Shown in pieces: positions 1 through 64,000 of a DNA stretch of 64,000 nucleotides. The first letter of the stretch is position 1; each line of letters begins with the position of its first letter. A program made the translations under genes and the position numbers. The stretch comes from Sphaerisporangium corydalis (GTDB taxonomy: Bacteria > Actinomycetota > Actinomycetes > Streptosporangiales > Streptosporangiaceae): assembly GCF_025506355.1 (NCBI RefSeq), contig NZ_JANZYP010000011.1, forward strand, positions 1 through 64,000. Direction: 5' to 3'. The notes beneath the pieces were generated by a model. That model was not told where the DNA came from. It was given only the letters and a program-made list of their open reading frames with translations, and did not search any database.

Positions 1-791
1 AGGGGGGTCAGGTCTTGGGGGGTCAGGCGGTGGGAGGGGTCTTTGCGGAGGAGGCCGGTGATCGCGTTGGCCAGTCGGCCGGGGCGGGTGATCGGGGGGA
101 GGAGGGCGTCGGTGACGGCGCGCATCGTCGCGACCGGGGTGCTCCGGCGGAACGGTGAGCGTCCTTCGAGGGCCCAGAAGAGCGTGACCCCGAGGGACCA
201 CAGGTCGGAGGGCGGTCCCAGGCGGTGGCCGTTGATCCGTTCCGGCGCCATGAACTCCAGGGTCCCCGGCAGGGTGTTGTGCGCCGTGAGGTCGCTCTGG
301 CCGCCTATCTGGGCGATGCCGAAGTCGACCAGGAACACCTTGCCCGCCTCGCCGATCACGATGTTGGCGGGCTTGACGTCCCGGTGCAGCACGTCGGCCG
401 TGTGCGCGGCCGTGAGCGCGCCGAGCACACGACGGCCGATGCGCGCCAGCTCACCCTCGTCCAGCGGGCCGTCCTCGATCAGGTCGGCGAGCGTACGGCC
501 CTGGACGTAGGCCATGACGATCCAGGGAGGGTCGGCGTCGACGAGCACGTCGTAGATGGGGACGATGCCGGGGTGCGCGATGCGTGCGGCGGCCCGCGCC
601 TCGACGAGCATCCGCCTGCGGCGCACCGACGGGTCCTCGCCGCCGGGGGACAGCACCAGCTCCTTGATGGCGACCCGGCGCCTGAGCAGCTCGTCGTCGG
701 CGAGCCAGACGGTGCCCATGCCTCCCGCGCCGAGAGGGCGCAGGAGCCGGTAGCGCTCCTGGATCACCTGGTTCCTGCTCCCGGACGTCAC
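1..791 (-). CDS. Serine/threonine protein kinase, N-terminal part (runs off the left edge)
   Basis: Reading the minus strand from a GTG at 791 gives an uninterrupted Hanks-type kinase domain of about 263 codons; the C-terminus lies outside the window. Visible landmarks are the glycine-rich loop LGAGGMGTVW (residues 20-29), the ATP-binding lysine in VAIKEL (Lys43), the catalytic loop HRDVKPAN (Asp138) and the metal-binding VDFGIAQ. The GTG has only a weak ribosome site, and no better start lies downstream before the glycine loop. It sits 119 bases after the DUF4407 gene on the same strand, so the two may be co-transcribed. Actinomycete kinases of this type usually carry a membrane segment and a sensor domain after the kinase domain; here that part cannot be seen. 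The substrate is unknown. Confidence 0.9.
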   Translation of the reverse strand, partial: MTSGSRNQVIQERYRLLRPLGAGGMGTVWLADDELLRRRVAIKELVLSPGGEDPSVRRRRMLVEARAAARIAHPGIVPIYDVLVDADPPWIVMAYVQGRTLADLIEDGPLDEGELARIGRRVLGALTAAHTADVLHRDVKPANIVIGEAGKVFLVDFGIAQIGGQSDLTAHNTLPGTLEFMAPERINGHRLGPPSDLWSLGVTLFWALEGRSPFRRSTPVATMRAVTDALLPPITRPGRLANAITGLLRKDPSHRLTPQDLTP

Positions 792-910
792 GGGCGGCTC
801 ACTGGCGGTCGTCGGGGTTGGGCTCGGCTGCTTCGGGGGGTGGTGCTGAGCGTCACTGGTGGCTCGCTGGTCGTCGTAGAGGCGGGGGTGGTCGTGGGGC
901 CACCGGTGGG

Positions 911-2470
911 TTACTGGTCGTCGTCGGGGAAGAGTTCTATGCCGCGGGAGCGTTCGGAGCGGGGGCCGCGGGAGTCGGACATGGAGGCGGTGCGGGAGTC
1001 GGCCATCTCGCGGCGTAGGGCCTCGTCCTCCATCGAACCGTGGTCGGGGTCGGGATCCAGGTCGGGGCCGAGGTCGGACAGGGTGACCGAGTTGACCCTG
1101 GTACGGGAGTCCGGCGAGGACTCGGGGATGGTGTCCGGGCGGCCGGTCTCCTGACCCGGAGCGGAATGCCATTGACCAGGATCCTGAGCGGTATTCCATT
1201 GACCTGGATCCGAGGCGCCATGTCGTTGACCCGGATCAGAGGCACCATGCTGTTGGCCCTGTTCGGAGGTGGTGTTCCGTTGGCCGGGGTCTGAGGTGGT
1301 CTGGTGTTGGTCTGGGGAGGGGTCTCGGGTCCAGATCGCTCGTATGCTCGCCGATCCGCCGTTGACGCCGTTCGCCGATCGCGCGGTGAAGTTCTTCCTG
1401 GCCTCGCGGAACTCCCGCTGGGCGACCAGTGCCTGGACCTTCTCGTAGTTGCCGGGTTTCTGCATCAGCTTGACCGCCACCGGGAGGCACTCGATCAGCA
1501 GGAACAGCAGGAACAGCAGGAGCCGGGCCCCGTTGAGGGTGAGGTCCTTGCCGGACACCTCGTTGAGCGCCCGCAGCCTGATCAGCAGCCCGTTGACGGT
1601 CGAGTTCTCCGCGTCGAACGAGGCCTGCAGGTCGTTCTGCCGCCGTACCGCCGCGTCGAGCTGCGTACGGACCTTGGGCAGCTCCTCGCGGGCGGAGTCG
1701 AGGCGGATCCGCTTGGCGCCGGTGTCGGTCGCGGTGAGTTCCCGTTTGCGTGCCTCGATCTGCCTGTTGAGCCTGTCCACCCGGCTCTTGGCCTTGAAGT
1801 AGTCGGTCCTGCTCGCCTGGGACAGGACGCCGTCGCCCTTGCGGGGGCAGGCCGGCCCGCCGTAGAGCTGGCACTGCCACTCGTCGTAGTGCTTCTTCGC
1901 CTGGACCTGCTGGGCGTCGCGCTCGGCGGTCAGCGACCTGATCCTCGGGTCCTTGGCCGGGTCCTGCGGCACCTCGCCCCCGGAGGCGATCACCTTCTGC
2001 AGGTCGGCGGAGGACGCGCGCAGGCGGGCGACCTCCTTGCCGATCGTGCCCCGCTCCTGCTCCTGGGCGAACGAGTCGGCGCGGGACTGCCGCATCTCGA
2101 CGATCTGGGCGTCGATCTCGGACTTGAAGATCTGGAGGACCAGCGGGGTGGAGATGACCACGCCCAGGAGCACGGCCATCAGGATGCGGGGGACGGCCAG
2201 CCGCCACCGTCGCGGCCCGTCGGTCTGGATGGAGCCGACCAGCCAGCGGTCGAGACTCATGATCGCCAGACCCCAGATGACGCTCGCCGGGACGGCGATG
2301 TAGAGGGGGGCGCCGAGGGCGCTGTGCAGGGCGAAGGCCATGGAGACGGTGGCCAGGACGCTGGTGGTGAGCACCGCTCCGCCGATGCCCTCGAACTTGC
2401 CGCGTTCGGACGGGCAATGTTCGAGGATCTCGGGACGGGCACCGGATAGGACGATCAGCAACTTTCTCAT
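911..2470 (-). CDS. DUF4407 family membrane protein
   Basis: A 519-residue protein matching the DUF4407 architecture: three hydrophobic segments near the N-terminus (about residues 32-50, 56-74 and 92-113), a long charged alpha-helical or coiled middle (115-310), and a fourth membrane segment (about 316-336). The last 180 residues are hydrophilic and contain a tandem run built on Asp-Pro-Gly-Gln (residues 383-441), which is probably disordered. The ATG at 2470 is preceded by an AGGAAA-type ribosome site. The molecular function of DUF4407 is not established. It is divergent from the GTPase system genes and directly upstream of the protein kinase gene on the same strand, so a membrane signalling role is possible but unproven. 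Confidence 0.85.
   Translation of the reverse strand: MRKLLIVLSGARPEILEHCPSERGKFEGIGGAVLTTSVLATVSMAFALHSALGAPLYIAVPASVIWGLAIMSLDRWLVGSIQTDGPRRWRLAVPRILMAVLLGVVISTPLVLQIFKSEIDAQIVEMRQSRADSFAQEQERGTIGKEVARLRASSADLQKVIASGGEVPQDPAKDPRIRSLTAERDAQQVQAKKHYDEWQCQLYGGPACPRKGDGVLSQASRTDYFKAKSRVDRLNRQIEARKRELTATDTGAKRIRLDSAREELPKVRTQLDAAVRRQNDLQASFDAENSTVNGLLIRLRALNEVSGKDLTLNGARLLLFLLFLLIECLPVAVKLMQKPGNYEKVQALVAQREFREARKNFTARSANGVNGGSASIRAIWTRDPSPDQHQTTSDPGQRNTTSEQGQQHGASDPGQRHGASDPGQWNTAQDPGQWHSAPGQETGRPDTIPESSPDSRTRVNSVTLSDLGPDLDPDPDHGSMEDEALRREMADSRTASMSDSRGPRSERSRGIELFPDDDQ
1148..1324 (-). repeat. Coding tandem repeat, DPGQ-type
   Basis: Within the DUF4407 gene the encoded protein repeats a unit of roughly 9-10 residues centred on S/D-D-P-G-Q followed by R/W-N/H-x-A/T. 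About five imperfect copies are present. The DNA copies share short blocks such as TTGACCCGGATC on the plus strand, so copy number may vary between strains. Confidence 0.7.
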
Positions 2471-2713
2471 CTATTTCCTCTCCGGAATCGCGCACCAGGC
2501 GGAGCCGCCCACATCCTAAATCACTCTTCCCGCCTTCCATCGATGTGCGCCGCGATTAGGCTATACATGTAACTGGATATGTTCATTGAAGCGGGTTTCG
2601 GGGGGTGGATGGGGTGAGGCCGAATGCCGCTTCTGGGACTCCAGCTCGACGGTTGTGGGCGTGATTTAAGAGGGAATGACCGATTTTCACCAGACCCAAG
2701 CTGGGGGCCGTAA

Positions 2714-4234
2714 TTGACCGAGTCTGGTGAGGACCTCCTGCGCAGGGCTCTCACCGAGGCGATCGCGGAGCTCGCCGGCTCCCGGCGCCTCGTCGTGGTC
2801 GAGGTCGCCGCCGAGGGCGTCACCGCCTTCGACCTTCATCGGGACGAGGCCGGCACGTCGCGCGGCCGGGAGAGACCGATGACCCGATGGGCCGGGCAGA
2901 CGGCGGAGGGGGGAGGCGACGGCGCGACCCCGTCCCCCTTCGAGGAGGGAAGCGAGGGCGCGACCCCCGCCGAGGGAGGACGCGACGGCGCGACCGCGTT
3001 CCCCGCCGAGGAGGCCGCCGTCAGGGCCACGTGGCTGCCGGTGGACGCCCGGGTGGTCCTCGTCCGGTCGGCGCCCGACGGCGGCCCGGTCGGCCGGGCG
3101 ATGGAAGCGCTGCGGGCCGCCCGCCCGGACGCCCTGGCCCTCAACGGAGGCGGCGTCCCCGTCGCCGTCCTGCTCCGCGAGATCGTCGCCGCCGAGCCGC
3201 TGCGCCGGCCGTACGACCTGGTCGTGCTGCGGCGGCACCCGGTCACCGGGCGGCTGCGGCTCGCCTGTCAGCCGCTGTTCGCCATGGAGACCCGGCGCGG
3301 CGCGCTTTCCGAGGTCACCGTCCAGTGCGAGCCGAGCGACGAGCGGGGCACGGTGTTCGCCGTGGTGGCCTGGCAGGACCGGCGGCCGGTGCTGGTGTCG
3401 GTCCACGCCGTGAAGCTGCCGCCGGGACGCTACGAGGTCACTGCGATGCTGGAGCGCCCGGGCCGGGTCCGTTTCTCCGGCCTGCCCTCTCTCACCCGGG
3501 AGGACCGGAGCTGGACCGAACTGGTGTCCTCGGTGCCCGCCCGGCTCGGCCCCCCGTCCGGTCCCGCCCACCTGATCTGCGCCGTGGAGACCACCGGCCC
3601 CGAGGTCCAGCTCGGCGAGCGGCTCAGGCGGGTCAGCCAGCTCGTCACGGAACTGGCGGGCGAGCTGTCCGGCCTGCTCCAGGTCTCCCTGGTCACCTAC
3701 GGCGCCCACTCCTACGACCCGAGGATTCCCGAGCGACCGGTCGACGTCGTGGACTGGGAGGTCTCGCCCGACGACGCCCAGGAGTCCCTGAAGATCCTCG
3801 AGGAGTCCCGGGCGGGGCGCGCTACCGGTCACGGGGCCGCCGAGCCCGGGTACCCGTACGCGGCGCAGGTCGAGGACATGCTGGCGGAGGTGGCCGGCAG
3901 GCTCGGCCCGCCCGGCGGGCGGCGGCGGACGGTGCTGCTGACGGTGGGGGCCCGGCCGCCGCATCCGCCCCGCAGGCACGCCTCGGAGATCCTGCCCTGC
4001 CCGCGCCGCGTCGACTGGGAGCGGCAGGTGCGCGACCTCCAGCGGCACCCGGGCCTGGTGTTCGGCGCGATCTGCGACCAGCCCCCTGAGCGGGCGCACC
4101 CCGCCTGGGCCCGCCTGGGCGAGAACGCGTCGGCGCATCTGGACACCCTCGACCCCCAGGGGTTCTGCGCGGACCTCGGAGTGACGGCGCCCGGGGTCCA
4201 GCGGGTGCCCTTCCCCCTGATGGCGATGCCATGA
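2714..4234 (+). CDS. vWA-like protein of a predicted GTPase conflict system
   Basis: A 506-residue protein of unassigned function. The start is a TTG at 2714 with a G-rich ribosome site (GGGGG) seven bases upstream; no ATG fits better. The N-terminal half has a low-complexity insert with three imperfect copies of a G-A-T unit (DNA about 2905-3010). The second half (from about residue 280) alternates strands and helices, beginning with HLICAVETTG and followed by LLQVSLVTYGAH. This suggests a von Willebrand A-like fold in which the metal-binding DxSxS motif is replaced. It lies 36 bases upstream of the GTPase gene and in the same order as the following GAP1 genes, so it probably belongs to that system. 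The vWA assignment is inference from the segment pattern only. Confidence 0.6.
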   Translation: MTESGEDLLRRALTEAIAELAGSRRLVVVEVAAEGVTAFDLHRDEAGTSRGRERPMTRWAGQTAEGGGDGATPSPFEEGSEGATPAEGGRDGATAFPAEEAAVRATWLPVDARVVLVRSAPDGGPVGRAMEALRAARPDALALNGGGVPVAVLLREIVAAEPLRRPYDLVVLRRHPVTGRLRLACQPLFAMETRRGALSEVTVQCEPSDERGTVFAVVAWQDRRPVLVSVHAVKLPPGRYEVTAMLERPGRVRFSGLPSLTREDRSWTELVSSVPARLGPPSGPAHLICAVETTGPEVQLGERLRRVSQLVTELAGELSGLLQVSLVTYGAHSYDPRIPERPVDVVDWEVSPDDAQESLKILEESRAGRATGHGAAEPGYPYAAQVEDMLAEVAGRLGPPGGRRRTVLLTVGARPPHPPRRHASEILPCPRRVDWERQVRDLQRHPGLVFGAICDQPPERAHPAWARLGENASAHLDTLDPQGFCADLGVTAPGVQRVPFPLMAMP

Positions 4235-4270
4235 CGGGCATATCAGCGTGTAGACGGAATGAGGTCCTAG

Positions 4271-5281
4271 GTGAGCAGTGACCAGGGAAGACGACCGGGT
4301 GATCCGCACAGCATCGCGATCTGGGGCGCTCCGGGCAGCGGCAAGACCACGTTCCTCGCCGCGCTGAACATCGCGCTCATCCTCAAGAACGGCCCCTGGA
4401 GGATCATCGGTGCCGATCCCGGCTCCCTCGACTTCCTGAAGGAGATGACCGACAAGCTCACCCATCAGCGGCGGTTCCCCGAGGCGACCAGCACCTTGAG
4501 CGACTACCGCTGGCTGCTGAGCCGGAGACCCGAGGAGCAGGTCAAGGGGCTTCTCGGCAGGCGTAAGGGGAGCCCGGCCTGGCGGATCGGCGTCAACGTG
4601 CTGGACGCGCCCGGCCGCTCGTTCGGCGCCGAGCGCACCGGGCACGGCACCGACAGGGAGGCGCTGATCGACGAGCTGGCGCTCAGCAGGGGCATCGTCT
4701 ACCTGTTCGACCCGATCCGCGAGCTGACCGACGGCGACGCGTTCTCCCACCTGCACGGGGTGCTGGCCGACCTGGCCGGGCGGATGCTCGCGAAGGACGA
4801 GTTCGGCGACGACATGCTGCCCCACTACCTCGCGGTCTGTGTCACCAAGTTCGACGAGATCAAGGTGCTGGAGACGGCGGAGAAGCTGGGACTGCTGGGT
4901 TATCCCGAGGACGTCCAGGAGAGCCCGAGGGTCGACGACGAGGACGCCGAGGAGCTGTTCCGTGAGCTGTGCGCCGCCTCGCCCAGCGGCAACGCGCGGC
5001 TGGTGCTGCCCACGCTCAACCAGTTCTTCCACCCGGAGCGGATCAAGTTCTTCGTGACGTCGTCGATCGGCTTCTACGTCGATCCCGAGAAGGGCCGGTT
5101 CGACCCGGACGACGTCCAGAACCTCACGCCGGAGGCGTCGGCGGACGGCCCGCAGGGGCCGGGCTCGGGGAACCGGATCCGGATTCGCGGGCCGGTGGGC
5201 CCGATCAACGTGATGGAGCCGATGATCTGGCTCGGCCAGCGCATGGCGGGCGAGCAGCAGGGCAAGGAGGCCGGCGGTTGA
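4271..5281 (+). CDS. TRAFAC-type P-loop GTPase (DO-GTPase-like) of a GTPase-associated system
   Basis: A 336-residue P-loop GTPase. The Walker A motif GAPGSGKTT is at residues 19-27, a DAPG switch (G3-type) follows around residue 117, and the base-specificity motif TKFD appears in VCVTKFDEIK. These three motifs in this order identify a small GTPase-like domain. The family resembles the double-GTPase proteins linked by comparative genomics to GAP1 partners in multicellular bacteria. The start is a GTG at 4271 with GAGG six bases upstream. The stop codon overlaps the TTG start of the next gene, implying translational coupling and equal expression. In predicted systems of this type the GTPase is thought to act as a nucleotide switch controlling effector partners. 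No effector domain is fused here. Confidence 0.8.
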   Translation: MSSDQGRRPGDPHSIAIWGAPGSGKTTFLAALNIALILKNGPWRIIGADPGSLDFLKEMTDKLTHQRRFPEATSTLSDYRWLLSRRPEEQVKGLLGRRKGSPAWRIGVNVLDAPGRSFGAERTGHGTDREALIDELALSRGIVYLFDPIRELTDGDAFSHLHGVLADLAGRMLAKDEFGDDMLPHYLAVCVTKFDEIKVLETAEKLGLLGYPEDVQESPRVDDEDAEELFRELCAASPSGNARLVLPTLNQFFHPERIKFFVTSSIGFYVDPEKGRFDPDDVQNLTPEASADGPQGPGSGNRIRIRGPVGPINVMEPMIWLGQRMAGEQQGKEAGG

Positions 5282-7278
5282 GCGGGCGGACCCGGGTCAC
5301 CGCCGAGTGGGCGGTGTGGGGGAAGAGGTCCGGCACCCGGGACGACTACGGGATCCTGGACTGCAGCAAGGGCCCGCTGAGCCGCGACGACTTCGCCGAG
5401 ATCATGACCCGGTACGCGCCGGGGACGCTCGAGCACCTGCCCCAGGTGACCCTGAGCTGGGTCGGCGGCGGCGACACCGCCTACATCGGCATGGCGATCC
5501 AGGACTGGTCGGGCAGGCAGGACGGCCTGAGCCGCGACATCGCCGAGACCCGCTACTTCGGCGTCCCCTACGCCCAGGCCGCCGCGTCGCCGGTGTCCTA
5601 CACGGCGCTCCACCACGCGTTCGACGTGTGCGCCCTGCCCGTCGCGGGGCCGCTGTCGGTCGAGGTGGACGTGCTGGACCCGCATGCCATCGCGGAGACG
5701 GTCGACAAGACGGTCATGGGCGCCGCCTCCCTGCTGCTCACCGGCAAGGAGGTCTGCGTCGTCCGTGGCGAGTCGGTGCCGATGCCCGACCGGCTGCGGT
5801 TCCTGGACGCGGTGGCCGCGCTCCTGCCGTACGGCCTGCGGACCCGGCTGACCGCCTCGACGTGGACCGACAGCTCGGCCAAGCACCGCATCATGCTGTC
5901 GTTCGCCAAGCACGCCAGGGAGGGGGCGCACTCGGTCGTGTGGGGGGCGTACGAGAATGAGCACCCCCTGCGCCACGACGTCGCGACCCGGTACTTCGAG
6001 ACGCTGCTCGCGGGCTCACCCGAGGACCTCGTCGGCAGGCTTGCCATGATGACCGAGCCGATGTCCTTCCGGACCGCCGGGCACCAGACCCTGGCCCTGC
6101 TCGACGACTCCCGGCAGACGCTCGTACACGCCGGGTGGCCCGGCCCGCCGGGCCGCACGGCCGGTGAGGACCTGAACCTCTGCGCCGACTTCATCGGGCA
6201 CAAGAGGCACCAGGAACTGAAGGACCCCCTGGAGCGCCTCTACCACCTTCTTGTCGCCGCCAGGCTCACCGACGACGAGGTGCGGGGCAACCGGGAGATC
6301 ATCGAGGGCCGGTCGCTCCTGCGGGCCGGGCCGAGGTCGCTCGGCGGGCTGCGGGACCGCTTCTACGACGTCGTCCTGGCCGCCGGCTACGGGCCCGAAC
6401 TGACCCTGGAGGGGCTGGGGGACGTCCGGCGGAGCGCCCCCGACCTGCCGAGGCCGCTGGTGCTGGCCATGGCGCGCATGCCCCCGGCGGAGCCCGCCGT
6501 CTCCCTGCGGCTGGTGTCCTGCCTCGACGGGGAGGAGCAGGCCCGCGCGCTCGCGGCGCTGCAGACCGCGGACCTGGTCAGGGCCGCCGCGCGGGAGCCG
6601 TTCGACGAGGACATCCTGTGGATGGCCTACACCGAGCTCGTCGCGCGCGGCGCCGACGGCGGCACCGAGGACACCGGCATCGCGGCGGCGCTGTACGAGC
6701 ACGGCTACCTCGCCGACGCCGTCGAGGCGTGCCATCCGCAGGACGGCGACATGCGGTTCACGATGTTCCGCCACCTGCTGACCGCCGCGTACGGGACCGC
6801 GCTGGACCGGCAGGCGTACGAGGAGATCGTCGGCTGCCCGGCCGTGCCGCGGTCGGTGTCGCTGACCGTCGCGGCGTCGAGCCTGTACGGGTGGGAGTCC
6901 GAGCGGGTGCTGATGGAGGCGTTCGTCCGCCACGCCCAGCTCGACCCGGCGACCCGGAACCAGGTGCGGGAGTGCCTGGCCGCCCCGGCCTCCCGCGAGC
7001 GCGCGCCCGCGCTCCATGAGCACCCCCCAGCGTCCCGCGAGCGCGCGCCCGCAACCCGTGAGGTCGTCAAGGAGTCCCTCGGCCCCGGGCCGTCGTTCGC
7101 GGAGGGTTCGCTCCAGCAGCGTGACGGCAACGAGTTCGTGGCCATGTTGCGCCAGGAGCCGCGATCCGGTGGCCACGGCTGGCCCGAACCCTGGCGCATC
7201 ACATTGATCGTGGTACTGGGCGTCGGTTTCGTGTGCGGCCTGATCTATCTGGTCATCATCCTCGTTCTCCAGTCGTAG
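5278..7278 (+). CDS. GAP1-like GTPase-associated protein with C-terminal membrane anchor
   Basis: A 666-residue protein. Its TTG start (5278) overlaps the TGA of the GTPase gene and is preceded by AAGGAGG at ideal spacing, so the unusual start is well supported. The first 230 residues (beginning RVTAEWAVWG, with motifs such as LDAVAALLPYGLR) are shared with the next gene and match the N-terminal region of GTPase-associated protein 1. A helical middle region follows, then a short Ser-Arg-Glu-Arg-Ala-Pro-Ala repeat (two copies near 7003 and 7033). The protein ends in a single hydrophobic helix (about residues 641-664) with no residues to speak of after it, which is a tail-anchor arrangement. 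The protein would place the system at the membrane. Its biochemical activity is unknown. Confidence 0.75.
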   Translation: MSGRTRVTAEWAVWGKRSGTRDDYGILDCSKGPLSRDDFAEIMTRYAPGTLEHLPQVTLSWVGGGDTAYIGMAIQDWSGRQDGLSRDIAETRYFGVPYAQAAASPVSYTALHHAFDVCALPVAGPLSVEVDVLDPHAIAETVDKTVMGAASLLLTGKEVCVVRGESVPMPDRLRFLDAVAALLPYGLRTRLTASTWTDSSAKHRIMLSFAKHAREGAHSVVWGAYENEHPLRHDVATRYFETLLAGSPEDLVGRLAMMTEPMSFRTAGHQTLALLDDSRQTLVHAGWPGPPGRTAGEDLNLCADFIGHKRHQELKDPLERLYHLLVAARLTDDEVRGNREIIEGRSLLRAGPRSLGGLRDRFYDVVLAAGYGPELTLEGLGDVRRSAPDLPRPLVLAMARMPPAEPAVSLRLVSCLDGEEQARALAALQTADLVRAAAREPFDEDILWMAYTELVARGADGGTEDTGIAAALYEHGYLADAVEACHPQDGDMRFTMFRHLLTAAYGTALDRQAYEEIVGCPAVPRSVSLTVAASSLYGWESERVLMEAFVRHAQLDPATRNQVRECLAAPASRERAPALHEHPPASRERAPATREVVKESLGPGPSFAEGSLQQRDGNEFVAMLRQEPRSGGHGWPEPWRITLIVVLGVGFVCGLIYLVIILVLQS

Positions 7279-7301
7279 CCGGTTCGCCCAGTGAGGTTCC
7301 G

Positions 7302-8921
7302 TTGATCGTGCGAATCACCGCCGAGTGGGCGCTTTGGGGGAAACGGCCGGGTACGCGGGACGGGGACGGCGTCCTGTCGTGCAGCCAGGGATGGCTCGGC
7401 CCCGTCGACTTCGGCGAGATCATGACCCGGTACGCGCCGGGGACCCCGGCCGAGCTGCCCCAGGTGACGGTGAGCTGGGTCGGCGGCGGGCCGGACGCCC
7501 GCCTCGGGCTGGCCGTCCAGGAAGGGTCCGACGGGCGGGACGGGCTGGGCCGCGACATCGTGCTGACCCGCTACTTCTGCGCGCCGTTCGCCCGGCTCGC
7601 CGCCGGGCCGGTGTCGTACGGCACCCTCTACGAGAGCATCGCGGGGTGCGTCCTGCCGGTCGAGGGGCCGCTCGTCCTCGATGTGCCGCCGCTGGACCCC
7701 GCGGCGCTGGCCGCCGCCGCCGACGAGACCGCCGTGGGCGCGGCGGCGCTGCTGCTCGACGGGAAGCGGGTGTGTGTGGTCGGCGGGGAGAACGTGCCGC
7801 TGCGCGACCGGCTGCGGTTCCTGGACGCGGTGGCCGCGCTGCTGCCGTACGGGTTCCGGGCCAGGCTCACCGCCTCGACGTGGACCAGCAGCGCGACGCG
7901 GCATCGGATCAAGCTGTCGTTCGCCAGGCACGCCCCGGAAGGGGCGCACGCCGTCCCGTGGGGCCGGCCGGTGACGATCCCCGCGGACCAGGAGACCGGG
8001 CACCGGTACCAGCGGGCCCTGACGAGCCTCGGCGGACTCGCGGGGCTGGTGGCCCGGTTCGCGCGCGAGACCGAGCCGAGGCCGATGAACGCCGACGACC
8101 GCGCGGCCGTCCTCGCCAGGTTCGGCGGCCAGGACCCGGACCTTGATCGGAGGCCGGACCGGGACCAGGACCTGTACCCGGAGTGGGACCTGGACCTGGA
8201 CCTGGATCGGGGTCGGCACCGGGACCCGGACCCCGGCGTGGACGTGGACCTGGGCCGGGACGGGGATCTGGGCCGGGACCGGGATCGGGACATTGACCTG
8301 GATCTGGAAGACGGGGCGTCGGAGGCGGCGCCGGGCTCGTTGGGCGCGCTCCTTGCGTCACTGCCGGTTCACGAGCTCGCCGGCGCGGTGCTGCGGCAGC
8401 CTGACGACCTGTTCGCGCGGGCGGTGTTCTCCGAGCTCACGACGCGGGGCGAGGACCCGGCCGAGCGCGCCGAGATCGGCAGGACGCTGGGGGAGTGCGG
8501 GCAGCTCGTGGCCGCGATCCAGCGGCTGCACCCCGGGGACCCCGAGGCCCAGCGCCGCAGGCACCAGGCGCTCCTGACCGCGGCGTACGGCCCCGCGCTC
8601 GACCGGCGGGCGCTGGAGGAGGTGTTCTTCTCCCCGTCGCTGACGCCGTCGGCCCCGCTGCTGGCCGCGATGGCCCTGATGTGCGCGCCCGACGTCCGGC
8701 GGCTGCTGGTGGAGGCCGTCTTCCTGGACGTCCTCGGCCGCAGCGGCGTCGCCCGCGCGACGGTCGAGCGGATCCACGCCCTGTTCGCCGGGCAGGCGAC
8801 GGGCACGGCGCAGGACGGTTCGGTGGCCGGCCGCCTCTTCGGCCTGCTCGACCCCGATCGCGGCCAGAACGCGTCGAACGGCCCCGACCGCAACGGGCCC
8901 GCCGGCGGCCACCCCTCATAG
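7302..8921 (+). CDS. GAP1-like GTPase-associated protein, paralogue without membrane anchor
   Basis: A 539-residue paralogue of the preceding gene: the opening RITAEWALWGKRPGTRD and the segment LDAVAALLPYG recur. The best start is a TTG at 7302 with GAGG five bases upstream; a GTG at 7308 is an alternative. Between residues about 280 and 338 lies a striking linker made almost entirely of Asp, Leu, Arg and Gly, which separates the GAP1 N-terminal module from a helical C-terminal module. The C-terminal tail helix of its neighbour is absent, so this copy should be soluble. The two copies probably arose by tandem duplication and may form a heteromeric complex with the GTPase; that is inference. 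Confidence 0.7.
   Translation: MIVRITAEWALWGKRPGTRDGDGVLSCSQGWLGPVDFGEIMTRYAPGTPAELPQVTVSWVGGGPDARLGLAVQEGSDGRDGLGRDIVLTRYFCAPFARLAAGPVSYGTLYESIAGCVLPVEGPLVLDVPPLDPAALAAAADETAVGAAALLLDGKRVCVVGGENVPLRDRLRFLDAVAALLPYGFRARLTASTWTSSATRHRIKLSFARHAPEGAHAVPWGRPVTIPADQETGHRYQRALTSLGGLAGLVARFARETEPRPMNADDRAAVLARFGGQDPDLDRRPDRDQDLYPEWDLDLDLDRGRHRDPDPGVDVDLGRDGDLGRDRDRDIDLDLEDGASEAAPGSLGALLASLPVHELAGAVLRQPDDLFARAVFSELTTRGEDPAERAEIGRTLGECGQLVAAIQRLHPGDPEAQRRRHQALLTAAYGPALDRRALEEVFFSPSLTPSAPLLAAMALMCAPDVRRLLVEAVFLDVLGRSGVARATVERIHALFAGQATGTAQDGSVAGRLFGLLDPDRGQNASNGPDRNGPAGGHPS
8140..8318 (+). repeat. Asp/Leu/Arg low-complexity coding repeat
   Basis: About 60 codons inside the second GAP1-like gene consist of alternating GAC/GAT with CTG, CGG or CCG, giving a run of D-L-D, D-R-D and D-P-D units. 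The DNA has many near copies of GGACCTGGA and GGGACC, so it is prone to slippage. The reading frame stays open. Confidence 0.75.
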
Positions 8922-9129
8922 GGGCCGGTCCTGGCCGGGCGGGCGGTTCGGGCGCAGGCCGTCCCTGGTCGGGCGGGGGGCCGTTCGCCGGTCGGGGAAA
9001 GGCTTCTCTCAGAGTGCGCTTTTCCTTAGGGGAGGGGCCTTCTGGGCCTGCGGAGGAGGGAGATGGGTGGGTAACGTTGCGTCGTCAGAGAGCAGGGCCC
9101 GTCGACGGGTCGATCTTGGGGGAGTGGGC

Positions 9130-10290
9130 ATGACGGCGACCGTGGACGCACCGCAGCAGGTACCTTTCGACGCGGTCCGCCCGCTGATGGGGGTGGAGGA
9201 GGAGTACCTCGTCGTCGACCCGCGGACCCGGGCCGCGGCGCCGATGGCCGCGCCGGTCGTGGAGCGCGCCGCCGCCGAGCTGGGCGACCTGGTCGGCACC
9301 GAGATCACCCGCTTCCAGGTGGAGACAAAGACGACGCCCTGCTCCGACGTCGCCGACCTGGCCGACCAGCTCCGGCGGATGCGGTCGCTGGTGGCCGCCG
9401 CGGCCGGCGAGGAGGGGCTGGCCGTCGTCGCCTCCGGCACGCCGGTCCTGGGCGACGTGGTCCCGCCGCCGATCACCGACCACCCCCGGTACGGGGTCGG
9501 CATCGCCAACTACCGCGCGTTGCACGACGAGCAGAGCATCTGCGCGGGCCACGTCCACGTCCACCTGCCGGATCGGGAGCGGGCGGTCCTGGTGAGCAAC
9601 CACCTCCGGCCGTGGCTGCCGGTGCTGATCGCCCTGATGGCCAACTCGCCGTACTGGGCGGGCCGCGACACCGGGTACGCGAGCTGGCGCACCCTGAGCT
9701 GGGGCAAGTGGCCGGTGGCCGGGCCGCCGCCGTACTTCGAGTCGCTGGCCGAGTTCGACGACGTGGTGGGGGCGCTGACCGAGTCGGGGGCGCTGGTGGA
9801 CCCCGGCACCATCTTCTGGGACGTGCGGCCGTCGGCGCGGCTGCCCACGCTGGAGGTCCGGGTCACCGACGTGCCCGCGACCGCCGAGGAGTCCGCGCTG
9901 CTCGCGGCCCTGGCGCGCGCCCTGGTCGTGGTGTCGCTGCGCGAGGTGGAACGCGGCGACAAGGGCCCGAGGCTGTCGGGAGAACGGCTGCGGGTCGCGT
10001 ACTGGCGCGCGGCCCGTGACGGGCTGGACGGGCACGGGATCGACCCGGTCTCGGGACGGCTGCGGCCGGCGGGCGAGCTGGTCGACGGGCTGCTGCGGCA
10101 CCTCGGCCCGGCGCTGGAGGCGACCGGCGACCTCGGCATGGTGACCCGGGGGCTGGAGCGGCTGCGCGCCGAGGGCACCGGAGCGGCCCGCCAGCGGGCC
10201 GCCCACGACCGGCGTGGCCGCCTCACCGACGTCGTCGACCACCTTGTGGCCACCCTCGTGGACCGCAGCGGCGCGGAGGTACGTGCCTGA
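9130..10290 (+). CDS. Carboxylate-amine ligase, YbdK/GCS2 family
   Basis: A 386-residue member of the glutamate-cysteine ligase 2 family. The N-terminal GVEEEYLVVD motif and the later FQVETKTT and GHVHVH segments are the usual ATP and metal-binding elements. Family members join an amino group to the gamma- or alpha-carboxylate of an amino acid using ATP; in actinomycetes many are annotated only as carboxylate-amine ligases and the substrate here is unknown. The ATG at 9130 follows a GGGGGAGTG ribosome site. The gene stands alone after the GTPase system and before the first minus-strand genes of the biosynthetic region, so it is more likely flanking housekeeping than pathway-specific. Confidence 0.9.
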   Translation: MTATVDAPQQVPFDAVRPLMGVEEEYLVVDPRTRAAAPMAAPVVERAAAELGDLVGTEITRFQVETKTTPCSDVADLADQLRRMRSLVAAAAGEEGLAVVASGTPVLGDVVPPPITDHPRYGVGIANYRALHDEQSICAGHVHVHLPDRERAVLVSNHLRPWLPVLIALMANSPYWAGRDTGYASWRTLSWGKWPVAGPPPYFESLAEFDDVVGALTESGALVDPGTIFWDVRPSARLPTLEVRVTDVPATAEESALLAALARALVVVSLREVERGDKGPRLSGERLRVAYWRAARDGLDGHGIDPVSGRLRPAGELVDGLLRHLGPALEATGDLGMVTRGLERLRAEGTGAARQRAAHDRRGRLTDVVDHLVATLVDRSGAEVRA

Positions 10291-10309
10291 CCGGTCCGGC
10301 GGCCGTCAG

Positions 10310-10331
10310 GCCCGGCGGTGGATCACCGGGC
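10310..10331. terminator. Weak hairpin between convergent genes
   Basis: A GCCCGG / CCGGGC inverted repeat with a 10-base loop lies between the convergent carboxylate-amine ligase and FAD monooxygenase genes. No T-tract follows. It may act as a bidirectional terminator. Confidence 0.35.
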
Positions 10332-10350
10332 GTGACGGATCCGGCCCGGG

Positions 10351-11940
10351 TCAGGGGAGCGGGGTGTCCGGCGGGCGGTCGTCGGGAGTGGTGGTGAGGC
10401 GGGAGGACAGGAACGCGCGCAGCGGGCGCACGTGCCTGACCGGGTCGCGCCACTGCGCCAGCAGGTCCTCCAGCAGGTGCTGCTCGGCGACCTGGTCCCC
10501 GTTGCGCCACGCGCGGACGACCGGATGCAGGAACGCGCTCTCGTGCGCCCGCTCCGGCGTCGGGTGCCGCTGGATCGCGAACACGTCGCCGTAGTCCTGG
10601 CGCCCCCACCGCAGGGTGACGGTGAAGTACAGGGGATGCCCGGCGAACCGGTCGACCGCGTAGTCCTCGGGCAGGTCGGTGTAGTGCAGCACCTGCCCGG
10701 ACGCCTCGTCGACCACGTACGCGTCGCACAGGTACTCGAACTGGGTCCACAGCGCCGAGCTGTAATTGACCCGGTCGAGCATGCTGGTGGTGAGCTGGTC
10801 GGCGTCGACCGGCAGCACCTCCTCGCGCAGCGGCTCCCCCTCGTAGCGTTCGGCGAGCAGCGCGGCCAGGGTGCGCAGGTTGTACCGGAACCCGTCGATG
10901 AACGCCGAGGAGGCCCGTTTGAAGTCCCTGGCCTGCATCAGCGTGCCGGCGAAGTACAGGCCGTCCACGTTGGTCGACTGGAAGTCGGGACGGATCGCCG
11001 GGAGCCGCCCGCTGGGCGTCATCTCGGGCGTGCAGGACGCGGCGAACAGGCCGGTGTCCATCGTGAAGCCGGTGCATCGCAGGATCGCGTCGTACTCCAG
11101 GAGCGCCTGCTCGCCGTCGGCGAGCGTGTAGGTGATCGTCGCCTTGAACCGGTCGCCGTCCCGCCAGATGCGGTCGACGCGGCATTCCAGTACCCCGTGC
11201 AGGGTCTTGAACCAGTAGCTGTCCAGCAGGGCGCCGTACTGGCCGCGCACGTGACCGGGGTGCTTGCTCGTCCAGGCGAACCGGACCGGGCTCGGGCTGG
11301 CCAGGTGGATGACGGCGGCGTGGCCGAGCATCGCCTGGGCGGTCTCGAACGCCGAGTTGCCCTTGCCGATGATCAGCACGCGCTTGTCGGTGAAGTCCTC
11401 CGCCGCCACCGAGACGTCCTCGTACCCGGTCGCCAGCTCGATCCCGGGGATGTCGGGGACGTACGGGCCGCCCCATCCGGCCGCGATGACCAGGCACTCG
11501 GCGCGGAACACCTCGTCGCCGGCGTGCACGACGAAGACCCCGTCCACCTTCTCGACGCGGTCGGCGGCGGTGGAGTAGCGGACGTTGAGCGCGTGCTCGC
11601 GCTGGAAGTCGGCCAGGTAGCGCACCAGGTCGTCCGCGCCGGGGAAGTACTCGCGCGAGTAGCGCGGGAACTGCAGGTCCGGCGAGTCGTTGAGCAGGGA
11701 GTTCCAGTCCCACCGCAGGTTGATCTCCGGGTCCTTCTCGCCGGTGTGGACCTTGTTCAGCGAGATCAGCCTGCGGTGGCGCGGGTAACGGCGGAAGAAC
11801 CCACCGGGCGCCGCCTCGCGCTCCAGCGTGAGGTAGTCGGCACCGGCGCGCTGCAGGAAGTAGCTGAGCTGCAGCCCGCCGGGTCCGGCGCCGATGATCA
11901 GATAACGGTGGATGTGCCCGTCGTTCCCCGTCGAGGTCAT
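10351..11940 (-). CDS. FAD-dependent NAD(P)-binding monooxygenase-like protein
   Basis: A 529-residue two-dinucleotide-binding flavoprotein. The FAD site GAGPGG is at residues 17-22 and a second nucleotide site, IIGKGNSAFE, starts at about residue 190, the spacing found in flavin-containing and Baeyer-Villiger-type monooxygenases and their FOXRED2-like relatives. The ATG at 11940 shares its A with the TGA of the upstream membrane-protein gene, so the two are translationally coupled. Together with the AhpD-like gene before it this makes a three-gene minus-strand operon at the left end of the enediyne region. A role in oxidative tailoring or in thiol/redox protection is possible; the substrate cannot be inferred. 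Confidence 0.8.
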   Translation of the reverse strand: MTSTGNDGHIHRYLIIGAGPGGLQLSYFLQRAGADYLTLEREAAPGGFFRRYPRHRRLISLNKVHTGEKDPEINLRWDWNSLLNDSPDLQFPRYSREYFPGADDLVRYLADFQREHALNVRYSTAADRVEKVDGVFVVHAGDEVFRAECLVIAAGWGGPYVPDIPGIELATGYEDVSVAAEDFTDKRVLIIGKGNSAFETAQAMLGHAAVIHLASPSPVRFAWTSKHPGHVRGQYGALLDSYWFKTLHGVLECRVDRIWRDGDRFKATITYTLADGEQALLEYDAILRCTGFTMDTGLFAASCTPEMTPSGRLPAIRPDFQSTNVDGLYFAGTLMQARDFKRASSAFIDGFRYNLRTLAALLAERYEGEPLREEVLPVDADQLTTSMLDRVNYSSALWTQFEYLCDAYVVDEASGQVLHYTDLPEDYAVDRFAGHPLYFTVTLRWGRQDYGDVFAIQRHPTPERAHESAFLHPVVRAWRNGDQVAEQHLLEDLLAQWRDPVRHVRPLRAFLSSRLTTTPDDRPPDTPLP

Positions 11941-12503
11941 CAGGCCGCGTCAGGGGCGCAGTTGCAGGTCATTTCCCGGCGCTCTTCCGGAGTGGGCCTG
12001 CGGTGCAGCCACATGGCCACCACCATCGGCACGAAGACGATCGCGTTGTAGAACAGGTGGAGCTCTACTCTCGGCACGATGAGCTGGACGATGCTGGTGA
12101 CCGTGGGCCTGCCCAGCAGGTGGTAGCCGGTGAGCGCCTGGAGGAGCAGCAGCAGGTGCTCCAGGTGGTGCCAGACCTGGATGCCCAGCGAGATGTTCCA
12201 CCAGGTGCGGGCGCGGCCGGTGAACCCCTTACGCAGGATGATCAGGCCGGCGAGCATGAGCAGCGCGTAGCCGTAATGCATCCACTCCGAGGTGACCAGC
12301 CAGGGGAACGGCCGCCCGAGCACCCCCCGCGCCTCCGGCAGCGGCCAGCCCAGCGCGTAGATCTGGATGGCCTGGGCGACGTGCTCGGCCCAGTGGGCCA
12401 CCACGATGAACAGGAAGATGTTCAGCCCGAGCTTGTGGCGGTCGGTGTTGAGCGCGGTGAGCATGCCCGCGCTGGGTGGTAAGGCGCCGGAGTGGCTGGC
12501 CAT
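11940..12503 (-). CDS. Histidine-rich integral membrane protein, unknown function
   Basis: A 187-residue protein with about four hydrophobic segments. Membrane-embedded histidine clusters stand out: HWAEH (His37, His41), WHHLEH (His112, His113, His116) and ELHLFYN. Spacing of this kind (HxxxH, HHxxH) is seen in membrane metal-binding enzymes, but I do not recognise a named family. The C-terminus ends with a CNC motif. The ATG has a strong GGAGG ribosome site. The stop overlaps the FAD monooxygenase start by one base, so the two proteins may work together, for example as a membrane oxidoreductase pair. That is inference. Confidence 0.7.
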   Translation of the reverse strand: MASHSGALPPSAGMLTALNTDRHKLGLNIFLFIVVAHWAEHVAQAIQIYALGWPLPEARGVLGRPFPWLVTSEWMHYGYALLMLAGLIILRKGFTGRARTWWNISLGIQVWHHLEHLLLLLQALTGYHLLGRPTVTSIVQLIVPRVELHLFYNAIVFVPMVVAMWLHRRPTPEERREMTCNCAPDAA

Positions 12504-12600
12504 GGTCTTTCCTCCCGGGACGGGTCCGGCGGACCCTCGGCATGGGTGTTTCTTCTCCGTGCTCCTCAGAGCGCGGGGCAGGAGAGAGCGGTGCCGCGGG

Positions 12601-13161
12601 TCAGGTGCGGCTCTGCGATTGGGCGAGCAGCCCCAGGTAGCCGATCGAGACGATGCGCTCGGCCCGCGCCGCGTAGTCGGCGGGGTCGGTGGGCGCGATC
12701 GTCGCGAGGCCGTCGACGTAGCGGTTGAACATGCAGAAGGCCGCCGCGATCAGCACCGTGTCGTGGATCTCCAGGTCGGTCGCGCCCTGCTCGCGGGCGG
12801 CGGTGACGTCCTTGTCCCCGACCTTCAGGCCGCCCTGCTGGACGGCGCCGGCGATGGCGAGGAGCGCCCGCAGCTTGCCGGAGATGGGTGCCGCGTCCAG
12901 GTCGGCGCGCACCTGCTCGACCAGTTCCATGCCCTCGGGCAGTTGCGCCGCCGCGTACGCCGCGTGGGAGTTGTAGCAGTAGCGGCACTCGTTCAGGGCC
13001 GACACGTACGCCGCGATCAGCTCGCGCTCGCCGGGGGTCAGGGTGCTCTCCTGGCGGAGCAGCACCTCGACCAGCTCGTTCAGCGGGCGGGCCGTCTCCG
13101 GACGGAACCGGAACAGACCACGGATCCCGGGCTCGTCCGAATTGAGGCTGATATGGGGCAC
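12601..13161 (-). CDS. AhpD-like peroxidase-related protein (copy 1)
   Basis: A 186-residue carboxymuconolactone-decarboxylase-fold protein of the 'peroxidase-related enzyme' group. The AhpD signature CxxCxxxH is complete (Cys59, Cys62, His66 in CRYCYNSH). AhpD proteins reduce peroxides or peroxiredoxins through the vicinal cysteines. It starts with GTG at 13161 preceded by GGGAG. It is strongly similar to the gene at 13938-14633: both share S-D-E-P-G-I-R-G-L-F and E-R-E-L-I-A-A-Y-V-S-A-L-N. The two copies flank a SnoaL-like gene. It heads the minus-strand operon with the membrane protein and FAD monooxygenase. Confidence 0.85.
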   Translation of the reverse strand: MPHISLNSDEPGIRGLFRFRPETARPLNELVEVLLRQESTLTPGERELIAAYVSALNECRYCYNSHAAYAAAQLPEGMELVEQVRADLDAAPISGKLRALLAIAGAVQQGGLKVGDKDVTAAREQGATDLEIHDTVLIAAAFCMFNRYVDGLATIAPTDPADYAARAERIVSIGYLGLLAQSQSRT

Positions 13162-13433
13162 GGCCGCTCCCTTGCCGGCGAGGAGGACATGCCTCTCACG
13201 CAGTTATGGCGAACAGATCCATCCGACAATCGCTCATGTTCGCCAAGCCACCACCTTGCTGTCAACGACGGGTTTCCATAACCGTCCCACCTGGCGTTCC
13301 AGCCTTTTCCCGCGTCGTTACGCGTACGTGACCATACGGTAAGTCTCTCCTCACTCCCTTGTTTGCTCCCCAGGCGCGGCGTAGCGTCACCGTCGCCCCC
13401 CAAAAGATCCGCACCATCTCTAGGAGGCCGTTC

Positions 13434-13829
13434 ATGTCCGAACATCCCAACGTCAATCCAGCTCGTGAGAGTTACGACGCGATCGCGAAGGGCGACCTGG
13501 ACCACATTCGAGATAACCTGCTCGCCGATGACGTGGTCTTCCACGTTCCGGGGCGCGGTTCCCTTGCGGGCGTCCACACCGGCAAGGCGGACGTCTTGAG
13601 CTACCTGGCCAAACTATCCGACCAGACCGGAAGCTCATTAAGGTACGAGCCGGATGTGTATCTCGCCGACGACGAGCATGTCGCGGTGATGCTGCGCATC
13701 CGCGGGAACCACGACGGCAAGATATTGGACGAACGCGGTGTTCACGTGTTCACCATCGCCGGCGGGAAAATCACCGGCCGCTGGAGCTTCCCGCAGGATT
13801 CCTACGTCATCGACGAATTCTTCTCGTGA
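13434..13829 (+). CDS. SnoaL/NTF2-like protein
   Basis: A 131-residue protein with the nuclear-transport-factor-2 fold: an N-terminal helical pair (ESYDAIAKGDLDHI), the central strand pair with DDVVFHVPG, and the end GRWSFPQDSYVIDEFF. SnoaL-like proteins include polyketide cyclases, hydroxylases and isomerases, and the fold alone does not fix the reaction. The ATG at 13434 follows TAGGAGG. It contains a TTA leucine codon at 13638-13640, rare in this DNA, which in streptomycetes makes translation depend on the bldA tRNA. It is set between two AhpD-like paralogues that point towards and away from it. Confidence 0.8.
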   Translation: MSEHPNVNPARESYDAIAKGDLDHIRDNLLADDVVFHVPGRGSLAGVHTGKADVLSYLAKLSDQTGSSLRYEPDVYLADDEHVAVMLRIRGNHDGKILDERGVHVFTIAGGKITGRWSFPQDSYVIDEFFS

Positions 13830-13835
13830 CCGTCC

Positions 13836-13856
13836 GCGTTCACCCGGTGAACGCGT
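13836..13856. terminator. Palindromic hairpin between convergent genes
   Basis: CGCGTTCACC and GGTGAACGCG form 10-base arms around a single C, just after the SnoaL-like stop and ahead of the convergent AhpD-like stop. It would act in both directions. No T-tract is present. Confidence 0.5.
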
Positions 13857-13937
13857 CCGGCCCAAGGTAGTCCCGATGACCGCGCCCGTGGGCCTCCGAG
13901 GCCGGCGGGCCGGCACCGTGCGCCCTCTCCAGGGTGC

Positions 13938-14633
13938 TCACGGCGAGTCGGTCATGACCGCGAGGTAGCCCCCGGTCTGCTTGGCCCGTGCGACGTAGAC
14001 GGAGGGGTCGTCGGGGGCGAAGGTCGAAAGCCCGTCGACGTAGCGGTTGTACATGCAGAACGCCGCCGCGATCAGCACGCTGTCGTGGATCTCGTTGTCC
14101 GTAGCGCCCGCCGCCCTGGCGTCGGCGATGTGTGCCTTGGAGACGGTCTTGCCGCCCTGCTGCACCGCGCCGGCGATGGCCAGAAGCGCCCGCATCTTGT
14201 CGGAGACCGGCGCCGTCGAAAGGTCGGCGCACACCTGCTCCACGATCGTCATCCCCTCCGGGGCACGGACGGCCGCGAACGTCGCGTGGGTGAAGAAACA
14301 GAACCGGCACTGGTTCAGCGCCGAGACATAGGCCGCGATCAGCTCGCGTTCACCGCGGGTCAGCGAACTGTCGCGGCAGAGCAGGACCTCCGACAGGGCC
14401 TTCAACGGGAGGGCCGTTTCCGGGCTGTAGCTGAACAGGCCGCGGATTCCCGGCTCGTCGGAGTTCAGTTCGATGTGCGGCGTGGCCGGGCTCTGCGCGC
14501 CCAGTGCCACCAGCGGGGGCCGCTGCGGCCATTCAAGCCCGCACGACAGGCCGGTGGACTCGGCCAGTTCCTCCAGGTCCCTCAGCTCGACGGTGACACT
14601 CGACCGGACCGGGAAAGCCACTGCGTTCGACAT
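13938..14633 (-). CDS. AhpD-like peroxidase-related protein (copy 2)
   Basis: A 231-residue paralogue of the protein encoded at 12601-13161, with an extra 50-residue N-terminal extension. The AhpD motif is retained as CRFCFFTH (Cys109, Cys112, His116). The ATG at 14633 has a GAGGGTAGAGA ribosome site. Convergent with the SnoaL-like gene. Two such copies within 2 kb, plus a third, more distant relative at 32321-33418, is unusual; a role in thiol or peroxide detoxification around a thiol-activated product is an inference. Confidence 0.85.
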   Translation of the reverse strand: MSNAVAFPVRSSVTVELRDLEELAESTGLSCGLEWPQRPPLVALGAQSPATPHIELNSDEPGIRGLFSYSPETALPLKALSEVLLCRDSSLTRGERELIAAYVSALNQCRFCFFTHATFAAVRAPEGMTIVEQVCADLSTAPVSDKMRALLAIAGAVQQGGKTVSKAHIADARAAGATDNEIHDSVLIAAAFCMYNRYVDGLSTFAPDDPSVYVARAKQTGGYLAVMTDSP

Positions 14634-14871
14634 TCTCTACCCTCGATTCTCGGCTTTTCAATCGTTCTCGCACCACCAACTCTGCGGCTCCGAGCTGCCG
14701 CGATACAGAGAGATGGGAGTCAGCAAGCTGCCTGCGGCGGTCCGCTTCCTGCCATTGACACGCCTTGACAGGCCGGCCGCCCGGCGGCGAGGTGCGCATT
14801 CGAGAAGTTGCCCCGCCTCGCCTGACCGGGTGACCCTCGAAAGGAGCGCGATCGCGACCTGGAGGTGCCTT

Positions 14872-15084
14872 GTGGCGCAGGACTTGTATCTGAAGGTGGT
14901 CCGCGGCAACCCCACTCCCGAGGAGCTGGCGGCGCTCATCATGGTCCTGACCGCGCGGGCCACCGCCCGCTCGGAGGAGGCGTGCGCGGCCTCCGCGTGG
15001 ATCGACGGGGCCCGCTCCTCGCGCCCGCCGGCCGCGCCGAGCGCGAGCCCCGACGCGTGGCGCGTCAGCGGCTGGGCCCGCTAG
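14872..15084 (+). CDS. accE: Acyl-CoA carboxylase epsilon subunit
   Basis: A 70-residue protein. It starts with GTG at 14872, six bases after GGAGG. The opening, L-Y-L-K-V-V-R-G-N-P-T-P-E-E-L-A-A-L, is the signature of actinobacterial AccE/PccE subunits, which bind and activate the beta subunit of acyl-CoA carboxylase. The enzyme makes malonyl-CoA or methylmalonyl-CoA. No alpha or beta subunit gene is visible in the window, so this copy may modulate a carboxylase encoded elsewhere to supply malonyl-CoA to the enediyne polyketide synthase. The tail is rich in Ser, Pro and Arg, as is usual. An intrinsic-terminator-like hairpin follows 89 bases later. Confidence 0.8.
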   Translation: MAQDLYLKVVRGNPTPEELAALIMVLTARATARSEEACAASAWIDGARSSRPPAAPSASPDAWRVSGWAR

Positions 15085-15172
15085 CCGCCCCGGCCACCCC
15101 CGCACCGGTACGAGGCCCGGCGGACGAGAGGCCCGTCCGGTCGCGAAACGGATCCCCTCAGGAAACCGAATC

Positions 15173-15198
15173 GAAGCCCCTGCGCGCGTAGGGGCTTC
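15173..15198 (+). terminator. Terminator hairpin after accE
   Basis: GAAGCCCCT and AGGGGCTTC form a perfect 9-bp stem with an 8-base loop, followed by TGT. It ends the accE transcript and insulates the enediyne core operon promoter. Confidence 0.75.
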
Positions 15199-15281
15199 TG
15201 TCATGCCGGGCCTGTCCCGCTTTACCTGCAGATCATTACATAGCACCGCAATACGGGAGATGTGCCTCGGGATCCGGTATA

Positions 15282-15298
15282 TGACCATGAAATGGTCA
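15282..15298. promoter_or_regulatory. Perfect 17-bp palindrome, candidate operator of the enediyne operon
   Basis: TGACCATGAAATGGTCA has 7-base arms around GAA and ends 52 bases before the ATG of the first DUF1702 gene. A site of the same form, TGACC-N7-GGTCG, lies at 43181-43197 before the flavin-oxidase/P450 operon. Symmetry and position suggest binding by a dimeric regulator. Confidence 0.5.
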
Positions 15299-15350
15299 GA
15301 CTGGTGTTGAGTGACCGTCATCGGCTGACGGTGGAATTACGAGGAGCATT

Positions 15351-16346
15351 ATGCCAACCCTGATCGGCTCAGTGCGCAGGCTCATGTTGACACCCTCGCT
15401 CGCCGAGGTGACTTTCGCCGTCCGGGGATTTCCGGTCACTCCCACGGACGCCACCCGCAGGCTGGAGGCCATTCCCCAGGCGGTGATCACCGGATTCGAA
15501 TGGGGAATCGACGCGCGCGACCAGTGGGAGGTCGAGCGCCGGCTGAGCATGGTCGACCAGGAGCTGCGCGGCTTCGCCTACGAGGGCGCGACGATGGCGT
15601 TCACGATCGTCGACGCCATGGGCGGCCAGCGTGGCACCCGCACCCGTGACCTCCTCCTCGGTCCTGGGCAGCCGCACATCTTCCTCACCTACATCGGCAT
15701 CGGCTTCGCGATGGCCCGGCTCCCCCGGCCGCTGTGGAAGAAGATCATGCCCGACCTGAGCGGCTCGGCGTACTACCCGACGATGAGCTGGCTGGCGGTC
15801 GACGGCTTCGGCTTCGACCGCGCCTACTTCGACACCCGCCGCTGGGTCGACGAGCAGCGCGTGCCGGCCCCCTACGCCTGGGAGGGGTCGCCCGACTACT
15901 TCCTGCGGGCCGTCGACCAGGGCATCGGCCGGGCGCTGTGGTTCATGCACGGTGGCCAGGTCGCCGACATCGCCGCCCGCGTCGGCGGGTTCGCCACCCA
16001 CCGGCAGCCGGACCTGTGGAGCGGCGTCGGGCTGGCCGCGACGTTCGCCGGCGGCAGCGGGCCCGAGGGCCTGGCCGCGCTGCGGCGCGCGTCCGGTGAG
16101 CACCACGCCCAGCTCGCGCAGGGGTCGGTCTTCGCGGCCAAGGCGCGGACCTTCGCGGGGTTCGTGCCGGAGCACACCGAGGTCGCCACCGCCGCGCTCA
16201 CCGACCTGTCGATCGACGGCGCCGTCGCGCTCGCCGACGCCACCGCGGTGGAGACCCCCGGGTCCGACGGCACCCCGGCGTACGAGCTGTGGCGGGCCGG
16301 AGTCCGCGCGCACTTCGCCTCCTCCGGGGACCGGATCCTCGCCTGA
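15351..16346 (+). CDS. Enediyne-associated DUF1702 protein (copy 1)
   Basis: A 331-residue protein of the DUF1702 (UnbL-type) family found next to enediyne polyketide synthases. It begins LIGSVRRLMLTPSLAEVTF and has the family's conserved RGF, FAYEGA, GIGFAMARL and DQGIGRALWF blocks. The ATG follows GAGGAG. Its role in warhead formation is not known. It is homologous along its length to the next gene, and both correspond in position to the E2/E3-type genes of characterised clusters (general knowledge, exact naming uncertain). A 203-bp gap separates them, so they may have separate promoters. A 17-bp palindrome lies just upstream. Confidence 0.9.
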   Translation: MPTLIGSVRRLMLTPSLAEVTFAVRGFPVTPTDATRRLEAIPQAVITGFEWGIDARDQWEVERRLSMVDQELRGFAYEGATMAFTIVDAMGGQRGTRTRDLLLGPGQPHIFLTYIGIGFAMARLPRPLWKKIMPDLSGSAYYPTMSWLAVDGFGFDRAYFDTRRWVDEQRVPAPYAWEGSPDYFLRAVDQGIGRALWFMHGGQVADIAARVGGFATHRQPDLWSGVGLAATFAGGSGPEGLAALRRASGEHHAQLAQGSVFAAKARTFAGFVPEHTEVATAALTDLSIDGAVALADATAVETPGSDGTPAYELWRAGVRAHFASSGDRILA

Positions 16347-16458
16347 CGGCACCGCCCCCGCGGTGACCGGATATCTCGCATAATGCGGGATCGAATTCAG
16401 CTGGACGGTTCTATCCGGCGTGCGGAAAAAGCGGTGTCCAACCGTTCAGTGAGCACGT

Positions 16459-16487
16459 TTGAAGTGGACCCTGAGTCAATCGATATG
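16459..16487 (+). promoter_or_regulatory. Possible promoter of the PKSE operon
   Basis: TTGAAG and GATATG are separated by 17 bases, 63 bases before the TTG start of the second DUF1702 gene, and are followed by a small inverted repeat TACCTTTAGGTA (16490-16501). The -10 match is weak. Confidence 0.3.
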
Positions 16488-16549
16488 GCTACCTTTAGGT
16501 AAAGATTACCCCACGGAGAAGGGGAAACCCCGGGGGGAGGGAGAGGCAC

Positions 16550-17530
16550 TTGACCAGCATTCTGAGGTCGTTGAGGAGTCGATTAATCACGCCCAACGTC
16601 TCGGAGACGAAGCTCTCGACGCGTGGTTTCCACGAGAAGAGTCCTGAGGCCCGAGACCTCTTGGAAAAGGTCGGCGAGATGTTCCTCACCGGCTACGCCT
16701 ACGCGGCGGAGGCGCGCACACCCGCCGAGGCCGAGGAGCGTCTGGAGCAGATCCCGCCGAGGTTCCGCGGGTTCGCCTACGAGGGCGCGGGCATGGGCTT
16801 CGCCGTCCTCGACGCGACCCCGCTGTCACGCGGGCCCAAGGTCCAGCGCTTCCTCGAGGGCAAGGGCGGCGACCAGATCTACCTGATCTACGTCGGCGTC
16901 GGCTGGGCGATGGCCCGGCTGCCGAAGTTCCTGTGGCCGAAACTCCACCTGCCCGACCCGCTGCTGCGCTACCTGGCGCTCGACGGGTACGGCTTCCACC
17001 AGGCCTACTTCAGCACCGACAAGTACGTCCGAGGGCAGTACCAGGACCCGCACTTCCCCTGGCCGGCCGACGCCCCGGCCGGCTACGCGAACCGGGTCAT
17101 CGACCAGGGCATCGGGCGGGCCATGTGGTTCGTCGGAGGCACCGACGTCGAAGTCGTCACCAAGATGATCCGTGAGTTCCCCGAGTCCCGCCGCGGCGAC
17201 CTGTACGCGGGCGCCGGGCTGGCCGCCACCTACGCGTGCGGCGCCGAAGAGGACGAGCTACGGGCGTTCAGGGACCTGGCGGGCGAGTACCGCCCCCAGC
17301 TCGCCCAGGGTTCGGCCTTCGCGGCCGAGGCCCGGGTGAAGCCGGGGCTGGTGGTGCCGGCCACGGAGATCGCGACACAGGTGTTCTGCGGCGTGACGCC
17401 GGAGCAGGCGGCGCGGGTCAGTAACGATTCCCGCCCTGACCAGCCGAACCAGGGTGATGTGCCGGGCTATGAAGTGTGGCGGCAGCGCATCGCCAACCAA
17501 TTTGTCTCTCTTGGAGGTGTTAGCCCGTGA
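16550..17530 (+). CDS. Enediyne-associated DUF1702 protein (copy 2), TTA-containing
   Basis: A 326-residue DUF1702 protein, paralogue of the previous gene, with matching RGFH, FAYEGAGMGF, VGWAMARL and IDQGIGRAMWF blocks. The start is TTG at 16550 after a purine-rich GGGGGGAGGGAGAGG site. Residue 12 is encoded by TTA (16583-16585). It is the first gene of the tightly packed operon that runs to the P450; its TGA overlaps the GTG of the UnbV gene (GTGA). Because of coupling, poor decoding of the TTA codon would also reduce expression of the genes after it. Function in enediyne assembly is unknown, although family members are conserved with the polyketide synthase. Confidence 0.9.
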   Translation: MTSILRSLRSRLITPNVSETKLSTRGFHEKSPEARDLLEKVGEMFLTGYAYAAEARTPAEAEERLEQIPPRFRGFAYEGAGMGFAVLDATPLSRGPKVQRFLEGKGGDQIYLIYVGVGWAMARLPKFLWPKLHLPDPLLRYLALDGYGFHQAYFSTDKYVRGQYQDPHFPWPADAPAGYANRVIDQGIGRAMWFVGGTDVEVVTKMIREFPESRRGDLYAGAGLAATYACGAEEDELRAFRDLAGEYRPQLAQGSAFAAEARVKPGLVVPATEIATQVFCGVTPEQAARVSNDSRPDQPNQGDVPGYEVWRQRIANQFVSLGGVSP

Positions 17531-19494
17531 CTGCGACCCTTGGCTGGCTGCGCAGGCAGCTACCGGGAATCGTCGCCCTCGTGCTGGTCACGAGCGTCTT
17601 CTTGATCGCCCGTCTGCCTTCCTACTCCGCCGCCGAGACGGAGAACATCGCGAGCAAGTTCGCGTTCAAGCCGCTCTCCATCTCCCTCCCCAGCGGCTTC
17701 AACCAGCAGACGATCCGCAAGGTGAACAAGGACTACGAGCACATCGACGCCTGGATCTCCTCGGTCGGCGCGGCCATCGCGATGAACGACCTCGACGGTG
17801 ACGGGCTCTCCAACGACCTGTGCCTGGTGGACACGCGTATCGACCAGGCCGTCGTGACGCCGACCCCCGGAGCGCGCGCGGACCGTTACGCCCCGTTCGC
17901 CCTGAACCCCGGCACGCTGCCGATGAACGACCACATGGCGCCGATGGGCTGCGTCCCCGGTGACTACAACGAGGACGGCCGCATCGACCTTCTGGTCTAC
18001 ATGTGGGGCCGCACGCCGATCCTGTACCTGGCCAAGCCGAGCGCGACCAAGCTGAGCGCCTACGCCTACGAGCCGACCGAGCTGGTGCCCGGCGCGAACT
18101 CGACCAACGGCAAGTACACCGGCCCGCAGTGGAACACCAACGCCGCCACCATCGCCGACTTCGACGGCGACGGCCACGACGACATCTTCATCGGCAACTA
18201 CTTCGCCGACGGCCCGGTGCTGGACTCCACGGTCAGCGGCGGCGTCCACATGAACCACTCGATGTCGCAGGGCTTCAACGGCGGCGAGGACTACTTCTTC
18301 CGCTGGACCGGGGCCACCACCGGCGACCAGTCCAAGGTCACCTACCAGTGCCTGGACAACGTGCTGCCCAAGGACTCCTCGAAGGGCTGGGAGCTCGGCG
18401 CGGCCTCCAACGACCTGGACGGCGACCAGCTCCCCGAGCTGTACCTGGCCAACGACTTCGGCCCCGACCGGATGTTCTACAACCGCTCCACGCCGGGTCA
18501 CATCAAGCTGTCGCCCGTCGAGGGCGTGCGCACCCCGCTGGTCCCCAAGTCCAAGGTGGTCGGTCACGACTCCTTCAAGGGCATGGGCCTGGACTTCGGT
18601 GACCTGAACCACGACGGCATCTACGACATGTTCGTCAGCAACATCACCACCTCGTGGGGCATCGAGGAGAGCAACTTCCAGTACATGTCCACCGCCAAGA
18701 ACCAGGCCGACCTGCGCGCCAAGCTGCGCGACGGCCAGGCGCCGTGGGTGGACAAGAGCGGCCCGTCCGGCACCGCGTGGTCCGGCTGGGGCTGGGACGT
18801 CAAGATGGAGGACTTCAACAACGCCGGCGAGCTGTCGATCGCCCAGGCCACCGGCTTCGTGAAGGGCCAGATCGACCGCTGGCCCCAGCTCCAGGAGCTG
18901 GCCACCGCCAACGACCAGTTGCTGCAGAACCCCTTCTGGTGGCCGAACGCGCAGGCCGGCGACGACATCGGCGGCAACCAGACGCTGCACTTCTTCGCCA
19001 AGGGCCCGACGGGCCGCTACGTGGACCTGGCGCCGAAGCTCGGCCTGGCCATCCCGATCCCCACGCGCGGCATCGCCAGCGGCGACTCCGACGGTGACGG
19101 CCTGGTGGACTTCGCCGTGGCCCGCCAGTGGGGCGAGCCGGTCTTCTACCAGAACCAGAGCCCGGCAGCGGGCGCCTTCCTCGGGCTGAAGCTGACCCGC
19201 GACGCCACCCCCGTCGCCGGGACGCTCCCGGCCGCCGGCTCGCCGGTCACGGGTGCGCAGATCACGGTGAAGCTGCCCGACGGCCGGTGCTTCATCGCCC
19301 GCGTCGACGGCAGCAGCGGCCACTCCGGCCGGCGGACCACCGACGTCCACATCGGGCTCGGCCAGAACGTCACCGGGCCGGTCCAGACGCACATCCAGTG
19401 GCGCGACCGCACCGGACAGGTGCATGACCAAGATCTTTCGCTGACCACGGGCTGGCACTCGCTCGTGCTCGGCCAGCAGGCCAAGGAGAAGTGA
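17527..19494 (+). CDS. UnbV-type enediyne protein (FG-GAP repeats, ASPIC/UnbV domain)
   Basis: A 655-residue protein. A hydrophobic N-terminal segment (about residues 13-29) is a signal anchor. At least six calcium-binding FG-GAP-like repeats follow, marked by DLDGDG, DYNEDG, DFDGDG, DLDGDQ, DLNHDG and DSDGDG. The last 100 residues form the ASPIC/UnbV domain. The family is part of the conserved enediyne cassette together with DUF1702 and UnbU proteins; its biochemical role is not settled. The exported beta-propeller suggests a role at or outside the membrane. Start GTG 17527 overlaps the upstream stop. Confidence 0.93.
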   Translation: MTATLGWLRRQLPGIVALVLVTSVFLIARLPSYSAAETENIASKFAFKPLSISLPSGFNQQTIRKVNKDYEHIDAWISSVGAAIAMNDLDGDGLSNDLCLVDTRIDQAVVTPTPGARADRYAPFALNPGTLPMNDHMAPMGCVPGDYNEDGRIDLLVYMWGRTPILYLAKPSATKLSAYAYEPTELVPGANSTNGKYTGPQWNTNAATIADFDGDGHDDIFIGNYFADGPVLDSTVSGGVHMNHSMSQGFNGGEDYFFRWTGATTGDQSKVTYQCLDNVLPKDSSKGWELGAASNDLDGDQLPELYLANDFGPDRMFYNRSTPGHIKLSPVEGVRTPLVPKSKVVGHDSFKGMGLDFGDLNHDGIYDMFVSNITTSWGIEESNFQYMSTAKNQADLRAKLRDGQAPWVDKSGPSGTAWSGWGWDVKMEDFNNAGELSIAQATGFVKGQIDRWPQLQELATANDQLLQNPFWWPNAQAGDDIGGNQTLHFFAKGPTGRYVDLAPKLGLAIPIPTRGIASGDSDGDGLVDFAVARQWGEPVFYQNQSPAAGAFLGLKLTRDATPVAGTLPAAGSPVTGAQITVKLPDGRCFIARVDGSSGHSGRRTTDVHIGLGQNVTGPVQTHIQWRDRTGQVHDQDLSLTTGWHSLVLGQQAKEK

Positions 19495-19499
19495 TCGAC

Positions 19500-20477
19500 A
19501 TGGCTGAAGCCAAGGCCGGCGCGTCGCCGCGCCACGATCCAAAGGTGATCATCGCTCTACGCAACTTCGCGATGTCGATCACGGTCTTCAACATCCTCGG
19601 TTACACGGTGCTCGGCTTCGAGCAGCCGTGGGTGTGGCCCTTCCTCGCCCTGGCGACCGGCTACTCCACCGAGATCGCGCTGGAGTGGATCGGCGCCCGC
19701 GTGGAGGGCCGCGACCCGCGCTACAAGGGCAACGGGTTCAAGGGCCTGATGCAGTTCCTGTACCCGGCGCACATCACCAGCCTCGCGATGAACATGCTGA
19801 TCTACGTCAACGACCAGGTCCTGGTCCTGATCTTCGGTGTGGTCGTCGCGGTCGGCGCCAAGTGGGTGCTGCGGGCCCCGGTCAAGGGCCGGATGCGCCA
19901 CTACATGAACCCGTCGAACTTCGGCATCGCGGTCATCCTGCTGGTCCTGCCCTGGGCCAGCATCGCGCCTCCGTACCACTTCACGGAGTACACCGACACC
20001 TGGTTCGACTGGATCATCCCCTGCATCATCATCATCGGCGGCACGATGCTGAACGGGAAGCTCACCGGACGAATGCCGCTGATCATGGGCTGGGTGGGCT
20101 TCTTCATCGTCCAGGCCATCGTGCGCGGCATCTTCTTCGGCACCTCGATCCCCGCCGCGCTCGGCATGATGACCGGCGTCGCCTTCGTGCTGTTCAGCAA
20201 CTACATGGTGACCGACCCGGGCACCAGCCCGTCCAGACCGGCGGCCCAAGTGGCCTTCGGTGGTGGCGTCGCCCTGTTCTACGGGCTGCTGACCGCCGTG
20301 CACATCTCCTACGCCCTGTTCTTCGCCACGGCCGGCGTCTGCGCCATCCGCGGCGGGTTCTTCTGGGCCCTGCACTTCGTCAACAAGGCCCGCGAACAGC
20401 GTGAGGCCGAGGCGCGCCGTCCGGCCGTACCGGTCGAGACCGTCCCCGCCGTCGGGAAAGAGGCCGCGACCGTATGA
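19500..20477 (+). CDS. UnbU-type enediyne integral membrane protein
   Basis: A 325-residue polytopic membrane protein with about eight hydrophobic helices, belonging to the UnbU family (distantly like RnfD/NqrB-type proteins). AAGGAG lies 11 bases before the ATG at 19500; an in-frame GTG at 19491 is too close to that site. Always found beside UnbV and the enediyne synthase. It may act in transport or redox coupling at the membrane; experimental function is not established. The stop codon overlaps the start of the polyketide synthase gene (ATGA), so the two are translationally coupled. Confidence 0.93.
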   Translation: MAEAKAGASPRHDPKVIIALRNFAMSITVFNILGYTVLGFEQPWVWPFLALATGYSTEIALEWIGARVEGRDPRYKGNGFKGLMQFLYPAHITSLAMNMLIYVNDQVLVLIFGVVVAVGAKWVLRAPVKGRMRHYMNPSNFGIAVILLVLPWASIAPPYHFTEYTDTWFDWIIPCIIIIGGTMLNGKLTGRMPLIMGWVGFFIVQAIVRGIFFGTSIPAALGMMTGVAFVLFSNYMVTDPGTSPSRPAAQVAFGGGVALFYGLLTAVHISYALFFATAGVCAIRGGFFWALHFVNKAREQREAEARRPAVPVETVPAVGKEAATV

Positions 20478-23400
20478 GCAGCAGGATCGCGATCGTCGGG
20501 ATGTCGTGCCGCTACCCCGACGCCTCATCGCCCAGAGAACTCTGGGAGAACGCACTGGCCGGCCGGCGGGCCTTCCGCAGGCTGCCCGACGTGCGCATGC
20601 GGCTGGAGGACTACTGGGACGCCGACCCGGCCCATCCGGACACCTTCTACGCGCGGACCGCGGCCGTCATCGAGGGCTACGAGTTCGACCGCGTCGGCTT
20701 CAAGATCGGCGGCAGCACGTACCGCTCGACCGACCTCACCCACTGGCTCGCGCTCGACATGGCGTCGCTGGCCCTGGCCGACGCCGGCTTCCCCGGCGCC
20801 GAGGGACTGCCCCGTGAACGCACCGGCGTGATCGTGGGCAACACCCTCACCGGCGAGTTCACCCGCGCCAACGTCATGCGGCTGCGCTGGCCGTACGTGA
20901 AGCGCACCGTCGCCGCCGTGCTGCAGGACCAGGGCTGGGACGACGACAGGCTGGCCACATTCCTCGAGGACTTCGAGGCCACCTACAAGAGCCCGTTCCC
21001 CGCCATCGACGAGGACACCCTGGCGGGCGGGCTGTCCAACACCATCGCCGGCCGGATCTGCAACTACTTCGACCTCAACGGCGGCGGCTACACCGTCGAC
21101 GGCGCCTGCTCCTCCTCGCTGCTGTCGGTCACGACGGCCTGCAAGGCGATCCTGGACGGCGACATCGACGTGGCGATCGCCGGAGGCGTCGACCTGTCGA
21201 TCGACCCGTTCGAGATCGTGGGCTTCGCCAAGACCGGCGCCCTGGCCAAGAACGAGATGCGGCTGTACGACCGGCACTCCAACGGCTTCTGGCCCGGCGA
21301 GGGCTGCGGCATGATCGTGCTGATGCGCGAGGAGGAGGCCATCAAGGCCCGCCACCGCATCTACGCCACCATCGCCGGCTGGGGCATCTCCTCCGACGGC
21401 AAGGGCGGCATCACCCGGCCCGAGGTCAGCGGCTACAAGCTGGCGCTGCGCCGGGCCTACGAGCGGGCCGGCTTCGGCATCGAGACCGTGGAGCTGTTCG
21501 AGGGCCACGGCACCGGCACCGCCGTCGGGGACGCCACCGAGCTCACCGCGCTGTCGGAGGCCAGGTCCGAGGCCGACCCCGAGGCCACGCGCGCCGCGGT
21601 CACCTCCATCAAGGGGATGATCGGGCACGCCAAGGCCGCGGCCGGCGTCGCCGGGCTGATCAAGGCCGCGATGGCGGTGCACGAGCAGGTGCTCCCGCCG
21701 GCCATCGGCTGCGTCGACCCGCACGACATCCTCACCTCGGACGCGGCGACGCTGCGCGTCCTGCGCAAGGCCGAGCCCTGGCCCGCCGGCACGCCCGTGC
21801 GGGCCGGCATCACCGCCATGGGCTTCGGCGGCATCAACACCCACGTCGTGCTGGACAAGACCGCGCCACGCAAGCGCGCGCCGTTCTCGACGCGCACCAA
21901 GGCGCTGGCCGCCTCCCTGCAGGACGTGGAACTGCTGCTCGCCGACGCCGCCTCACCGCAGGCGCTGCGCGAGCGGGTCGCCGAACTGGCCTCCTTCGTG
22001 GAGAAGGTGTCCTACGGCCAGCTCTCCGACCTCGCCGCCACCCTGCAGCGCGACCTGCGCGAGCAGCCGTACCGCGCCGCCGTCGTGGTGTCCTCGCCCG
22101 AGGACGCCCAGCGGCAGCTCCAGCGGGTGCTGACCGCGCTCGACGCGGGCGAGACCAGCCTGTTCGCCCCGGACGGCCGGGCCTTCTTCGGCCAGGCCGA
22201 CGGTCCGGGCCGGGTCGGCTTCCTGTTCCCCGGGCAGGGGTCGGGCCGGGGCACCAGCGGCGGCGCGCTGCGCCGGCGCTTCGCCGAGGTCGAGGAGATC
22301 TACCTCCAGGCGGACCTGCCCACCAGCGGCGACATGGTGGCGACCGCCGTCGCCCAGCCGCGTATCGTGACCGGTTCGATGGCGGGCCTGCGGGCCCTGG
22401 CCACGATCGGCGTCGAGGCGGACGTCGCGGTCGGCCACAGCCTGGGCGAGATCTCGGCCCTGCACTGGGCCGGGGCGATGGACGAGGAGACCCTGCTGCG
22501 GGTCGCCGCCGGCCGGGGCAAGGCCATGACCGAGCACAGCGCCTCGGGCACCATGGCCAGCGTCCGGGCCACCCCCGACACCGTCACCGAGCTGACGGGC
22601 GAGCTGCCCGTCGTCATCGCCGGGTACAACGGCCCCGACCAGACGGTCATCGCCGGCCCGGTCGACGCGATCGAGGAGTTCGGCCGCAAGGCCACCGGCG
22701 CGGGCCTGAAGTGGACCAAGCTGCCGGTGTCCCACGCCTTCCACTCCCCGCTGGTCGCGCCGGCCGCCGACGAGTTCGGCGTCCGGCTCGCCGAGGAGGA
22801 GTTCGGCCCGGTCAGCGGGCAGATCGTCTCCACGGTGACCGGGGTGGTGCTGTCCCCGGACACCGACATCCCCGAGCTGCTGCGCAAGCAGATCACCGAC
22901 CCCGTCCTGTTCACCCAGGCGGTGGAGGTCGCGGCCAAGGACATGGACCTGCTGGTCGAGGTCGGTCCCGGCCGGGTGCTCAGCGGGCTGGCGGCGTCGG
23001 TCACCGACGTCCCGGCCGTCGCGCTGGACACCGACGACGAGTCGCTGACCGGGCTGCTGCGGGTGGCCGGCGCGGCCTACGTCGCCGGCGTGCCGATCGT
23101 GCACGAGGAGCTGTTCCACGGCCGGCTGCTCCGGCCGCTGGAGGTCGGCACCGAGTTCACCTACTTCCAGAGCCCCGTGGAGAAGGCGCCGCAGGTCAGC
23201 ATCCGCGCCGCCGCCCCCCGGGCGGCGTCGGTGAAGGCGGCCCCCGCGGTCGCCGGCGACACCCGGCAGGAGGGGGACCCGGCCGAGTCGAGCATCGACC
23301 TGCTGCGCCGCCTCGCCGCCGAGCGCGCCGAGCTGCCGCTGGAGATGGTCAGCGAGGACAGCAGACCGCTGGACGAGCTGCACCTGAGCTCGGTCACCGT

Positions 23401-26269
23401 CATGCACATCATCGACCAGGCCACGCAGCGGCTGGGGGTCCCCGCCTCGCAGGCGCCGACCAACCTCGCCACCGCGAGCCTGCGCGAGCTGTCGGAGGCG
23501 CTGGACGCGCTGGCCCAGAACGCCGGGTCCGCCGACTCCGCCCCCGCGACGCTGGTGGCCGGTGCCGCGCCCTGGGCGCGCCCGTTCGCCGTCGACCTGG
23601 ACGAGCTGCGCCTCCCGGCGCGGACCTCGCCCCAGGAGAACGGCCAGTGGCAGCTCTTCGCGGCCGGGGACTCCCCGCTCGCCGGGCCGCTGCGCCAGGC
23701 GCTCGAAGGCGGCAAGGTCGGCTCCGGCGTCCTGGTGGTCCTGCCGCAGAACTGCGCGGAGGAGCACCTGGAGCAGGCGCTGCTGGGCGCCAAGGCGGCC
23801 GTCGCCGGCGTGGCCGGCACCCGGTTCGTCGTGGTCCAGCACGACCGCGGCGCGGCCGGCCTGGCCAAGACGCTCCAGCTCGAGGCGCCCCACCTGCGCA
23901 CCACCATCGTCCACGTCCCGGCGACGCCGGAGGCCGTCGGGCTGGTGGTGGCCGAGGTGGCCTCGACCACGCGGTTCGCCGAGGCGTTCTACGACGCCGA
24001 GGGCGTGCGGCGGGTGCCGACGATGCGCGCGCTGCCGGTGCGGTCCGCCCGCACCGACCTGCCGCTCGGCGGGGACGACGTCCTGCTGGTCACCGGTGGC
24101 GGCAAGGGCATCACCGCCGAGTGCGCGCTGGCGGTCGCCACCGACACCGGCACCAAACTGGCGGTGCTCGGGCGCTCCGACCCGGCCGCCGACCAGGAGC
24201 TGGCCGACAACCTGGCCAGGATGGCGGGCTCGGGGGTGACGGTCCGGTACGCGCGGGCCGACGTCACCGACGCCGCCGCGGTACGGGCGGGCATCACCGA
24301 GCTGGAGGCGGCCCTCGGGCCGGTCACCGCGGTGCTGCACGGAGCCGGGCGCAACGAGCCCGGCGCGCTCACCTCGCTCGACACCGCCGCGTTCCGCCGC
24401 ACCTTCGCCCCCAAGATCGACGGTCTGCAGAACGTTCTGGACTCCGTCGACCACGGCGGGCTGCGCCTGCTGGTCACGTTCGGCAGCATCATCGGCCGGG
24501 CCGGTCTGCAGGGCGAGGCGCACTACTCCACGGCCAACGACTGGATGGCCGAGCTGACCCGCGAGTTCGGCGAGCGGAACCCGGGCTGCCGGGCCATCTG
24601 CATGGAGTGGTCGGTCTGGTCGGACGTCGGCATGGGCGAGCGGCTCTCGGTCGTCGAGGGCCTCGCGCGCAAGGGCATCTCGCCGATCTCCCCCGAGCAG
24701 GGGGTGCAGATCATGCGGCGCCTGGTCGCCGACCCCGACGTCCCGCCGATCGTGGTGATCAGCGGGCGCACCGAGGGCATCGACACCGTCCGCTACGACC
24801 TGCCGGAGCTGCCGCTGCTGCGGTTCGTCGACAAGCCGCTGATCCGCTACCACGGTGTCGAGCTCGTCACCGAGGCCGAGATGAACGCCGGCACCGACCT
24901 CTACCTCGCCGACCACCTCCTGGACGGCAACCTGCTGTTCCCCGCGGTGTTCGGCATGGAGGCCATGACGCAGGTCGCCTCCGCGGCCACCGGGCGGACC
25001 ATCGTCCCGGTGATCGAGCGGGCCGAGTTCCTGCGGCCGATCATCGTGCCGCCGGAGGGCAGCACCACGATCCGGATCGCCGCGACGGTGACCGACGACG
25101 ACACCGTCGAGGTCGCGATCCGCAGCGTGGAGACCGGGTACGAGGTGGACCACTTCCGGGCCGCGCTGCGGTATACCGGCGAGGGCGCGCCCGAGGGCCC
25201 GCCCGGGCAGATCGGCGAGGGACTGCCGGTCGTGCCGCTGGACCCGGCGACCGAACTGTACGGCGACGTGCTGTTCCAGGGCGAGCGGTTCCACCGCCTG
25301 CAGCGTTACCACCGGGCGGCCGCGCGGCACGTCGACGCCGACGTGGCGGCGCGGGACGCGCGGGACTGGTTCGCCGGCTTCCTGTCGGGCGAGCTGCTGC
25401 TCGGCGACCCGGGCATGCGCGACGCGCTCATGCACGGCAACCAGGTCTGCGTGCCGGACGCCACCCTGCTGCCGGTCGGCATCGACCGGATCCACCCCGG
25501 CGGCGCCGCGCTGGCCGAGGCGGGGGAGCTGCGCTACTGCGCCACCGAGCGGGAGCGCGACGGCGACACCTACATCTACGACATCGCCGTCCGCACGCCG
25601 GCCGGTGACGTCGTGGAGCGGTGGGAGGGCCTGCGGCTGCAGGCCGTCCGCAAGAAGGACGGCCGCGGCCCCTGGGTCACCCCCCTGCTCGGCTCCTACC
25701 TGGAGCGGACGCTGGAGGACCTGGTCGGCATACGGGTCGCGGTCGCCGTGGAGCCCTACGACCAGGACGCGGCCGAAAGCGACGCCGACCGGCAGGCCCG
25801 CGCGGCCGTCGCCGCGGGGCGCGCGCTCGGCCGTCAGGTCGAGGTCCGGCACCTGCCGGACGGGCGGCTGGAGATCGACGGCGACCTGGCGGTCTCCGCG
25901 TCCCACGACTCCGGTGTGACGCTCTGCGTCGCCACCGAGGGCACCGTGGGCTCGGGGGTCGCGCGGGTGACCGAGCGGACCGCGGCGGAGTGGCGCGAGC
26001 TGCTCGGCGCGCGGGCCCCGCTCGCCGAGCAGGTCTCCGCCGAGACCGGCGAGGGGATCAGCACCGCGGCGACGCGGGTGCTGGCCGCCGTGGACGGCCT
26101 GCTGACCGCCGGCCTCGCGCCGGACGCCCCGCTCACCCTCACCCCGGCGGGCCGGGGCGCGTGGGCGGTCTTCGCCTCGGACAGCGTGCGCATCTCGACG
26201 CTGGCCACGGCGCTCAGGGACGACTCGTCCCCTGTCGTGTTCGCAGTCCTTACGGAAGGGCGGTCGTAG
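20474..26269 (+). CDS. Iterative enediyne polyketide synthase (PKSE)
   Basis: A 1,931-residue single-module iterative type I synthase that makes the linear polyene precursor of the enediyne warhead from acetyl and malonyl units. Domain order is KS (about 1-460; active Cys212 in VDGACSSS), AT (about 570-880; GHSLGE with Ser656), ACP (about 935-1015; the LHLSSV motif puts the phosphopantetheine serine at 972 or 973), KR (about 1195-1400; TGGGKGI 1207-1213, Tyr1351 and Asn1355), DH (about 1440-1700; HxxxGxxxxP from His1481) and an integral C-terminal phosphopantetheinyl transferase (about 1720-1931; SASHDSG). This KS-AT-ACP-KR-DH-PPTase order is unique to enediyne synthases. All key residues checked are present, so it should be active. 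It is flanked by UnbU and thioesterase genes with no real gaps. Confidence 0.98.
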   Translation: MSSRIAIVGMSCRYPDASSPRELWENALAGRRAFRRLPDVRMRLEDYWDADPAHPDTFYARTAAVIEGYEFDRVGFKIGGSTYRSTDLTHWLALDMASLALADAGFPGAEGLPRERTGVIVGNTLTGEFTRANVMRLRWPYVKRTVAAVLQDQGWDDDRLATFLEDFEATYKSPFPAIDEDTLAGGLSNTIAGRICNYFDLNGGGYTVDGACSSSLLSVTTACKAILDGDIDVAIAGGVDLSIDPFEIVGFAKTGALAKNEMRLYDRHSNGFWPGEGCGMIVLMREEEAIKARHRIYATIAGWGISSDGKGGITRPEVSGYKLALRRAYERAGFGIETVELFEGHGTGTAVGDATELTALSEARSEADPEATRAAVTSIKGMIGHAKAAAGVAGLIKAAMAVHEQVLPPAIGCVDPHDILTSDAATLRVLRKAEPWPAGTPVRAGITAMGFGGINTHVVLDKTAPRKRAPFSTRTKALAASLQDVELLLADAASPQALRERVAELASFVEKVSYGQLSDLAATLQRDLREQPYRAAVVVSSPEDAQRQLQRVLTALDAGETSLFAPDGRAFFGQADGPGRVGFLFPGQGSGRGTSGGALRRRFAEVEEIYLQADLPTSGDMVATAVAQPRIVTGSMAGLRALATIGVEADVAVGHSLGEISALHWAGAMDEETLLRVAAGRGKAMTEHSASGTMASVRATPDTVTELTGELPVVIAGYNGPDQTVIAGPVDAIEEFGRKATGAGLKWTKLPVSHAFHSPLVAPAADEFGVRLAEEEFGPVSGQIVSTVTGVVLSPDTDIPELLRKQITDPVLFTQAVEVAAKDMDLLVEVGPGRVLSGLAASVTDVPAVALDTDDESLTGLLRVAGAAYVAGVPIVHEELFHGRLLRPLEVGTEFTYFQSPVEKAPQVSIRAAAPRAASVKAAPAVAGDTRQEGDPAESSIDLLRRLAAERAELPLEMVSEDSRPLDELHLSSVTVMHIIDQATQRLGVPASQAPTNLATASLRELSEALDALAQNAGSADSAPATLVAGAAPWARPFAVDLDELRLPARTSPQENGQWQLFAAGDSPLAGPLRQALEGGKVGSGVLVVLPQNCAEEHLEQALLGAKAAVAGVAGTRFVVVQHDRGAAGLAKTLQLEAPHLRTTIVHVPATPEAVGLVVAEVASTTRFAEAFYDAEGVRRVPTMRALPVRSARTDLPLGGDDVLLVTGGGKGITAECALAVATDTGTKLAVLGRSDPAADQELADNLARMAGSGVTVRYARADVTDAAAVRAGITELEAALGPVTAVLHGAGRNEPGALTSLDTAAFRRTFAPKIDGLQNVLDSVDHGGLRLLVTFGSIIGRAGLQGEAHYSTANDWMAELTREFGERNPGCRAICMEWSVWSDVGMGERLSVVEGLARKGISPISPEQGVQIMRRLVADPDVPPIVVISGRTEGIDTVRYDLPELPLLRFVDKPLIRYHGVELVTEAEMNAGTDLYLADHLLDGNLLFPAVFGMEAMTQVASAATGRTIVPVIERAEFLRPIIVPPEGSTTIRIAATVTDDDTVEVAIRSVETGYEVDHFRAALRYTGEGAPEGPPGQIGEGLPVVPLDPATELYGDVLFQGERFHRLQRYHRAAARHVDADVAARDARDWFAGFLSGELLLGDPGMRDALMHGNQVCVPDATLLPVGIDRIHPGGAALAEAGELRYCATERERDGDTYIYDIAVRTPAGDVVERWEGLRLQAVRKKDGRGPWVTPLLGSYLERTLEDLVGIRVAVAVEPYDQDAAESDADRQARAAVAAGRALGRQVEVRHLPDGRLEIDGDLAVSASHDSGVTLCVATEGTVGSGVARVTERTAAEWRELLGARAPLAEQVSAETGEGISTAATRVLAAVDGLLTAGLAPDAPLTLTPAGRGAWAVFASDSVRISTLATALRDDSSPVVFAVLTEGRS

Positions 26270-26272
26270 GCC

Positions 26273-26701
26273 ATGGGCAAGTACTACGAATACCTGCACA
26301 CGGTCGGCTTCGAAGAGACCAACATCGTCGGCAACGTCTACTACGTCAACTACCTGCGCTGGCAGGGACGTTGCAGGGAGATGTTCCTGAAGCAGCGGGC
26401 GCCCGAGGTGCTCGCCGACCTCCAGGACGACCTGAAGCTGTTCACGCTGAAGGTCGACTGCGAGTTCTTCGCCGAGATCACGGCCTTCGACGAGCTGTCC
26501 ATCAGGATGCGCCTGCAGGAGCTGGGCCAGACCCAGGTCGAGTTCAGCTTCGACTACGTCCGGCTGGACGCGGGCGACGCCGAGACGCTCGTCGCCCGTG
26601 GCCGCCAGCGTGTGGCGTGCATGCGCGGGCCGAACACCAAGACGGTCCCGGCCAGGGTCCCCGACGCCTTGGCGCAGGCGCTCGAAGCGTATGCGTCTTA
26701 G
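26273..26701 (+). CDS. Enediyne hot-dog thioesterase (E10/CalE7 type)
   Basis: A 142-residue 4-hydroxybenzoyl-CoA-thioesterase-like hot-dog protein, starting three bases after the synthase stop. The family releases the polyene from the synthase. As in CalE7, there is no catalytic acid in the usual position; Asn17 and Arg35 fall where CalE7 has its functional Asn and Arg (offset of two). The segment GNVYYVNYLRWQGRCRE is strongly conserved. Gene order synthase-thioesterase is the minimal enediyne pair. Confidence 0.96.
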   Translation: MGKYYEYLHTVGFEETNIVGNVYYVNYLRWQGRCREMFLKQRAPEVLADLQDDLKLFTLKVDCEFFAEITAFDELSIRMRLQELGQTQVEFSFDYVRLDAGDAETLVARGRQRVACMRGPNTKTVPARVPDALAQALEAYAS

Positions 26702-26734
26702 GCGCCGATCAAGACAGGCAGGCAGGAGGACAGC

Positions 26735-27274
26735 GTGAACGTCGACAACTCCACGGTGATCCGCCCGATGGCGGACGCGAAGTCGCTCCGGCGAGCATTC
26801 GGGACGTTCGCCACCGGTTGCACGGTGATCACGACGGGCGGCGCCTCGCCGCACGCCATGACCGCCAACTCCTTCACCTCGGTCTCGCTGGAGCCTCCGC
26901 TGGTGCTGATCTGCGTCGACCGCGGCGCCGTGATGCACCAGTGCCTGACCTCGACGGGCTCCTTCGGGGTGTCCGTGCTGGCCGCGCACCAGGAGGCCGC
27001 GGCGCTGCACTTCGCGGACCGCTGGCGGGCCCTGGGCGCGGCCCAGTTCGAGCCTGTGGACTGGACGCCGGGCCGGCTGACCGGCGCGCCGTTGCTGGAC
27101 GGCACGCTGGCCAGCCTGGAGTGCGAGCTGTGGCGCACCTACGACGGCGGCGACCACACCATCTTCATCGGCAAGGTCATCTCCTTGCACCAGCAGACCG
27201 ACAGGGACGCCCTGCTGGTCTTCAAAGGCAAGTTCCGCCAGATCAGCCCTGATTGGAGCGAGGTGCCGGCGTGA
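26735..27274 (+). CDS. Flavin reductase (HpaC/SgcE6-like)
   Basis: A 179-residue short-chain flavin reductase with the FGTFATGCTVIT start and the MTANSFTSVSLEPP flavin-binding segment. It would supply reduced FAD or FMN to a two-component monooxygenase. A likely partner is the DszC/HsaA-type protein at 49387-50637, but that is inference. GTG start at 26735 with AGGAGG upstream. Homologues called E6 are found in nine-membered enediyne clusters. Its TGA overlaps the P450 GTG. Confidence 0.9.
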   Translation: MNVDNSTVIRPMADAKSLRRAFGTFATGCTVITTGGASPHAMTANSFTSVSLEPPLVLICVDRGAVMHQCLTSTGSFGVSVLAAHQEAAALHFADRWRALGAAQFEPVDWTPGRLTGAPLLDGTLASLECELWRTYDGGDHTIFIGKVISLHQQTDRDALLVFKGKFRQISPDWSEVPA

Positions 27275-28668
27275 CCCTCACCGGACCCCAGGCCGGCCAG
27301 GCGTCCGAGCACCCGGCGGCGGCCCCGTCCCGCCGCCGGGTGCCGCCAGGCCCGCCACCGTGGGCGGCCCCCAGCCTGTTCAAGAAGCTGGCGACCGACC
27401 GCATCGCGCTGATGTCGCTCGCCGCGACGTACGGCGACGCGGCCCGGCTGTCCATCGGGCCCAAGACCCTGTACTTCTTCAACCACCCCGACCACGCCAA
27501 GCACGTGCTGGCCGACAACAGCGGCAACTACCACAAGGGCGTCGGCCTGGTTCAGGCCCGGCGCGCCATCGGTGACGGGCTGCTGACCAGCGAGGGCGCG
27601 CTGTGGCGCAAGCAGCGCAAGATGATCCAGCCCGTGTTCCAGAACAAGCGCATCTCCCAGCAGGCCGGGGTCATCGCCAAGGAGGCGGCGAACCTGGTCG
27701 ACCGGCTGCGGTCCCACGCGGGCGGCGAGCCGGTGGACGTCGTCCAGGAGATGACCTCGCTCAGCCTCGGCGTGCTCGGGCGCACCCTGCTGGACGCCGA
27801 CCTCGGCGCGTTCAGCAACATCGGGCACTCCTTCGAGGCCGTGCAGGACCAGGCGATGTTCGAGCTGGTGACGCTGAGCAAGGTGCCGCTCTGGGCGCCG
27901 CTGCCCAAGCAGATCCGGTTCCGCCGGGCCCGCAAGGAGCTGCAGCGCATCGTCGACCACCTGGTCGCCGACCGGATGTCGCGGACCGGCGAGGACGGCG
28001 ACAACGTCATGTCCCGCCTGATCGGCTCCACCCAGGCCGAGGCCGACCCGCGCGTCGGCAGGCAGCGCATGCGGGACGAGCTGGTCACCCTGCTGCTCGC
28101 CGGGCACGAGACGACGGCGAGCACGCTGTCGTGGACGTTCTACCTCATCGACCAGCACCCGGAGGTCCGCGAGCGGCTGCACGCCGAGGCGGCCGAGGTG
28201 CTGGGCGACCGGCTGCCGGTCTACGAGGACCTGCACCGGCTGAAGTACACCGCCATGGTGGTGGAGGAGGTCATGCGCCTCTACCCGCCGGTGTGGATGC
28301 TGCCCCGTGAGGCGCAGAAGGACGACGAGGTCGGCGGGTACCACGTGCCGGCCGGGTCCGACGTGCTGATCAGCCCCTACACCCTGCACCGGCACCCGGC
28401 CTTCTGGGACGCGCCCGACCGGTTCGACCCCGAGCGGTTCGACCCGGCCAAGCCGTCCACCCGGCCGAGGTACGCCTACATCCCGTTCGGCGCCGGCCCC
28501 CGCTTCTGCGTGGGCAACCACCTGGGCATGATGGAGGCCACGTTCGTGATCGCCATGGTCGCCCGTGACCTGAGGCTGGCCAAGCTCCCCGGGCACAAGG
28601 TGGTGGCCGAGCCGATGCTCTCCCTGCGGGTGCGCGGCGGGCTGCCGATGACGGTGCACTCCGCCTGA
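27271..28668 (+). CDS. Cytochrome P450 (enediyne E7 type)
   Basis: A 465-residue class I bacterial P450 in the long, CYP-bulk-type format. I-helix AGHETTAS, a downstream EVMRLYPP (ExxR region) and the heme loop FGAGPRFCVGNH with the cysteine ligand are intact. Start GTG at 27271 overlaps the flavin-reductase stop; GGAGCGAGG precedes it (an upstream TTG at 27253 is less likely). Position after the flavin reductase matches E7 P450s of nine-membered enediyne clusters. It ends the core operon. Confidence 0.93.
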   Translation: MTLTGPQAGQASEHPAAAPSRRRVPPGPPPWAAPSLFKKLATDRIALMSLAATYGDAARLSIGPKTLYFFNHPDHAKHVLADNSGNYHKGVGLVQARRAIGDGLLTSEGALWRKQRKMIQPVFQNKRISQQAGVIAKEAANLVDRLRSHAGGEPVDVVQEMTSLSLGVLGRTLLDADLGAFSNIGHSFEAVQDQAMFELVTLSKVPLWAPLPKQIRFRRARKELQRIVDHLVADRMSRTGEDGDNVMSRLIGSTQAEADPRVGRQRMRDELVTLLLAGHETTASTLSWTFYLIDQHPEVRERLHAEAAEVLGDRLPVYEDLHRLKYTAMVVEEVMRLYPPVWMLPREAQKDDEVGGYHVPAGSDVLISPYTLHRHPAFWDAPDRFDPERFDPAKPSTRPRYAYIPFGAGPRFCVGNHLGMMEATFVIAMVARDLRLAKLPGHKVVAEPMLSLRVRGGLPMTVHSA

Positions 28669-28673
28669 CGATC

Positions 28674-28707
28674 GTCCCGCCGCGGGCCGACCGGCGCGCG
28701 GCGGGAC
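28674..28707. terminator. Hairpin terminator between the core operon and the AraC gene
   Basis: GTCCCGCCGCG and CGCGGCGGGAC pair over 11 bp with a 12-base loop, six bases after the P450 stop. The AraC-type gene is convergent, so it may serve both. Confidence 0.65.
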
Positions 28708-28844
28708 GGGACACGCGGACGCGGCGGGCGCTCCCTGGTCGGGGGTTCCCGCCGTCCGTCTGCCCACCGGCCGCCGGACGACGCGAACCGTCCCCGGAAA
28801 CGCGAACCGCCCTGGCGCGGGCGGTGGCGCGGGGGCGGCGGAGG

Positions 28845-29615
28845 TCAGTGGGTGAGCTGCGGGACGGGTGCCGACAGCACGTCGCGCAGGGCCAGCAGCA
28901 CCGGGGGGTCGAGGGGGCGCATCGGGCGCAGGTGGAGGTCGGCGACCCGGGTGTGCGTGCCGGCGTGGACCGTGATCGGCCCCTGGCGGCCGATGCACAG
29001 GGCCTCGTCGCCTCCGGGGGCGTGGTCGACGGCGTCCTCGCGGCCCGGGGCCACCGACTGGGCCATCAGGTGCCACTCGCCCTGCGGGACGTCCTCCAGG
29101 ACGTAGGGGCCGGGCTTGCGGAGGATCACATACCGCACGGGCTGGCCTTCGAGGATCCGGTCGGGGAACAGCCCCGCGAAGATCGGCTGGTCTTTGAGGG
29201 GGGAGGAGATGTCGCCGCGCACGGTCGTCACGGGCGGGTCGCCGGCCGCGCCGTCCCAGCTCGCCGCGGAGGCGCGCGGGGCGACGCTCTTGAGCTGGCG
29301 GTACTTGGTGGGGGAGAGCCCCACGCTGCTGGTGAACCGGGAGCTGAAGGTGCCGACGCTCGAATAGCCGACGCGGTGGCTGATGTCGGTGACGGTCAGC
29401 GACGTCGAGGCGAGCAGTCTTTTGGCCTCCTGAAGGCGCACCGCGGAAAGGAAACGACCGGGGGAAAGCCCGGTCACCCGCTGGAACACACGGGAGAAGT
29501 GAAACTTGCTGAACATCGCCGTCCGCGCCATGTCGTTAATGGTGAGCTGCTCGCCGAGATTCTCGTGCATACTCTTGACGACGCGCATGACGGCTTGTTC
29601 AATCGCGTTTTCCAT
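28845..29615 (-). CDS. AraC-family transcriptional regulator
   Basis: A 256-residue regulator with the DNA-binding domain at the N-terminus (two helix-turn-helix motifs, residues about 8-105, including FSKFHFSRVFQRVTGLSPGRF and VGYSSVGTFSSRF) and a C-terminal domain of about 140 residues of unassigned ligand. The order resembles SoxS/Rob-type rather than classical AraC. The ATG at 29615 has GGGAGGAGCA upstream; an ORF extension to 29681 has no ribosome site. It is the only transcription factor in the window and divergent from the DUF5987/GMC genes, so it is a candidate regulator of the cluster. Confidence 0.88.
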   Translation of the reverse strand: MENAIEQAVMRVVKSMHENLGEQLTINDMARTAMFSKFHFSRVFQRVTGLSPGRFLSAVRLQEAKRLLASTSLTVTDISHRVGYSSVGTFSSRFTSSVGLSPTKYRQLKSVAPRASAASWDGAAGDPPVTTVRGDISSPLKDQPIFAGLFPDRILEGQPVRYVILRKPGPYVLEDVPQGEWHLMAQSVAPGREDAVDHAPGGDEALCIGRQGPITVHAGTHTRVADLHLRPMRPLDPPVLLALRDVLSAPVPQLTH

Positions 29616-30078
29616 TGCTCCTCCCGTGCATTGGAGGTGTGGTGGTAATTGACCCCGAATTAACACGGGAGACCTCGTCATCGCGAGCCTCCGTCATCTG
29701 CTCTCCCGCCATGGCAGCGAATTCTTCCCGCTCGCATACGGTGTGCAATCCGGGAAAAACGAAGCTCGACAACGACACATCGACGGCACTTGGCCATGAC
29801 ATCAGAATTGGCCGGAGCACCTCCTGCGACAACCCCTAACAGCCCCCTGCCTGCCGATACACGGTTTCCGGGGGGGTCGGTAAACGCGTGATCGATTCCC
29901 GTCGAATCACGCGGGAAGGGACATTGGGCGCACCGGGGGCGAGCCCCTCGGAACCCCCTGCGGGACCCCTTCCCGACCGGGATGCCGACGTGAAAGCAAC
30001 TCAGAAGATGCACCCGGGGCGGCCGGGCCTGAACGATGAACTGGTCAGCAGACGACCTGGACGGACGAGGAAACGCCT
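29616..30078. promoter_or_regulatory. Divergent regulatory region between AraC regulator and DUF5987 gene
   Basis: Non-coding 463 bp. Contains an inverted repeat CGCGTGAT-N13-ATCACGCG (29885-29913) and, closer to the plus-strand gene, GGTC-N7-GACC (30043-30057). Either may bind a regulator. The first half is AT-rich relative to coding DNA, as expected of promoters. Confidence 0.45.
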
Positions 30079-30648
30079 ATGCGACCGCCATTTCCAGACG
30101 AAGAGCAGGCCAGGACGATGACGATCGAGGCGTGGGCGGACACGATCGTCCCCGGCGAGAAGCGGTCGCCCGACGACAGGGCCGTGGCGGGTGTCTCCAC
30201 CGGAGGCGGCGCGGTGGCGGCCGGCGCCCTGGAGCTGCTGGAATGGGACGCGACCGGCCTGAGCGAAGCGCTCGGCAGCCTGGCGAGCGCCCTGAACGAC
30301 CACACCGTGGTGTACGCCGGCGAGCACGGCCTGGACCTCGACGAGACCGTCCCCCCGTTCGTGGCGCTGGACTTCGACCACCGCACCGCCATGGTGCGGC
30401 GCCTCACCACACCCGGCCACCCTGAGAAGCCGCTGTGGGTCAGCCTCGCCCTGTTCTGCAACATGGCCTTCGACTCGGCGGCCCACATGCACACCGCCGA
30501 CGCCATCGCCCAGGGGCACCCCGGGCTGATCGCGATGGGCATCGAAAGGCCCGACCCCGACGGGTTCTGGCGGTTCCCGAAGTACTCCTACGGCCGTCCG
30601 CTGGCCCGCCTGCACCCGGACACGACCCCCTCAGGGAGCCCCGCATGA
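30079..30648 (+). CDS. DUF5987 protein, partner of the GMC oxidoreductase
   Basis: A 189-residue protein. Its first 30 residues run into TMTIEAWADTIVPGEKRSPDD, similar in style to the gamma subunit of gluconate 2-dehydrogenase-like complexes; a central AFD and the terminal FPKYSYGRPLARLHP are typical of DUF5987. Related proteins, called E8-like, occur with E9 GMC oxidoreductases in nine-membered enediyne clusters. The stop codon overlaps the start of the GMC gene (ATGA), supporting a two-subunit enzyme. No TAT or Sec signal is visible. Start ATG at 30079 with GAGG eight bases upstream. Confidence 0.78.
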   Translation: MRPPFPDEEQARTMTIEAWADTIVPGEKRSPDDRAVAGVSTGGGAVAAGALELLEWDATGLSEALGSLASALNDHTVVYAGEHGLDLDETVPPFVALDFDHRTAMVRRLTTPGHPEKPLWVSLALFCNMAFDSAAHMHTADAIAQGHPGLIAMGIERPDPDGFWRFPKYSYGRPLARLHPDTTPSGSPA

Positions 30649-32300
30649 CCAGCACCGAACGCACCGACGTCCTCGTGGTCGGCAGCGGCTTCGGCGGCGC
30701 GATCGCGGCCTACCACCTCGCGGCCGGCGGCGCGAAGGTCGTGGTGCTCGAACGCGGGCCGTGGCTGCAGAGCAAGGACTTCGACCACGACTTCAAGCTC
30801 GGGTCCTCCTACACCCGCGCCTTCGACTTCGTCGTGGGCGACGGCATGAGCATCCTCGGCGGCAACTGCGTGGGCGGCGGGAGCGTCGTCTACTTCGCCG
30901 CGATGCCGCGCGCCCCGCGTTACGTCTTCGAGCGGCACGGCAGCATCGGGCGCCGCATGTGGCCCTCGGCCGTCAGCCGTGACACGCTGAACCCCTGGTA
31001 CGACCGGGTCGAGGAGTCGATCCCGATCCACCAGCAGGACTGGAACGACGTCTCCTACGCCGGAGGGCTGTGGGCGGCGGCGTGCAACCACGCGGGCCGC
31101 ACCGCCAACCCGGTGCCGGTCGCCATCGACACCACCAAGTGCACCAACTGCAACTGGATGATGGCCGGCTGCCGCTTCGACGCCAAGCAGTCCCTGCTGT
31201 TCACCTACCTTCCCGCGGCCCTCGCGCACGGGGCCGAGATCCGCCCGCTGCACGAGGTGCAGAAGATCTCCCGCACCGACGACGGCGGCTACCGCGTCCA
31301 CTACGACCACATCGACGCCGAGGACTACCGCATCCGGCACGGGAGCGGCACGATCGACGCCAAGGTCATCGTGCTGGCGGCCGGCGCGGGCGCCACCCCG
31401 GTCATCCTGCAGCGCAGCGAGGCGACGCTCGGCGAGATGCCGAGGGCCGTCGGCCGGTACTTCTCCGGCAACGGCGAGCGCCTCAACACCGCGATACTCA
31501 ACGAGGACAAGGTGCGCGACGTGCTCGGCCTCGAGCGCGGCGACGGGCTGGCCTACGAGGCGAACCAGATCGGCAAGGGCCCGGTCGTGGCGAGCTGGGA
31601 CAAGCTCGACGGGTCGCTGCCGGAGTACTCGCGGTTCTCGCTGGAGCAGCTCTACTTCCCGCCGGGGCTCGGCACCATCCTCGCGCAGGTCCCCGGCCAC
31701 CCCGGGGTGAGCTGGTTCGGCAAGGACAAGAAGGAGATCCTCAAGCGCTGGCGCTCCTGGCTGATCATCTTCCAGATGACCGAGGACGACAACGAGGGCG
31801 TGTTCGGCGCGCCCCCCGCGCACGGCAACGCCGACCGGCTCTCCCAGCAGATGCTCGGCGTCGGGCCGCTGAAGTACGACCCGACCCCCAACACGCTGCG
31901 CGGATGGGCCGAGGCCGACGCCGAGGTCAAGGACATCCTGGAGCGGGACGGGCTGGCCGAGGTGGCGGCGTGGACCAACGACGTGGTGGGCGCGTACACC
32001 GTGCACCCGCTCGCGTCCTGCCGCATCGGCGACGACCCGGCGACCTCGGCGCTCGACGACCGCAACGAGCTGCGCGGCCACCCCGGCATCTTCGTCACCG
32101 ACGGGGCCTCGGTGCCGGGCGCGCTGAACGTCAACCCGGCGATGACGATCGCCGCGCTCGCCGAGCGCGCCGTCCCCGGCATCGTCGAGGCCGCGCGGAT
32201 GCGCGGTGTCGAGGTCACCTACGGGGCCCCGGCCCCCGACGGCGCCGTCAGCGGCCGTCGCGGTGTGCTCCCGCTGGTGCCCGCGCTGCTGCGGCACTGA
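30645..32300 (+). CDS. GMC-family FAD oxidoreductase (enediyne E9 type)
   Basis: A 551-residue GMC (cholesterol-oxidase-like) flavoprotein. The N-terminal VVGSGFGGAIAA is the FAD site; HPLASCRIGDDP near the C-terminus carries the active-site histidine, followed by VNPAMTIAALAERA. It has a cysteine-rich stretch (CTNCNWMMAGC, about residues 165-177) that is also found in relatives with a DUF5987 partner. It overlaps that partner gene by four bases. E9-like oxidoreductases are conserved in nine-membered enediyne clusters and act on the polyene or enediyne core, step unknown. Confidence 0.9.
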   Translation: MTSTERTDVLVVGSGFGGAIAAYHLAAGGAKVVVLERGPWLQSKDFDHDFKLGSSYTRAFDFVVGDGMSILGGNCVGGGSVVYFAAMPRAPRYVFERHGSIGRRMWPSAVSRDTLNPWYDRVEESIPIHQQDWNDVSYAGGLWAAACNHAGRTANPVPVAIDTTKCTNCNWMMAGCRFDAKQSLLFTYLPAALAHGAEIRPLHEVQKISRTDDGGYRVHYDHIDAEDYRIRHGSGTIDAKVIVLAAGAGATPVILQRSEATLGEMPRAVGRYFSGNGERLNTAILNEDKVRDVLGLERGDGLAYEANQIGKGPVVASWDKLDGSLPEYSRFSLEQLYFPPGLGTILAQVPGHPGVSWFGKDKKEILKRWRSWLIIFQMTEDDNEGVFGAPPAHGNADRLSQQMLGVGPLKYDPTPNTLRGWAEADAEVKDILERDGLAEVAAWTNDVVGAYTVHPLASCRIGDDPATSALDDRNELRGHPGIFVTDGASVPGALNVNPAMTIAALAERAVPGIVEAARMRGVEVTYGAPAPDGAVSGRRGVLPLVPALLRH

Positions 32301-32320
32301 CAGACAGAGGGGAACGGGCG

Positions 32321-33418
32321 ATGGGGAAGCTGCTCAGCCGGGTCATGCTGCCGGGGACGCTGTCCCAGGTGCGCCACGTGTCGCCGGTACGGCCGCGCGA
32401 CGCGTCCGGCCTGGTGACCAGGGTCTACGCGCAGGCGGAACGGGACTTCGGCATGCTGGCGCCGCCGCTGCTGCTGCACTCGCCCGCCCCCGACACCCTG
32501 GCGGCCTCCTGGTCGATGCTCAGGGAGACGCTCCTCGCCGGTGGCCTTGTCCCGAGGCCGGTCAAGGAGGCCGTCGCCACCGCCGTGTCGGCGGGCAACG
32601 CCTGCCCGTACTGCGTCGACGTGCACCGGGCCACGATGGACGGCCTGGTGCCGGGCGGCCAGGCGGCCGAGATCGCCGCCGGGCGGCTGGACACGGTCGG
32701 CGACCCGGTCGTTCGCCGGGCCGCCGCCTGGGCCCTGGCGAGCGCGAAACGCGAGAGCGCCGCGCGGCACGAGGCCCCCGCCCCCGCGGCGGAGGCCAGG
32801 GAGCTGGCCGGGGTCGCGGCCACCTTCCAGTACCTGAACCGCATGGTCCACGTCTTCCTCGGCGAGTCCCCCCTGCCGCCCGAGGTGCCCGATCGGGTGC
32901 GCGGCACGGTGATGAAGGTGTTCGGCCGGGTCATGAGCTCGGTCGCCCGCAGGCCCGCGGTGCCGGGCGAGTCGCTCGGCCTGCTGCCGGACGCGCCGCT
33001 GCCCGGTGACCTGTCCTGGGCGGACGGCTCCCCCCTGGTCGCCGGCGCCTTCGCGCGGGCCGCCGCCGCCATCGAGCGCGGCGGGCGCAGGTCGGTGCCC
33101 GAGCCGGTACGCGAGCTGGTCACCGCCGAGCTGGCCGCGTGGAACGGCGAGCCGACCGGCCCGAGCCGCGCGTGGGTCACCGCCGCGGTGTCGGCGCTGC
33201 CGCCCGCCCAGCGCGCGGCGGGCCGCCTGGCGCTGCTCACGGCCATGGCCTCCTACCAGATCGACGACAAGGTGATCGGCGAGTACCGCGTCGGCGCGCC
33301 CCTGGACCGGTCGCTCGTCGAGCTGACGTCCTGGGCGAGCATGGCCGCAGCGCGCGAGGTGGGGAGCTGGTCCCTGACCGCGCCGAAGGCCGCCGTGGAC
33401 GGCCCTGTACTGACGTGA
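32321..33418 (+). CDS. AhpD-like/carboxymuconolactone-decarboxylase-fold protein (365 aa)
   Basis: A 365-residue protein, about twice the size of usual AhpD proteins. The AhpD motif CPYCVDVH (Cys95, Cys98, His102) is intact in the first half; the second half repeats the helical fold without cysteines, so it looks like a fused, degenerate duplicate. It starts 20 bases after the GMC gene with GAGGGGAACGGGCG upstream, so it is probably in the same operon. It could correspond to one of the less-studied conserved enediyne genes (E11-like), but this name is uncertain. A thiol redox role is suggested by the motif. Confidence 0.7.
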   Translation: MGKLLSRVMLPGTLSQVRHVSPVRPRDASGLVTRVYAQAERDFGMLAPPLLLHSPAPDTLAASWSMLRETLLAGGLVPRPVKEAVATAVSAGNACPYCVDVHRATMDGLVPGGQAAEIAAGRLDTVGDPVVRRAAAWALASAKRESAARHEAPAPAAEARELAGVAATFQYLNRMVHVFLGESPLPPEVPDRVRGTVMKVFGRVMSSVARRPAVPGESLGLLPDAPLPGDLSWADGSPLVAGAFARAAAAIERGGRRSVPEPVRELVTAELAAWNGEPTGPSRAWVTAAVSALPPAQRAAGRLALLTAMASYQIDDKVIGEYRVGAPLDRSLVELTSWASMAAAREVGSWSLTAPKAAVDGPVLT

Positions 33419-33643
33419 CGGCCCTCCCGGATCGCGGAACGGTGACCGTCCCTGACGGAAAGGCACCCACGGAGAAGACACGGGAATTCCGCTGATGCAT
33501 GCTTGATTAGCAGGATATGAATTTAATTCGACAATAAATACCGCGCCCTGATGAATGCATTCTCCTTGGCGTCCGCCGTTCCCCGGACGGGCGGGACCGG
33601 TCAGGCGCGCCGGACTCCGAATCACCAGTGAGAGGACAGACGC
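33419..33643. promoter_or_regulatory. AT-rich intergenic, probable promoter region
   Basis: 33500-33545 is strongly AT-rich against a GC-rich background and includes TTGATT (33503-33508) and TTTAAT (33522-33527), 13 bases apart, which is short for a standard promoter. It likely drives the next genes. Confidence 0.35.
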
Positions 33644-34447
33644 GTGAGCGAGCTGGACGAAGTTCTCCAGGCCCTGACCACGGACGGCGAGGAGCTCGAC
33701 CGTCTGGTGGCCGGCATCGATGCGTCGCAGTGGGAGCTGCCCACCCCCGCCCCCGGATGGACGATCCACGACCAGATCGCCCACCTCGCCTTCATCTTCA
33801 AGCTCGCCGGGACGGCGGCCTCGAACGCCGAGGCGTTCAAGGCCATGACCGCCGGGGCCGAGAAGGACTTCAACGGCGCGGTCAACGCCGCGCTCTCGCT
33901 CTACACAGGCGACAGCCCCGAGGTCCTGCTCTCGCGCTGGCGGGCCGAGCGCTCGGCCGTGGTCGAGGCCCTCGCCGCCGTGCCGGCGGGAGAGGTCGTC
34001 CCGTGGCTGGTCAACCCGCTGCCGCCGATCATCCTGGCGTGCGCGGGCATCATGGAGCAGTTCGCGCACGGGCAGGACATCGCCGACGCGCTCGGCGTGC
34101 GGCGCGAGGCGACCGACCGGCTCAAGCACCTTGTGGTGTTCGCCGTGCTGACCAAGGACTTCGGCTACCTGTCGCGGGGCCTGACCCCGCCGTCGGTCGA
34201 CTTCCGCTTCGAGATCACCGGCCCGTCGGGCGAACTGTGGGCCTACGGCCCCGAGAACGCGACGCAGCGGGTGAGCGGTCCCGCCGAGGACTTCTGCCTG
34301 CTGGTGACCCGGCGGCGCCACCGGGACGACCTCGCGGTCGTCGCGACCGGCGACGAGGCCGACCACTGGCTGGACATCGCGCAGTGCTACCGGGGACCCG
34401 CAGGAGCGGGCCGCGCCCCCGGGCAGTTCGCGCCCGCCGGAGTGTGA
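33644..34447 (+). CDS. TIGR03084-type protein (DinB/maleylpyruvate isomerase fold)
   Basis: A 267-residue protein. The N-terminal 160 residues match the mycothiol-dependent maleylpyruvate isomerase (DinB-like) fold, with histidines in HDQIAHL (about 47-52) and the metal triad end EQFAHGQD (Glu-x3-His). The C-terminal part is a small alpha/beta domain. Such proteins are metal-binding and often mycothiol-dependent transferases. Mycothiol is the main actinobacterial thiol, so a role in protection from or activation of an enediyne is possible but not shown. GTG start with GAGAGG upstream. It precedes the aromatic supply genes. Confidence 0.8.
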   Translation: MSELDEVLQALTTDGEELDRLVAGIDASQWELPTPAPGWTIHDQIAHLAFIFKLAGTAASNAEAFKAMTAGAEKDFNGAVNAALSLYTGDSPEVLLSRWRAERSAVVEALAAVPAGEVVPWLVNPLPPIILACAGIMEQFAHGQDIADALGVRREATDRLKHLVVFAVLTKDFGYLSRGLTPPSVDFRFEITGPSGELWAYGPENATQRVSGPAEDFCLLVTRRRHRDDLAVVATGDEADHWLDIAQCYRGPAGAGRAPGQFAPAGV

Positions 34448-34544
34448 CCGGCGGCACCGCTTCCCTGGCCGTGCGAAACCGAGATCGGCGTCACGCGGGC
34501 GATGGCCTGATATCGGAGTTGAAACGAAGAAAGGCCGCAAATAT

Positions 34545-35585
34545 ATGGTAATCGTGATGGCCGCGGGCGCCACGGCGTCGGATATCCAGGCGATCGTCTC
34601 CGTCGTGCAGTCGGCGGGAGGCGAGGCGTTCGTCAGCCGGGGGGTCAGCCGGATCATCATCGGGCTCGTCGGCGACGTCGACCGGTTCGCCACGCTGAAC
34701 CTGGTGGGGATGCGTGGGGTCGCCAACGTCACGCGGATCTCGGCGAAGTTCAAGCTGGTCAGCCGCGAGCACCATTCCCAGCGCTCGTCCGTCCGGGTCG
34801 GAGAGGTGTCGATCGGCCCGGACACCGTCACGCTCATCGCCGGTCCGTGCGCCGTCGAGACGCCGGAGCAGACGCTCCTGGCCGCCCGGATGGCGCAGGC
34901 GGCCGGCGCCACGCTGCTGCGCGGCGGCGCCTTCAAGCCCCGGACCTCGCCCTACGCCTTCCAGGGGCTGGGCGAGCGCGGCCTGCGGATCCTCGCCGAG
35001 GTGCGGGAGGAGACCGGCCTGCCGATCGTCACCGAGGTGGTGGGCGCCCACGACGTCGACATGGTGGCCTCCTACGCCGACATGCTGCAGGTCGGCACCC
35101 GCAACATGCAGAACTTCCCCCTGCTCCAGGCCGTCGGCTCGGCGGGCAAGCCGGTGATGCTGAAGCGCGGCATGAACGCCACCATCGAGGAGTGGCTGAT
35201 GGCCGCGGAGTACATCGCCCAGCGGGGCAACCTCGACATCGTCCTGTGCGAGCGCGGCATCCGCACGTTCGAGACCGCGACCCGCAACACCCTCGACATC
35301 TCCGCGGTGCCGGTGGCGCAGCGGCTGTCGCACCTGCCGGTCGTCGTCGACCCCTCGCACTCCGGCGGCCGCCGCGACCTGGTCCTCCCGCTCAGCCGCG
35401 CCGCGATCGTGGCGGGTGCCGACGGCCTCATCGTCGACGTGCACCCCGATCCCGACATCGCGCTGTGCGACGGGCCGCAGGCGCTGGTCGCCGAGGACCT
35501 GCACGTACTCGCCCGCACGTTGGAGGACCTGGCCGGATTCATGGGCCGCCGGCTGTCCACACAGCGGGAACTCCTGGCCGGCTGA
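34545..35585 (+). CDS. aroF: 3-deoxy-7-phosphoheptulonate synthase (type I-beta, AroF)
   Basis: A 346-residue DAHP synthase that condenses phosphoenolpyruvate and erythrose 4-phosphate at the head of the shikimate pathway. Residues 1-70 form the regulatory ferredoxin-like domain; the KDO8P-type barrel follows with the metal Cys in AGPCAVE, RGGAFKPRTSPY, QVGTRNMQN and DPSHSGGRR. The ATG at 34545 has AAAGG nine bases upstream. Housekeeping versions are usually not beside a polyketide synthase, so this copy and the next gene probably raise aromatic precursor supply for the product. Confidence 0.93.
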   Translation: MVIVMAAGATASDIQAIVSVVQSAGGEAFVSRGVSRIIIGLVGDVDRFATLNLVGMRGVANVTRISAKFKLVSREHHSQRSSVRVGEVSIGPDTVTLIAGPCAVETPEQTLLAARMAQAAGATLLRGGAFKPRTSPYAFQGLGERGLRILAEVREETGLPIVTEVVGAHDVDMVASYADMLQVGTRNMQNFPLLQAVGSAGKPVMLKRGMNATIEEWLMAAEYIAQRGNLDIVLCERGIRTFETATRNTLDISAVPVAQRLSHLPVVVDPSHSGGRRDLVLPLSRAAIVAGADGLIVDVHPDPDIALCDGPQALVAEDLHVLARTLEDLAGFMGRRLSTQRELLAG

Positions 35586-35613
35586 GCGTCCGGTCAGCAC
35601 GTCGGGAGGGCTG

Positions 35614-36504
35614 ATGTATCCGTCCACACTTCACCGCGTCTCGATCCTCGGCAGCGGCGTCATCGGGACCTCGATCGCGCTCGCGCTGCGGCGGGCGGGC
35701 GTCCTGGTCTCGCTGTCGGACCGCGACGAGGACGTGGTCGCCAAGGCCGAGCTGATGGGGGCGGGCGAGCCCCTACGGCCCGGCGACCCCCCCGCCGACG
35801 TGGTGGTCATCGCCACCCCGCCGTCCACCGTCGTCCGCGTGCTGCTCGACGCCCAGGACCGGGGGCTCGGCACCGTGTACACCGACGTGGCCAGCACCAA
35901 GGCCCGGATCGTCGCCGAGGCCGAGCTGGCGGGCTGCGACATGTCGACGTACGTGCCCGGCCATCCGATGGCCGGCCGCGAGCTGTCGGGCCCGTTCGCG
36001 GCGCGCGCGGACCTGTTCGCCGGCCGCCCCTGGGCGCTGTGCCCGCATCTGGCGACGCCGCCGGGGCACCTGCACCTGGTGGCCGAGCTGGTGGCGGTGT
36101 GCGGGGCCGAGCCCGAGGTGCTCCCCGCCGCCGCGCACGACCGGATCGCCGCGGCCGTCTCGCACGCGCCGCACCTGGTGGCGGCGGCGCTGTCGGCCGG
36201 CTTCGCGGGCGCCGACGAGACCGTGCTCTCGCTGGTGGGCAAGGGCCTGCAGGACGCGACCAGGATCGCGACCGGCGACCCCGCCCTGTGGTGCGACATC
36301 CTCCAGCAGAACGCCGGCGCGGTCGCCAAGGTGCTGGAGTCGGTGGTCCGGGAGCTGGACGACGCCGTGCTGGCGCTGCGGACCATGGACCGCGCCGCGG
36401 TGGCGGCGCTCGCCGACCTGCTGGCGCGCGGGAACCAGGGCCGTGACCGCATCGTCGAGTCGTGGCCGGCCCGCCGGGTGGAGAAGACGGCCGCCCGCAC
36501 ATGA
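35614..36504 (+). CDS. tyrA: Prephenate dehydrogenase
   Basis: A 296-residue dehydrogenase. NAD site GSGVIG near the N-terminus (ILGSGVIGTSIALALRR), the conserved DVASTK and the active histidine region GHPMAGREL are all present. It converts prephenate to 4-hydroxyphenylpyruvate, the tyrosine precursor. There is no ACT regulatory domain, so it may escape tyrosine feedback. Start ATG follows GGGAGGG. It lies 28 bases after the DAHP synthase gene, a clear two-gene tyrosine-supply operon. Confidence 0.92.
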   Translation: MYPSTLHRVSILGSGVIGTSIALALRRAGVLVSLSDRDEDVVAKAELMGAGEPLRPGDPPADVVVIATPPSTVVRVLLDAQDRGLGTVYTDVASTKARIVAEAELAGCDMSTYVPGHPMAGRELSGPFAARADLFAGRPWALCPHLATPPGHLHLVAELVAVCGAEPEVLPAAAHDRIAAAVSHAPHLVAAALSAGFAGADETVLSLVGKGLQDATRIATGDPALWCDILQQNAGAVAKVLESVVRELDDAVLALRTMDRAAVAALADLLARGNQGRDRIVESWPARRVEKTAART

Positions 36505-36519
36505 TCCGACTTATCGGAT
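36504..36519 (+). terminator. Short terminator-like hairpin after tyrA
   Basis: ATCCGA-CTTA-TCGGAT overlaps the last base of the stop codon and is followed by TTTACC. The stem is short. Confidence 0.4.
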
Positions 36520-37122
36520 TTACCGCCATATTCGCCCCAGTCAGAGCGCACTTTGAAAGAAGTCTGGCCCCGCGCCCGACGAGATAATGCTGTGGAGAGC
36601 ATCGACGGGCGGTCATCGCCCGGAACCGGAAGGAGGGAACGTGTCGGCCGGCAGCGAAGGTGGACGGCCAAGCCGTACATCGCCAGGAGGCGCGCGGATC
36701 ACGACCGGCCCCGGCGATGGGGCCCGGCCTGTCATTCACCCGCCGGTGCCGACGGATTCCCTGAAAGCGGACCCTGCCCGATTCATCGACAATTCAGGGC
36801 CGCCTGCTCACTTCCCCGCTTTCCTGACCTTCGTGACGCGGGGTGTGCGGGATTACCGCGCTGTATCTCGCCGGATTCTGTCGAGACGGTCCCTGGGCGT
36901 TCCTTTCGTCCGGGCACAACCCTTCCGGCAGGCGCCGTCCGAGTGACCGACGAGATCCGGGATGCCGACGAGAGGGGGCGCCGCTGCCAGAGGTCACTGG
37001 CCGGTTCGCCCCCTGTCCCTTGTCCCGGAGACCGGCAACGAGCGGATCCACGTAGTTCGCACAGTCTCACTCACCCATGGCCAGTCGCCTGACACGCGGC
37101 CGACGAAGAGAGGAAACGGAAC
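36520..37122. other. 600-bp gap with no convincing gene
   Basis: Contains a 101-codon plus-strand reading frame (GTG 36641 to 36946) with a strong AAGGAGG site, but third-position GC is clearly lower than in neighbouring genes and the peptide has no recognisable features. A second frame (GTG 36943 to 37092) overlaps its stop. Otherwise this should hold the promoter of the MFS transporter. A decayed gene is possible. Confidence 0.4.
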
Positions 37123-38721
37123 GTGACAGACGATGTGCAAGTCAGAGCGGGGAGACGTGAATGGGTGGGGCTGGCCGCGCTGGCCCTGCCCGCCACGCTC
37201 GTCTCCCTGGACATGTTCGTGGTGCTCCTCGCGCTGCCCCACCTGACCTCGTCCCTGGGCACCACCAGCGTCGAGCAGCTGTGGATCGTGGACATCTACG
37301 GGTTCATGGTCGCGGGCTTCCTGATCACGATGGGCAACCTCGGTGACCGCATCGGGCGCCGCAAGCTGCTGCTCATCGGCGCGGCGGGCTTCGGCGTCGC
37401 CTCCGTCGTCGCGGCCTACGCGACCAGCCCCTTCCTGCTGATCCTCGCGCGGGCCGCGCTCGGCGTCTGCGGCGCCACCCTCGGCCCCTCCTCGCTCTCG
37501 CTGATCAGCAACATGTTCCGCGACCACAGGCAGCGCGCCTCCGCCATCGGCATCTGGGCCGGCTCCTTCTCGATCGGCGCGATCATCGGCCCGATCATCG
37601 GCGGCGTGCTGCTCGACCACTTCTGGTGGGGCTCGGTGTTCCTGGTCGGCGTGCCCCCGATGGTCGTGCTGCTGATCGCCGGCCCGATCCTGCTCCCCGA
37701 GTACCGCAACCCCGACGCCGGGCGCATCGACGTCGCGAGCGTGGTGCTCTCCCTGACCGCGATCCTGCCGATGATCTACGGCATCAAGGAGCTGGCCAGA
37801 GAGGGCTGGGCGACCCTGCCGGTCGTGACCCTGGTGGTGGGCGCCATCCTCGGCGTCGTGTTCATCCGGCGCCAGCGGACGCTGACCGACCCCCTGGTCG
37901 ACCTGCGCCTGTTCGGCAACCGCGTCTTCAACACCGAGCTGACCAGCATGCTGTTCTACAGCGCGCTCACCGGCACGACCATGCTGTTCATCGCGCAGTA
38001 CTTCCAGTCGGTCGCCGGGCTGACCCCGCTCCAGGCGGGCTTCGGCCTGCTGCCCGGCCTGCTGCTCGGCATCGTCAGCGTGACGGTCGGCCCGCAGCTC
38101 GCCGGCCGCTTCAAGCCCAGCCACCTCATCGCCGGCGGCCTGCTCATCGTGGTCGCGGGCATGGTGGTGCTCACCCAGGCGGGCGCGGACGGCAGCGCCA
38201 CCGGACTGGTCATCGGATACGCCATCTGGTGCCTCGGCGGCGGACCCCTGCTGACCCTGGGCACCGGCCTGGTCGTCGGCTCGGTCCCGCCGGAGAAGGC
38301 CGGATCGGCGTCGTCGCTCGCCCAGATCGCCAACGAGTTCGGCTACGCGGTCGGCATCGCCACCATCGGCACCATCGGCGCCCTGGTCTACCGCACGCAG
38401 ATCGCCGACTCCGCCCCCGCCGGGCTCCCGGCCGGAGCGGCCGAGGCGGCGGGCGACAGCGTCGCCGGCGCCGTGTCCGCGGCGACCACGCTCCCCGAGC
38501 AGCTCGCCTCCGCGCTGCTCGCCCCCGCCCGTCAGGCCTTCACCAGTGGCCTGCACGTCGTGGCGGCCCTCAGCGCCCTGCTCCTGCTGGGCGTGGCCGT
38601 CACCAACGCGATCGTGCTCCGCAAGATCCCGCCCTTCGGGCAGCAGCAGCCGCCGCAGCCGGAGGCCGGGGAGGGGGAGCCGGTCGCCGAGGAAAAGCCG
38701 CTGGCCGTCCAGGAATCGTAG
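37123..38721 (+). CDS. MFS drug exporter, 14-helix DHA2 type
   Basis: A 532-residue transporter of the DHA2/EmrB-QacA group with about 14 hydrophobic helices. The N-terminal domain shows the GNLGDRIGRRKLL loop (motif A), and the middle shows the GPIIGGVLLD motif typical of exporters. The C-terminal tail is Pro/Glu rich. GTG start with AGAGGAAACGGAAC upstream. Enediyne clusters usually carry such a pump for self-resistance (SgcB-like), so export of the product is likely. Confidence 0.93.
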   Translation: MTDDVQVRAGRREWVGLAALALPATLVSLDMFVVLLALPHLTSSLGTTSVEQLWIVDIYGFMVAGFLITMGNLGDRIGRRKLLLIGAAGFGVASVVAAYATSPFLLILARAALGVCGATLGPSSLSLISNMFRDHRQRASAIGIWAGSFSIGAIIGPIIGGVLLDHFWWGSVFLVGVPPMVVLLIAGPILLPEYRNPDAGRIDVASVVLSLTAILPMIYGIKELAREGWATLPVVTLVVGAILGVVFIRRQRTLTDPLVDLRLFGNRVFNTELTSMLFYSALTGTTMLFIAQYFQSVAGLTPLQAGFGLLPGLLLGIVSVTVGPQLAGRFKPSHLIAGGLLIVVAGMVVLTQAGADGSATGLVIGYAIWCLGGGPLLTLGTGLVVGSVPPEKAGSASSLAQIANEFGYAVGIATIGTIGALVYRTQIADSAPAGLPAGAAEAAGDSVAGAVSAATTLPEQLASALLAPARQAFTSGLHVVAALSALLLLGVAVTNAIVLRKIPPFGQQQPPQPEAGEGEPVAEEKPLAVQES

Positions 38722-38886
38722 CGGCCCAAAGGCGATATCCGGCCGGCGTGCCGATTATCGACCGTGTTCGCCGATCAGAAGACGGAAATGGACTCGAACC
38801 GTACGATTGTTTCGCCGGTGCGCATCGGCAGGGCGTCGGCCGGTTCACCGCAGGAACAAGACGACAACAATGAGAGGAGAGCCCTT
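38722..38886. promoter_or_regulatory. Intergenic with ribosome site of the YCII gene
   Basis: Apart from the purine-rich GAGAGGAGAG just ahead of the next start, nothing distinctive is seen. Confidence 0.3.
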
Positions 38887-39216
38887 ATGGCTCAGTTCGC
38901 GATTCTCCTTTACGCTCCGGCCCCCGCCGACTGGTCGGAGGCCCCCGAGGCCGAGCTGGAGGCGCACGGGGTCTTCGCCGGGCAGATCGAGGAGCTCGGC
39001 GGCAGCATCGCCGGCGGCTACGCGCTCCACCCCAGCTCGGAGGCCAAGTCCATCCGCAGCGACGGTGTGGTCGACGGCCCGTTCATCGACTCCAAGGAGG
39101 TCCTGGGCGGGATCACCGTGATCGAGGCGCGTGACCTCGACCACGCCGTCGAGATCGCCAAGCAGAGCCCCGGCACCTGGCGGGGCGGCGTCGAGGTGCG
39201 CGCGCTCCTCGGCTGA
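38887..39216 (+). CDS. YCII/DGPF-domain protein
   Basis: A 109-residue YCII-related protein. The VVDGPFIDSKEVLGG segment is the DGPF motif and a central W-x-G-G-V-E-V follows. The fold is a small alpha/beta dimer; some homologues bind or transform small molecules, but no reaction is assigned. The ATG at 38887 has GGAGAG seven bases upstream. A long perfect hairpin follows. Confidence 0.85.
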   Translation: MAQFAILLYAPAPADWSEAPEAELEAHGVFAGQIEELGGSIAGGYALHPSSEAKSIRSDGVVDGPFIDSKEVLGGITVIEARDLDHAVEIAKQSPGTWRGGVEVRALLG

Positions 39217-39266
39217 CCCCCTCCCGCGCCGGCCGTTCCCCGGCCGCGCGGGCGTCGCACGGAATT

Positions 39267-39303
39267 CGTCGCCGTGGCGGGATTTTCGCCCGCCACGGCG
39301 ACG
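39267..39303 (+). terminator. Strong hairpin after the YCII gene
   Basis: Perfect 15-bp stem (39267-39281 with 39289-39303) and a loop of ATTTTCG, 50 bases past the stop, followed by TTTCAC. Confidence 0.75.
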
Positions 39304-39440
39304 TTTCACTTTCCCGGGAAAGTCTTTCCATGGCGGATGAAACACCGGTCGGCATTCCAGAAGATGCCGGACGCGGCGGCCGAGGATAACGATAGGAGTT
39401 CCCGACCCGCACCGCAGCGCGCCGAACGAAGGAGACGCCA

Positions 39441-40514
39441 GTGCCTCAGCCGGACAGATGGGATCTGGTGTTCAAGCGCGACGACCTGACGGTCGCCGAG
39501 GTCCTCGCGCCGCCGAGGCCGCGCCTGAAGGAGGGCGAGGTCGGCCTGGCCGTCGAGTCGTTCGGGCTCACGACGAACAACGTCACCTACGCGAGGTTCG
39601 TGGAGCCCGGGTTCTCCTACTGGGACGCCTTCCCCGGGCCCGACGGGTACGGGCGGGTGCCGATCTGGGGCTTCGCGCGCGTCGAGGAGTCCCGCCACCC
39701 CGACGTCGCCGTGGGCGACCGGTACTACGGCTTCATGCCGATGTCCTCCCACCACGTCGTGGCGCCCGGGCCCTCGGCCCAGGGGTTCGCCGACACCACC
39801 GAGCGGCTCCACTACCTGCCGCCGTGGTACTGGACCTACCAGCCCGCGGGGGAGCCCGACGGCCGCGACGACCGCAGGGCCGTCGTCAGGGCCGTCTACC
39901 CGGCGGTGTTCAACCTCGCCGGCCTGGCCGAGCGGCAGGCGGCGCTCGGCGCCCGGTCGGTGCTGGTGACCAGCGCGTCGAGCAAGGTCGCCATCGGCCT
40001 GGCCCAGCGGCTGGCCTCCCAGGGCTCGGCCCTGGCCACCATCGGGGTCACCTCCGAGGCGAACCGCGCCTTCGTCGAGGGCCTCGGCCTGTACGGCACG
40101 GTGATCTCCTACGGCGACCTGCCGTCACTGTCCGCCACCGGGCCCGTCGTGTTCGTCGACCTCACCGGCGACGCGGGCCGGCTGTCCGCCGTGTACGACA
40201 GCCTGGCCGGCGACCTGTGCCACACCGTGCAGGTCGGCTTCACCCACCCGGGCTCGGACATCGTCCCGCCGCCGCTGCCCGGCCCCCAGCCGGAGTTCTT
40301 CTTCACCCCTCTGGTCGAGGCCCAGGCCATCGAGGAGGAGGGCGCCGGCCCCTACCAGGCCAGGTACACCCAGGCCGAGGACGGGTTCGTCGACAGCACC
40401 GCGTCGTGGCTCACCGTCCGGCGGGCCCAGGGCCCCGAGGCCGTCGCCGAGGTCTTCGCCGCCCTGCTCGACGGGAAGCAGCCGCCCGACGTGACCTACG
40501 TGTTCCGCCCCTGA
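39441..40514 (+). CDS. DUF2855 family protein (quinone oxidoreductase-like)
   Basis: A 357-residue DUF2855 protein, distantly like medium-chain NADPH-dependent quinone reductases. A nucleotide-binding stretch (VLVTSASSKVAIGLAQ, about 176-191) replaces the usual glycine-rich loop. No experimental reaction is known. GTG start preceded by GGAGACGCC. It lies between the MFS/YCII and DUF2306 genes, separate in transcription because of the hairpin before it. It may reduce an intermediate. Confidence 0.82.
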   Translation: MPQPDRWDLVFKRDDLTVAEVLAPPRPRLKEGEVGLAVESFGLTTNNVTYARFVEPGFSYWDAFPGPDGYGRVPIWGFARVEESRHPDVAVGDRYYGFMPMSSHHVVAPGPSAQGFADTTERLHYLPPWYWTYQPAGEPDGRDDRRAVVRAVYPAVFNLAGLAERQAALGARSVLVTSASSKVAIGLAQRLASQGSALATIGVTSEANRAFVEGLGLYGTVISYGDLPSLSATGPVVFVDLTGDAGRLSAVYDSLAGDLCHTVQVGFTHPGSDIVPPPLPGPQPEFFFTPLVEAQAIEEEGAGPYQARYTQAEDGFVDSTASWLTVRRAQGPEAVAEVFAALLDGKQPPDVTYVFRP

Positions 40515-40726
40515 CCTCGATCTCCCATACCGGACTTCAGGGGCGACTAACGCAATCCAGGAGATGCGCCTGGAACGGTCGAGTGTGACCCTCAGTACAG
40601 GTGGAGCAGGTGGACGACTCGACGAGGCCGGTCAGGACTCTCCGGCAAGTCGCACCGTGACAGACCGGACACTTTGTCGCCCGCGACGGCTCGACCCCGG
40701 GCTTTGCCGAGCAGGAGGAAGCAACC

Positions 40727-41455
40727 GTGACCCTTGACACCCACAACGCCGGAGCACCCCCGCGTCCGGCCGGAGAACCGGCCGGGAGCCCGCGTACCCC
40801 CGCGTCCCAGACCTCGCCGCGCTTCTGGCGGCGCCCCTGGATCATCCCGCTCCTGCTGGTCGTCGTGGCGTTCCTGTACTACCAGATCAACCCGTACATC
40901 CCGGAGAAGACCGCGCCGCTGCCGCCGCACGACGGCTTCGCGATGTACTACCCCCTGCTGGTCGTGCACATCGTGTCCGGCACGCTGGCGATCCTTAGCG
41001 CCTGCTTCCAGGTGTGGCCGGCGATGCGCAAGCGCTTCCCCCGCTTCCACCGGGTCAGCGGCCGGGTGTACGTGATCGGCGCCGTCGTCGGCGGCGTGGC
41101 GGGCCTGATCCTCGTGCGTTTCGCGCCCCCGATCGGCCAGATCGGCGTCACCCTCTCGACGACCCTGTGGATCGCCACCACCGTGGCCGCGTTCGTGGCC
41201 GCCCGCAGGCGCAACTGGGAGCTGCACCGCCGCTTCATGCTCTACAGCTTCGCCCTGGTCATGAACAACCTCTGGGGCGTCTTCATCGTCAACGTGGGAA
41301 TGGCGCTCAAGCTCGACATCAACTTCACCTACTACCTCGAAGCGGCCCGCTGGATCGGCTGGGTGGCCAACCTCATGCTCGTCCAGTGGTGGCTGTACCA
41401 CACGGCGGGCCGGCCCCTGGACGTCCCCTCGCGCAAGCGGGTCGTCGCGTCCTGA
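40727..41455 (+). CDS. DUF2306 membrane protein
   Basis: A 242-residue membrane protein of the DUF2306 group with about six hydrophobic helices after a Pro-rich cytosolic start. Histidines at VHIVSGT, RFHRVSGR and ELHRRF are in positions typical of the family and may bind heme or metal. The function is not established. GTG start with GGAGGAAGCAACC. It ends before two strong hairpins shared with the convergent gene. Confidence 0.82.
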   Translation: MTLDTHNAGAPPRPAGEPAGSPRTPASQTSPRFWRRPWIIPLLLVVVAFLYYQINPYIPEKTAPLPPHDGFAMYYPLLVVHIVSGTLAILSACFQVWPAMRKRFPRFHRVSGRVYVIGAVVGGVAGLILVRFAPPIGQIGVTLSTTLWIATTVAAFVAARRRNWELHRRFMLYSFALVMNNLWGVFIVNVGMALKLDINFTYYLEAARWIGWVANLMLVQWWLYHTAGRPLDVPSRKRVVAS

Positions 41456-41462
41456 TCGGCAC

Positions 41463-41493
41463 GGTCCCGTGCGGCCTCGCGCCGCACGGGACC
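41463..41493. terminator. Hairpin 1 of a bidirectional terminator
   Basis: GGTCCCGTGCGGC and GCCGCACGGGACC form a perfect 13-bp stem with a 5-base loop, just after the DUF2306 stop. Confidence 0.75.
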
Positions 41494-41504
41494 AGGACGG
41501 CGAA

Positions 41505-41535
41505 ATGGCCGGCAGGCGGTGCGCCTGCCGGCCAT
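41505..41535. terminator. Hairpin 2 of a bidirectional terminator
   Basis: A second perfect 13-bp stem (41505-41517 with 41523-41535) and a 5-base loop lie 12 bases after hairpin 1 and 19 bases before the end of the convergent solute-binding-like gene. Confidence 0.75.
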
Positions 41536-41554
41536 CCGGCTTTCCGAAGGATCC

Positions 41555-42901
41555 CTAGCTGTCGATGAGCAGGCAGTGCGCGGGCCGGGGGCCGGTCGCC
41601 AGGCAGAAGGAGCCGTAGTCGTCGAGCAGCCGCGCGGCCTCGGCGGCGACCTCGGTGAACCGGGCGACCGGCTCGGCGCCCCGGCCCATGACGTCCTCCA
41701 TGGCGTCCATCATGCGGTGCTGGATCTGGGCGAAGTGCCCGAGGATCGCGCCGCTGGCACCGGGCGTGCCGTTCGTCGAGTCGAGCTGCTCGATGGCCAC
41801 CCGATGGTGCGGGTGCCCGTCGAACCAGCCCTCACGCTCCAGCCGGGCGACCGAGGCGTAGGTGGTGGGCGAGGAGCCGTAGACCTTGTGCCACTCGGCG
41901 ACGGCCCTCGGGCTGCTCAGGTACTGCATGAACGCCAGCGCGCCGTCCTCGGTGGCCTTGTCCAGCCCGTCGGCCAGCCAGATGCCGTCACCGCCGATCC
42001 AGTTCCCCGCCAGGGGGAGATCGCCGTTGTACGGCGTCGGGGTGACCTCGACGCCGAAGCCGCCCTCCTGCCCGGCGCGCACCATGTAGGCGGCGTCGAA
42101 GGAGGAGCTCAGCCGGAAGACCACCTGCTGCTCGGCGAACGCCTTGAACGAGCCCGCCCAGTCCTCCACCTGCCCGGTGTACAGGTAGTGGCCGTCCCGG
42201 TGCATCCGATGCCACCAGGTGACGTACGACATCATCTCGGGCGAGGCCAGGTCGATGCTCGTGGCCCGCCCGGTCCGCCCGTTGGCGGCGTCGGTGAGCC
42301 GGCCGCCGAGCTGGGCCATCGCCTGCTGGAAGAACTTGCCGTCGTTGGCCCAGCTGATGCCGTGGGAGGGCCCGTCGACCAGCTCGGCCACCGCCGCGCA
42401 CGCGGCCTCGATGCCCTGCCAGGTCCGCGGCACCTCCCGCACGCCCGCCGCGCGCAGCAGCGTCGTGTTGGTGTACATGTGCATCGTCGACAGGGTCAGC
42501 GGCATCGCGGCGAAGGAGCCGTCGATGGTGTAGAAGTCGCGGCACGCGGTCACGATGTCGTCGATCACGACCGGGTGGCCGAGGATCTCGTCGCGCCCGC
42601 CGATCGCCTTCTCCACCGTGGTGAACAGCGGCCTGCCGTCGGCCGTGAGCGTGTCGCGGGCGAGCTGGCTGGCGCCGCTGTAGTACGACGCGATCGTCGG
42701 CGGGCGGCCCGCCAGGGCGGCCTTGGAGACCTCCTCGCCGAGGTTCTGGAAGTAGAAACTGCCGATCTCGATGCGGTACTCGGGATGCAGCTCCTCGAAC
42801 TCCCTGGCCCGTTCCTTGATGGGGTCAAGGAAGTTCGGGAAGGTGTATTCGGAGAACACGGCGTCGATGACGATTTTGTCGGAGCGGTTCGCCTCACTCA
42901 C
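41555..42901 (-). CDS. Extracellular solute-binding protein fold, no signal peptide
   Basis: A 448-residue family-1-type solute-binding protein (sugar ABC class): TAAEFEELHPEYRIEI-like opening, GGDGIWLADG and the YLSSPRAVAEWHKVYGS region are typical. The opening residues MSEANRSDKIVIDAVF enter the first strand directly. There is no signal peptide, no lipobox and no in-frame upstream start with one. No ABC permease or ATPase gene is adjacent. So this protein should stay in the cytosol. Binding and sequestration of a pathway intermediate or product is a plausible role; transport is unlikely. Start at 42901 follows AAAGGACGCGCAAGTG. Confidence 0.82.
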   Translation of the reverse strand: MSEANRSDKIVIDAVFSEYTFPNFLDPIKERAREFEELHPEYRIEIGSFYFQNLGEEVSKAALAGRPPTIASYYSGASQLARDTLTADGRPLFTTVEKAIGGRDEILGHPVVIDDIVTACRDFYTIDGSFAAMPLTLSTMHMYTNTTLLRAAGVREVPRTWQGIEAACAAVAELVDGPSHGISWANDGKFFQQAMAQLGGRLTDAANGRTGRATSIDLASPEMMSYVTWWHRMHRDGHYLYTGQVEDWAGSFKAFAEQQVVFRLSSSFDAAYMVRAGQEGGFGVEVTPTPYNGDLPLAGNWIGGDGIWLADGLDKATEDGALAFMQYLSSPRAVAEWHKVYGSSPTTYASVARLEREGWFDGHPHHRVAIEQLDSTNGTPGASGAILGHFAQIQHRMMDAMEDVMGRGAEPVARFTEVAAEAARLLDDYGSFCLATGPRPAHCLLIDS

Positions 42902-43240
42902 TTGCGCGTCCTTTCATGAGAGCAAGAGGGGTGAGCCCGCGCAGCATGATCGGCCTGGTCACCCCTCCGGGCGGCCAGGCTCGCTAGACGCAGAACTGCC
43001 TGATGTCTGAGGCAATGCTCGCCAGCGCCCGGCAGGGCCGCATCTTTGCCGTTGCTGTCTTTTCCGCCGCGCGCGCCCCCACGCGCGGGAACAGCGGAAC
43101 GGCCGTTCACGGGCCCGGCACAGAGCACATGCGGAGATGACACCCCGGTCGCCCTGCCCGCACGCTGGTGGTAGCCGAGCTGACCATTGACCGGTCGCGC
43201 GGGGATGTCGACGCCGCCGGCCGCCACTGGAGGAACGAAC
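42902..43240. promoter_or_regulatory. Divergent promoter region
   Basis: Non-coding 339 bp between the leaderless solute-binding-like gene and the flavin oxidase operon. The only distinctive element is the TGACC-N7-GGTCG site at 43181-43197, listed separately. Confidence 0.5.
43181..43197. promoter_or_regulatory. Second TGACC-N7-GGTC site
   Basis: TGACCATTGACCGGTCG has the same arm sequence, spacer length and opening (TGACCAT) as the palindrome at 15282-15298, with one mismatch at the outer base. It ends 43 bases before the flavin oxidase ATG. Confidence 0.4.
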
Positions 43241-44827
43241 ATGACCGAGGTACAGAGCCGCGGCTATCCGAACGGCGTGGGGGCCGGCACCGGTCTGTCC
43301 GGCGACGCGCGGGGCGGGCACCACCCGGCCTTCGGGCCGTCCACCATCACCCCCGGCGACCCGCGCTACCAGAGCATGCTGCGCGGCACCAACCACCGGT
43401 TCGCCGGCAGCCCCGACTACGTGCGCGTGGTCACCTCGACCGAGCAGGTCGTCGACGCCGTGAACGAGGCCGTCGCCTCCGGCCGGCGCATCGCCGTACG
43501 CAGTGGCGGGCACGGCCTGGAGAACTTCATCGCCAACCCCGAGGTCAAGGTCCTGCTGGACGTCTCGGAGATGACCGCCGTCTACTACGACAGCGGCAGG
43601 CGGGCGTTCGCCATCGAGTCCGGCGCGATGCTGGGCCACGTCTTCCGCGTGCTGTTCAAGGGATGGGGGGTGACCGTCCCCGCGGGCATGTGCCCCGACG
43701 TCGGGGTGGGCGGGCACTTCGCCGGCGGCGGCTTCGGCCCCCTGTCCCGCAGCCTGGGCGCGGTCGTGGACTACCTGTACGCCGTGGAGGTCGTGGTCGT
43801 CGGCGAGGACGGCACCGCCCGCGTGGTCGTGGCCACCCGCGAGGAGGACGACCCGCACCGCGAGCTGTGGTGGGCGCACACCGGCGGCGGCGGCGGGAAC
43901 TTCGGCGTGGTGACCCGCTACTGGGTCCGCACCCCGGACGCGACCTCGTCCGACCCGGCCGAGCTGCTGCCGAAGGCCCCCGCCGCGACGCGCACCGGGA
44001 TGGCCATCTGGTCGTGGGACGGGTTGACCGAGGAGTCCTTCACCACCCTCCTGCGCAACTTCGGGACCTGGTGCGAGAACAACAGCGCCCCCGGCACGCC
44101 GCAGGCGAACGTGTTCCCCTACTTCCACGGCACCCACCACTCGACCCCGCCGGGACTGGCGGTCGGCGGGCTGGTGGACGACGGCGTGGACGGCGCCGAG
44201 GAGCTGATGACCGCCTTCCTCACCGAGGTCGGCGAAGGCGTCGGCGCCCCGCCGATGATGAGCTTCCAGGACGTCCAGCCGTGGTTGTACGCGGCGGCCT
44301 ACCCGGGCTACGGCGACCCCGGCAACCCGGGCGTGCGCCGCTTCAAGATCAAGGCGGCCTACCTCCGCAAGGGGTACACCGACCGGCAGATCGCCGCGAT
44401 CCACCGGCACTTCCGTGCCGAGGAGTACAACCCCACCCAGCTCCTGCTCGTCGGCTACGGCGGCCAGGTGAACACCGTCGCCCCGGATGCGACGGCCACC
44501 GCGCAGCGCGACTCGATCCTCAAGGCCGCCTACCTCGGGGCATGGGCGAGCGAGGGGGAGGACGAGACCAACATCGCGCGCATGCGCGACCTGTTCGCCG
44601 ACGTCTACGCCCACAGCGGCGGTGTCCCGGTCCCGGACGACGTCAGTGACGGCGCCTACATCAACTATCCCGACTCCGACCTGGCCGACCCCGAGCTGAA
44701 CACCTCGGGGGTGCCGTGGCACACCTTGTACTACAAGGACAACTACCCGCGGCTGCAGCAGGTCAAGAAGCGCTACGACCCGACGAACCAGTTCCGTCAC
44801 TCCCTGTCGATCAGGCTCCCGGAGTAA
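43241..44827 (+). CDS. BBE-type FAD-linked oxidase, bicovalent flavin
   Basis: A 528-residue berberine-bridge-enzyme-like oxidase. His91 in RSGGHGLENF and Cys151 in AGMCPDVGVGGH are the two residues that attach FAD covalently in bicovalent family members; both are present. The C-terminal YYKDNYPRLQQVKKRYDPTN is the usual BBE tail. Start ATG after GGAGG. It begins a four-gene operon with a P450 22 bases later, a RibD-like reductase and an LLM enzyme. Enzymes of this type oxidise alcohols or form rings in polyketide tailoring. Confidence 0.92.
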   Translation: MTEVQSRGYPNGVGAGTGLSGDARGGHHPAFGPSTITPGDPRYQSMLRGTNHRFAGSPDYVRVVTSTEQVVDAVNEAVASGRRIAVRSGGHGLENFIANPEVKVLLDVSEMTAVYYDSGRRAFAIESGAMLGHVFRVLFKGWGVTVPAGMCPDVGVGGHFAGGGFGPLSRSLGAVVDYLYAVEVVVVGEDGTARVVVATREEDDPHRELWWAHTGGGGGNFGVVTRYWVRTPDATSSDPAELLPKAPAATRTGMAIWSWDGLTEESFTTLLRNFGTWCENNSAPGTPQANVFPYFHGTHHSTPPGLAVGGLVDDGVDGAEELMTAFLTEVGEGVGAPPMMSFQDVQPWLYAAAYPGYGDPGNPGVRRFKIKAAYLRKGYTDRQIAAIHRHFRAEEYNPTQLLLVGYGGQVNTVAPDATATAQRDSILKAAYLGAWASEGEDETNIARMRDLFADVYAHSGGVPVPDDVSDGAYINYPDSDLADPELNTSGVPWHTLYYKDNYPRLQQVKKRYDPTNQFRHSLSIRLPE

Positions 44828-44849
44828 CCACAAGATCTTGGAGACACCC

Positions 44850-46094
44850 ATGGAACAACGCTGCCCTGTCGCCCTCGACATCACCGGCACGGACATCCAC
44901 GCCGAGGCCGACAGGCTGCGGGCGCAGGGTGCCGCGACGCAGGTGGAACTGCCCGGCGGCATCCTCGTGTGGTACGTCAGCAGTCACGCCGTCATCCGGC
45001 GGATGCTCACCGACCCCCGGGTCACCAAAAGCGCGCGCAACCACTGGCCGGCGTTCCGCAACGGCGAGATCCCGCCGGACTGGGAGCTGATCAGCTGGGT
45101 CGCGATGGACAACATCTCCACCTCCTACGGCAAGGACCACCTGCGCCTGCGGCGGCTGATCGGCAAGGCGTTCACCCCGCGCCGCGTCGAGGCGATCCGG
45201 CCGCGCATCGTGGAGCTGACCAACCAGCTCCTCGACGGGCTCGCGGCCACCGAGCCCGGTGAGGTGGTGGACCTGCGCGAGCGCTTCTGCTTCCCGCTGC
45301 CCGCCCGCCTGGTCGCCGACCTGATCGGCATGTCGGAGGACGCCCTGGCCAAGACGGCCGTCGTCATCGACATGATGGTGGACACCACCGTCAGCCCCGA
45401 GCAGGCCGGGTCGATCCTGGCCGGCTGGCGGGACGCGATGGCCGAGCTGATCGCCTCCAAGCGCGCCAACCCGGGCGAGGACATCACCAGCGACCTGATC
45501 GCCGCCCGCGACGAGGACGGCTCCCGCCTGAGCGAGGAGGAGCTGACCGACACCATCTTCGCGATCCTGGGCGCCGGCTCCGAGACCACGATCAACTTCC
45601 TGGACAACGCCACCACCGGCCTGCTCACCAACCCCGACCAGCGCGAGCTCGTCACCAGCGGGCAGCTGACGTGGGACCACGTCATGGAGGAGACCCTGCG
45701 CGTGGAGGCGCCGCTGGCCAGTCTCCCGCTGCGCTTCGCCGCCGACGACATCGAGCTGGACGGCGTCACCATCCCCAAGGGCGACCCGATCCTGATCAAC
45801 TACAGCGCGGTGGGACGTGACCCGGAGCTGCACGGCCCGGACGCCGGCACCTTCGACATCACCCGCGCCGACAAGGAGCACCTGTCCTTCGGGTTCGGCC
45901 CCCACTACTGCCTCGGCGCCGGCATCGCCAGGCTGATCGGCTCGATCGGGCTGTCCACCCTGTTCGAGCGCTTCCCCGAGATCTCCCTGGCCGTGCCGGC
46001 GGAGGGGCTGCGGCCGCTGCCGACGTTCATCATGAACGGCCACCGGAGCCTGCCCGTCCTGCTCAGCGCCCGGGTGCCCGCCGAAGCGCACTGA
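44850..46094 (+). CDS. Cytochrome P450 (CYP105/107-like)
   Basis: A 414-residue bacterial P450. I-helix motif LGAGSETT, EETLRVEAP (ExxR) and the heme loop FGFGPHYCLGAG with the cysteine ligand are complete. ATG at 44850 is preceded by TTGGAG; an in-frame TTG at 44838 has no separate site. It follows the BBE oxidase by 22 bases, so the two probably act in succession on the same intermediate. Confidence 0.93.
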   Translation: MEQRCPVALDITGTDIHAEADRLRAQGAATQVELPGGILVWYVSSHAVIRRMLTDPRVTKSARNHWPAFRNGEIPPDWELISWVAMDNISTSYGKDHLRLRRLIGKAFTPRRVEAIRPRIVELTNQLLDGLAATEPGEVVDLRERFCFPLPARLVADLIGMSEDALAKTAVVIDMMVDTTVSPEQAGSILAGWRDAMAELIASKRANPGEDITSDLIAARDEDGSRLSEEELTDTIFAILGAGSETTINFLDNATTGLLTNPDQRELVTSGQLTWDHVMEETLRVEAPLASLPLRFAADDIELDGVTIPKGDPILINYSAVGRDPELHGPDAGTFDITRADKEHLSFGFGPHYCLGAGIARLIGSIGLSTLFERFPEISLAVPAEGLRPLPTFIMNGHRSLPVLLSARVPAEAH

Positions 46095-46112
46095 CCGGCC
46101 GGGGAGACCGCC

Positions 46113-46655
46113 ATGCGGAAAGTGATCCTGGCGATGTTCGTGACGGTCGACGGTTTCATCGAGGGCCCCGACCAGGAGATGGACTGGAACATCGGGAACT
46201 TCGACGAGGCGATGGAGGAGTACGCCGACGAGCAGATCGAGGGTGTGGACACCCTCCTGCTCGGACGCAGGACCTACGAGGTCTTCGTCGGGTACTGGCC
46301 CGAGCAGACCGGCGCGTTCGCCGACAAGATGAACGGCCTCGAGAAGATCGTCTTCTCCCGCGCGCTGGAGCGGACCGAGTGGGTCAACTCCCGCGTCGCC
46401 GCGGACGCCGTCAAGGAGGTCGAGGACCTGAAGGCGCGGCCGGGCGGGCACATGCTGATCTACGGCAGTGCCGAGCTCGCGCAGGGCCTGATGCGGCGCG
46501 GCCTGATCGACGAGTACCGGCTGTGGGTCCACCCGATCGTCCTCGGCGCCGGCAGGAGCCTGTTCGGCGACCTCGGCGAGCGGATCGGCCTCACCCTCGC
46601 CGAGACCCGGGTGTTCGACACCGGTGTCTGTGTCCTGAGGTACGAGAAGGCATGA
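46113..46655 (+). CDS. RibD C-terminal-domain dihydrofolate-reductase-like protein
   Basis: A 180-residue protein of the RibD_C/DHFR-like family: VTVDGFIEGPDQEMDW opening, LLLGRRTYEVF, and the Gly-rich GSAELAQGLMRRGLIDEYRL. These are NADPH-dependent reductases of mostly unknown substrates. It is the third gene in the BBE-P450 operon. It could reduce an intermediate or be incidental. Confidence 0.88.
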   Translation: MRKVILAMFVTVDGFIEGPDQEMDWNIGNFDEAMEEYADEQIEGVDTLLLGRRTYEVFVGYWPEQTGAFADKMNGLEKIVFSRALERTEWVNSRVAADAVKEVEDLKARPGGHMLIYGSAELAQGLMRRGLIDEYRLWVHPIVLGAGRSLFGDLGERIGLTLAETRVFDTGVCVLRYEKA

Positions 46656-46677
46656 GATCGGCCGATGGGAGGCTGAC

Positions 46678-47559
46678 ATGAACGTTGGAATGGTGATCGG
46701 TGACTTCGCCTGGCAGGGCGGGGCCGTCCGGATGGCGGAGACCCTCGCCGAGATCGGGCAGACCGCCGACGACGCCGGGTTCTCGATCATCGGCGTCGGC
46801 GACCACCTCTGGCAGGGCCCCCACGCGGGTGGCCCTGAGGCGCCGCAGCTCGAGTGCTTCACGACGCTCGCGCTGCTCGCGGCCCACACCCGGCGCTGCC
46901 GGCTCGCCCCCGTGGTGGCGGGCGTGCACTTCCGGCGGCCAGGACTGCTGGCCAAGACGCTGACGACGCTGGACGTGCTGTCGGGGGGCCGGGCGATGCT
47001 CGGCCTCGGCGTCGGCTGGGACGCCGACGAGGCCCGCGGCCTCGGCATCCCCTTCCCCTCCCTGGCCGAGCGTTTCGAGGCCCTGGAGGAGACCGTCCAG
47101 ATCTGCCTGCGCATGTGGGAGGGCGAGCGCGGCGACGAGCGCCCGTACGAAGGCGAGCACTTCCGGCTGGAGCGCCCGCTGAACCTGCCGCAGAGCCTCA
47201 CCCGGCCGCATCCGCCGATCATGATCGGCGGCGGCGGCGAGAAGAGGACGCTGCGCCTGGTCGCCCGGTACGCCGACGCGTGCAACCTCTACCCGGGGCC
47301 GGACCTGGCCGCCAAGCTCGAGGTGCTGCGCGGGCACTGCGAGACCGAGGGCCGCGACTACGACGCGATCGAGAAGACCGTCATCTTCCCCTTCGACGTC
47401 GGCGACGACGGCGCCAAGGCGGGGGAGCTGGCCGGGATGCTGCGCGGGCTCGCCGAGCTCGGCGTCCAGACGGCGCTCGGCATCATCTCCGGCCCCGACC
47501 CGGTCCGCACGGTCGAGGTCGTCGGCAAGGACGTCATCCCCGCGGTCGCCGACGCGTAA
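46678..47559 (+). CDS. LLM-class F420-dependent oxidoreductase
   Basis: A 293-residue luciferase-like monooxygenase-fold protein of the F420 group, with ADDAGFSIIGVGDHLW near the N-terminus and PHPPIMIGGGGEKRTLRLVARYADACN in two halves in the middle. F420 enzymes reduce or oxidise many natural-product intermediates in actinomycetes. The ATG has GGAGGCTGAC upstream. Last gene of the operon; hairpins follow. Confidence 0.9.
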   Translation: MNVGMVIGDFAWQGGAVRMAETLAEIGQTADDAGFSIIGVGDHLWQGPHAGGPEAPQLECFTTLALLAAHTRRCRLAPVVAGVHFRRPGLLAKTLTTLDVLSGGRAMLGLGVGWDADEARGLGIPFPSLAERFEALEETVQICLRMWEGERGDERPYEGEHFRLERPLNLPQSLTRPHPPIMIGGGGEKRTLRLVARYADACNLYPGPDLAAKLEVLRGHCETEGRDYDAIEKTVIFPFDVGDDGAKAGELAGMLRGLAELGVQTALGIISGPDPVRTVEVVGKDVIPAVADA

Positions 47560-47590
47560 CCCCACCCCGGCGCGCACGCGCCCCCCAGAC

Positions 47591-47626
47591 GACGCCCCGC
47601 AAGGTTCCCCCGGCCGGCGGGGCGTC
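47591..47626 (+). terminator. Hairpin after the LLM gene
   Basis: GACGCCCCGC pairs with GCGGGGCGTC across a 16-base loop, 31 bases after the stop, followed by TTGG. Confidence 0.6.
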
Positions 47627-47701
47627 TTGGCGTCCCCGCCCGTTCACGCCGCCCCACGGCCCGCTCACCGCTTCACGATCCCAAGCCGTACGACCTGACG
47701 C

Positions 47702-47749
47702 GCCGCAGGCCCCGGTCCTGGACGAGCCGCAGGCCCCGGTCCTGGACGA
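47702..47749. repeat. Two perfect tandem copies of a 24-bp unit
   Basis: Positions 47702-47725 and 47726-47749 are identical (unit begins GCCGCAGGCC and ends CTGGACGA), followed by a further GCCG. Located in a non-coding convergent gap. Confidence 0.85.
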
Positions 47750-47774
47750 GCCGTCCTCTCCCCGGAACACGAAA

Positions 47775-47800
47775 GAACGCGGGCCGGCCGGCCCGCGTTC
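47775..47800. terminator. Perfect 26-bp palindrome, bidirectional terminator
   Basis: GAACGCGGGCCGG and its exact complement run from 47775 to 47800 with no separate loop, 14 bases from the stop of the convergent acyltransferase gene. Confidence 0.7.
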
Positions 47801-47813
47801 TCCGTAGGGGTGG

Positions 47814-49049
47814 TCAGGAGGCGGTGGTGGGCGCTCCCGTCGCGCCGGCGGTGGCCTCGGCCTTGGGGGCGGAGTCCAGGCCCGAGATGGGCGGCGGGGG
47901 AGGCGGGCTCACCGAGTGCCGCGGCCGCTTCTTGGACGAGGCGAACCGCTTCATGATCGGGTCCTCGACCAGCGTGAACAGCAGGTAGGACAGGCCCAGG
48001 GTGATCAGGAACAGCACGCCGAGCATGCCGAACCCGGCCGGGGTGCTCCAGCCCTTCGGGGAGCCGAACCACTGGCGGGCGTAGATCAGGATCAGGTAGT
48101 GCCACATGTAGAAGGCGTACGACCACTCACCGAGCTTGATCATCGGCCGGCTGCCCAGCCAGTTCGTCCGCCCCTGGGAGTCACGCACGGCCCCGGCGGC
48201 GATGATGAGGCCGAGGGGGACGATGGAGGTGGCCACCACGTTGTAGTCCAGCGGGAACAGCGGCGACAGCGCGTAGAGCGCGATGCCCAGCGCCACCGAG
48301 CCGCCGAGGCTCAGCGGCAGCTTCCTGCCGGTCATGACGATGCGCGCCATCAGCATGCCGAAGATGAACTCCAGCATCCGGACCGGCGGGAACTGCATGA
48401 TGAACCACATGGTCGACTCGGTCATGCCGAAGCCGGGGATCGGCGGCTGGGCGGGCAGCAGCTTGGACAGCAGCGGCACCGCGAAGATCACGGCCACGAC
48501 GGCGCCCGTCCACGCCCAGAGCCGCTCGGGCCTGATCCGCACGATGTAGCGGGCCAGCAGCGGGAAGCAGAGGTAGAACAGCGCCTCACACGACAGCGAC
48601 CAGGCGGGCGAGTTGAAGGCGATCCGGATGTCCATGGTGGGGAAGTACGCCTGCAGCAGGGCGAAGTGCAGGAACGCCACCTTGCCGTCGATGGCCGTCT
48701 TGGCCACCACGCTCACCAGGATCAGGGCCGCGATCAGCGTGATCGCGTAGTTCGGATAGATCTTCAGGAAGCGCCGCCGCAGGAACGTCTTCGGCGTGTC
48801 GGTGGAACGCTGGGCGTAGGTCAGGACGAACCCACTCAGGATGAAGAAGTAACAGACGGCCGCCCAGCCGCCCTGCACGACCAGCATCGTGTACGTGCTC
48901 GTGAAATCCGCCGACGCGAAAAGGTTCGCACCGAGGGCGTGGGTCAGGAAGACCATCGCCGCCGAGATGAACCGCATTCCGGTCAGCGACGGCAATCGGG
49001 ATGGCAGGGCCACCGGACGGGAACCGACGGGTTTCGTTAACTCCACCAA
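47814..49049 (-). CDS. Membrane acyltransferase (acyltransferase 3/OafA type)
   Basis: A multipass protein with about ten hydrophobic helices and the family catalytic histidine in the first helix (FLTHALG). Acyltransferase-3 proteins move acyl groups to sugars or natural products at the inner membrane. The start is uncertain: TTG at 49049 with AGAAGG nine bases upstream gives 411 residues; an ATG at 49139 would add 30. Residue 4 (from TTG) is a TTA codon (49038-49040). It may acylate the enediyne or a cell-surface sugar. Confidence 0.82.
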   Translation of the reverse strand: MVELTKPVGSRPVALPSRLPSLTGMRFISAAMVFLTHALGANLFASADFTSTYTMLVVQGGWAAVCYFFILSGFVLTYAQRSTDTPKTFLRRRFLKIYPNYAITLIAALILVSVVAKTAIDGKVAFLHFALLQAYFPTMDIRIAFNSPAWSLSCEALFYLCFPLLARYIVRIRPERLWAWTGAVVAVIFAVPLLSKLLPAQPPIPGFGMTESTMWFIMQFPPVRMLEFIFGMLMARIVMTGRKLPLSLGGSVALGIALYALSPLFPLDYNVVATSIVPLGLIIAAGAVRDSQGRTNWLGSRPMIKLGEWSYAFYMWHYLILIYARQWFGSPKGWSTPAGFGMLGVLFLITLGLSYLLFTLVEDPIMKRFASSKKRPRHSVSPPPPPPISGLDSAPKAEATAGATGAPTTAS

Positions 49050-49386
49050 TGTGACGCACCTTCTCAGCTCTGGCCGGTTCTGACTCGATCGAGGGGGGCG
49101 GTCGGCAGCCTCAGGGGTGGTGAGCGAGCCGCCGTGCATCGACCGGCAGGACTAGACCATTACATTCCGGTGGTCCGGTCGCATTTTCCAAAGTGCGCTC
49201 TTGCCCGCGCGGCACGCGCGCGAAGGTCACTCCGCACTCCAGGAGATGCCCCGCGCGGCCGGTGGGGGCGACGCTGAACGCATGGGCGGATGTGAAGGTG
49301 AGGCCGCGAGGGGCGGCGCCGCGCTTGAGGGAGTAACAGGCACCACTGTCCCCGCCAACCATTCGAGATAAAGGACCTGCGCAGCG
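49050..49386. promoter_or_regulatory. Divergent region between acyltransferase and flavin monooxygenase genes
   Basis: Non-coding 337 bp (less if the acyltransferase starts at 49139). An inverted repeat GACCA-N11-TGGTC lies at 49155-49175; its arms resemble those of the operator at 15282 but the spacer differs. Confidence 0.35.
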
Positions 49387-50637
49387 ATGGCAGTCACGAA
49401 TGTCTCCGAATACGGAGTCGTATTCCACCCCGAAACCGCGCCGACGAAGGCCGAGATCATCGCCCGGGCCGAGGCCATCGCCCCGACCCTTGTCGCGCGC
49501 CAGGGCGAGACCGAGGAGCGCACCTTCTACGCCCAGGACACCCACGAGGAGTTCCTGCGCGCCGGCTTCTACCGGATCCTGGTCCCGCGCCGCTACGGCG
49601 GGCTGGAGCTCGGCATCGACACCTTCATGCGGGTGGTGATGGCGCTCACGCGGGGCTGCCCGTCGACCGGGTGGATGTACTGCCTCGGCCACGCGCACGC
49701 GCTGGTCGTCGCCTCGCTGTTCGACGACCGCACCCAGGCCGAGATCTTCGGCGACGGCGACTTCATCGCCCCCGCGACGGTGATGCCCAGCGGCACCGCG
49801 GCGCGCACGCCCGCGGGCGACTGGGTGCTCAACGGCACCTGGAACTACTGCTCCGGCTCGCCGTACGCGACGCACTTCATCGGCCACACCCTGGTGTCGC
49901 CCGCCGAGGGCGAGCCGCCGGCGCCGATGCTGTTCATCGCCCCGCGCAGCGAGTGGACGCGCCTGCACGACTGGGGCAAGCAGCTCGGCCTCAAGGGCAG
50001 CGGCTCGCACAGCATCACCATGCTGGACGGGATCGTCCCGTCGAACTTCACGCTGAACAGCCACATCAGCCAGATCAGCGTCACCGCCGGGACGCCCGGC
50101 CGTGACCTGCACGGCAACCCCGAGTACGGCGGCGGCCAGCTCAGCTTCATGGTCATCGAGGACGCCGTCCTGGCCGTCGGCATGGCCAAGGGCGCGCTCG
50201 ACGCCTACGAGGACCTGATGCGGACGCGGACCACCGCGTTCCCGCCGTCCATGGGCCGCGCCGAGGCGCCCGACTACCAGTACTGGTACGGCAAGGCCGC
50301 CGGCATGATCGCCACGGGCGAGGCCGCCATCCTGAACGCCGTCCAGCAGTGGCGCGACACCTGCGCGCTGGGCCCGTCGGCGGTCACCCAGGAACACGAG
50401 ATGCGGATCGCGTCCATCTGCCACGAGGTGGTCGACCTCTGCTGGCACGCCGTCGAGAGCTACCTGTTCCCCACCGCCGGTTCGAGCGCGGTCCGCCAGG
50501 GCGAGCGGATCGAGCGCGTGTGGCGGGACATGTCGATGTTCCACAGCCACGCCGGCTTCGCCGTCTTCCTGTCCACCATCGCGAAGCGCGAGCTGGCCAA
50601 GGCGCGGTTCGGGGTCGGCGACGACGCGCACGCGTGA
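49387..50637 (+). CDS. Flavin-dependent monooxygenase, acyl-CoA dehydrogenase fold (HsaA/DszC type)
   Basis: A 416-residue protein of the acyl-CoA dehydrogenase superfamily that lacks the CoA-dehydrogenase catalytic glutamate region and matches group D flavin monooxygenases. It contains RRYGGLELGIDTF, GTWNYCSGSPYATHF, and the C-terminal segment around SAVRQGERIERVWRDMSMFHSH. It would use reduced flavin from a reductase, likely the gene at 26735, to hydroxylate an aromatic or enediyne intermediate. The ATG at 49387 has AAAGGACC at 10 bases. Confidence 0.87.
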   Translation: MAVTNVSEYGVVFHPETAPTKAEIIARAEAIAPTLVARQGETEERTFYAQDTHEEFLRAGFYRILVPRRYGGLELGIDTFMRVVMALTRGCPSTGWMYCLGHAHALVVASLFDDRTQAEIFGDGDFIAPATVMPSGTAARTPAGDWVLNGTWNYCSGSPYATHFIGHTLVSPAEGEPPAPMLFIAPRSEWTRLHDWGKQLGLKGSGSHSITMLDGIVPSNFTLNSHISQISVTAGTPGRDLHGNPEYGGGQLSFMVIEDAVLAVGMAKGALDAYEDLMRTRTTAFPPSMGRAEAPDYQYWYGKAAGMIATGEAAILNAVQQWRDTCALGPSAVTQEHEMRIASICHEVVDLCWHAVESYLFPTAGSSAVRQGERIERVWRDMSMFHSHAGFAVFLSTIAKRELAKARFGVGDDAHA

Positions 50638-50660
50638 GGTCGCCGACCGGTCACCGGTCC

Positions 50661-50702
50661 CTGCCGGCCGCGCCCATCGATGACGCTGGGCGCGGCCGGC
50701 AG
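50661..50702. terminator. Long 16-bp-stem hairpin between convergent genes
   Basis: Positions 50661-50676 and 50687-50702 pair perfectly with a 10-base loop. Between the monooxygenase stop and the methyltransferase stop; serves both directions. Confidence 0.8.
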
Positions 50703-50739
50703 AGCATTTCGTCCCTCGTCCACCGGCCGCCGGGAGCGG

Positions 50740-51579
50740 TCAGGCCGGCTTGCGCGCGACCGCGATGAGGTACCCCATCTGCGGCAGCAGCCCGATCGGG
50801 TTGCGGAACACCTCCAGCAGCCCGGCGACCTCCGGGCCGAAGCGCTCCACCATCTCCTGGTACCGCTCGTTCACCGCGTCGTACACCCGCCACGCGGTCT
50901 TCCTGGTGTTCTCGCTCACGTCGAGCAGCTCGTCCAGCTCCAGGCCGGCCTCGGCCACCAGGGCCCGGTACTCGGCCTCGGGGAGCAGGGGGCTGGAGTG
51001 CATCTCCTCCAGGTGCTCGCGCACCGTCCGCTCGTCGGCCTCGTCCAGCGGGCCGTGCCGCAGCAGGTCGGTGATGACGATCCGGCCGCTCGGCCGCAGC
51101 ACCCGGCGCAGTTCGAGCAGGGTACGGGAACGGTCCATGTGCATGAGCGCCTCGAAGACCCACACGACGTCGAAGGCGTCGTCGTCGTAGGGCAGGGAGA
51201 GCACGTCGGCGAACTCGAAGGTCACGCGGCCGGCCAGGCCGAGGGCCGCGGACCGGCGGTTGGCCTCGTCGATCTGGGCCTGGTTGTTGGAGACGCCCAC
51301 GACCTCGGCGGGCGAGATCCCGGCCAGGCGGAACGCGGAGGTGCCGATGCCGCAACCGACGTCCAGCACCCGCCCGCCCCGCCCGAGCCCGGACTTCTCG
51401 ATGAGCAGGTCGGTGAGCCGGTCGGTGGCGACCTTGTTCGAGCTCTCGTCGTCCTCGGAGAGCCAGTAGCCGTGGTGGAAGTTGTCGTCCCACAGCTCGA
51501 CCAGTACGAGGTTGGAAACGTCGTAGTAGTCGGAGGTGCCCTCCGGGGCGGGCGAGGTCTGTTCTGTACCCGTTGTCAT
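50740..51579 (-). CDS. SAM-dependent methyltransferase (class I), copy 1
   Basis: A 279-residue class I methyltransferase. Motif I is VLDVGCGIGTSA (residues about 68-79), motif II region VWVFEALMHM and motif III LRPSGRIVITD follow. Start ATG at 51579 is chosen over longer frames because they lack ribosome sites and because homology begins near DYYDVSNLVLVELWDDNFHHG. Similar enzymes methylate hydroxyl groups of polyketides. It is in one minus-strand unit with the next methyltransferase. Confidence 0.9.
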   Translation of the reverse strand: MTTGTEQTSPAPEGTSDYYDVSNLVLVELWDDNFHHGYWLSEDDESSNKVATDRLTDLLIEKSGLGRGGRVLDVGCGIGTSAFRLAGISPAEVVGVSNNQAQIDEANRRSAALGLAGRVTFEFADVLSLPYDDDAFDVVWVFEALMHMDRSRTLLELRRVLRPSGRIVITDLLRHGPLDEADERTVREHLEEMHSSPLLPEAEYRALVAEAGLELDELLDVSENTRKTAWRVYDAVNERYQEMVERFGPEVAGLLEVFRNPIGLLPQMGYLIAVARKPA

Positions 51580-51668
51580 GTCAGCTCCACTGATGGTGCG
51601 TCGGGAGTGCGGTACGGGTACGGCAACGGAATCCACGGGGGATAGGGGTGCTCCAGCGTGGCGCCTGC

Positions 51669-52499
51669 TCAGTGCCGGGGTTTGCGCGCCGAGACGATGA
51701 CGTACCCGATCTGGTGTTTTCTCGGGGCGAAGAACCCGAGATGCCTGCGGGAGAACTCCGCGATCGCCTCTTCGCCGAACTTCGAGACGATCGTGTCGCG
51801 CTGGTCCATCGCGGCCTTGATGTACTTCGACTTCATCCCGAAGACCCTCGGGCCGCACTGCGTGTACTCCTCGACCTCGAAGCCGGCGTCCCGCGTGTGC
51901 TCCAGCCATTCGGCCAGGGTCGGCAGTTCGCGCAGCTTGAGGGTGTCCATGAACTTCGCGACCCGCTCGGGGTCGGAGGCCGATTCCAGGCTGAAGTCGG
52001 AGAACGAGATCCGTCCTCCCGGCCGCAGCACCCGGAACAGCTCACGGAGCACCTGGCCGATGTCCTGCGCGTTCTGCAGCGACTCCAGGGCCAGCACCGC
52101 GTCGAACGAGTCGTCGGGGTAGGTGAGGTCCATGTAGTCGCCGTACTCGAACGTCGCGAGGTCGCTCACCCCGACGGCGGCCGCACGCTCCTTGGCCTTG
52201 TCGATCTCGAAGGCGCTCACCGTGATGCCGGTGACCTGGGCGCCGAACGTCTTCGCGGTGTACACCGCCGTCTCGCCCGGCCCGCATCCCGCGTCGAGGA
52301 GACGGTCGCCGGGGCGCAGCCCGAGCGTGTCGGTCACCTTGCGGCTGATCCGGTGGACGGCGTCCTTCAGCGGGGTGTCGTCCTCGTTGTCGTACCAGTA
52401 CCACATGTGGAGCTGGCCGTTGCGGAACTCGTCCCCGATGGGGGAGCGCTCGTCGTAATGCGTGCCGATATCGGCCGGGTCGATCAGTTCCCTGGTCAT
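51669..52499 (-). CDS. SAM-dependent methyltransferase (class I), copy 2
   Basis: A 276-residue class I methyltransferase with motif I LLDAGCGPGETA and FDAVLALESLQN. It is a relative of the next gene in the unit and shares the YYDxxN/W-Y-D-N-E-D entry. ATG at 52499 is supported by GGAG 11 bases upstream; that site is part of an inverted repeat ATTGG-TCACT-CCAAT (52503-52517) that could form a small hairpin over it. Probable O-methyltransferase; substrate unknown. Confidence 0.9.
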   Translation of the reverse strand: MTRELIDPADIGTHYDERSPIGDEFRNGQLHMWYWYDNEDDTPLKDAVHRISRKVTDTLGLRPGDRLLDAGCGPGETAVYTAKTFGAQVTGITVSAFEIDKAKERAAAVGVSDLATFEYGDYMDLTYPDDSFDAVLALESLQNAQDIGQVLRELFRVLRPGGRISFSDFSLESASDPERVAKFMDTLKLRELPTLAEWLEHTRDAGFEVEEYTQCGPRVFGMKSKYIKAAMDQRDTIVSKFGEEAIAEFSRRHLGFFAPRKHQIGYVIVSARKPRH

Positions 52500-52854
52500 G
52501 AAATTGGTCACTCCAATCGAGCGGCTTCGCACGCCGTACCGAACCGAGGAAACGCGACGCGACCGGAATCGCGCACCATGTCGCCTATCGTGGGCGCCGT
52601 TCGGCCCGTTCGCATCTTTATGGTTGCGGTGCCGCCGCCCCGCCCGGCGGCGGCGCCCCCGCTAAGCACGTTCGGAGAAGACGGCCGGGGCGGCCGGTGC
52701 GAAGCTTTTACAAACGGATTTTCTGCCGGAAGCGCGGAGTGAGCTGGGCCGCTCATGCGGCCATTTGGCGGTGCACCTGGGCGCGGTCGACGCGCGGCTG
52801 CGAAATGAGCCGCGCGGACTCACCCCTTCCTCCCTTTCGTGAAAGGACGCGCAC
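52500..52854. promoter_or_regulatory. Divergent region between methyltransferase units
   Basis: Non-coding 355 bp. Contains the ATTGG-N5-CCAAT repeat at 52503-52517 and, ahead of the plus-strand gene, the ribosome site GAAAGGACG. No other clear element. Confidence 0.35.
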
Positions 52855-54405
52855 ATGAGTGTTTCCACTACGCCGCTGACCGTCGCCGACCTGTTGACCG
52901 ACTTCGACGGCGCGGCGCCCGACGAGCTCGACGCGGAGTACCAGCGGCTGGTGGGCGCGCTGTGGAACGACGGAGAGCTGACCGATGAGGCCCTGGCCGC
53001 GACCCCCCTGCTCGTGGCGCACCTGGACCAGGTCGACGACGGCCGCAAGGGCTACCTGCTCGTCCTGCTCGGCCTGCTGGCCGAGGCCGAGTACCCCGTC
53101 GCCGGCGAGGTGGTCGCGGCGGTCCGTCAGGGGATGGACCGGTACCTGGAGCTGCTCGGCGCCGCCGTCAACGGGACGCCGCTGACCCTGGCCCTGCTGT
53201 ACCTGGTGTCGCACTTCCCCGCCGACCGCGAGCGCGTCCTGGCCGCCGCCGAGCACCTTGAGCTGGAGCCGGGCGACCAGACCCGGCTGGAGCGCGGCGT
53301 GCGCGAGCTGGACCCCGCCGACCCCGACCTCGGCCGCGTCTGGCCCTCCCCGTCGGTGTGGAAGCTGACCGACGCCGAGCGCGAGTTCGACAAGGAGTGG
53401 ATCCGCGGCCTCACCCCCGCGCAGATCGCCAAGAACTGGGAGAACGACACCCGGACCATGCTGGGCTACTCGGGCGCCATGGCGTACTGGGCGGTGCGGT
53501 ACGGCGTCCCGGTGGAGATCCCCGGCGTGGCCGCGGCCGCCGGCGCCGCCGCGGCGCCCGCCGCCGAGCTCGGCGCGGACACCTTCGGCCAGTACGACGA
53601 CGCCCTGCGCTGCCCGGCCTGCAAGGGCTCGCTGGAGTTCGGGGACGACAAGGTCCGCTGCGCGAGCTGCTCGGTGACCTACCCGATCGCGCGCGGCATC
53701 CTGGACCTCGCCGAGGGCGTGAGCGAGGACGTCTCGGACGTCACGCACGAGGCCACCTCCGACCTGCTGCAGAAGCTCGCGGAGATGCCGAGCATGGGCC
53801 TGTACTACGAGTCCGTCCTGCGGCCGGCCTACCTGCGCATCGCCGGCGCCAACTGGGGCGGCGCGGTGACGCCCGGCGACGAGGACGACTACGTGGCCGA
53901 GCACATCGCCCCGGTCGACGGGCCGGTGCTCGACCTCGCGGCCGGCGCGGGCCGGTGGACCGCCATCGTGGCGCGGACGGTCGGCGCGGACCGGCTGATC
54001 GCGCTCGACATGGGCCTGCCGATGCTGACCGTGCTGCGCGAGAAGCTGCCGGCGGTGCCCGCGGTCCGGGCCAGCGCCCTGGACATCCCGTTCGAGGACG
54101 CCAGCTTCGGCGCGGTGAACTGCTGGAACGCCCTGCACGCCTTCCCCGACGACGCGGCCACGGCCATCTCCGAGGTGGGCCGGGTGCTGCGGCCTGGCGG
54201 CACGTTCACGATGATGACCTTCGTGTTCGACTCCGACCCGATCGCCCGCTACTTCCAGGAGTCCCACTTCTTCCCGAGCCGCCCCGAGGGCATGCTGCTG
54301 TTCACCGAGGTGGAGCTCCGGCGGTGGCTGGCCGACGCGGGGATGTCGGTGCGTGACTACTCGGGCCCCGGCTGCTTCGCCTACGTCACCGCCGTACGGG
54401 ACTGA
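52855..54405 (+). CDS. Methyltransferase with helical N-terminus and Trm112-like zinc ribbon
   Basis: A 516-residue three-part protein. Residues 1-225 are helical, HEAT-like, with ERVLAAAEHL-type repeats. A zinc ribbon follows (CPAC about 258-261 and CASC about 273-276, fold like the Trm112/PF13847-associated domain). The C-terminal 230 residues form a class I methyltransferase with motif I VLDLAAGAGRW and GRVLRPGGTF. The arrangement resembles methyltransferases that act on carrier-bound or large substrates, but no exact match is known to me. The ATG has GAAAGGACGC upstream. Confidence 0.82.
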   Translation: MSVSTTPLTVADLLTDFDGAAPDELDAEYQRLVGALWNDGELTDEALAATPLLVAHLDQVDDGRKGYLLVLLGLLAEAEYPVAGEVVAAVRQGMDRYLELLGAAVNGTPLTLALLYLVSHFPADRERVLAAAEHLELEPGDQTRLERGVRELDPADPDLGRVWPSPSVWKLTDAEREFDKEWIRGLTPAQIAKNWENDTRTMLGYSGAMAYWAVRYGVPVEIPGVAAAAGAAAAPAAELGADTFGQYDDALRCPACKGSLEFGDDKVRCASCSVTYPIARGILDLAEGVSEDVSDVTHEATSDLLQKLAEMPSMGLYYESVLRPAYLRIAGANWGGAVTPGDEDDYVAEHIAPVDGPVLDLAAGAGRWTAIVARTVGADRLIALDMGLPMLTVLREKLPAVPAVRASALDIPFEDASFGAVNCWNALHAFPDDAATAISEVGRVLRPGGTFTMMTFVFDSDPIARYFQESHFFPSRPEGMLLFTEVELRRWLADAGMSVRDYSGPGCFAYVTAVRD

Positions 54406-54457
54406 CCGGCCCGCGACGCGTGACCGTGCCGACGATCGACCTGGAGGCCATCCGCTC

Positions 54458-55843
54458 ATGACCACAGTCAGCGACCGGGACACGGGCATCGCGCTTCCCG
54501 GCGAGCCCGCGTACGAGGCCGCGACCCGGGTCTTCAACCTGATCGCGCCCGCCGAGCCGTTCGCGGCGGTGACGGCGCGCACGGTGGAGGACATCAGGTC
54601 CGCGCTGCGCTTCGCCGCCGCCGAGCGGCTGCCCGTGCGCGTCCACACGACCGGGCACGCGTCCGCGACCGCGCGCCCGATGCCGGACGCCCTGCTGATC
54701 AGGACGCGGCTGGCGGGGGCGGTCGAGATCGACGCCGCCCGCCGCTTGGCCCGCGTCCCGGCGGGGACCCCGTGGGGCGCGGTCGTGGCGGCGGCGTCGG
54801 CGCACGGGCTGACCCCGCCGCACGGCTCGTCGCCGGACGTCGGGGTCGTCGGCTACCTGCTGCGCGGCGGCATGAGCTTCTACAGCCGCAAGGTCGGGCT
54901 GGCCGTCAACAGCGTCCGCGCGATCGAGCTGGTCACGGCCGGCGGCGACCTGCTCAGGGTCGACGCCGACACCGACCCCGAGCTGTTCTGGGCGTTGCGC
55001 GGCGGCGGCGGGGGCTTCGGCGTCGTGACCGCCGTCGAGATCGCCCTGTTCCCGGTGGCCAAGGTCATCACCGGCGCCGCGTTCTGGCCGGCCGCCGACG
55101 CCCCGGCGCTGCTGCGGGCGTGGCGCGCGTGGACCGAGAACGCGCCGCCCGAGGTGGCGACGTCCGCGCGGGTGATGAACCTGCCCGCGCTGCCCGAGGT
55201 GCCGCCCGTGCTGGCCGCCGGGCCGGTGCTGTGCGTGGACGGGGTGATCCTGGTCGAGACCGGCGCCGACGTGGCCGCCGCGCAGCGGGACGCCGACGAG
55301 CTGCTCGGGCCGCTGCGTGCGCTGGCCGACCCGGTGCTGGACGGCTGGGAGCTGACCGGGCCCGCCGGGGTGCTGGAGTCGCACATGGACCCCTCCGACC
55401 CGGTCGCCATCGTGGGCGACCACATGCTGCTCGGCGAGATCGGGGACGACGGCGTCGAGGAGCTGCTGCGCGTGATCGGCGCCGGGTCCGGCTCGCCGCT
55501 GATCACCGCGGGTCTGCGCCAGCTCGGCGGCGCCTACGCGGTGCCCGACCCCGAGGGCGGCGCGCTCACCCATCTCGACGCCAGGTACGCCTACTCGGGG
55601 GCGGGGGTGCCGGGCGGGCCGCTCACCAAGGAGGCGATCCAGGAGCACTGCGCCCGGGTGCGCGCCGCGCTGGCGCCGTGGGACACCGGCAGGACCGCGC
55701 CCACCTTCGTGGAGAGCCACGCCCAGCCCCAGGGGCACCTGGACGCCGCCCAGGTGGCCAGGGCGGACGAGGTGCGCCGCCGCGTCGACCCCGAGGGCCG
55801 GTTCCGCGACGACATCATGCGCAACTCCACCGCCCTGACCTGA
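54458..55843 (+). CDS. BBE-type FAD-linked oxidase, monocovalent flavin
   Basis: A 461-residue FAD-linked oxidase. His67 in HTTGHASA is the histidine that attaches FAD. The second attachment residue of bicovalent family members is Ser125 here (GSSPDVGV), so this enzyme should be monocovalent, unlike the protein at 43241-44827. The C-terminus RADEVRRRVDPEGRFRDD is typical. Start ATG at 54458 after GGAGG. It follows the zinc-ribbon methyltransferase by 52 bases. Confidence 0.9.
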   Translation: MTTVSDRDTGIALPGEPAYEAATRVFNLIAPAEPFAAVTARTVEDIRSALRFAAAERLPVRVHTTGHASATARPMPDALLIRTRLAGAVEIDAARRLARVPAGTPWGAVVAAASAHGLTPPHGSSPDVGVVGYLLRGGMSFYSRKVGLAVNSVRAIELVTAGGDLLRVDADTDPELFWALRGGGGGFGVVTAVEIALFPVAKVITGAAFWPAADAPALLRAWRAWTENAPPEVATSARVMNLPALPEVPPVLAAGPVLCVDGVILVETGADVAAAQRDADELLGPLRALADPVLDGWELTGPAGVLESHMDPSDPVAIVGDHMLLGEIGDDGVEELLRVIGAGSGSPLITAGLRQLGGAYAVPDPEGGALTHLDARYAYSGAGVPGGPLTKEAIQEHCARVRAALAPWDTGRTAPTFVESHAQPQGHLDAAQVARADEVRRRVDPEGRFRDDIMRNSTALT

Positions 55844-55871
55844 CCGGTCCGGGCCGGACGGAAATCGTGAC

Positions 55872-55911
55872 GCCCGCGATTCCGGCGCCAGGTGGCGTCG
55901 GAACCGCGGGC
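55872..55911. terminator. Imperfect long hairpin between convergent genes
   Basis: Two 19-base arms with 17 matches and a GG loop, between the flavin oxidase stop and the SGNH hydrolase stop. Marks the end of this part of the biosynthetic region. Confidence 0.65.
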
Positions 55912-55921
55912 ACCGGTCCGG

Positions 55922-57526
55922 CTAGCTGGTGACGAGGTCGAACGACTCCCACGGGCCGACGGCGGCGCGGTTGGCGATCAGCGGCTGGGCGCCGCCGCCG
56001 TCGGCGCAGACGTACTTGCCGTTGACCTGCGCCTTGAGGCTGTAGGTGCCGTCGGAGTTACGCAGGAGCTGGAAGGTCTCCCACGACCCCGCCGAGGCGC
56101 GGTTGGCGATCAGGGGCTGTGCCCCGGCGGCCTCGGCCGAGACGAACTGGCCGTTGCTCCTGGCCTTCAGGGCGAAGTTCCCGTTGCCCAGGTTCACCTG
56201 CTCGAACTGCTGGGCCGTGCCGGCGCTCGCGCCGTTGGCGATCAGCGCCGACCCGTTGGGGGCGGTCACGAACAGGCCGTTGGCCCGCGAGCGCAGGCTG
56301 ATCTGCGCGGGGACGGGGGTGGTGGTCCCGCCGAACCAGCCCAGGTCGACGGCGTTCGCGATGGCCTGCAGCCCCGCCTCGTTGGGGTGCAGGTGGTCGC
56401 CGGTGTCGTAGGCGGGCAGGAACATGGTCGGGTTGCCCGGGTCCCGGGTCGCCACGTCCGCGTCGAGCACCGCGTCGCACCCGCTGCCCGAGCCACGCAC
56501 GAAGTTGTTGTACGCGACCCGCTGGTCCTCGGCCGACTGGTTCCAGCCGCCCGACCCGCGGAACGGGGTCAGCGTCGCGCAGATGAACTTGATGTTGCGC
56601 GCGTGGGCGCGGCTGATCAGGTCCTTGGCGGCGTTGATCAGTGAGGTCGCCGAGGGCGGCGGGTTGGAGGAGCCCAGGTCGTTGATCGGGTCGTCGGTGA
56701 AGATCACCCAGCGGGCGTCCGGCTGGTTGAGCACGTCACGGTCGAAGCGGTGGGGAGCGCTCTGCCCGGCGCCGTCGGCCAGCAGCCGGTTGCCGCTGAT
56801 GCCCTGGTTCAGCACCCCGACCGTGCGGCCGGAGTCGATGAGCCGCGAGGCCAGCCGGTTGGGCCAGCGGTGGTTGGCGTTGTTGGCCGACCCCACGCCG
56901 TCGGTGATCGAGGCGCCCAGCGTGACGACGGCGCCCTGCGAGGCGGCGTTCTGCACGTCCACGTTGGCCAGGAAGTAGTAGCTGCCGGTCTGCTGCGCGC
57001 CCGAGAGGGAGGCGTTGCCGCTGACGTCGCCCGAGGCGATGTAGTTGGTCTGCGTCGCGGTCTGGTGGTAGGTGGCGGGGCCGGTCGGCGAGGGCAGGTA
57101 GACGCTGACCACGATGTCGGCCTGCGCCGGGACGGTGAAGGCGATCTGGTCGCTGACCGCCAGGCCGCCGGCGGCGACGGTGACCGACCGCTGGCCGCCG
57201 AAGGTCACCACCCGGTCGGTCGCGAGGTCGACGCCCGAGTCGGAGGTGCGGCGGGCCACGTGGACGTCGTCGAAGGTCACGGCCTGGTTGCCGAAGGCGT
57301 TCGACAACTGGATGCGGGCCGAGGTGCCGCCGATGCTGGTGTGCACGACCTGCCGGATCGTCTGCCGGTTGAAGGTCGTGCCGCTGTTCTGGGGCGAGGC
57401 GGCCCAGGTGCCGGTCCAGGTGGCGGCGGCGGCCGGGGAGGTGGTGGTCACGGCGCCGAGGGCCGTCAGCAATATGGCCATCAGCGTCGCCACCAGGAAG
57501 GGACGGGGAACGGCTGCTCGTGTCAT
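55922..57526 (-). CDS. Secreted SGNH/GDSL hydrolase with C-terminal fascin-like domain
   Basis: A 534-residue exported esterase. Residues 1-33 are a Sec signal peptide ending AAAA. The SGNH core has the nucleophile in TLGASITDG, the GNRLL block, an oxyanion Asn in DDPIND and the histidine in GDHLHPNEAG. The last 125 residues form a beta-trefoil or fascin-like domain with three copies of a N-G-x-F/Y-V-xx-xxxxxxPLIANR unit. This domain is nearly identical to that at the end of the GH95-like protein encoded at 57640-60765. It would act on acylated carbohydrates outside the cell. Confidence 0.88.
   Translation of the reverse strand: MTRAAVPRPFLVATLMAILLTALGAVTTTSPAAAATWTGTWAASPQNSGTTFNRQTIRQVVHTSIGGTSARIQLSNAFGNQAVTFDDVHVARRTSDSGVDLATDRVVTFGGQRSVTVAAGGLAVSDQIAFTVPAQADIVVSVYLPSPTGPATYHQTATQTNYIASGDVSGNASLSGAQQTGSYYFLANVDVQNAASQGAVVTLGASITDGVGSANNANHRWPNRLASRLIDSGRTVGVLNQGISGNRLLADGAGQSAPHRFDRDVLNQPDARWVIFTDDPINDLGSSNPPPSATSLINAAKDLISRAHARNIKFICATLTPFRGSGGWNQSAEDQRVAYNNFVRGSGSGCDAVLDADVATRDPGNPTMFLPAYDTGDHLHPNEAGLQAIANAVDLGWFGGTTTPVPAQISLRSRANGLFVTAPNGSALIANGASAGTAQQFEQVNLGNGNFALKARSNGQFVSAEAAGAQPLIANRASAGSWETFQLLRNSDGTYSLKAQVNGKYVCADGGGAQPLIANRAAVGPWESFDLVTS
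55925..56305 (-). repeat. Fascin-like domain repeat, copy A
   Basis: Encodes the C-terminal 125 residues of the SGNH hydrolase; about 85% identical at protein level by eye to 57643-58023. Internal threefold repeat of LIAN/PLIANR segments. Confidence 0.8.
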
Positions 57527-57560
57527 GGGTTCTCCTGCGAGGGGTTCGGCCGGGAACCGG

Positions 57561-57589
57561 ACCCGGCGGGCACGAGGTGCCCGCCGGGT
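57561..57589 (-). terminator. Perfect 13-bp hairpin after the GH95-like gene
   Basis: ACCCGGCGGGCAC and its complement with a GAG loop, 50 bases past the stop of the GH95-like gene on the minus strand and before the SGNH start. Confidence 0.75.
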
Positions 57590-57639
57590 GAGGGTCGCCG
57601 AGGTGCTATCTGGTGATAAGGCGCGGAGGCCCGGATGGT

Positions 57640-60600
57640 TCAGGTCGTGACGAGGTCGAATGACTCCCAGGGGCCGATCGAGGCGCGGTTGGCGATCAGC
57701 GGCTGGGCGCCGCCGCCGTCCGCGCAGACGTACATGCTGTTGACCTGGGCCCTGAGGCTGACGGTCCCGTCGGAGTTGGTGACGAGCTGGAAGGTCTCCC
57801 AGGCCCCCGCCGACGGGCGGTTGGCGATCAGGGGATTGGCCCCGGCGTTCTCCGCCGAGACGAACTGGCCGTTGCTCCTGGCCTTCAGGGCGATGTTGCC
57901 GCCGCCCAGGTCGACCCGGTCGAACTGCTGGCCGGTCCCGGCGCTGGAGCCGTTGGCGATCAGCGCCGACCCGCTCGGGGCGGTGACGAACAGGTTGTTG
58001 GCCTTGGACCGCAGGCTGACCGCGCCCGAGCTGGACGTGGTGAGGACGCGCAGGGCGTCGACCATGCCGACCGAGGTGGTCTTGTTGACGATCCTGATCG
58101 TGTGCTGGCCGCTGGCCAGCCCGGTCTTCCTGTACACGACCTGCTGGACCTGCCGGCCGCCGGACACGTTCAGGTTCACGTTCTGCTGCAGGACGTTGTC
58201 GATGTAGACGTCGACGTTGCCCATGTCGCTGAAGCGTTCCGACAGGTACTCGACGCCGGTGCCGGTGAAGGTGTACTGCGCGGCCGCGCCGACGACGGTG
58301 CTGTGGTGGGTGTCGTCGTTGTAGTCGCCGTAGCCCCGGGCGGTGGTGAGGTTCCAGCCGGAGTCGTAGGTGAGCAGGGTGTCGTTCACCAGCCCGGGGG
58401 ACGACGACGAGCCGAGGCCCAGGGTGGAGGCGGTGCCGCTGAGCGCCTTGGAGCTCTGGTTGGCGGTGCCGGTCAGCCGGGTCGAGGTGTAGGAGCTGAG
58501 CGGCTTGGCGGTCCGCTCCACCACGTAGACGGCGTTCGTGGCGGTGGCGAAGGAGATCTCGGAGGTGGAGGCGGTGGTCACGATGGAGTTGTCGGAGGTG
58601 CGGCGGACGCGCACCTGCTGGGTGCCCCACGGGTTGACCACGGTCGCCTGCTTGGCGTACAGGCTCTTGAGCCCGACGTACTTGATCTCGCCGGCCTCAC
58701 GCTCGGAGCTGACCAGGAAGCCGTCCTTGGCCAGCAGGGTGAACTTCCCGACGAAGGAGGAGTCGCCCGGCACGGCAGGGAAGACCCGGATCTTGTTGTT
58801 GTAGCTCTGCATGAGCGACTCGTTCATCGCCGTCAGGTGCACGCCGAGGTACTCGAAGACGCCGTTGGTGTTGTTGGTCATGCCGTTGGAGTAGTTCTGG
58901 TACTTCTGCAGCATCGTCTTCATGCCCTGGTAGGCCTGGTCGCCGAGGCCGAGGCGGGCCGCCTGGACGGCGTCGTTGGCCCAGACGTTGCCGTAGGGGA
59001 AGGGCCGGGCGTTCCAGGTGTTGACCGCCGTCTGGTAGTCGGGGAAGCCGATGCCGGTGACGTCGTAGGGCCAGATGAGCTCGGACGAGACGTTCTCGTT
59101 GTTCCTGGTCTGCGAGATCGGCGGCTGGTGCGGCTGGTAGGCGCCGTTGGCGACCTGGTAGGGCACCAGGTGGTCGAGCACGTTCTGCCAGCCGGACCGC
59201 AGGCCGCTGTCCACTCCGAGCTGCGTGCTGGCCTGGATGGTCAGCGGGAAGATGCTGCGCACGGCGGCCAGGTCGGTGATGGCGTTCCGCACGTTCCAGT
59301 AGGTCTCGTGGGAGTTGGAGTTGGCCATGTAGTACGTGTTGTTGCTGGTGTCGTGGGTCAGCATGGCCGAGTAGAACTTCGCCGTCTCGCGCATGAACGG
59401 GTAGGCGACGTTACTCAGGTAGTTCTGGTCGTTGGTGTAGCGGTACCGCATGTACATGTTGTAGGCGGCCTCGTACCCGGTGGACAGGATGTTCTTGGTG
59501 TAGTCGCTGCCCACCGTGCCGCGCGCGTTGCCGTCCCAGCCCATGGTCTCCGGCACCCACAGCCCGTCGACGCCGTACCTGGTCTGTGTGTACGACTTCA
59601 GCGCGTTGTAGTTACGGCTGTAGAGCTTGTTGAAGCCGTCCATCAGGTCGGTGTGGTTGGAGGCCAGGAAGGAGTTGTAGACGTCGCGCTGGTTCCAGTA
59701 CCAGTACGCGTTGCTCCACTTCGTGGCGTCCTGGGTGGCGCGGAACACCCCGTTGATGAAGTGCAGGGGGTAGTTGCCGTAACCGCCGGCCGCGATCATG
59801 TACGTGCTGAGGTAGTACACGTTCTCCATGTAGTCCGCGTCGCGCGAGCCGTTGGAGTACTGGACGAAGGACTTGCCCCAGAACGAGTGCCACCAGTTGC
59901 GGTAGTTGGTGTACGTGGTGGAGTAGCCGGTGCCCTTGGTCGAGGAGAGCTGGTTCTTGGCCTGGGTCACCGAGTCGCGGTTGGGGGCGTTGATCCGGCT
60001 GGCCGCGGTGAGCCAGATGGTGTAGCTGGAGGTGGGCGTGATGTTCAGCCGCACCTTGCGCCCGTCCACGACCTGCGTGGTGTAGCTCGCGCCCTCGACG
60101 GTGGCGGCGAGGGTGTAGCCGAAGCCGTTGGCGTCGGTCTGCCCCCGGCTCAGCCCGGCGCTGGCGGAGTCGGCGTAGGTGGAGATCGTCTTCCAGGTGT
60201 TCAGGTCGGGGACGTCACCGCTGTTGGTGACGGTCGCCGGGTCCCACATGCTCAGGTCGAGCGCCACGCTGGAGACCCCGCCGCGGCTGTCGTCGACGTG
60301 GATGCCCATGACCTCGGAGTTGGGCGAGCCCATGATGGTGACGGTCCGGTTGGAGTCGTACTTGGTGGTGAGGGTGCCGTCGTACAGGTTCAGCCGCTGC
60401 TGGTAGGTCGTGTAACTCGTGTCCATGCCGGGGTTGGAGTACAGGTTGACCAGCCCGGCCGCGAAGGCCGACTGCTGCGACAGGTCGGTGCCCGACACCT
60501 GCATCGTCAGGCCGTTCTGGTTCCACACCATGGCGCCGGTCTTGCCGTTGCCGACGGTGAGCCCGTAGAGCGGGTTGGTGTTGGGCCTGTTGTAGACGAT

Positions 60601-60765
60601 GTCGTGTTTCGACATGTAGCCCTGGTAGTCCACGTTGAGCGCGCCGGCCGCCTGGTCGAAGGCGGCGTCGGTCGTCGAGGCCAGGGCCGGCGAGGCGGCA
60701 CCCGCGGTCAGCAGACCGGCGGCTAGCGTCAGCGGAGGCAGGCAGTGTAACAGCCTCTTCAACAT
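57640..60765 (-). CDS. Secreted glycoside hydrolase, GH95-like, with fascin-like domain
   Basis: A 1,041-residue exported enzyme. The first 29 residues are a signal peptide (ending ALAST). Residues about 60-700 look like an (alpha/alpha)6-barrel glycosidase of the GH95 type (alpha-L-fucosidase/galactosidase): YGLTVGNGKTGAMVW near the start, PLHFINGVFRATQD, and WNQRDVYNSFLASNH. A beta-sandwich, a galactose-binding-like region and a C-terminal fascin-like domain follow. The family call is from motif resemblance. Residue 6 is a TTA codon (60748-60750). AGGAGAGGAAGACC precedes the ATG. It pairs with the SGNH esterase for extracellular polysaccharide breakdown. Confidence 0.75.
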   Translation of the reverse strand: MLKRLLHCLPPLTLAAGLLTAGAASPALASTTDAAFDQAAGALNVDYQGYMSKHDIVYNRPNTNPLYGLTVGNGKTGAMVWNQNGLTMQVSGTDLSQQSAFAAGLVNLYSNPGMDTSYTTYQQRLNLYDGTLTTKYDSNRTVTIMGSPNSEVMGIHVDDSRGGVSSVALDLSMWDPATVTNSGDVPDLNTWKTISTYADSASAGLSRGQTDANGFGYTLAATVEGASYTTQVVDGRKVRLNITPTSSYTIWLTAASRINAPNRDSVTQAKNQLSSTKGTGYSTTYTNYRNWWHSFWGKSFVQYSNGSRDADYMENVYYLSTYMIAAGGYGNYPLHFINGVFRATQDATKWSNAYWYWNQRDVYNSFLASNHTDLMDGFNKLYSRNYNALKSYTQTRYGVDGLWVPETMGWDGNARGTVGSDYTKNILSTGYEAAYNMYMRYRYTNDQNYLSNVAYPFMRETAKFYSAMLTHDTSNNTYYMANSNSHETYWNVRNAITDLAAVRSIFPLTIQASTQLGVDSGLRSGWQNVLDHLVPYQVANGAYQPHQPPISQTRNNENVSSELIWPYDVTGIGFPDYQTAVNTWNARPFPYGNVWANDAVQAARLGLGDQAYQGMKTMLQKYQNYSNGMTNNTNGVFEYLGVHLTAMNESLMQSYNNKIRVFPAVPGDSSFVGKFTLLAKDGFLVSSEREAGEIKYVGLKSLYAKQATVVNPWGTQQVRVRRTSDNSIVTTASTSEISFATATNAVYVVERTAKPLSSYTSTRLTGTANQSSKALSGTASTLGLGSSSSPGLVNDTLLTYDSGWNLTTARGYGDYNDDTHHSTVVGAAAQYTFTGTGVEYLSERFSDMGNVDVYIDNVLQQNVNLNVSGGRQVQQVVYRKTGLASGQHTIRIVNKTTSVGMVDALRVLTTSSSGAVSLRSKANNLFVTAPSGSALIANGSSAGTGQQFDRVDLGGGNIALKARSNGQFVSAENAGANPLIANRPSAGAWETFQLVTNSDGTVSLRAQVNSMYVCADGGGAQPLIANRASIGPWESFDLVTT
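57643..58023 (-). repeat. Fascin-like domain repeat, copy B
   Basis: Encodes the last 125 residues of the GH95-like protein, the partner of copy A (55925-56305). Likely exchanged or duplicated recently. Confidence 0.8.
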
Positions 60766-60946
60766 GGTCTTCCTCTCCTGCGGCCGGCCACCCTCACCGC
60801 GCTGAGGCATGACCGTGCGGAGCAGGCACGCTGCCATCGCTCGGCCGCGCAGGCGGGGGGTGGTGAACGGAGCCGCGGCGATCCCTGGACCAAGAGGCCG
60901 CACAGCTCCGGTTTCAGACTGTCAGGCGCAGTTAACATTGGATGTC

Positions 60947-60978
60947 TTCCGACGTCAATAGGGGACCGGACGTCGGAA
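60947..60978. promoter_or_regulatory. 32-bp inverted repeat, candidate operator of GH95-like gene
   Basis: TTCCGACGTC and GACGTCGGAA are perfect 10-base arms 12 bases apart, 182 bases before the ATG of the GH95-like gene and next to GTTAACATTGGATGTC, an AT-rich promoter-like stretch. The form fits a sugar-responsive repressor. Confidence 0.5.
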
Positions 60979-61009
60979 TGACCCAACAAAACCCAACAGA
61001 ATCGCGCAG

Positions 61010-61059
61010 AAAAAAAGGAAAATGACCGGCAAACAGGGACTTCTCCCTGCTAGCCGGTC
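61010..61059 (-). terminator. Intrinsic terminator with T-tract after the SDR gene
   Basis: On the minus strand the stem GACCGGC/GCCGGTC plus CAGGGA/TCCCTG (with a 3x3 internal bulge) is followed by a run of Ts (A-run at 61009-61023 on plus). It is a rare classical Rho-independent terminator in this GC-rich DNA. Confidence 0.75.
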
Positions 61060-61184
61060 GGAATCATCTCGATGGAGCGGTCCGGTATACCTCCGATGTA
61101 TCGGCTCTCTGTGGAGGGAAGGACCCTCACGGCGCCTGGACGGCCTGGGAGCGCGGGCGGCCGGCGGGCGCCTGGTGTCCTCGC

Positions 61185-61958
61185 CTACAGCGGGACGGAG
61201 GTGGTCAGGCCGCCGTCGACGACGAGCTCCTGGCCGGTGATGTACGACGAGCGGGACGACAGCAGGAAGAACGCGGCGTCGGCGACGTCCTCGGCGCTGC
61301 CCAGGCGGCCGAGCGCGACCTGGCTGCGGCACTGCTCCTGGGCCTCCTCGGTGCTGGAGATGGCCGTGAACATGTCGGTCACGATGTAGCCGGGGCTCAC
61401 GGCGTTGACCCGGATGCCCCGCGCGCCGAGGTCGGGCGCCAGGGTGCGGGTGAGGTTGATCACCGCGGCCTTGGTGGCGGCGTAGACCGACGTGAAGGCC
61501 AGGCCCTTGTGCGCCAGCCACGACCCGTTGATCACCACGGCGGACCCGTCCCGCAGGAGGGGGAGGGACTTCTGGATGGTGAAGTAGACGCCCTTGAGGT
61601 TGATGCCGACGATCCCGTCGAAGTCCTCCTCGGTGACGAACGCGCTCAGCCCGAACGAGGCGACGCCCGCGTTGGCGAAGACGCCGTCGAGCCCGCCGAA
61701 GCGCTGCTCGATCTCCGAGGCGAGACGGTCGAGGTCGCCGGTCTGGGACACGTCGGCGGGGACGGCGAGGACGCGGTCGTCGGCGTCCAGGCCCTTGGCG
61801 GCGGTGGCGAGGCGCTCCTCGCTGCGGCCGGCGAGCACCACGCGCGCGCCGGCGTCCACGAGCCGCTGTGCGGTGGCCAGGCCCATGCCGCTGCCGCCAC
61901 CGGTGATCAGTACGGTCTTGCCTTCAAACTCGGTCATGCGAGTCAGCGTCACATTCAC
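61185..61958 (-). CDS. Short-chain dehydrogenase/reductase
   Basis: A 257-residue SDR: cofactor site TGGGSGMG near the N-terminus, active site YAATK (Tyr-x3-Lys) and the end GQELVVDGGLT. Start GTG at 61958 has AGGAG about 15 bases upstream; an ATG at 61937 lacks a site. It may reduce a ketone in tailoring. It is divergent from the FAD monooxygenase gene. Confidence 0.88.
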   Translation of the reverse strand: MNVTLTRMTEFEGKTVLITGGGSGMGLATAQRLVDAGARVVLAGRSEERLATAAKGLDADDRVLAVPADVSQTGDLDRLASEIEQRFGGLDGVFANAGVASFGLSAFVTEEDFDGIVGINLKGVYFTIQKSLPLLRDGSAVVINGSWLAHKGLAFTSVYAATKAAVINLTRTLAPDLGARGIRVNAVSPGYIVTDMFTAISSTEEAQEQCRSQVALGRLGSAEDVADAAFFLLSSRSSYITGQELVVDGGLTTSVPL

Positions 61959-62369
61959 CGCCGCGGGTTACATCTCCTGAATTGCGGTGTTCCTTGGAAA
62001 GGGCGGACGAGTTCCTTCGGTAGTGGTGCTTCCGGGGTCACAGAACAGCATTCCGAAAGATGCGTCACGACGCGGCCGGGCGTGACGATGTAGCCGTGCT
62101 GATCGGCGGAACCACCATTTTCCCCTGAACAAAGGAAAGTTCATCCGTACCCACTCGCGGGTCGTTGTCCCCTGCACCGGCGGACCGGTACCGGGCTGAA
62201 CGCCGGCGCCTCGCCCGGATATTCCGGCGGGCGGTGTCCGCCACTCCGGCCACGGCCGGTGTGAAATCCCGGGCTGTGCCGGTGGTCGCCAGGCGAACGG
62301 TCCATCACCGATTACCGACAGCCCCATAGACGATGCCTGAAGAAACGGAATTTCGAGGAGATGACCACG
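61959..62369. promoter_or_regulatory. Divergent region between SDR and FAD monooxygenase genes
   Basis: Non-coding 411 bp. A small inverted repeat TGAAC-N8-GTTCA lies at 62126-62143; no other strong element is seen. Contains promoters for both genes. Confidence 0.4.
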
Positions 62370-63770
62370 ATGGGCAACGACGCCAATACCCGTGCGGTGG
62401 TGCTCGGCGGGAGCCTGGCCGGGCTGTTCGCGGCCAGGGTGCTTTCCGACGCCTACGACGAAGTCGTCATCGTCGACCGTGACGAGCTGATCGGGGTGGA
62501 TGGGCCGCGCCGCGGCTGCCCGCAGGGACGTCACATCAACGGACTGATGACCCGAGGCCAGATGGCCATCGAGCAGATGTACCCGGGGATCACCACGGAG
62601 ATCTTCGACGACGGCGTCCCGCAGGGAGACCTGGCCGGGACCGTGCGCTGGTACGCCCGGGGCAAGCACCTCAGGCAGGAGCCCGCCGGCATGATCTGCG
62701 TCGCGGCCAGCCGCCCGATGCTGGAGCGCCACGTCTGCGAGCGGACCGCGGCCCTTGGCAACGTGACCTTCCTTGAGAGGCACGACATCCTCGGCCTCGC
62801 CGCGACACCGGACCGCGGCAAGATCGTCGGCGTCCGCGTGCAGAACCTGAACGGCGACAAGGGCGAGGAGATCGTCGACGCCGACCTGGTCGTGGACGCC
62901 ACCGGCCGAGGGTCGCGCACCCCGATCTGGCTGGAGGACCTCGGCTACGCCCGCGTCGTCGAGGACCGCAAGAAGATCGGCCTCGGGTACGGCACCCAGC
63001 ACTACCGGCTGAACACCGACCCCTACGACGGCGACCTGTCCATCAACTCCATCGCCCACCCCAAGCTGCCGCGCGGCTGCATCTTCACCAAGACCGACGG
63101 CGGCCGGGTCGAGCTCACCGTCTACGGCATCCTCGGCGACCACCCGCCGACCGACCAGGCGGGCTACTTCGACTTCGTCAAGTCGCTGGGCATCCCGGAG
63201 ATCTACGACGCCGTCATCGCGGCCGAGCCGCTCGACGAGCCGGTGGCGTTCCGCTTCCCGACGACCCTGCGGCGCCGGTACGAGGACATGGACCGCTTCC
63301 CCGACGGCCTGCTGGTGGTCGGCGACGCCGTCACGTGCTTCAACCCGGTGTACGCCGGCGGCATGACGGTCGCGGCGCTCTCGGCCACGACCATCCGCAA
63401 CCACCTGCACAGCGGGGCCGCGCCGCAGCCGCTGCAGTACTTCCGCGACCTCGCGCGCGACGTCATCGACCCGCCGTGGGAGGTCACCCACGCCATCGAC
63501 CTCGGGTTCCCCGGCGTCGAGGGCACCCGCACCTTCGCGATCAAGATGCAGCAGGCCTTCACCCGCCTGGTGTACCGCGCGGGCACCCGCGACAGCCGGG
63601 TCACCGCCGGCTACTTCCGGGTCGCGGGCCAGGTGGACCACCCCAAGACGCTGATGCGTCCCAGGTTCCTCCTCCGGGTGCTGCTCGCGGCGGCCGGCCT
63701 GAGCAAGGTCAGGGAGGCGAAGGGGCACTGGACCTGGACCGGCGAGAAGCCGAAGGTCCCGACCGCCTGA
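62370..63770 (+). CDS. FAD-dependent monooxygenase (LasC/epoxidase-like)
   Basis: A 466-residue PHBH-fold flavoprotein: GGSLAG near the N-terminus, and GDAVTCFNPVYAGGMTVAA as the second FAD motif. These enzymes hydroxylate or epoxidise polyketide intermediates; LasC and related epoxidases match in length and motifs. GAGGAG sits nine bases before the ATG at 62370; an ATG at 62361 would overlap it. It is followed 38 bases later by the condensation-type gene. Confidence 0.88.
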   Translation: MGNDANTRAVVLGGSLAGLFAARVLSDAYDEVVIVDRDELIGVDGPRRGCPQGRHINGLMTRGQMAIEQMYPGITTEIFDDGVPQGDLAGTVRWYARGKHLRQEPAGMICVAASRPMLERHVCERTAALGNVTFLERHDILGLAATPDRGKIVGVRVQNLNGDKGEEIVDADLVVDATGRGSRTPIWLEDLGYARVVEDRKKIGLGYGTQHYRLNTDPYDGDLSINSIAHPKLPRGCIFTKTDGGRVELTVYGILGDHPPTDQAGYFDFVKSLGIPEIYDAVIAAEPLDEPVAFRFPTTLRRRYEDMDRFPDGLLVVGDAVTCFNPVYAGGMTVAALSATTIRNHLHSGAAPQPLQYFRDLARDVIDPPWEVTHAIDLGFPGVEGTRTFAIKMQQAFTRLVYRAGTRDSRVTAGYFRVAGQVDHPKTLMRPRFLLRVLLAAAGLSKVREAKGHWTWTGEKPKVPTA

Positions 63771-63808
63771 ACGCCGTCTCTCGTCGCCGGAGCTCGAAGG
63801 GAACATGA

Positions 63809-64000
63809 GTGACCGAGGCATCTCGTACCCGTGGGTCCCTCGCCCGGCGAGCCGTGACCTCCCACGCGCAGGACAGGGCGTGGTTCCTGGACAGGCTCGT
63901 CCCCGGGTCTCCGGCGCACAGCCTGTCCAGGACGTACCGGGCGACCGGTGAGCTCGACCTGGCCGCGCTCGGCGCGGCCTGGCGCGAGGTGACCGCCCGG
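63809..64000 (+). CDS. Condensation-type enzyme, N-terminal fragment (runs off the right edge)
   Basis: Reading from GTG at 63809 gives 64 codons to the window end. After the start, SHAQDRAWFLDRLVPGSPAH and the later LDLAALGAAWREVTAR are the first helix and strand of nonribosomal-peptide condensation domains (first-block S-xx-Q-xx-x-W-F). The HHxxxDG motif lies beyond the window. In nine-membered enediyne clusters a free-standing condensation enzyme (SgcC5-like) joins the core to its acyl or aminoacyl side group. Whether this one is free-standing or part of a larger synthetase cannot be told. Confidence 0.75.
   Translation, partial: MTEASRTRGSLARRAVTSHAQDRAWFLDRLVPGSPAHSLSRTYRATGELDLAALGAAWREVTAR

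Follow-up and report, generated by a model that had tools for sequence, protein, structure and literature searches.

The enediyne class is a source of antibody-drug payloads, and the chemistry that leads from a polyene to the enediyne core is known from C-1027 and its kin. The C-1027 genes used here as reference lie on a Streptomyces globisporus plasmid (NZ_CP013739.1; loci L033 and L089). A second reference, the sporolide region, belongs to a genome (G316) that we take to be Salinispora tropica. Yan et al. 2016 (PMC5181780) give 11 enediynes with known structure at that time, use the five-gene synthase cassette E3/E4/E5/E/E10 as the criterion for an enediyne cluster, and treat E2 as a nine-membered and R3 as a ten-membered marker. 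The maduropeptin cluster (mdp) of Actinomadura madurae was compared through excerpts of its published description (PMC10951976), with sequences only for the aminomutase structures. It shares with the locus described here a tyrosine arm of aminomutase, adenylation enzyme, stand-alone carrier, hydroxylase, O-methyltransferase, reductase, and condensation enzyme, and additionally encodes a transaminase, a halogenase, an amino sugar, 3,6-dimethylsalicylate, and an apoprotein.

Here, we analyze a stretch of 64,000 nucleotides (the window; positions 1 to 64,000 of contig NZ_JANZYP010000011.1) from the soil actinomycete Sphaerisporangium corydalis. The window very probably carries genes for a DNA-cutting antibiotic, a nine-membered enediyne. 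The whole cluster covers ~77 kb (contig 10351-87230) and extends 23 kb beyond the window, which holds its core-bearing two thirds and whose edge severs the beta-tyrosine arm. For the locus as a whole, we consider it highly likely that the best description is a nine-membered enediyne cluster joining a core to a beta-tyrosine arm, with predicted reactions and a predicted product. It adds a new cluster to an established family, the nine-membered enediynes.

Core genes of the window

The conserved block has as its left edge a flavoprotein monooxygenase (Pyr_redox_3; 10351..11940, minus strand), kept at 77-86% in 7 of 10 congeners. Next to it are a membrane protein and two CMD/alkylhydroperoxidase-like genes (11940..14633, minus strand), also found in C-1027 (67%, 54%, and 51%). 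A 70-amino acid acyl-CoA carboxylase epsilon subunit (14872..15084, plus strand; PF13822, E 3e-14) likely supplies malonyl-CoA together with a carboxyltransferase at contig 81057-82799.

Positions 15351 to 33418 hold a complete nine-membered core, on the plus strand apart from one regulator. It opens with two DUF1702 genes, the nine-membered marker E2 (15351..16346) and E3 (UnbL; 16550..17530), labels that we assume from gene order. The gene caller starts both late (15483 and 16679). The E2 start at 15351, proposed in an earlier sequence-only reading, is the better one, with DUF1702 matched over positions 2-319 of 319 (E 5e-140); DUF1702 is likewise matched from the E3 start at 16550 (E 3e-134). 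E4 (UnbV, FG-GAP/ASPIC; 17527..19494; 56% to C-1027) is followed by E5 (19491..20477), the UnbU membrane protein, for which a profile search found no Pfam domain and which shares 65% identity with its C-1027 counterpart, the gene next to the synthase there. The enediyne polyketide synthase (KS-AT-ACP-KR-DH-PPTase, 1931 amino acids; 20474..26269) precedes the E10 hot-dog thioesterase (26273..26701; 77.5% to that of C-1027), which scores 245 bits against PDB 4i4j, 211 against CalE7, and 131 against DynE7. Thus, the five-gene cassette E3/E4/E5/E/E10 is present. Then come the E6 flavin reductase (26735..27274; 52% to the SgcE6 gene), the E7 cytochrome P450 (27271..28668; 64% to C-1027), an AraC-type regulator (28845..29615, minus strand; 54%), E8 (DUF5987; 30118..30648; 68%), the E9 GMC oxidoreductase (30645..32300; 80%), and a CMD/alkylhydroperoxidase-like core gene (32321..33418; 46%). 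A TIGR03084/MDMPI_N protein (33644..34447, plus strand; 67% to C-1027) lies beyond.

The core cassette reported from the letters alone is real: Pfam places two DUF1702, FG-GAP/UnbV_ASPIC, KS, AT, KR, DH, 4HBT_2, Flavin_Reduct, p450, AraC, DUF5987, and GMC domains at these positions and on these strands. These E-values and the identical core order in relatives exclude a chance origin. The active residues, said to have been seen directly, are conserved for four synthase domains: KS Cys212, His345, and His385, AT Ser656, KR Tyr1351, and DH His1481 are invariant in a 50-row synthase alignment, and AT His754 is kept in 46 of the 50 rows. The ACP, with the motif LHLSS in this alignment, and the PPTase have no Pfam match and are assigned by homology, the protein matching SgcE at 65% across 1935 aligned residues.

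The beta-tyrosine arm and accessory genes

The decoration of the product very probably derives from tyrosine, as judged from an arm that is complete and C-1027-like (aminomutase, A, PCP, hydroxylase, and C) and that extends beyond the window as far as about contig 87230. Its genes start with an SDR reductase (61185..61937, minus strand), present at 71-80% in 7 of 13 other clusters read, and a FAD_binding_3 oxygenase (62370..63770, plus strand; 51% to C-1027 and 52% to the sporolide region). An SgcC1-like C-A-PCP synthetase follows (contig 63854-67102, plus strand; 48% to SgcC1), of which the window holds only the start (63854..64000); its fused C domain lacks the catalytic histidine and is a remnant only, as in SgcC1 of C-1027. 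The tyrosine aminomutase (contig 67171-68712; 79% to C-1027) scores 864 bits against tyrosine aminomutase chains, and its Ala-Ser-Gly 128-130 and Tyr39 are invariant in a 13-row alignment. The arm continues with an SgcC5-like condensation enzyme that keeps its HHTAADE motif (contig 68920-70293; 472 bits to 4znm; 50% to SgcC5), a stand-alone carrier (contig 70356-70631; 45% to SgcC2), and an SgcC-like ring hydroxylase (contig 71896-73506; 926 bits to 4oo2; 75% to SgcC).

Two genes inside the window, on which the sequence-only reading was silent and whose partners beyond 64000 lay outside its view, probably feed this arm: a DAHP synthase (34545..35585, plus strand) for aromatic precursors and a prephenate dehydrogenase (35614..36504, plus strand) for tyrosine. 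The former occurs in 1 of 13 other clusters read (G009, 82%) and was not found in the clusters of congener G003 or Planobispora longispora; the latter occurs in 8 of the 13 (59-72%).

The remaining accessory genes include a predicted MFS exporter (37165..38721, plus strand; 46% to C-1027 and 54% to the sporolide transporter) and YCII, DUF2855, and DUF2306 genes (38887..41455, plus strand), whose counterparts reach at least 53% in 5, 4, and 4, respectively, of the 13 other clusters read. On the minus strand, a leaderless solute-binding-like protein (41555..42901) has no adjoining permease. A BBE-type flavin oxidase carrying both the His and the Cys motif for FAD linkage (43241..44827, plus strand) has AknOx, a hexose oxidase, TamL, CrmK, and GilR as its best PDB matches. 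A P450 (50% in the sporolide region), a RibD_C reductase, and a luciferase-like monooxygenase (44850..47559, plus strand) are followed by a membrane acyltransferase (Acyltransf_3; 47814..49013, minus strand), an HsaA-like two-component flavin monooxygenase (49387..50637, plus strand; 67% to a sporolide-region gene), two SAM methyltransferases (50740..52532, minus strand), a zinc-ribbon methyltransferase (52855..54405, plus strand), and a BagK/FevA1-like FAD oxidase (54458..55843, plus strand) that tracks the tyrosine aminomutase among relatives. Congener G004 has the arm without this FAD oxidase, which is thus not essential to such arms.

Pfam confirms the accessory genes listed earlier as real genes. 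The claim that they match no characterized cluster holds for the BBE oxidase at 43241, DUF2855, DUF2306, and the FAD oxidase at 54458, none of which has a homologue of at least 40% in C-1027 or sporolide (for DUF2306 and the FAD oxidase, the sporolide region offers matches of 31%). It fails for the binding protein, with 48% homologues in both C-1027 and sporolide, and for the zinc-ribbon methyltransferase, whose sporolide-region homologue is 49% identical. Only the oxidase at 43241-44827 is of BBE type; the supposed second, at 54458-55843, matches FAD_binding_4, not the BBE domain.

By analogy with C-1027, we infer all reactions and the product as follows. The synthase and thioesterase would make a linear polyene, which the E2-E9 set would convert into the nine-membered core. 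DAHP synthase and prephenate dehydrogenase would raise the tyrosine supply. The aminomutase, just outside the window, would turn tyrosine into beta-tyrosine, the SgcC1-like enzyme would load this onto the carrier, and the SgcC-like hydroxylase, with E6 as common reductase, would hydroxylate the ring. Methyltransferases and flavin oxidases may alter the beta-tyrosine unit, an SgcC5-like enzyme would couple it to the core, and the MFS pump would export the product.

Relatives, ring size, and product

Gene content, order, phylogeny, and conservation are observed directly, with 59 cluster genes as the basis for comparison. C-1027 shares 28 of the 59 genes, including the complete core in the same order except for the thioesterase and CMD gene, with the synthase at 65.2% over 1923 columns. 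Also shared are the aminomutase (79%), SgcC (75%), SgcC1 (48%), SgcC5 (50%), SgcC2 (45%), SgcJ (60%), the MFS transporter, and the binding protein. The C-1027 halogenase, epoxide hydrolase, TDP-sugar, benzoxazolinate, and apoprotein genes were not found in our cluster, which in turn has DAHP synthase, prephenate dehydrogenase, BBE and FAD oxidases, methyltransferases, and a PhyH dioxygenase beyond C-1027. The sporolide region shares 25 of 59 genes, among them the synthase (67.3%, on a separate branch), E2-E10, and an SgcC-like hydroxylase (79%); the other 34 have no homologue there (40% identity, 50% coverage). The region also encodes an epoxide hydrolase of SgcF type (70% to that of C-1027). 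No tyrosine aminomutase match was found within the 140 kb of it read, although sporolide presumably carries a tyrosine-derived ring; we count this against our preferred explanation.

The cluster does not stand alone: a nine-membered core and a tyrosine aminomutase occur in each of the 10 congeners sampled. Congener G003 keeps 56 of the 59 genes, on two contigs, and Planobispora longispora NBRC 13918 (L125, G053) keeps 44, both with the same oxidase, methyltransferase, and tyrosine modules; P. longispora has extra genes with 29-34% to C-1027 sugar genes. In the window, a GDSL hydrolase and a GH95 glycosidase gene (55922..60837, minus strand; Pfam), for which no counterpart turned up in the compared stretches, interrupt the cluster without being part of it. 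The flanking genes adjoin each other in P. longispora, which lacks the insertion and where the FAD oxidase and the arm-starting SDR lie ~150 bases apart. This spacing and the 44 conserved genes indicate that the cluster is one unit. The carbohydrate-enzyme pair splits it, such that the two parts could be regulated apart.

Could the cluster instead be of the ten-membered type, with some nine-membered-like accessory genes? With 67% identity even to CalE7, from a ten-membered cluster, the thioesterase alone is not decisive. In a tree of 50 synthases, with C-1027, sporolide, and dynemicin as the only named references, the window synthase lies on the C-1027 and sporolide side with SH-aLRT 100, and dynemicin falls on the other. 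The dynemicin locus, recognized because its thioesterase matches PDB DynE7 without a difference over 137 residues, supplies the sole named ten-membered synthase there, whose composition was flagged as unlike that of the alignment. The window synthase lies outside the dynemicin clade (40.9% identity), and in the E2/E3 tree the first DUF1702 protein clusters among the E2 sequences, beside those of C-1027 and sporolide (SH-aLRT 100) and again opposite dynemicin. Furthermore, E6-E9 are complete and in C-1027 order, and all 10 synthase loci on the dynemicin side have one DUF1702, not two, within the 15-20 kb read. A ten-membered product is thus extremely improbable, and the nine-membered type first proposed from the letters is borne out.

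A diverged orthologous cluster making a known product, of C-1027, sporolide, or maduropeptin type, is also unlikely, and markedly so. Beyond the shared genes, the aminomutase fits the C-1027 and maduropeptin structures about equally well (864 and 862 bits, on our assumption of which PDB entry is which). Against this, no halogenase, benzoxazolinate, sugar, or epoxide hydrolase gene was found by tblastn (E<=1e-10) in contig 1-104000, and the neocarzinostatin-family apoprotein (PF00960) has no match in the whole genome. Of 13 genomes searched for PF00960, among them 8 of the 10 congeners, 3 have it, and all of these are congeners. We infer from these absences a product probably distinct from C-1027, sporolide, and maduropeptin, and expect it to be without chlorine, sugar, benzoxazolinate, or apoprotein. 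Halogenase (37-38%) and epoxide hydrolase (up to 57%) homologues elsewhere in the genome could act in trans. The synthase, at 65-67% to C-1027 and sporolide, is well under the 90% clade cut-off of PMC5181780, which refers to a 1-kb fragment; ours is a whole-protein value (65.2% to C-1027). Novelty of the product, suggested earlier, therefore stays plausible, but close whole-cluster relatives exist within the same genus. Maduropeptin, as described in excerpts of PMC10951976, also requires a transaminase, halogenase, and salicylate synthase, none of which appeared in Pfam scans of the cluster. That the insertion and the missing genes mark a decayed or silent pathway no longer yielding an enediyne is very improbable. 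The lost histidine of the fused C domain would fit decay, as would congener G004, where foreign genes also sit at this junction and the FAD oxidase is lost. Yet none of the core and arm genes examined is truncated, and of the motifs checked only the one in that C domain is lost. In G001, G002, G003, and G010, other foreign genes occupy the junction, yet the FAD oxidase and SDR remain 75-83% identical to those of the window, as expected under selection.

Possible self-protection, and module exchange

The nine-membered cluster preferred here draws attention to the conserved binding protein. In 10 orthologous loci, from C-1027 to Salinispora, the protein likewise has no leader and its gene no permease pair beside it, and the gene often adjoins arm genes. 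The papers searched yielded no assigned role for it. That it is an unrecognized cytosolic carrier of the enediyne or a late intermediate is a tentative and rather unlikely proposal. If true, it would sequester the enediyne where no apoprotein was found, a new kind of self-protection.

The predicted product would be unusual among nine-membered enediynes in having no chlorine, sugar, or apoprotein. Within the genus, one core is kept while outer modules are swapped between sister species. This provides a natural experiment on how the outer parts may shape enediyne chemistry.

The enediyne core and its ring-size class

A complete enediyne core had been claimed at 15351-33418 in the sequence-only reading, and we find the full E2-E10 set there, in a C-1027-like order and with catalytic residues kept. 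The genes, for which the E2-E10 labels are our assumption, run E2, E3, E4 (UnbV), E5 (UnbU), synthase, E10, E6, E7, an AraC regulator, E8 (DUF5987), E9 (GMC), and CMD. The C-1027 cluster of Streptomyces globisporus has the same core order, except that its own thioesterase and CMD gene are placed further on, and the core proteins share 46-80% identity with their C-1027 counterparts. In the C-1027 record, SgcE6 and two DUF1702 proteins are annotated by name. Alignment of the synthase shows that the KS, AT, KR, and DH catalytic residues are all retained. In model systems, the synthase and thioesterase together yield a polyene.

A profile match identifies 14872-15084 as an acyl-CoA carboxylase epsilon subunit. 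This subunit and a carboxyltransferase encoded beyond the window (contig 81057-82799) probably supply malonyl-CoA; their genes sit near opposite ends of the cluster. Two paralogous small membrane proteins (11940-12503 and contig 83019-83540) are also encoded one near each cluster end, and C-1027 carries one such protein close to its E2 gene.

In a maximum likelihood phylogeny built from 50 synthases by quick search, with SH-aLRT as the sole support measure, the window synthase falls within a starred clade of nine rows, all from the same genus. This clade is nested in a starred clade of 18, comprising congeners, Planobispora, Nonomuraea, and genomes of the same family. A branch with support of 100 separates the window synthase, C-1027, and sporolide (the latter row being, we presume, Salinispora tropica) from dynemicin. 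The dynemicin row was recognised by its adjoining thioesterase, which is identical over 137 residues to the DynE7 PDB chain. Of the two DUF1702 proteins, the first joins the E2 clade (support 100) and the second the E3 clade (99), while a third DUF1702 group consists of ten single-DUF1702 loci, dynemicin included. Thus, the synthase tree and the E2 clade both side with C-1027 and sporolide, opposite dynemicin, and the proposed nine-membered type is upheld. For both trees, the program warned of long branches meeting on the ten-membered side, and in the synthase tree it flagged the letter make-up of seven rows, including dynemicin, as unlike the rest. The named references are few: two nine-membered (C-1027 and sporolide) and one ten-membered (dynemicin), with the synthases of kedarcidin, maduropeptin, neocarzinostatin, cyanosporaside, and calicheamicin outside the comparison. 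Across all sequences compared, maduropeptin was represented by its aminomutase alone, and kedarcidin, neocarzinostatin, and cyanosporaside were absent.

Thioesterase similarity was dropped as a test of ring size because the ten-membered CalE7 still scores 211 bits. A calicheamicin reference was not found among the fetched loci, where the top thioesterase match to CalE7 was 74%. In congeners G005 and G002, a further synthase locus (G005:C285, L083, and G002:C16, L084) has a single DUF1702 and falls on the same side of the tree as dynemicin.

The beta-tyrosine arm and the extent of the cluster

The host genome is 9.48 Mb, and the contig carrying the window is 163,998 bases. Gene calling gave 48 genes in the window, of which 41, all from position 9000 onward, were scanned against Pfam and 20 against NCBIfam; the last gene, cut by the window edge, was Pfam-scanned separately without its first residues. 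No tRNA gene or Rfam element was found in the whole 64-kb window.

Reading the contig a further 24 kb revealed the beta-tyrosine arm. A C-A-PCP synthetase (63854-67102) is followed by a tyrosine aminomutase (67171-68712; 864 bits versus PDB tyrosine aminomutase chains), a condensation enzyme (68920-70293; 472 bits versus 4znm), a carrier (70356-70631), a PhyH dioxygenase (70723-71601), an HpaB-type hydroxylase (71896-73506, minus strand; 926 bits versus 4oo2), an acyl-CoA dehydrogenase-like protein (73921-75102), and a SnoaL-like protein (75205-75600). Regulators and an epimerase come next, then the carboxyltransferase, and a hydrolase, phosphopantetheinyl transferase, and carrier up to 87230. 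Identity to the C-1027 homologues is 79% for the aminomutase, 75% for the hydroxylase, and 50% for the condensation enzyme, which has an intact HHTAADE motif. In contrast, the second His of this motif is missing from the C domain that is joined to the adenylation domain, and SgcC1 of C-1027 has only a shorter C-domain remnant at that position. The joined C domain therefore probably does not catalyse condensation. A DAHP synthase (34545-35585) has a counterpart in only one of the 13 other clusters read (G009; 82%), and the prephenate dehydrogenase beside it recurs in eight of the 13.

The cluster is interrupted within the window. In Planobispora longispora, the orthologues of an FAD oxidase (54458-55843) and an SDR (61185-61937) lie ~150 bases apart, whereas here they are separated by a GDSL hydrolase and a GH95 glycosidase (55922-60837). 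On this junction and the comparison with relatives' clusters, we rejected these two genes as cluster members. The same junction holds copper-handling genes in congeners G001 and G003 (split across two contigs in G003), two-component, esterase, and acyl-CoA dehydrogenase genes in G010, and still others in G002, with functions judged from first residues. In G004, a foreign block lies on the same side of the SDR and the FAD oxidase is lost. The junction thus looks like a recurrent insertion place.

With the two interlopers excluded, 59 genes (10351-87230) were compared at ≥40% identity and ≥50% coverage. Homologues were found for 56 in G003, 52 in G001, 47 in G007, 46 in G005, 44 in P. longispora, 43 in G004, 33 in G009, 28 in C-1027, and 25 in the sporolide region, the lower counts being lower bounds because the stretches read differ in length.

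An orphan binding protein and the tailoring genes

The UgpB-like solute-binding protein at 41555-42901 (minus strand) scores 83 bits against PDB 6x84. Orthologues occur in 10 of the 13 other clusters read (loci including L089, L275, L286, L036, L043, L046, L305, L076, and L304), and in the three without one (G002, G010, and G068) the stretches read cover only part of the cluster. No hydrophobic leader was found in the window protein or its 10 orthologues, as judged by hydropathy alone (no run of 12 residues averaging more than 1.5 within the N-terminal 60). Likewise, no ABC permease pair was found within three genes either side of the 10 orthologues, with membrane spans counted crudely. A leaderless UgpB-like binding protein with no adjoining permease pair is, as judged from these gene neighbourhoods, conserved in nine-membered enediyne clusters. 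Its neighbours are often arm genes: an SgcC5-like enzyme in the sporolide region, a hydroxylase and a zinc-ribbon methyltransferase in G005, and an HsaA-like oxygenase in G007 and G009.

The sporolide region has homologues of the window's zinc-ribbon methyltransferase (49%) and HsaA-like oxygenase (67%), and the binding protein has 48% orthologues in both C-1027 and sporolide. The earlier view that the binding protein and this methyltransferase match no characterised cluster therefore fails.

GGH/His and Cys motifs mark bicovalent FAD linkage. The BBE oxidase at 43241 has both motifs, and its nearest matches are AknOx, a hexose oxidase, TamL, CrmK, and GilR, which are late-stage alcohol or sugar oxidases. 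In the FAD oxidase at 54458, the His is kept and Ser replaces Cys. Orthologues of the latter (≥67%) occur in 14 other genomes, the next best match being 42%. Of the 15 other genomes with the aminomutase, 13 have this oxidase, versus one of 133 genomes lacking the aminomutase, although these 13 co-occurrences are not independent events, since the carriers are related. The mismatches are two carriers without the oxidase (G004 and G022) and one genome with the oxidase alone (G080). This distribution suggests that the FAD oxidase acts on, or with, the beta-tyrosine unit. The DAHP synthase and the FAD oxidase resemble ferroverdin/bagremycin enzymes, but a closer relationship was rejected because family scores fall below NCBIfam cut-offs.

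An apoprotein family match was absent from the window's genome; among the 12 others searched, three had one, and each of these three is a congener. The C-1027 halogenase, TDP-sugar, glycosyltransferase, benzoxazolinate, and epoxide hydrolase genes (labels in part presumed) were unmatched across contig 1-104000 at E ≤ 1e-10. Elsewhere in the genome, the nearest halogenase-like proteins are at 37-38% and the nearest epoxide hydrolase at 57%. In contrast, G005, G007, and G008 have 72-74% epoxide hydrolase copies within the stretches read around their synthases, and the sporolide region has a 70% copy.

According to PMC6165268, SgcC works on a carrier-bound substrate and SgcE6 serves both SgcC and the halogenase. 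The maduropeptin arm, as outlined in PMC10951976, proceeds through aminomutase, adenylation, carrier, deamination, hydroxylase, O-methyltransferase, halogenase, reductase, and condensation. Compared with that arm, the one encoded here has neither a halogenase nor a transaminase, whereas methyltransferases, an SDR, and flavin oxidases are present. With this gene content, the arm product would be expected to be a beta-tyrosine-derived unit that is hydroxylated, probably methylated, and free of chlorine; any order of the late steps is a guess.

Distribution across the genus and beyond

A search of 149 genomes, the window's own among them, found UnbU in 31, including 10 of 10 congeners in the sample, each of which also carries the aminomutase and a synthase at 76-87% identity. 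The aminomutase occurs in 16 of the 149 (E ≤ 1e-100). In a named scan, at least 30 of the 80 loci listed have aminomutase homologues at ≥65%, from Streptomyces, Micromonospora, Nonomuraea, Planobispora, Nocardiopsis, Salinispora, Kitasatospora, and others. Gene neighbourhoods were compared for these loci, and a synthase was found in 21 of the 23 genomes searched among those behind them.

UnbU homologues also occur in 86 of 160 Micromonospora-group genomes. These were not counted as clusters, and UnbU alone was rejected as an enediyne marker, because it is also found without a full synthase: genome G063 has E4/E5, yet the 20 kb read there (contig start 5 kb off) contain no synthase match, and at loci L276-L278 UnbV and UnbU are accompanied by a synthase match of just 199-210 residues. 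The UnbV/UnbU pair may thus exist outside enediyne clusters too.

Predicting unseen enediynes from such cassettes is already established practice: PMC5181780 reports 28 clades and describes 27 as separate from those already known. A Sphaerisporangium genome note (PMC5968725) leaves enediynes unmentioned. The present locus is a complete and probably working nine-membered enediyne cluster, with outer parts predicted to form a new combination. Its recurrence across the genus and the orphan binding protein are of greater interest.
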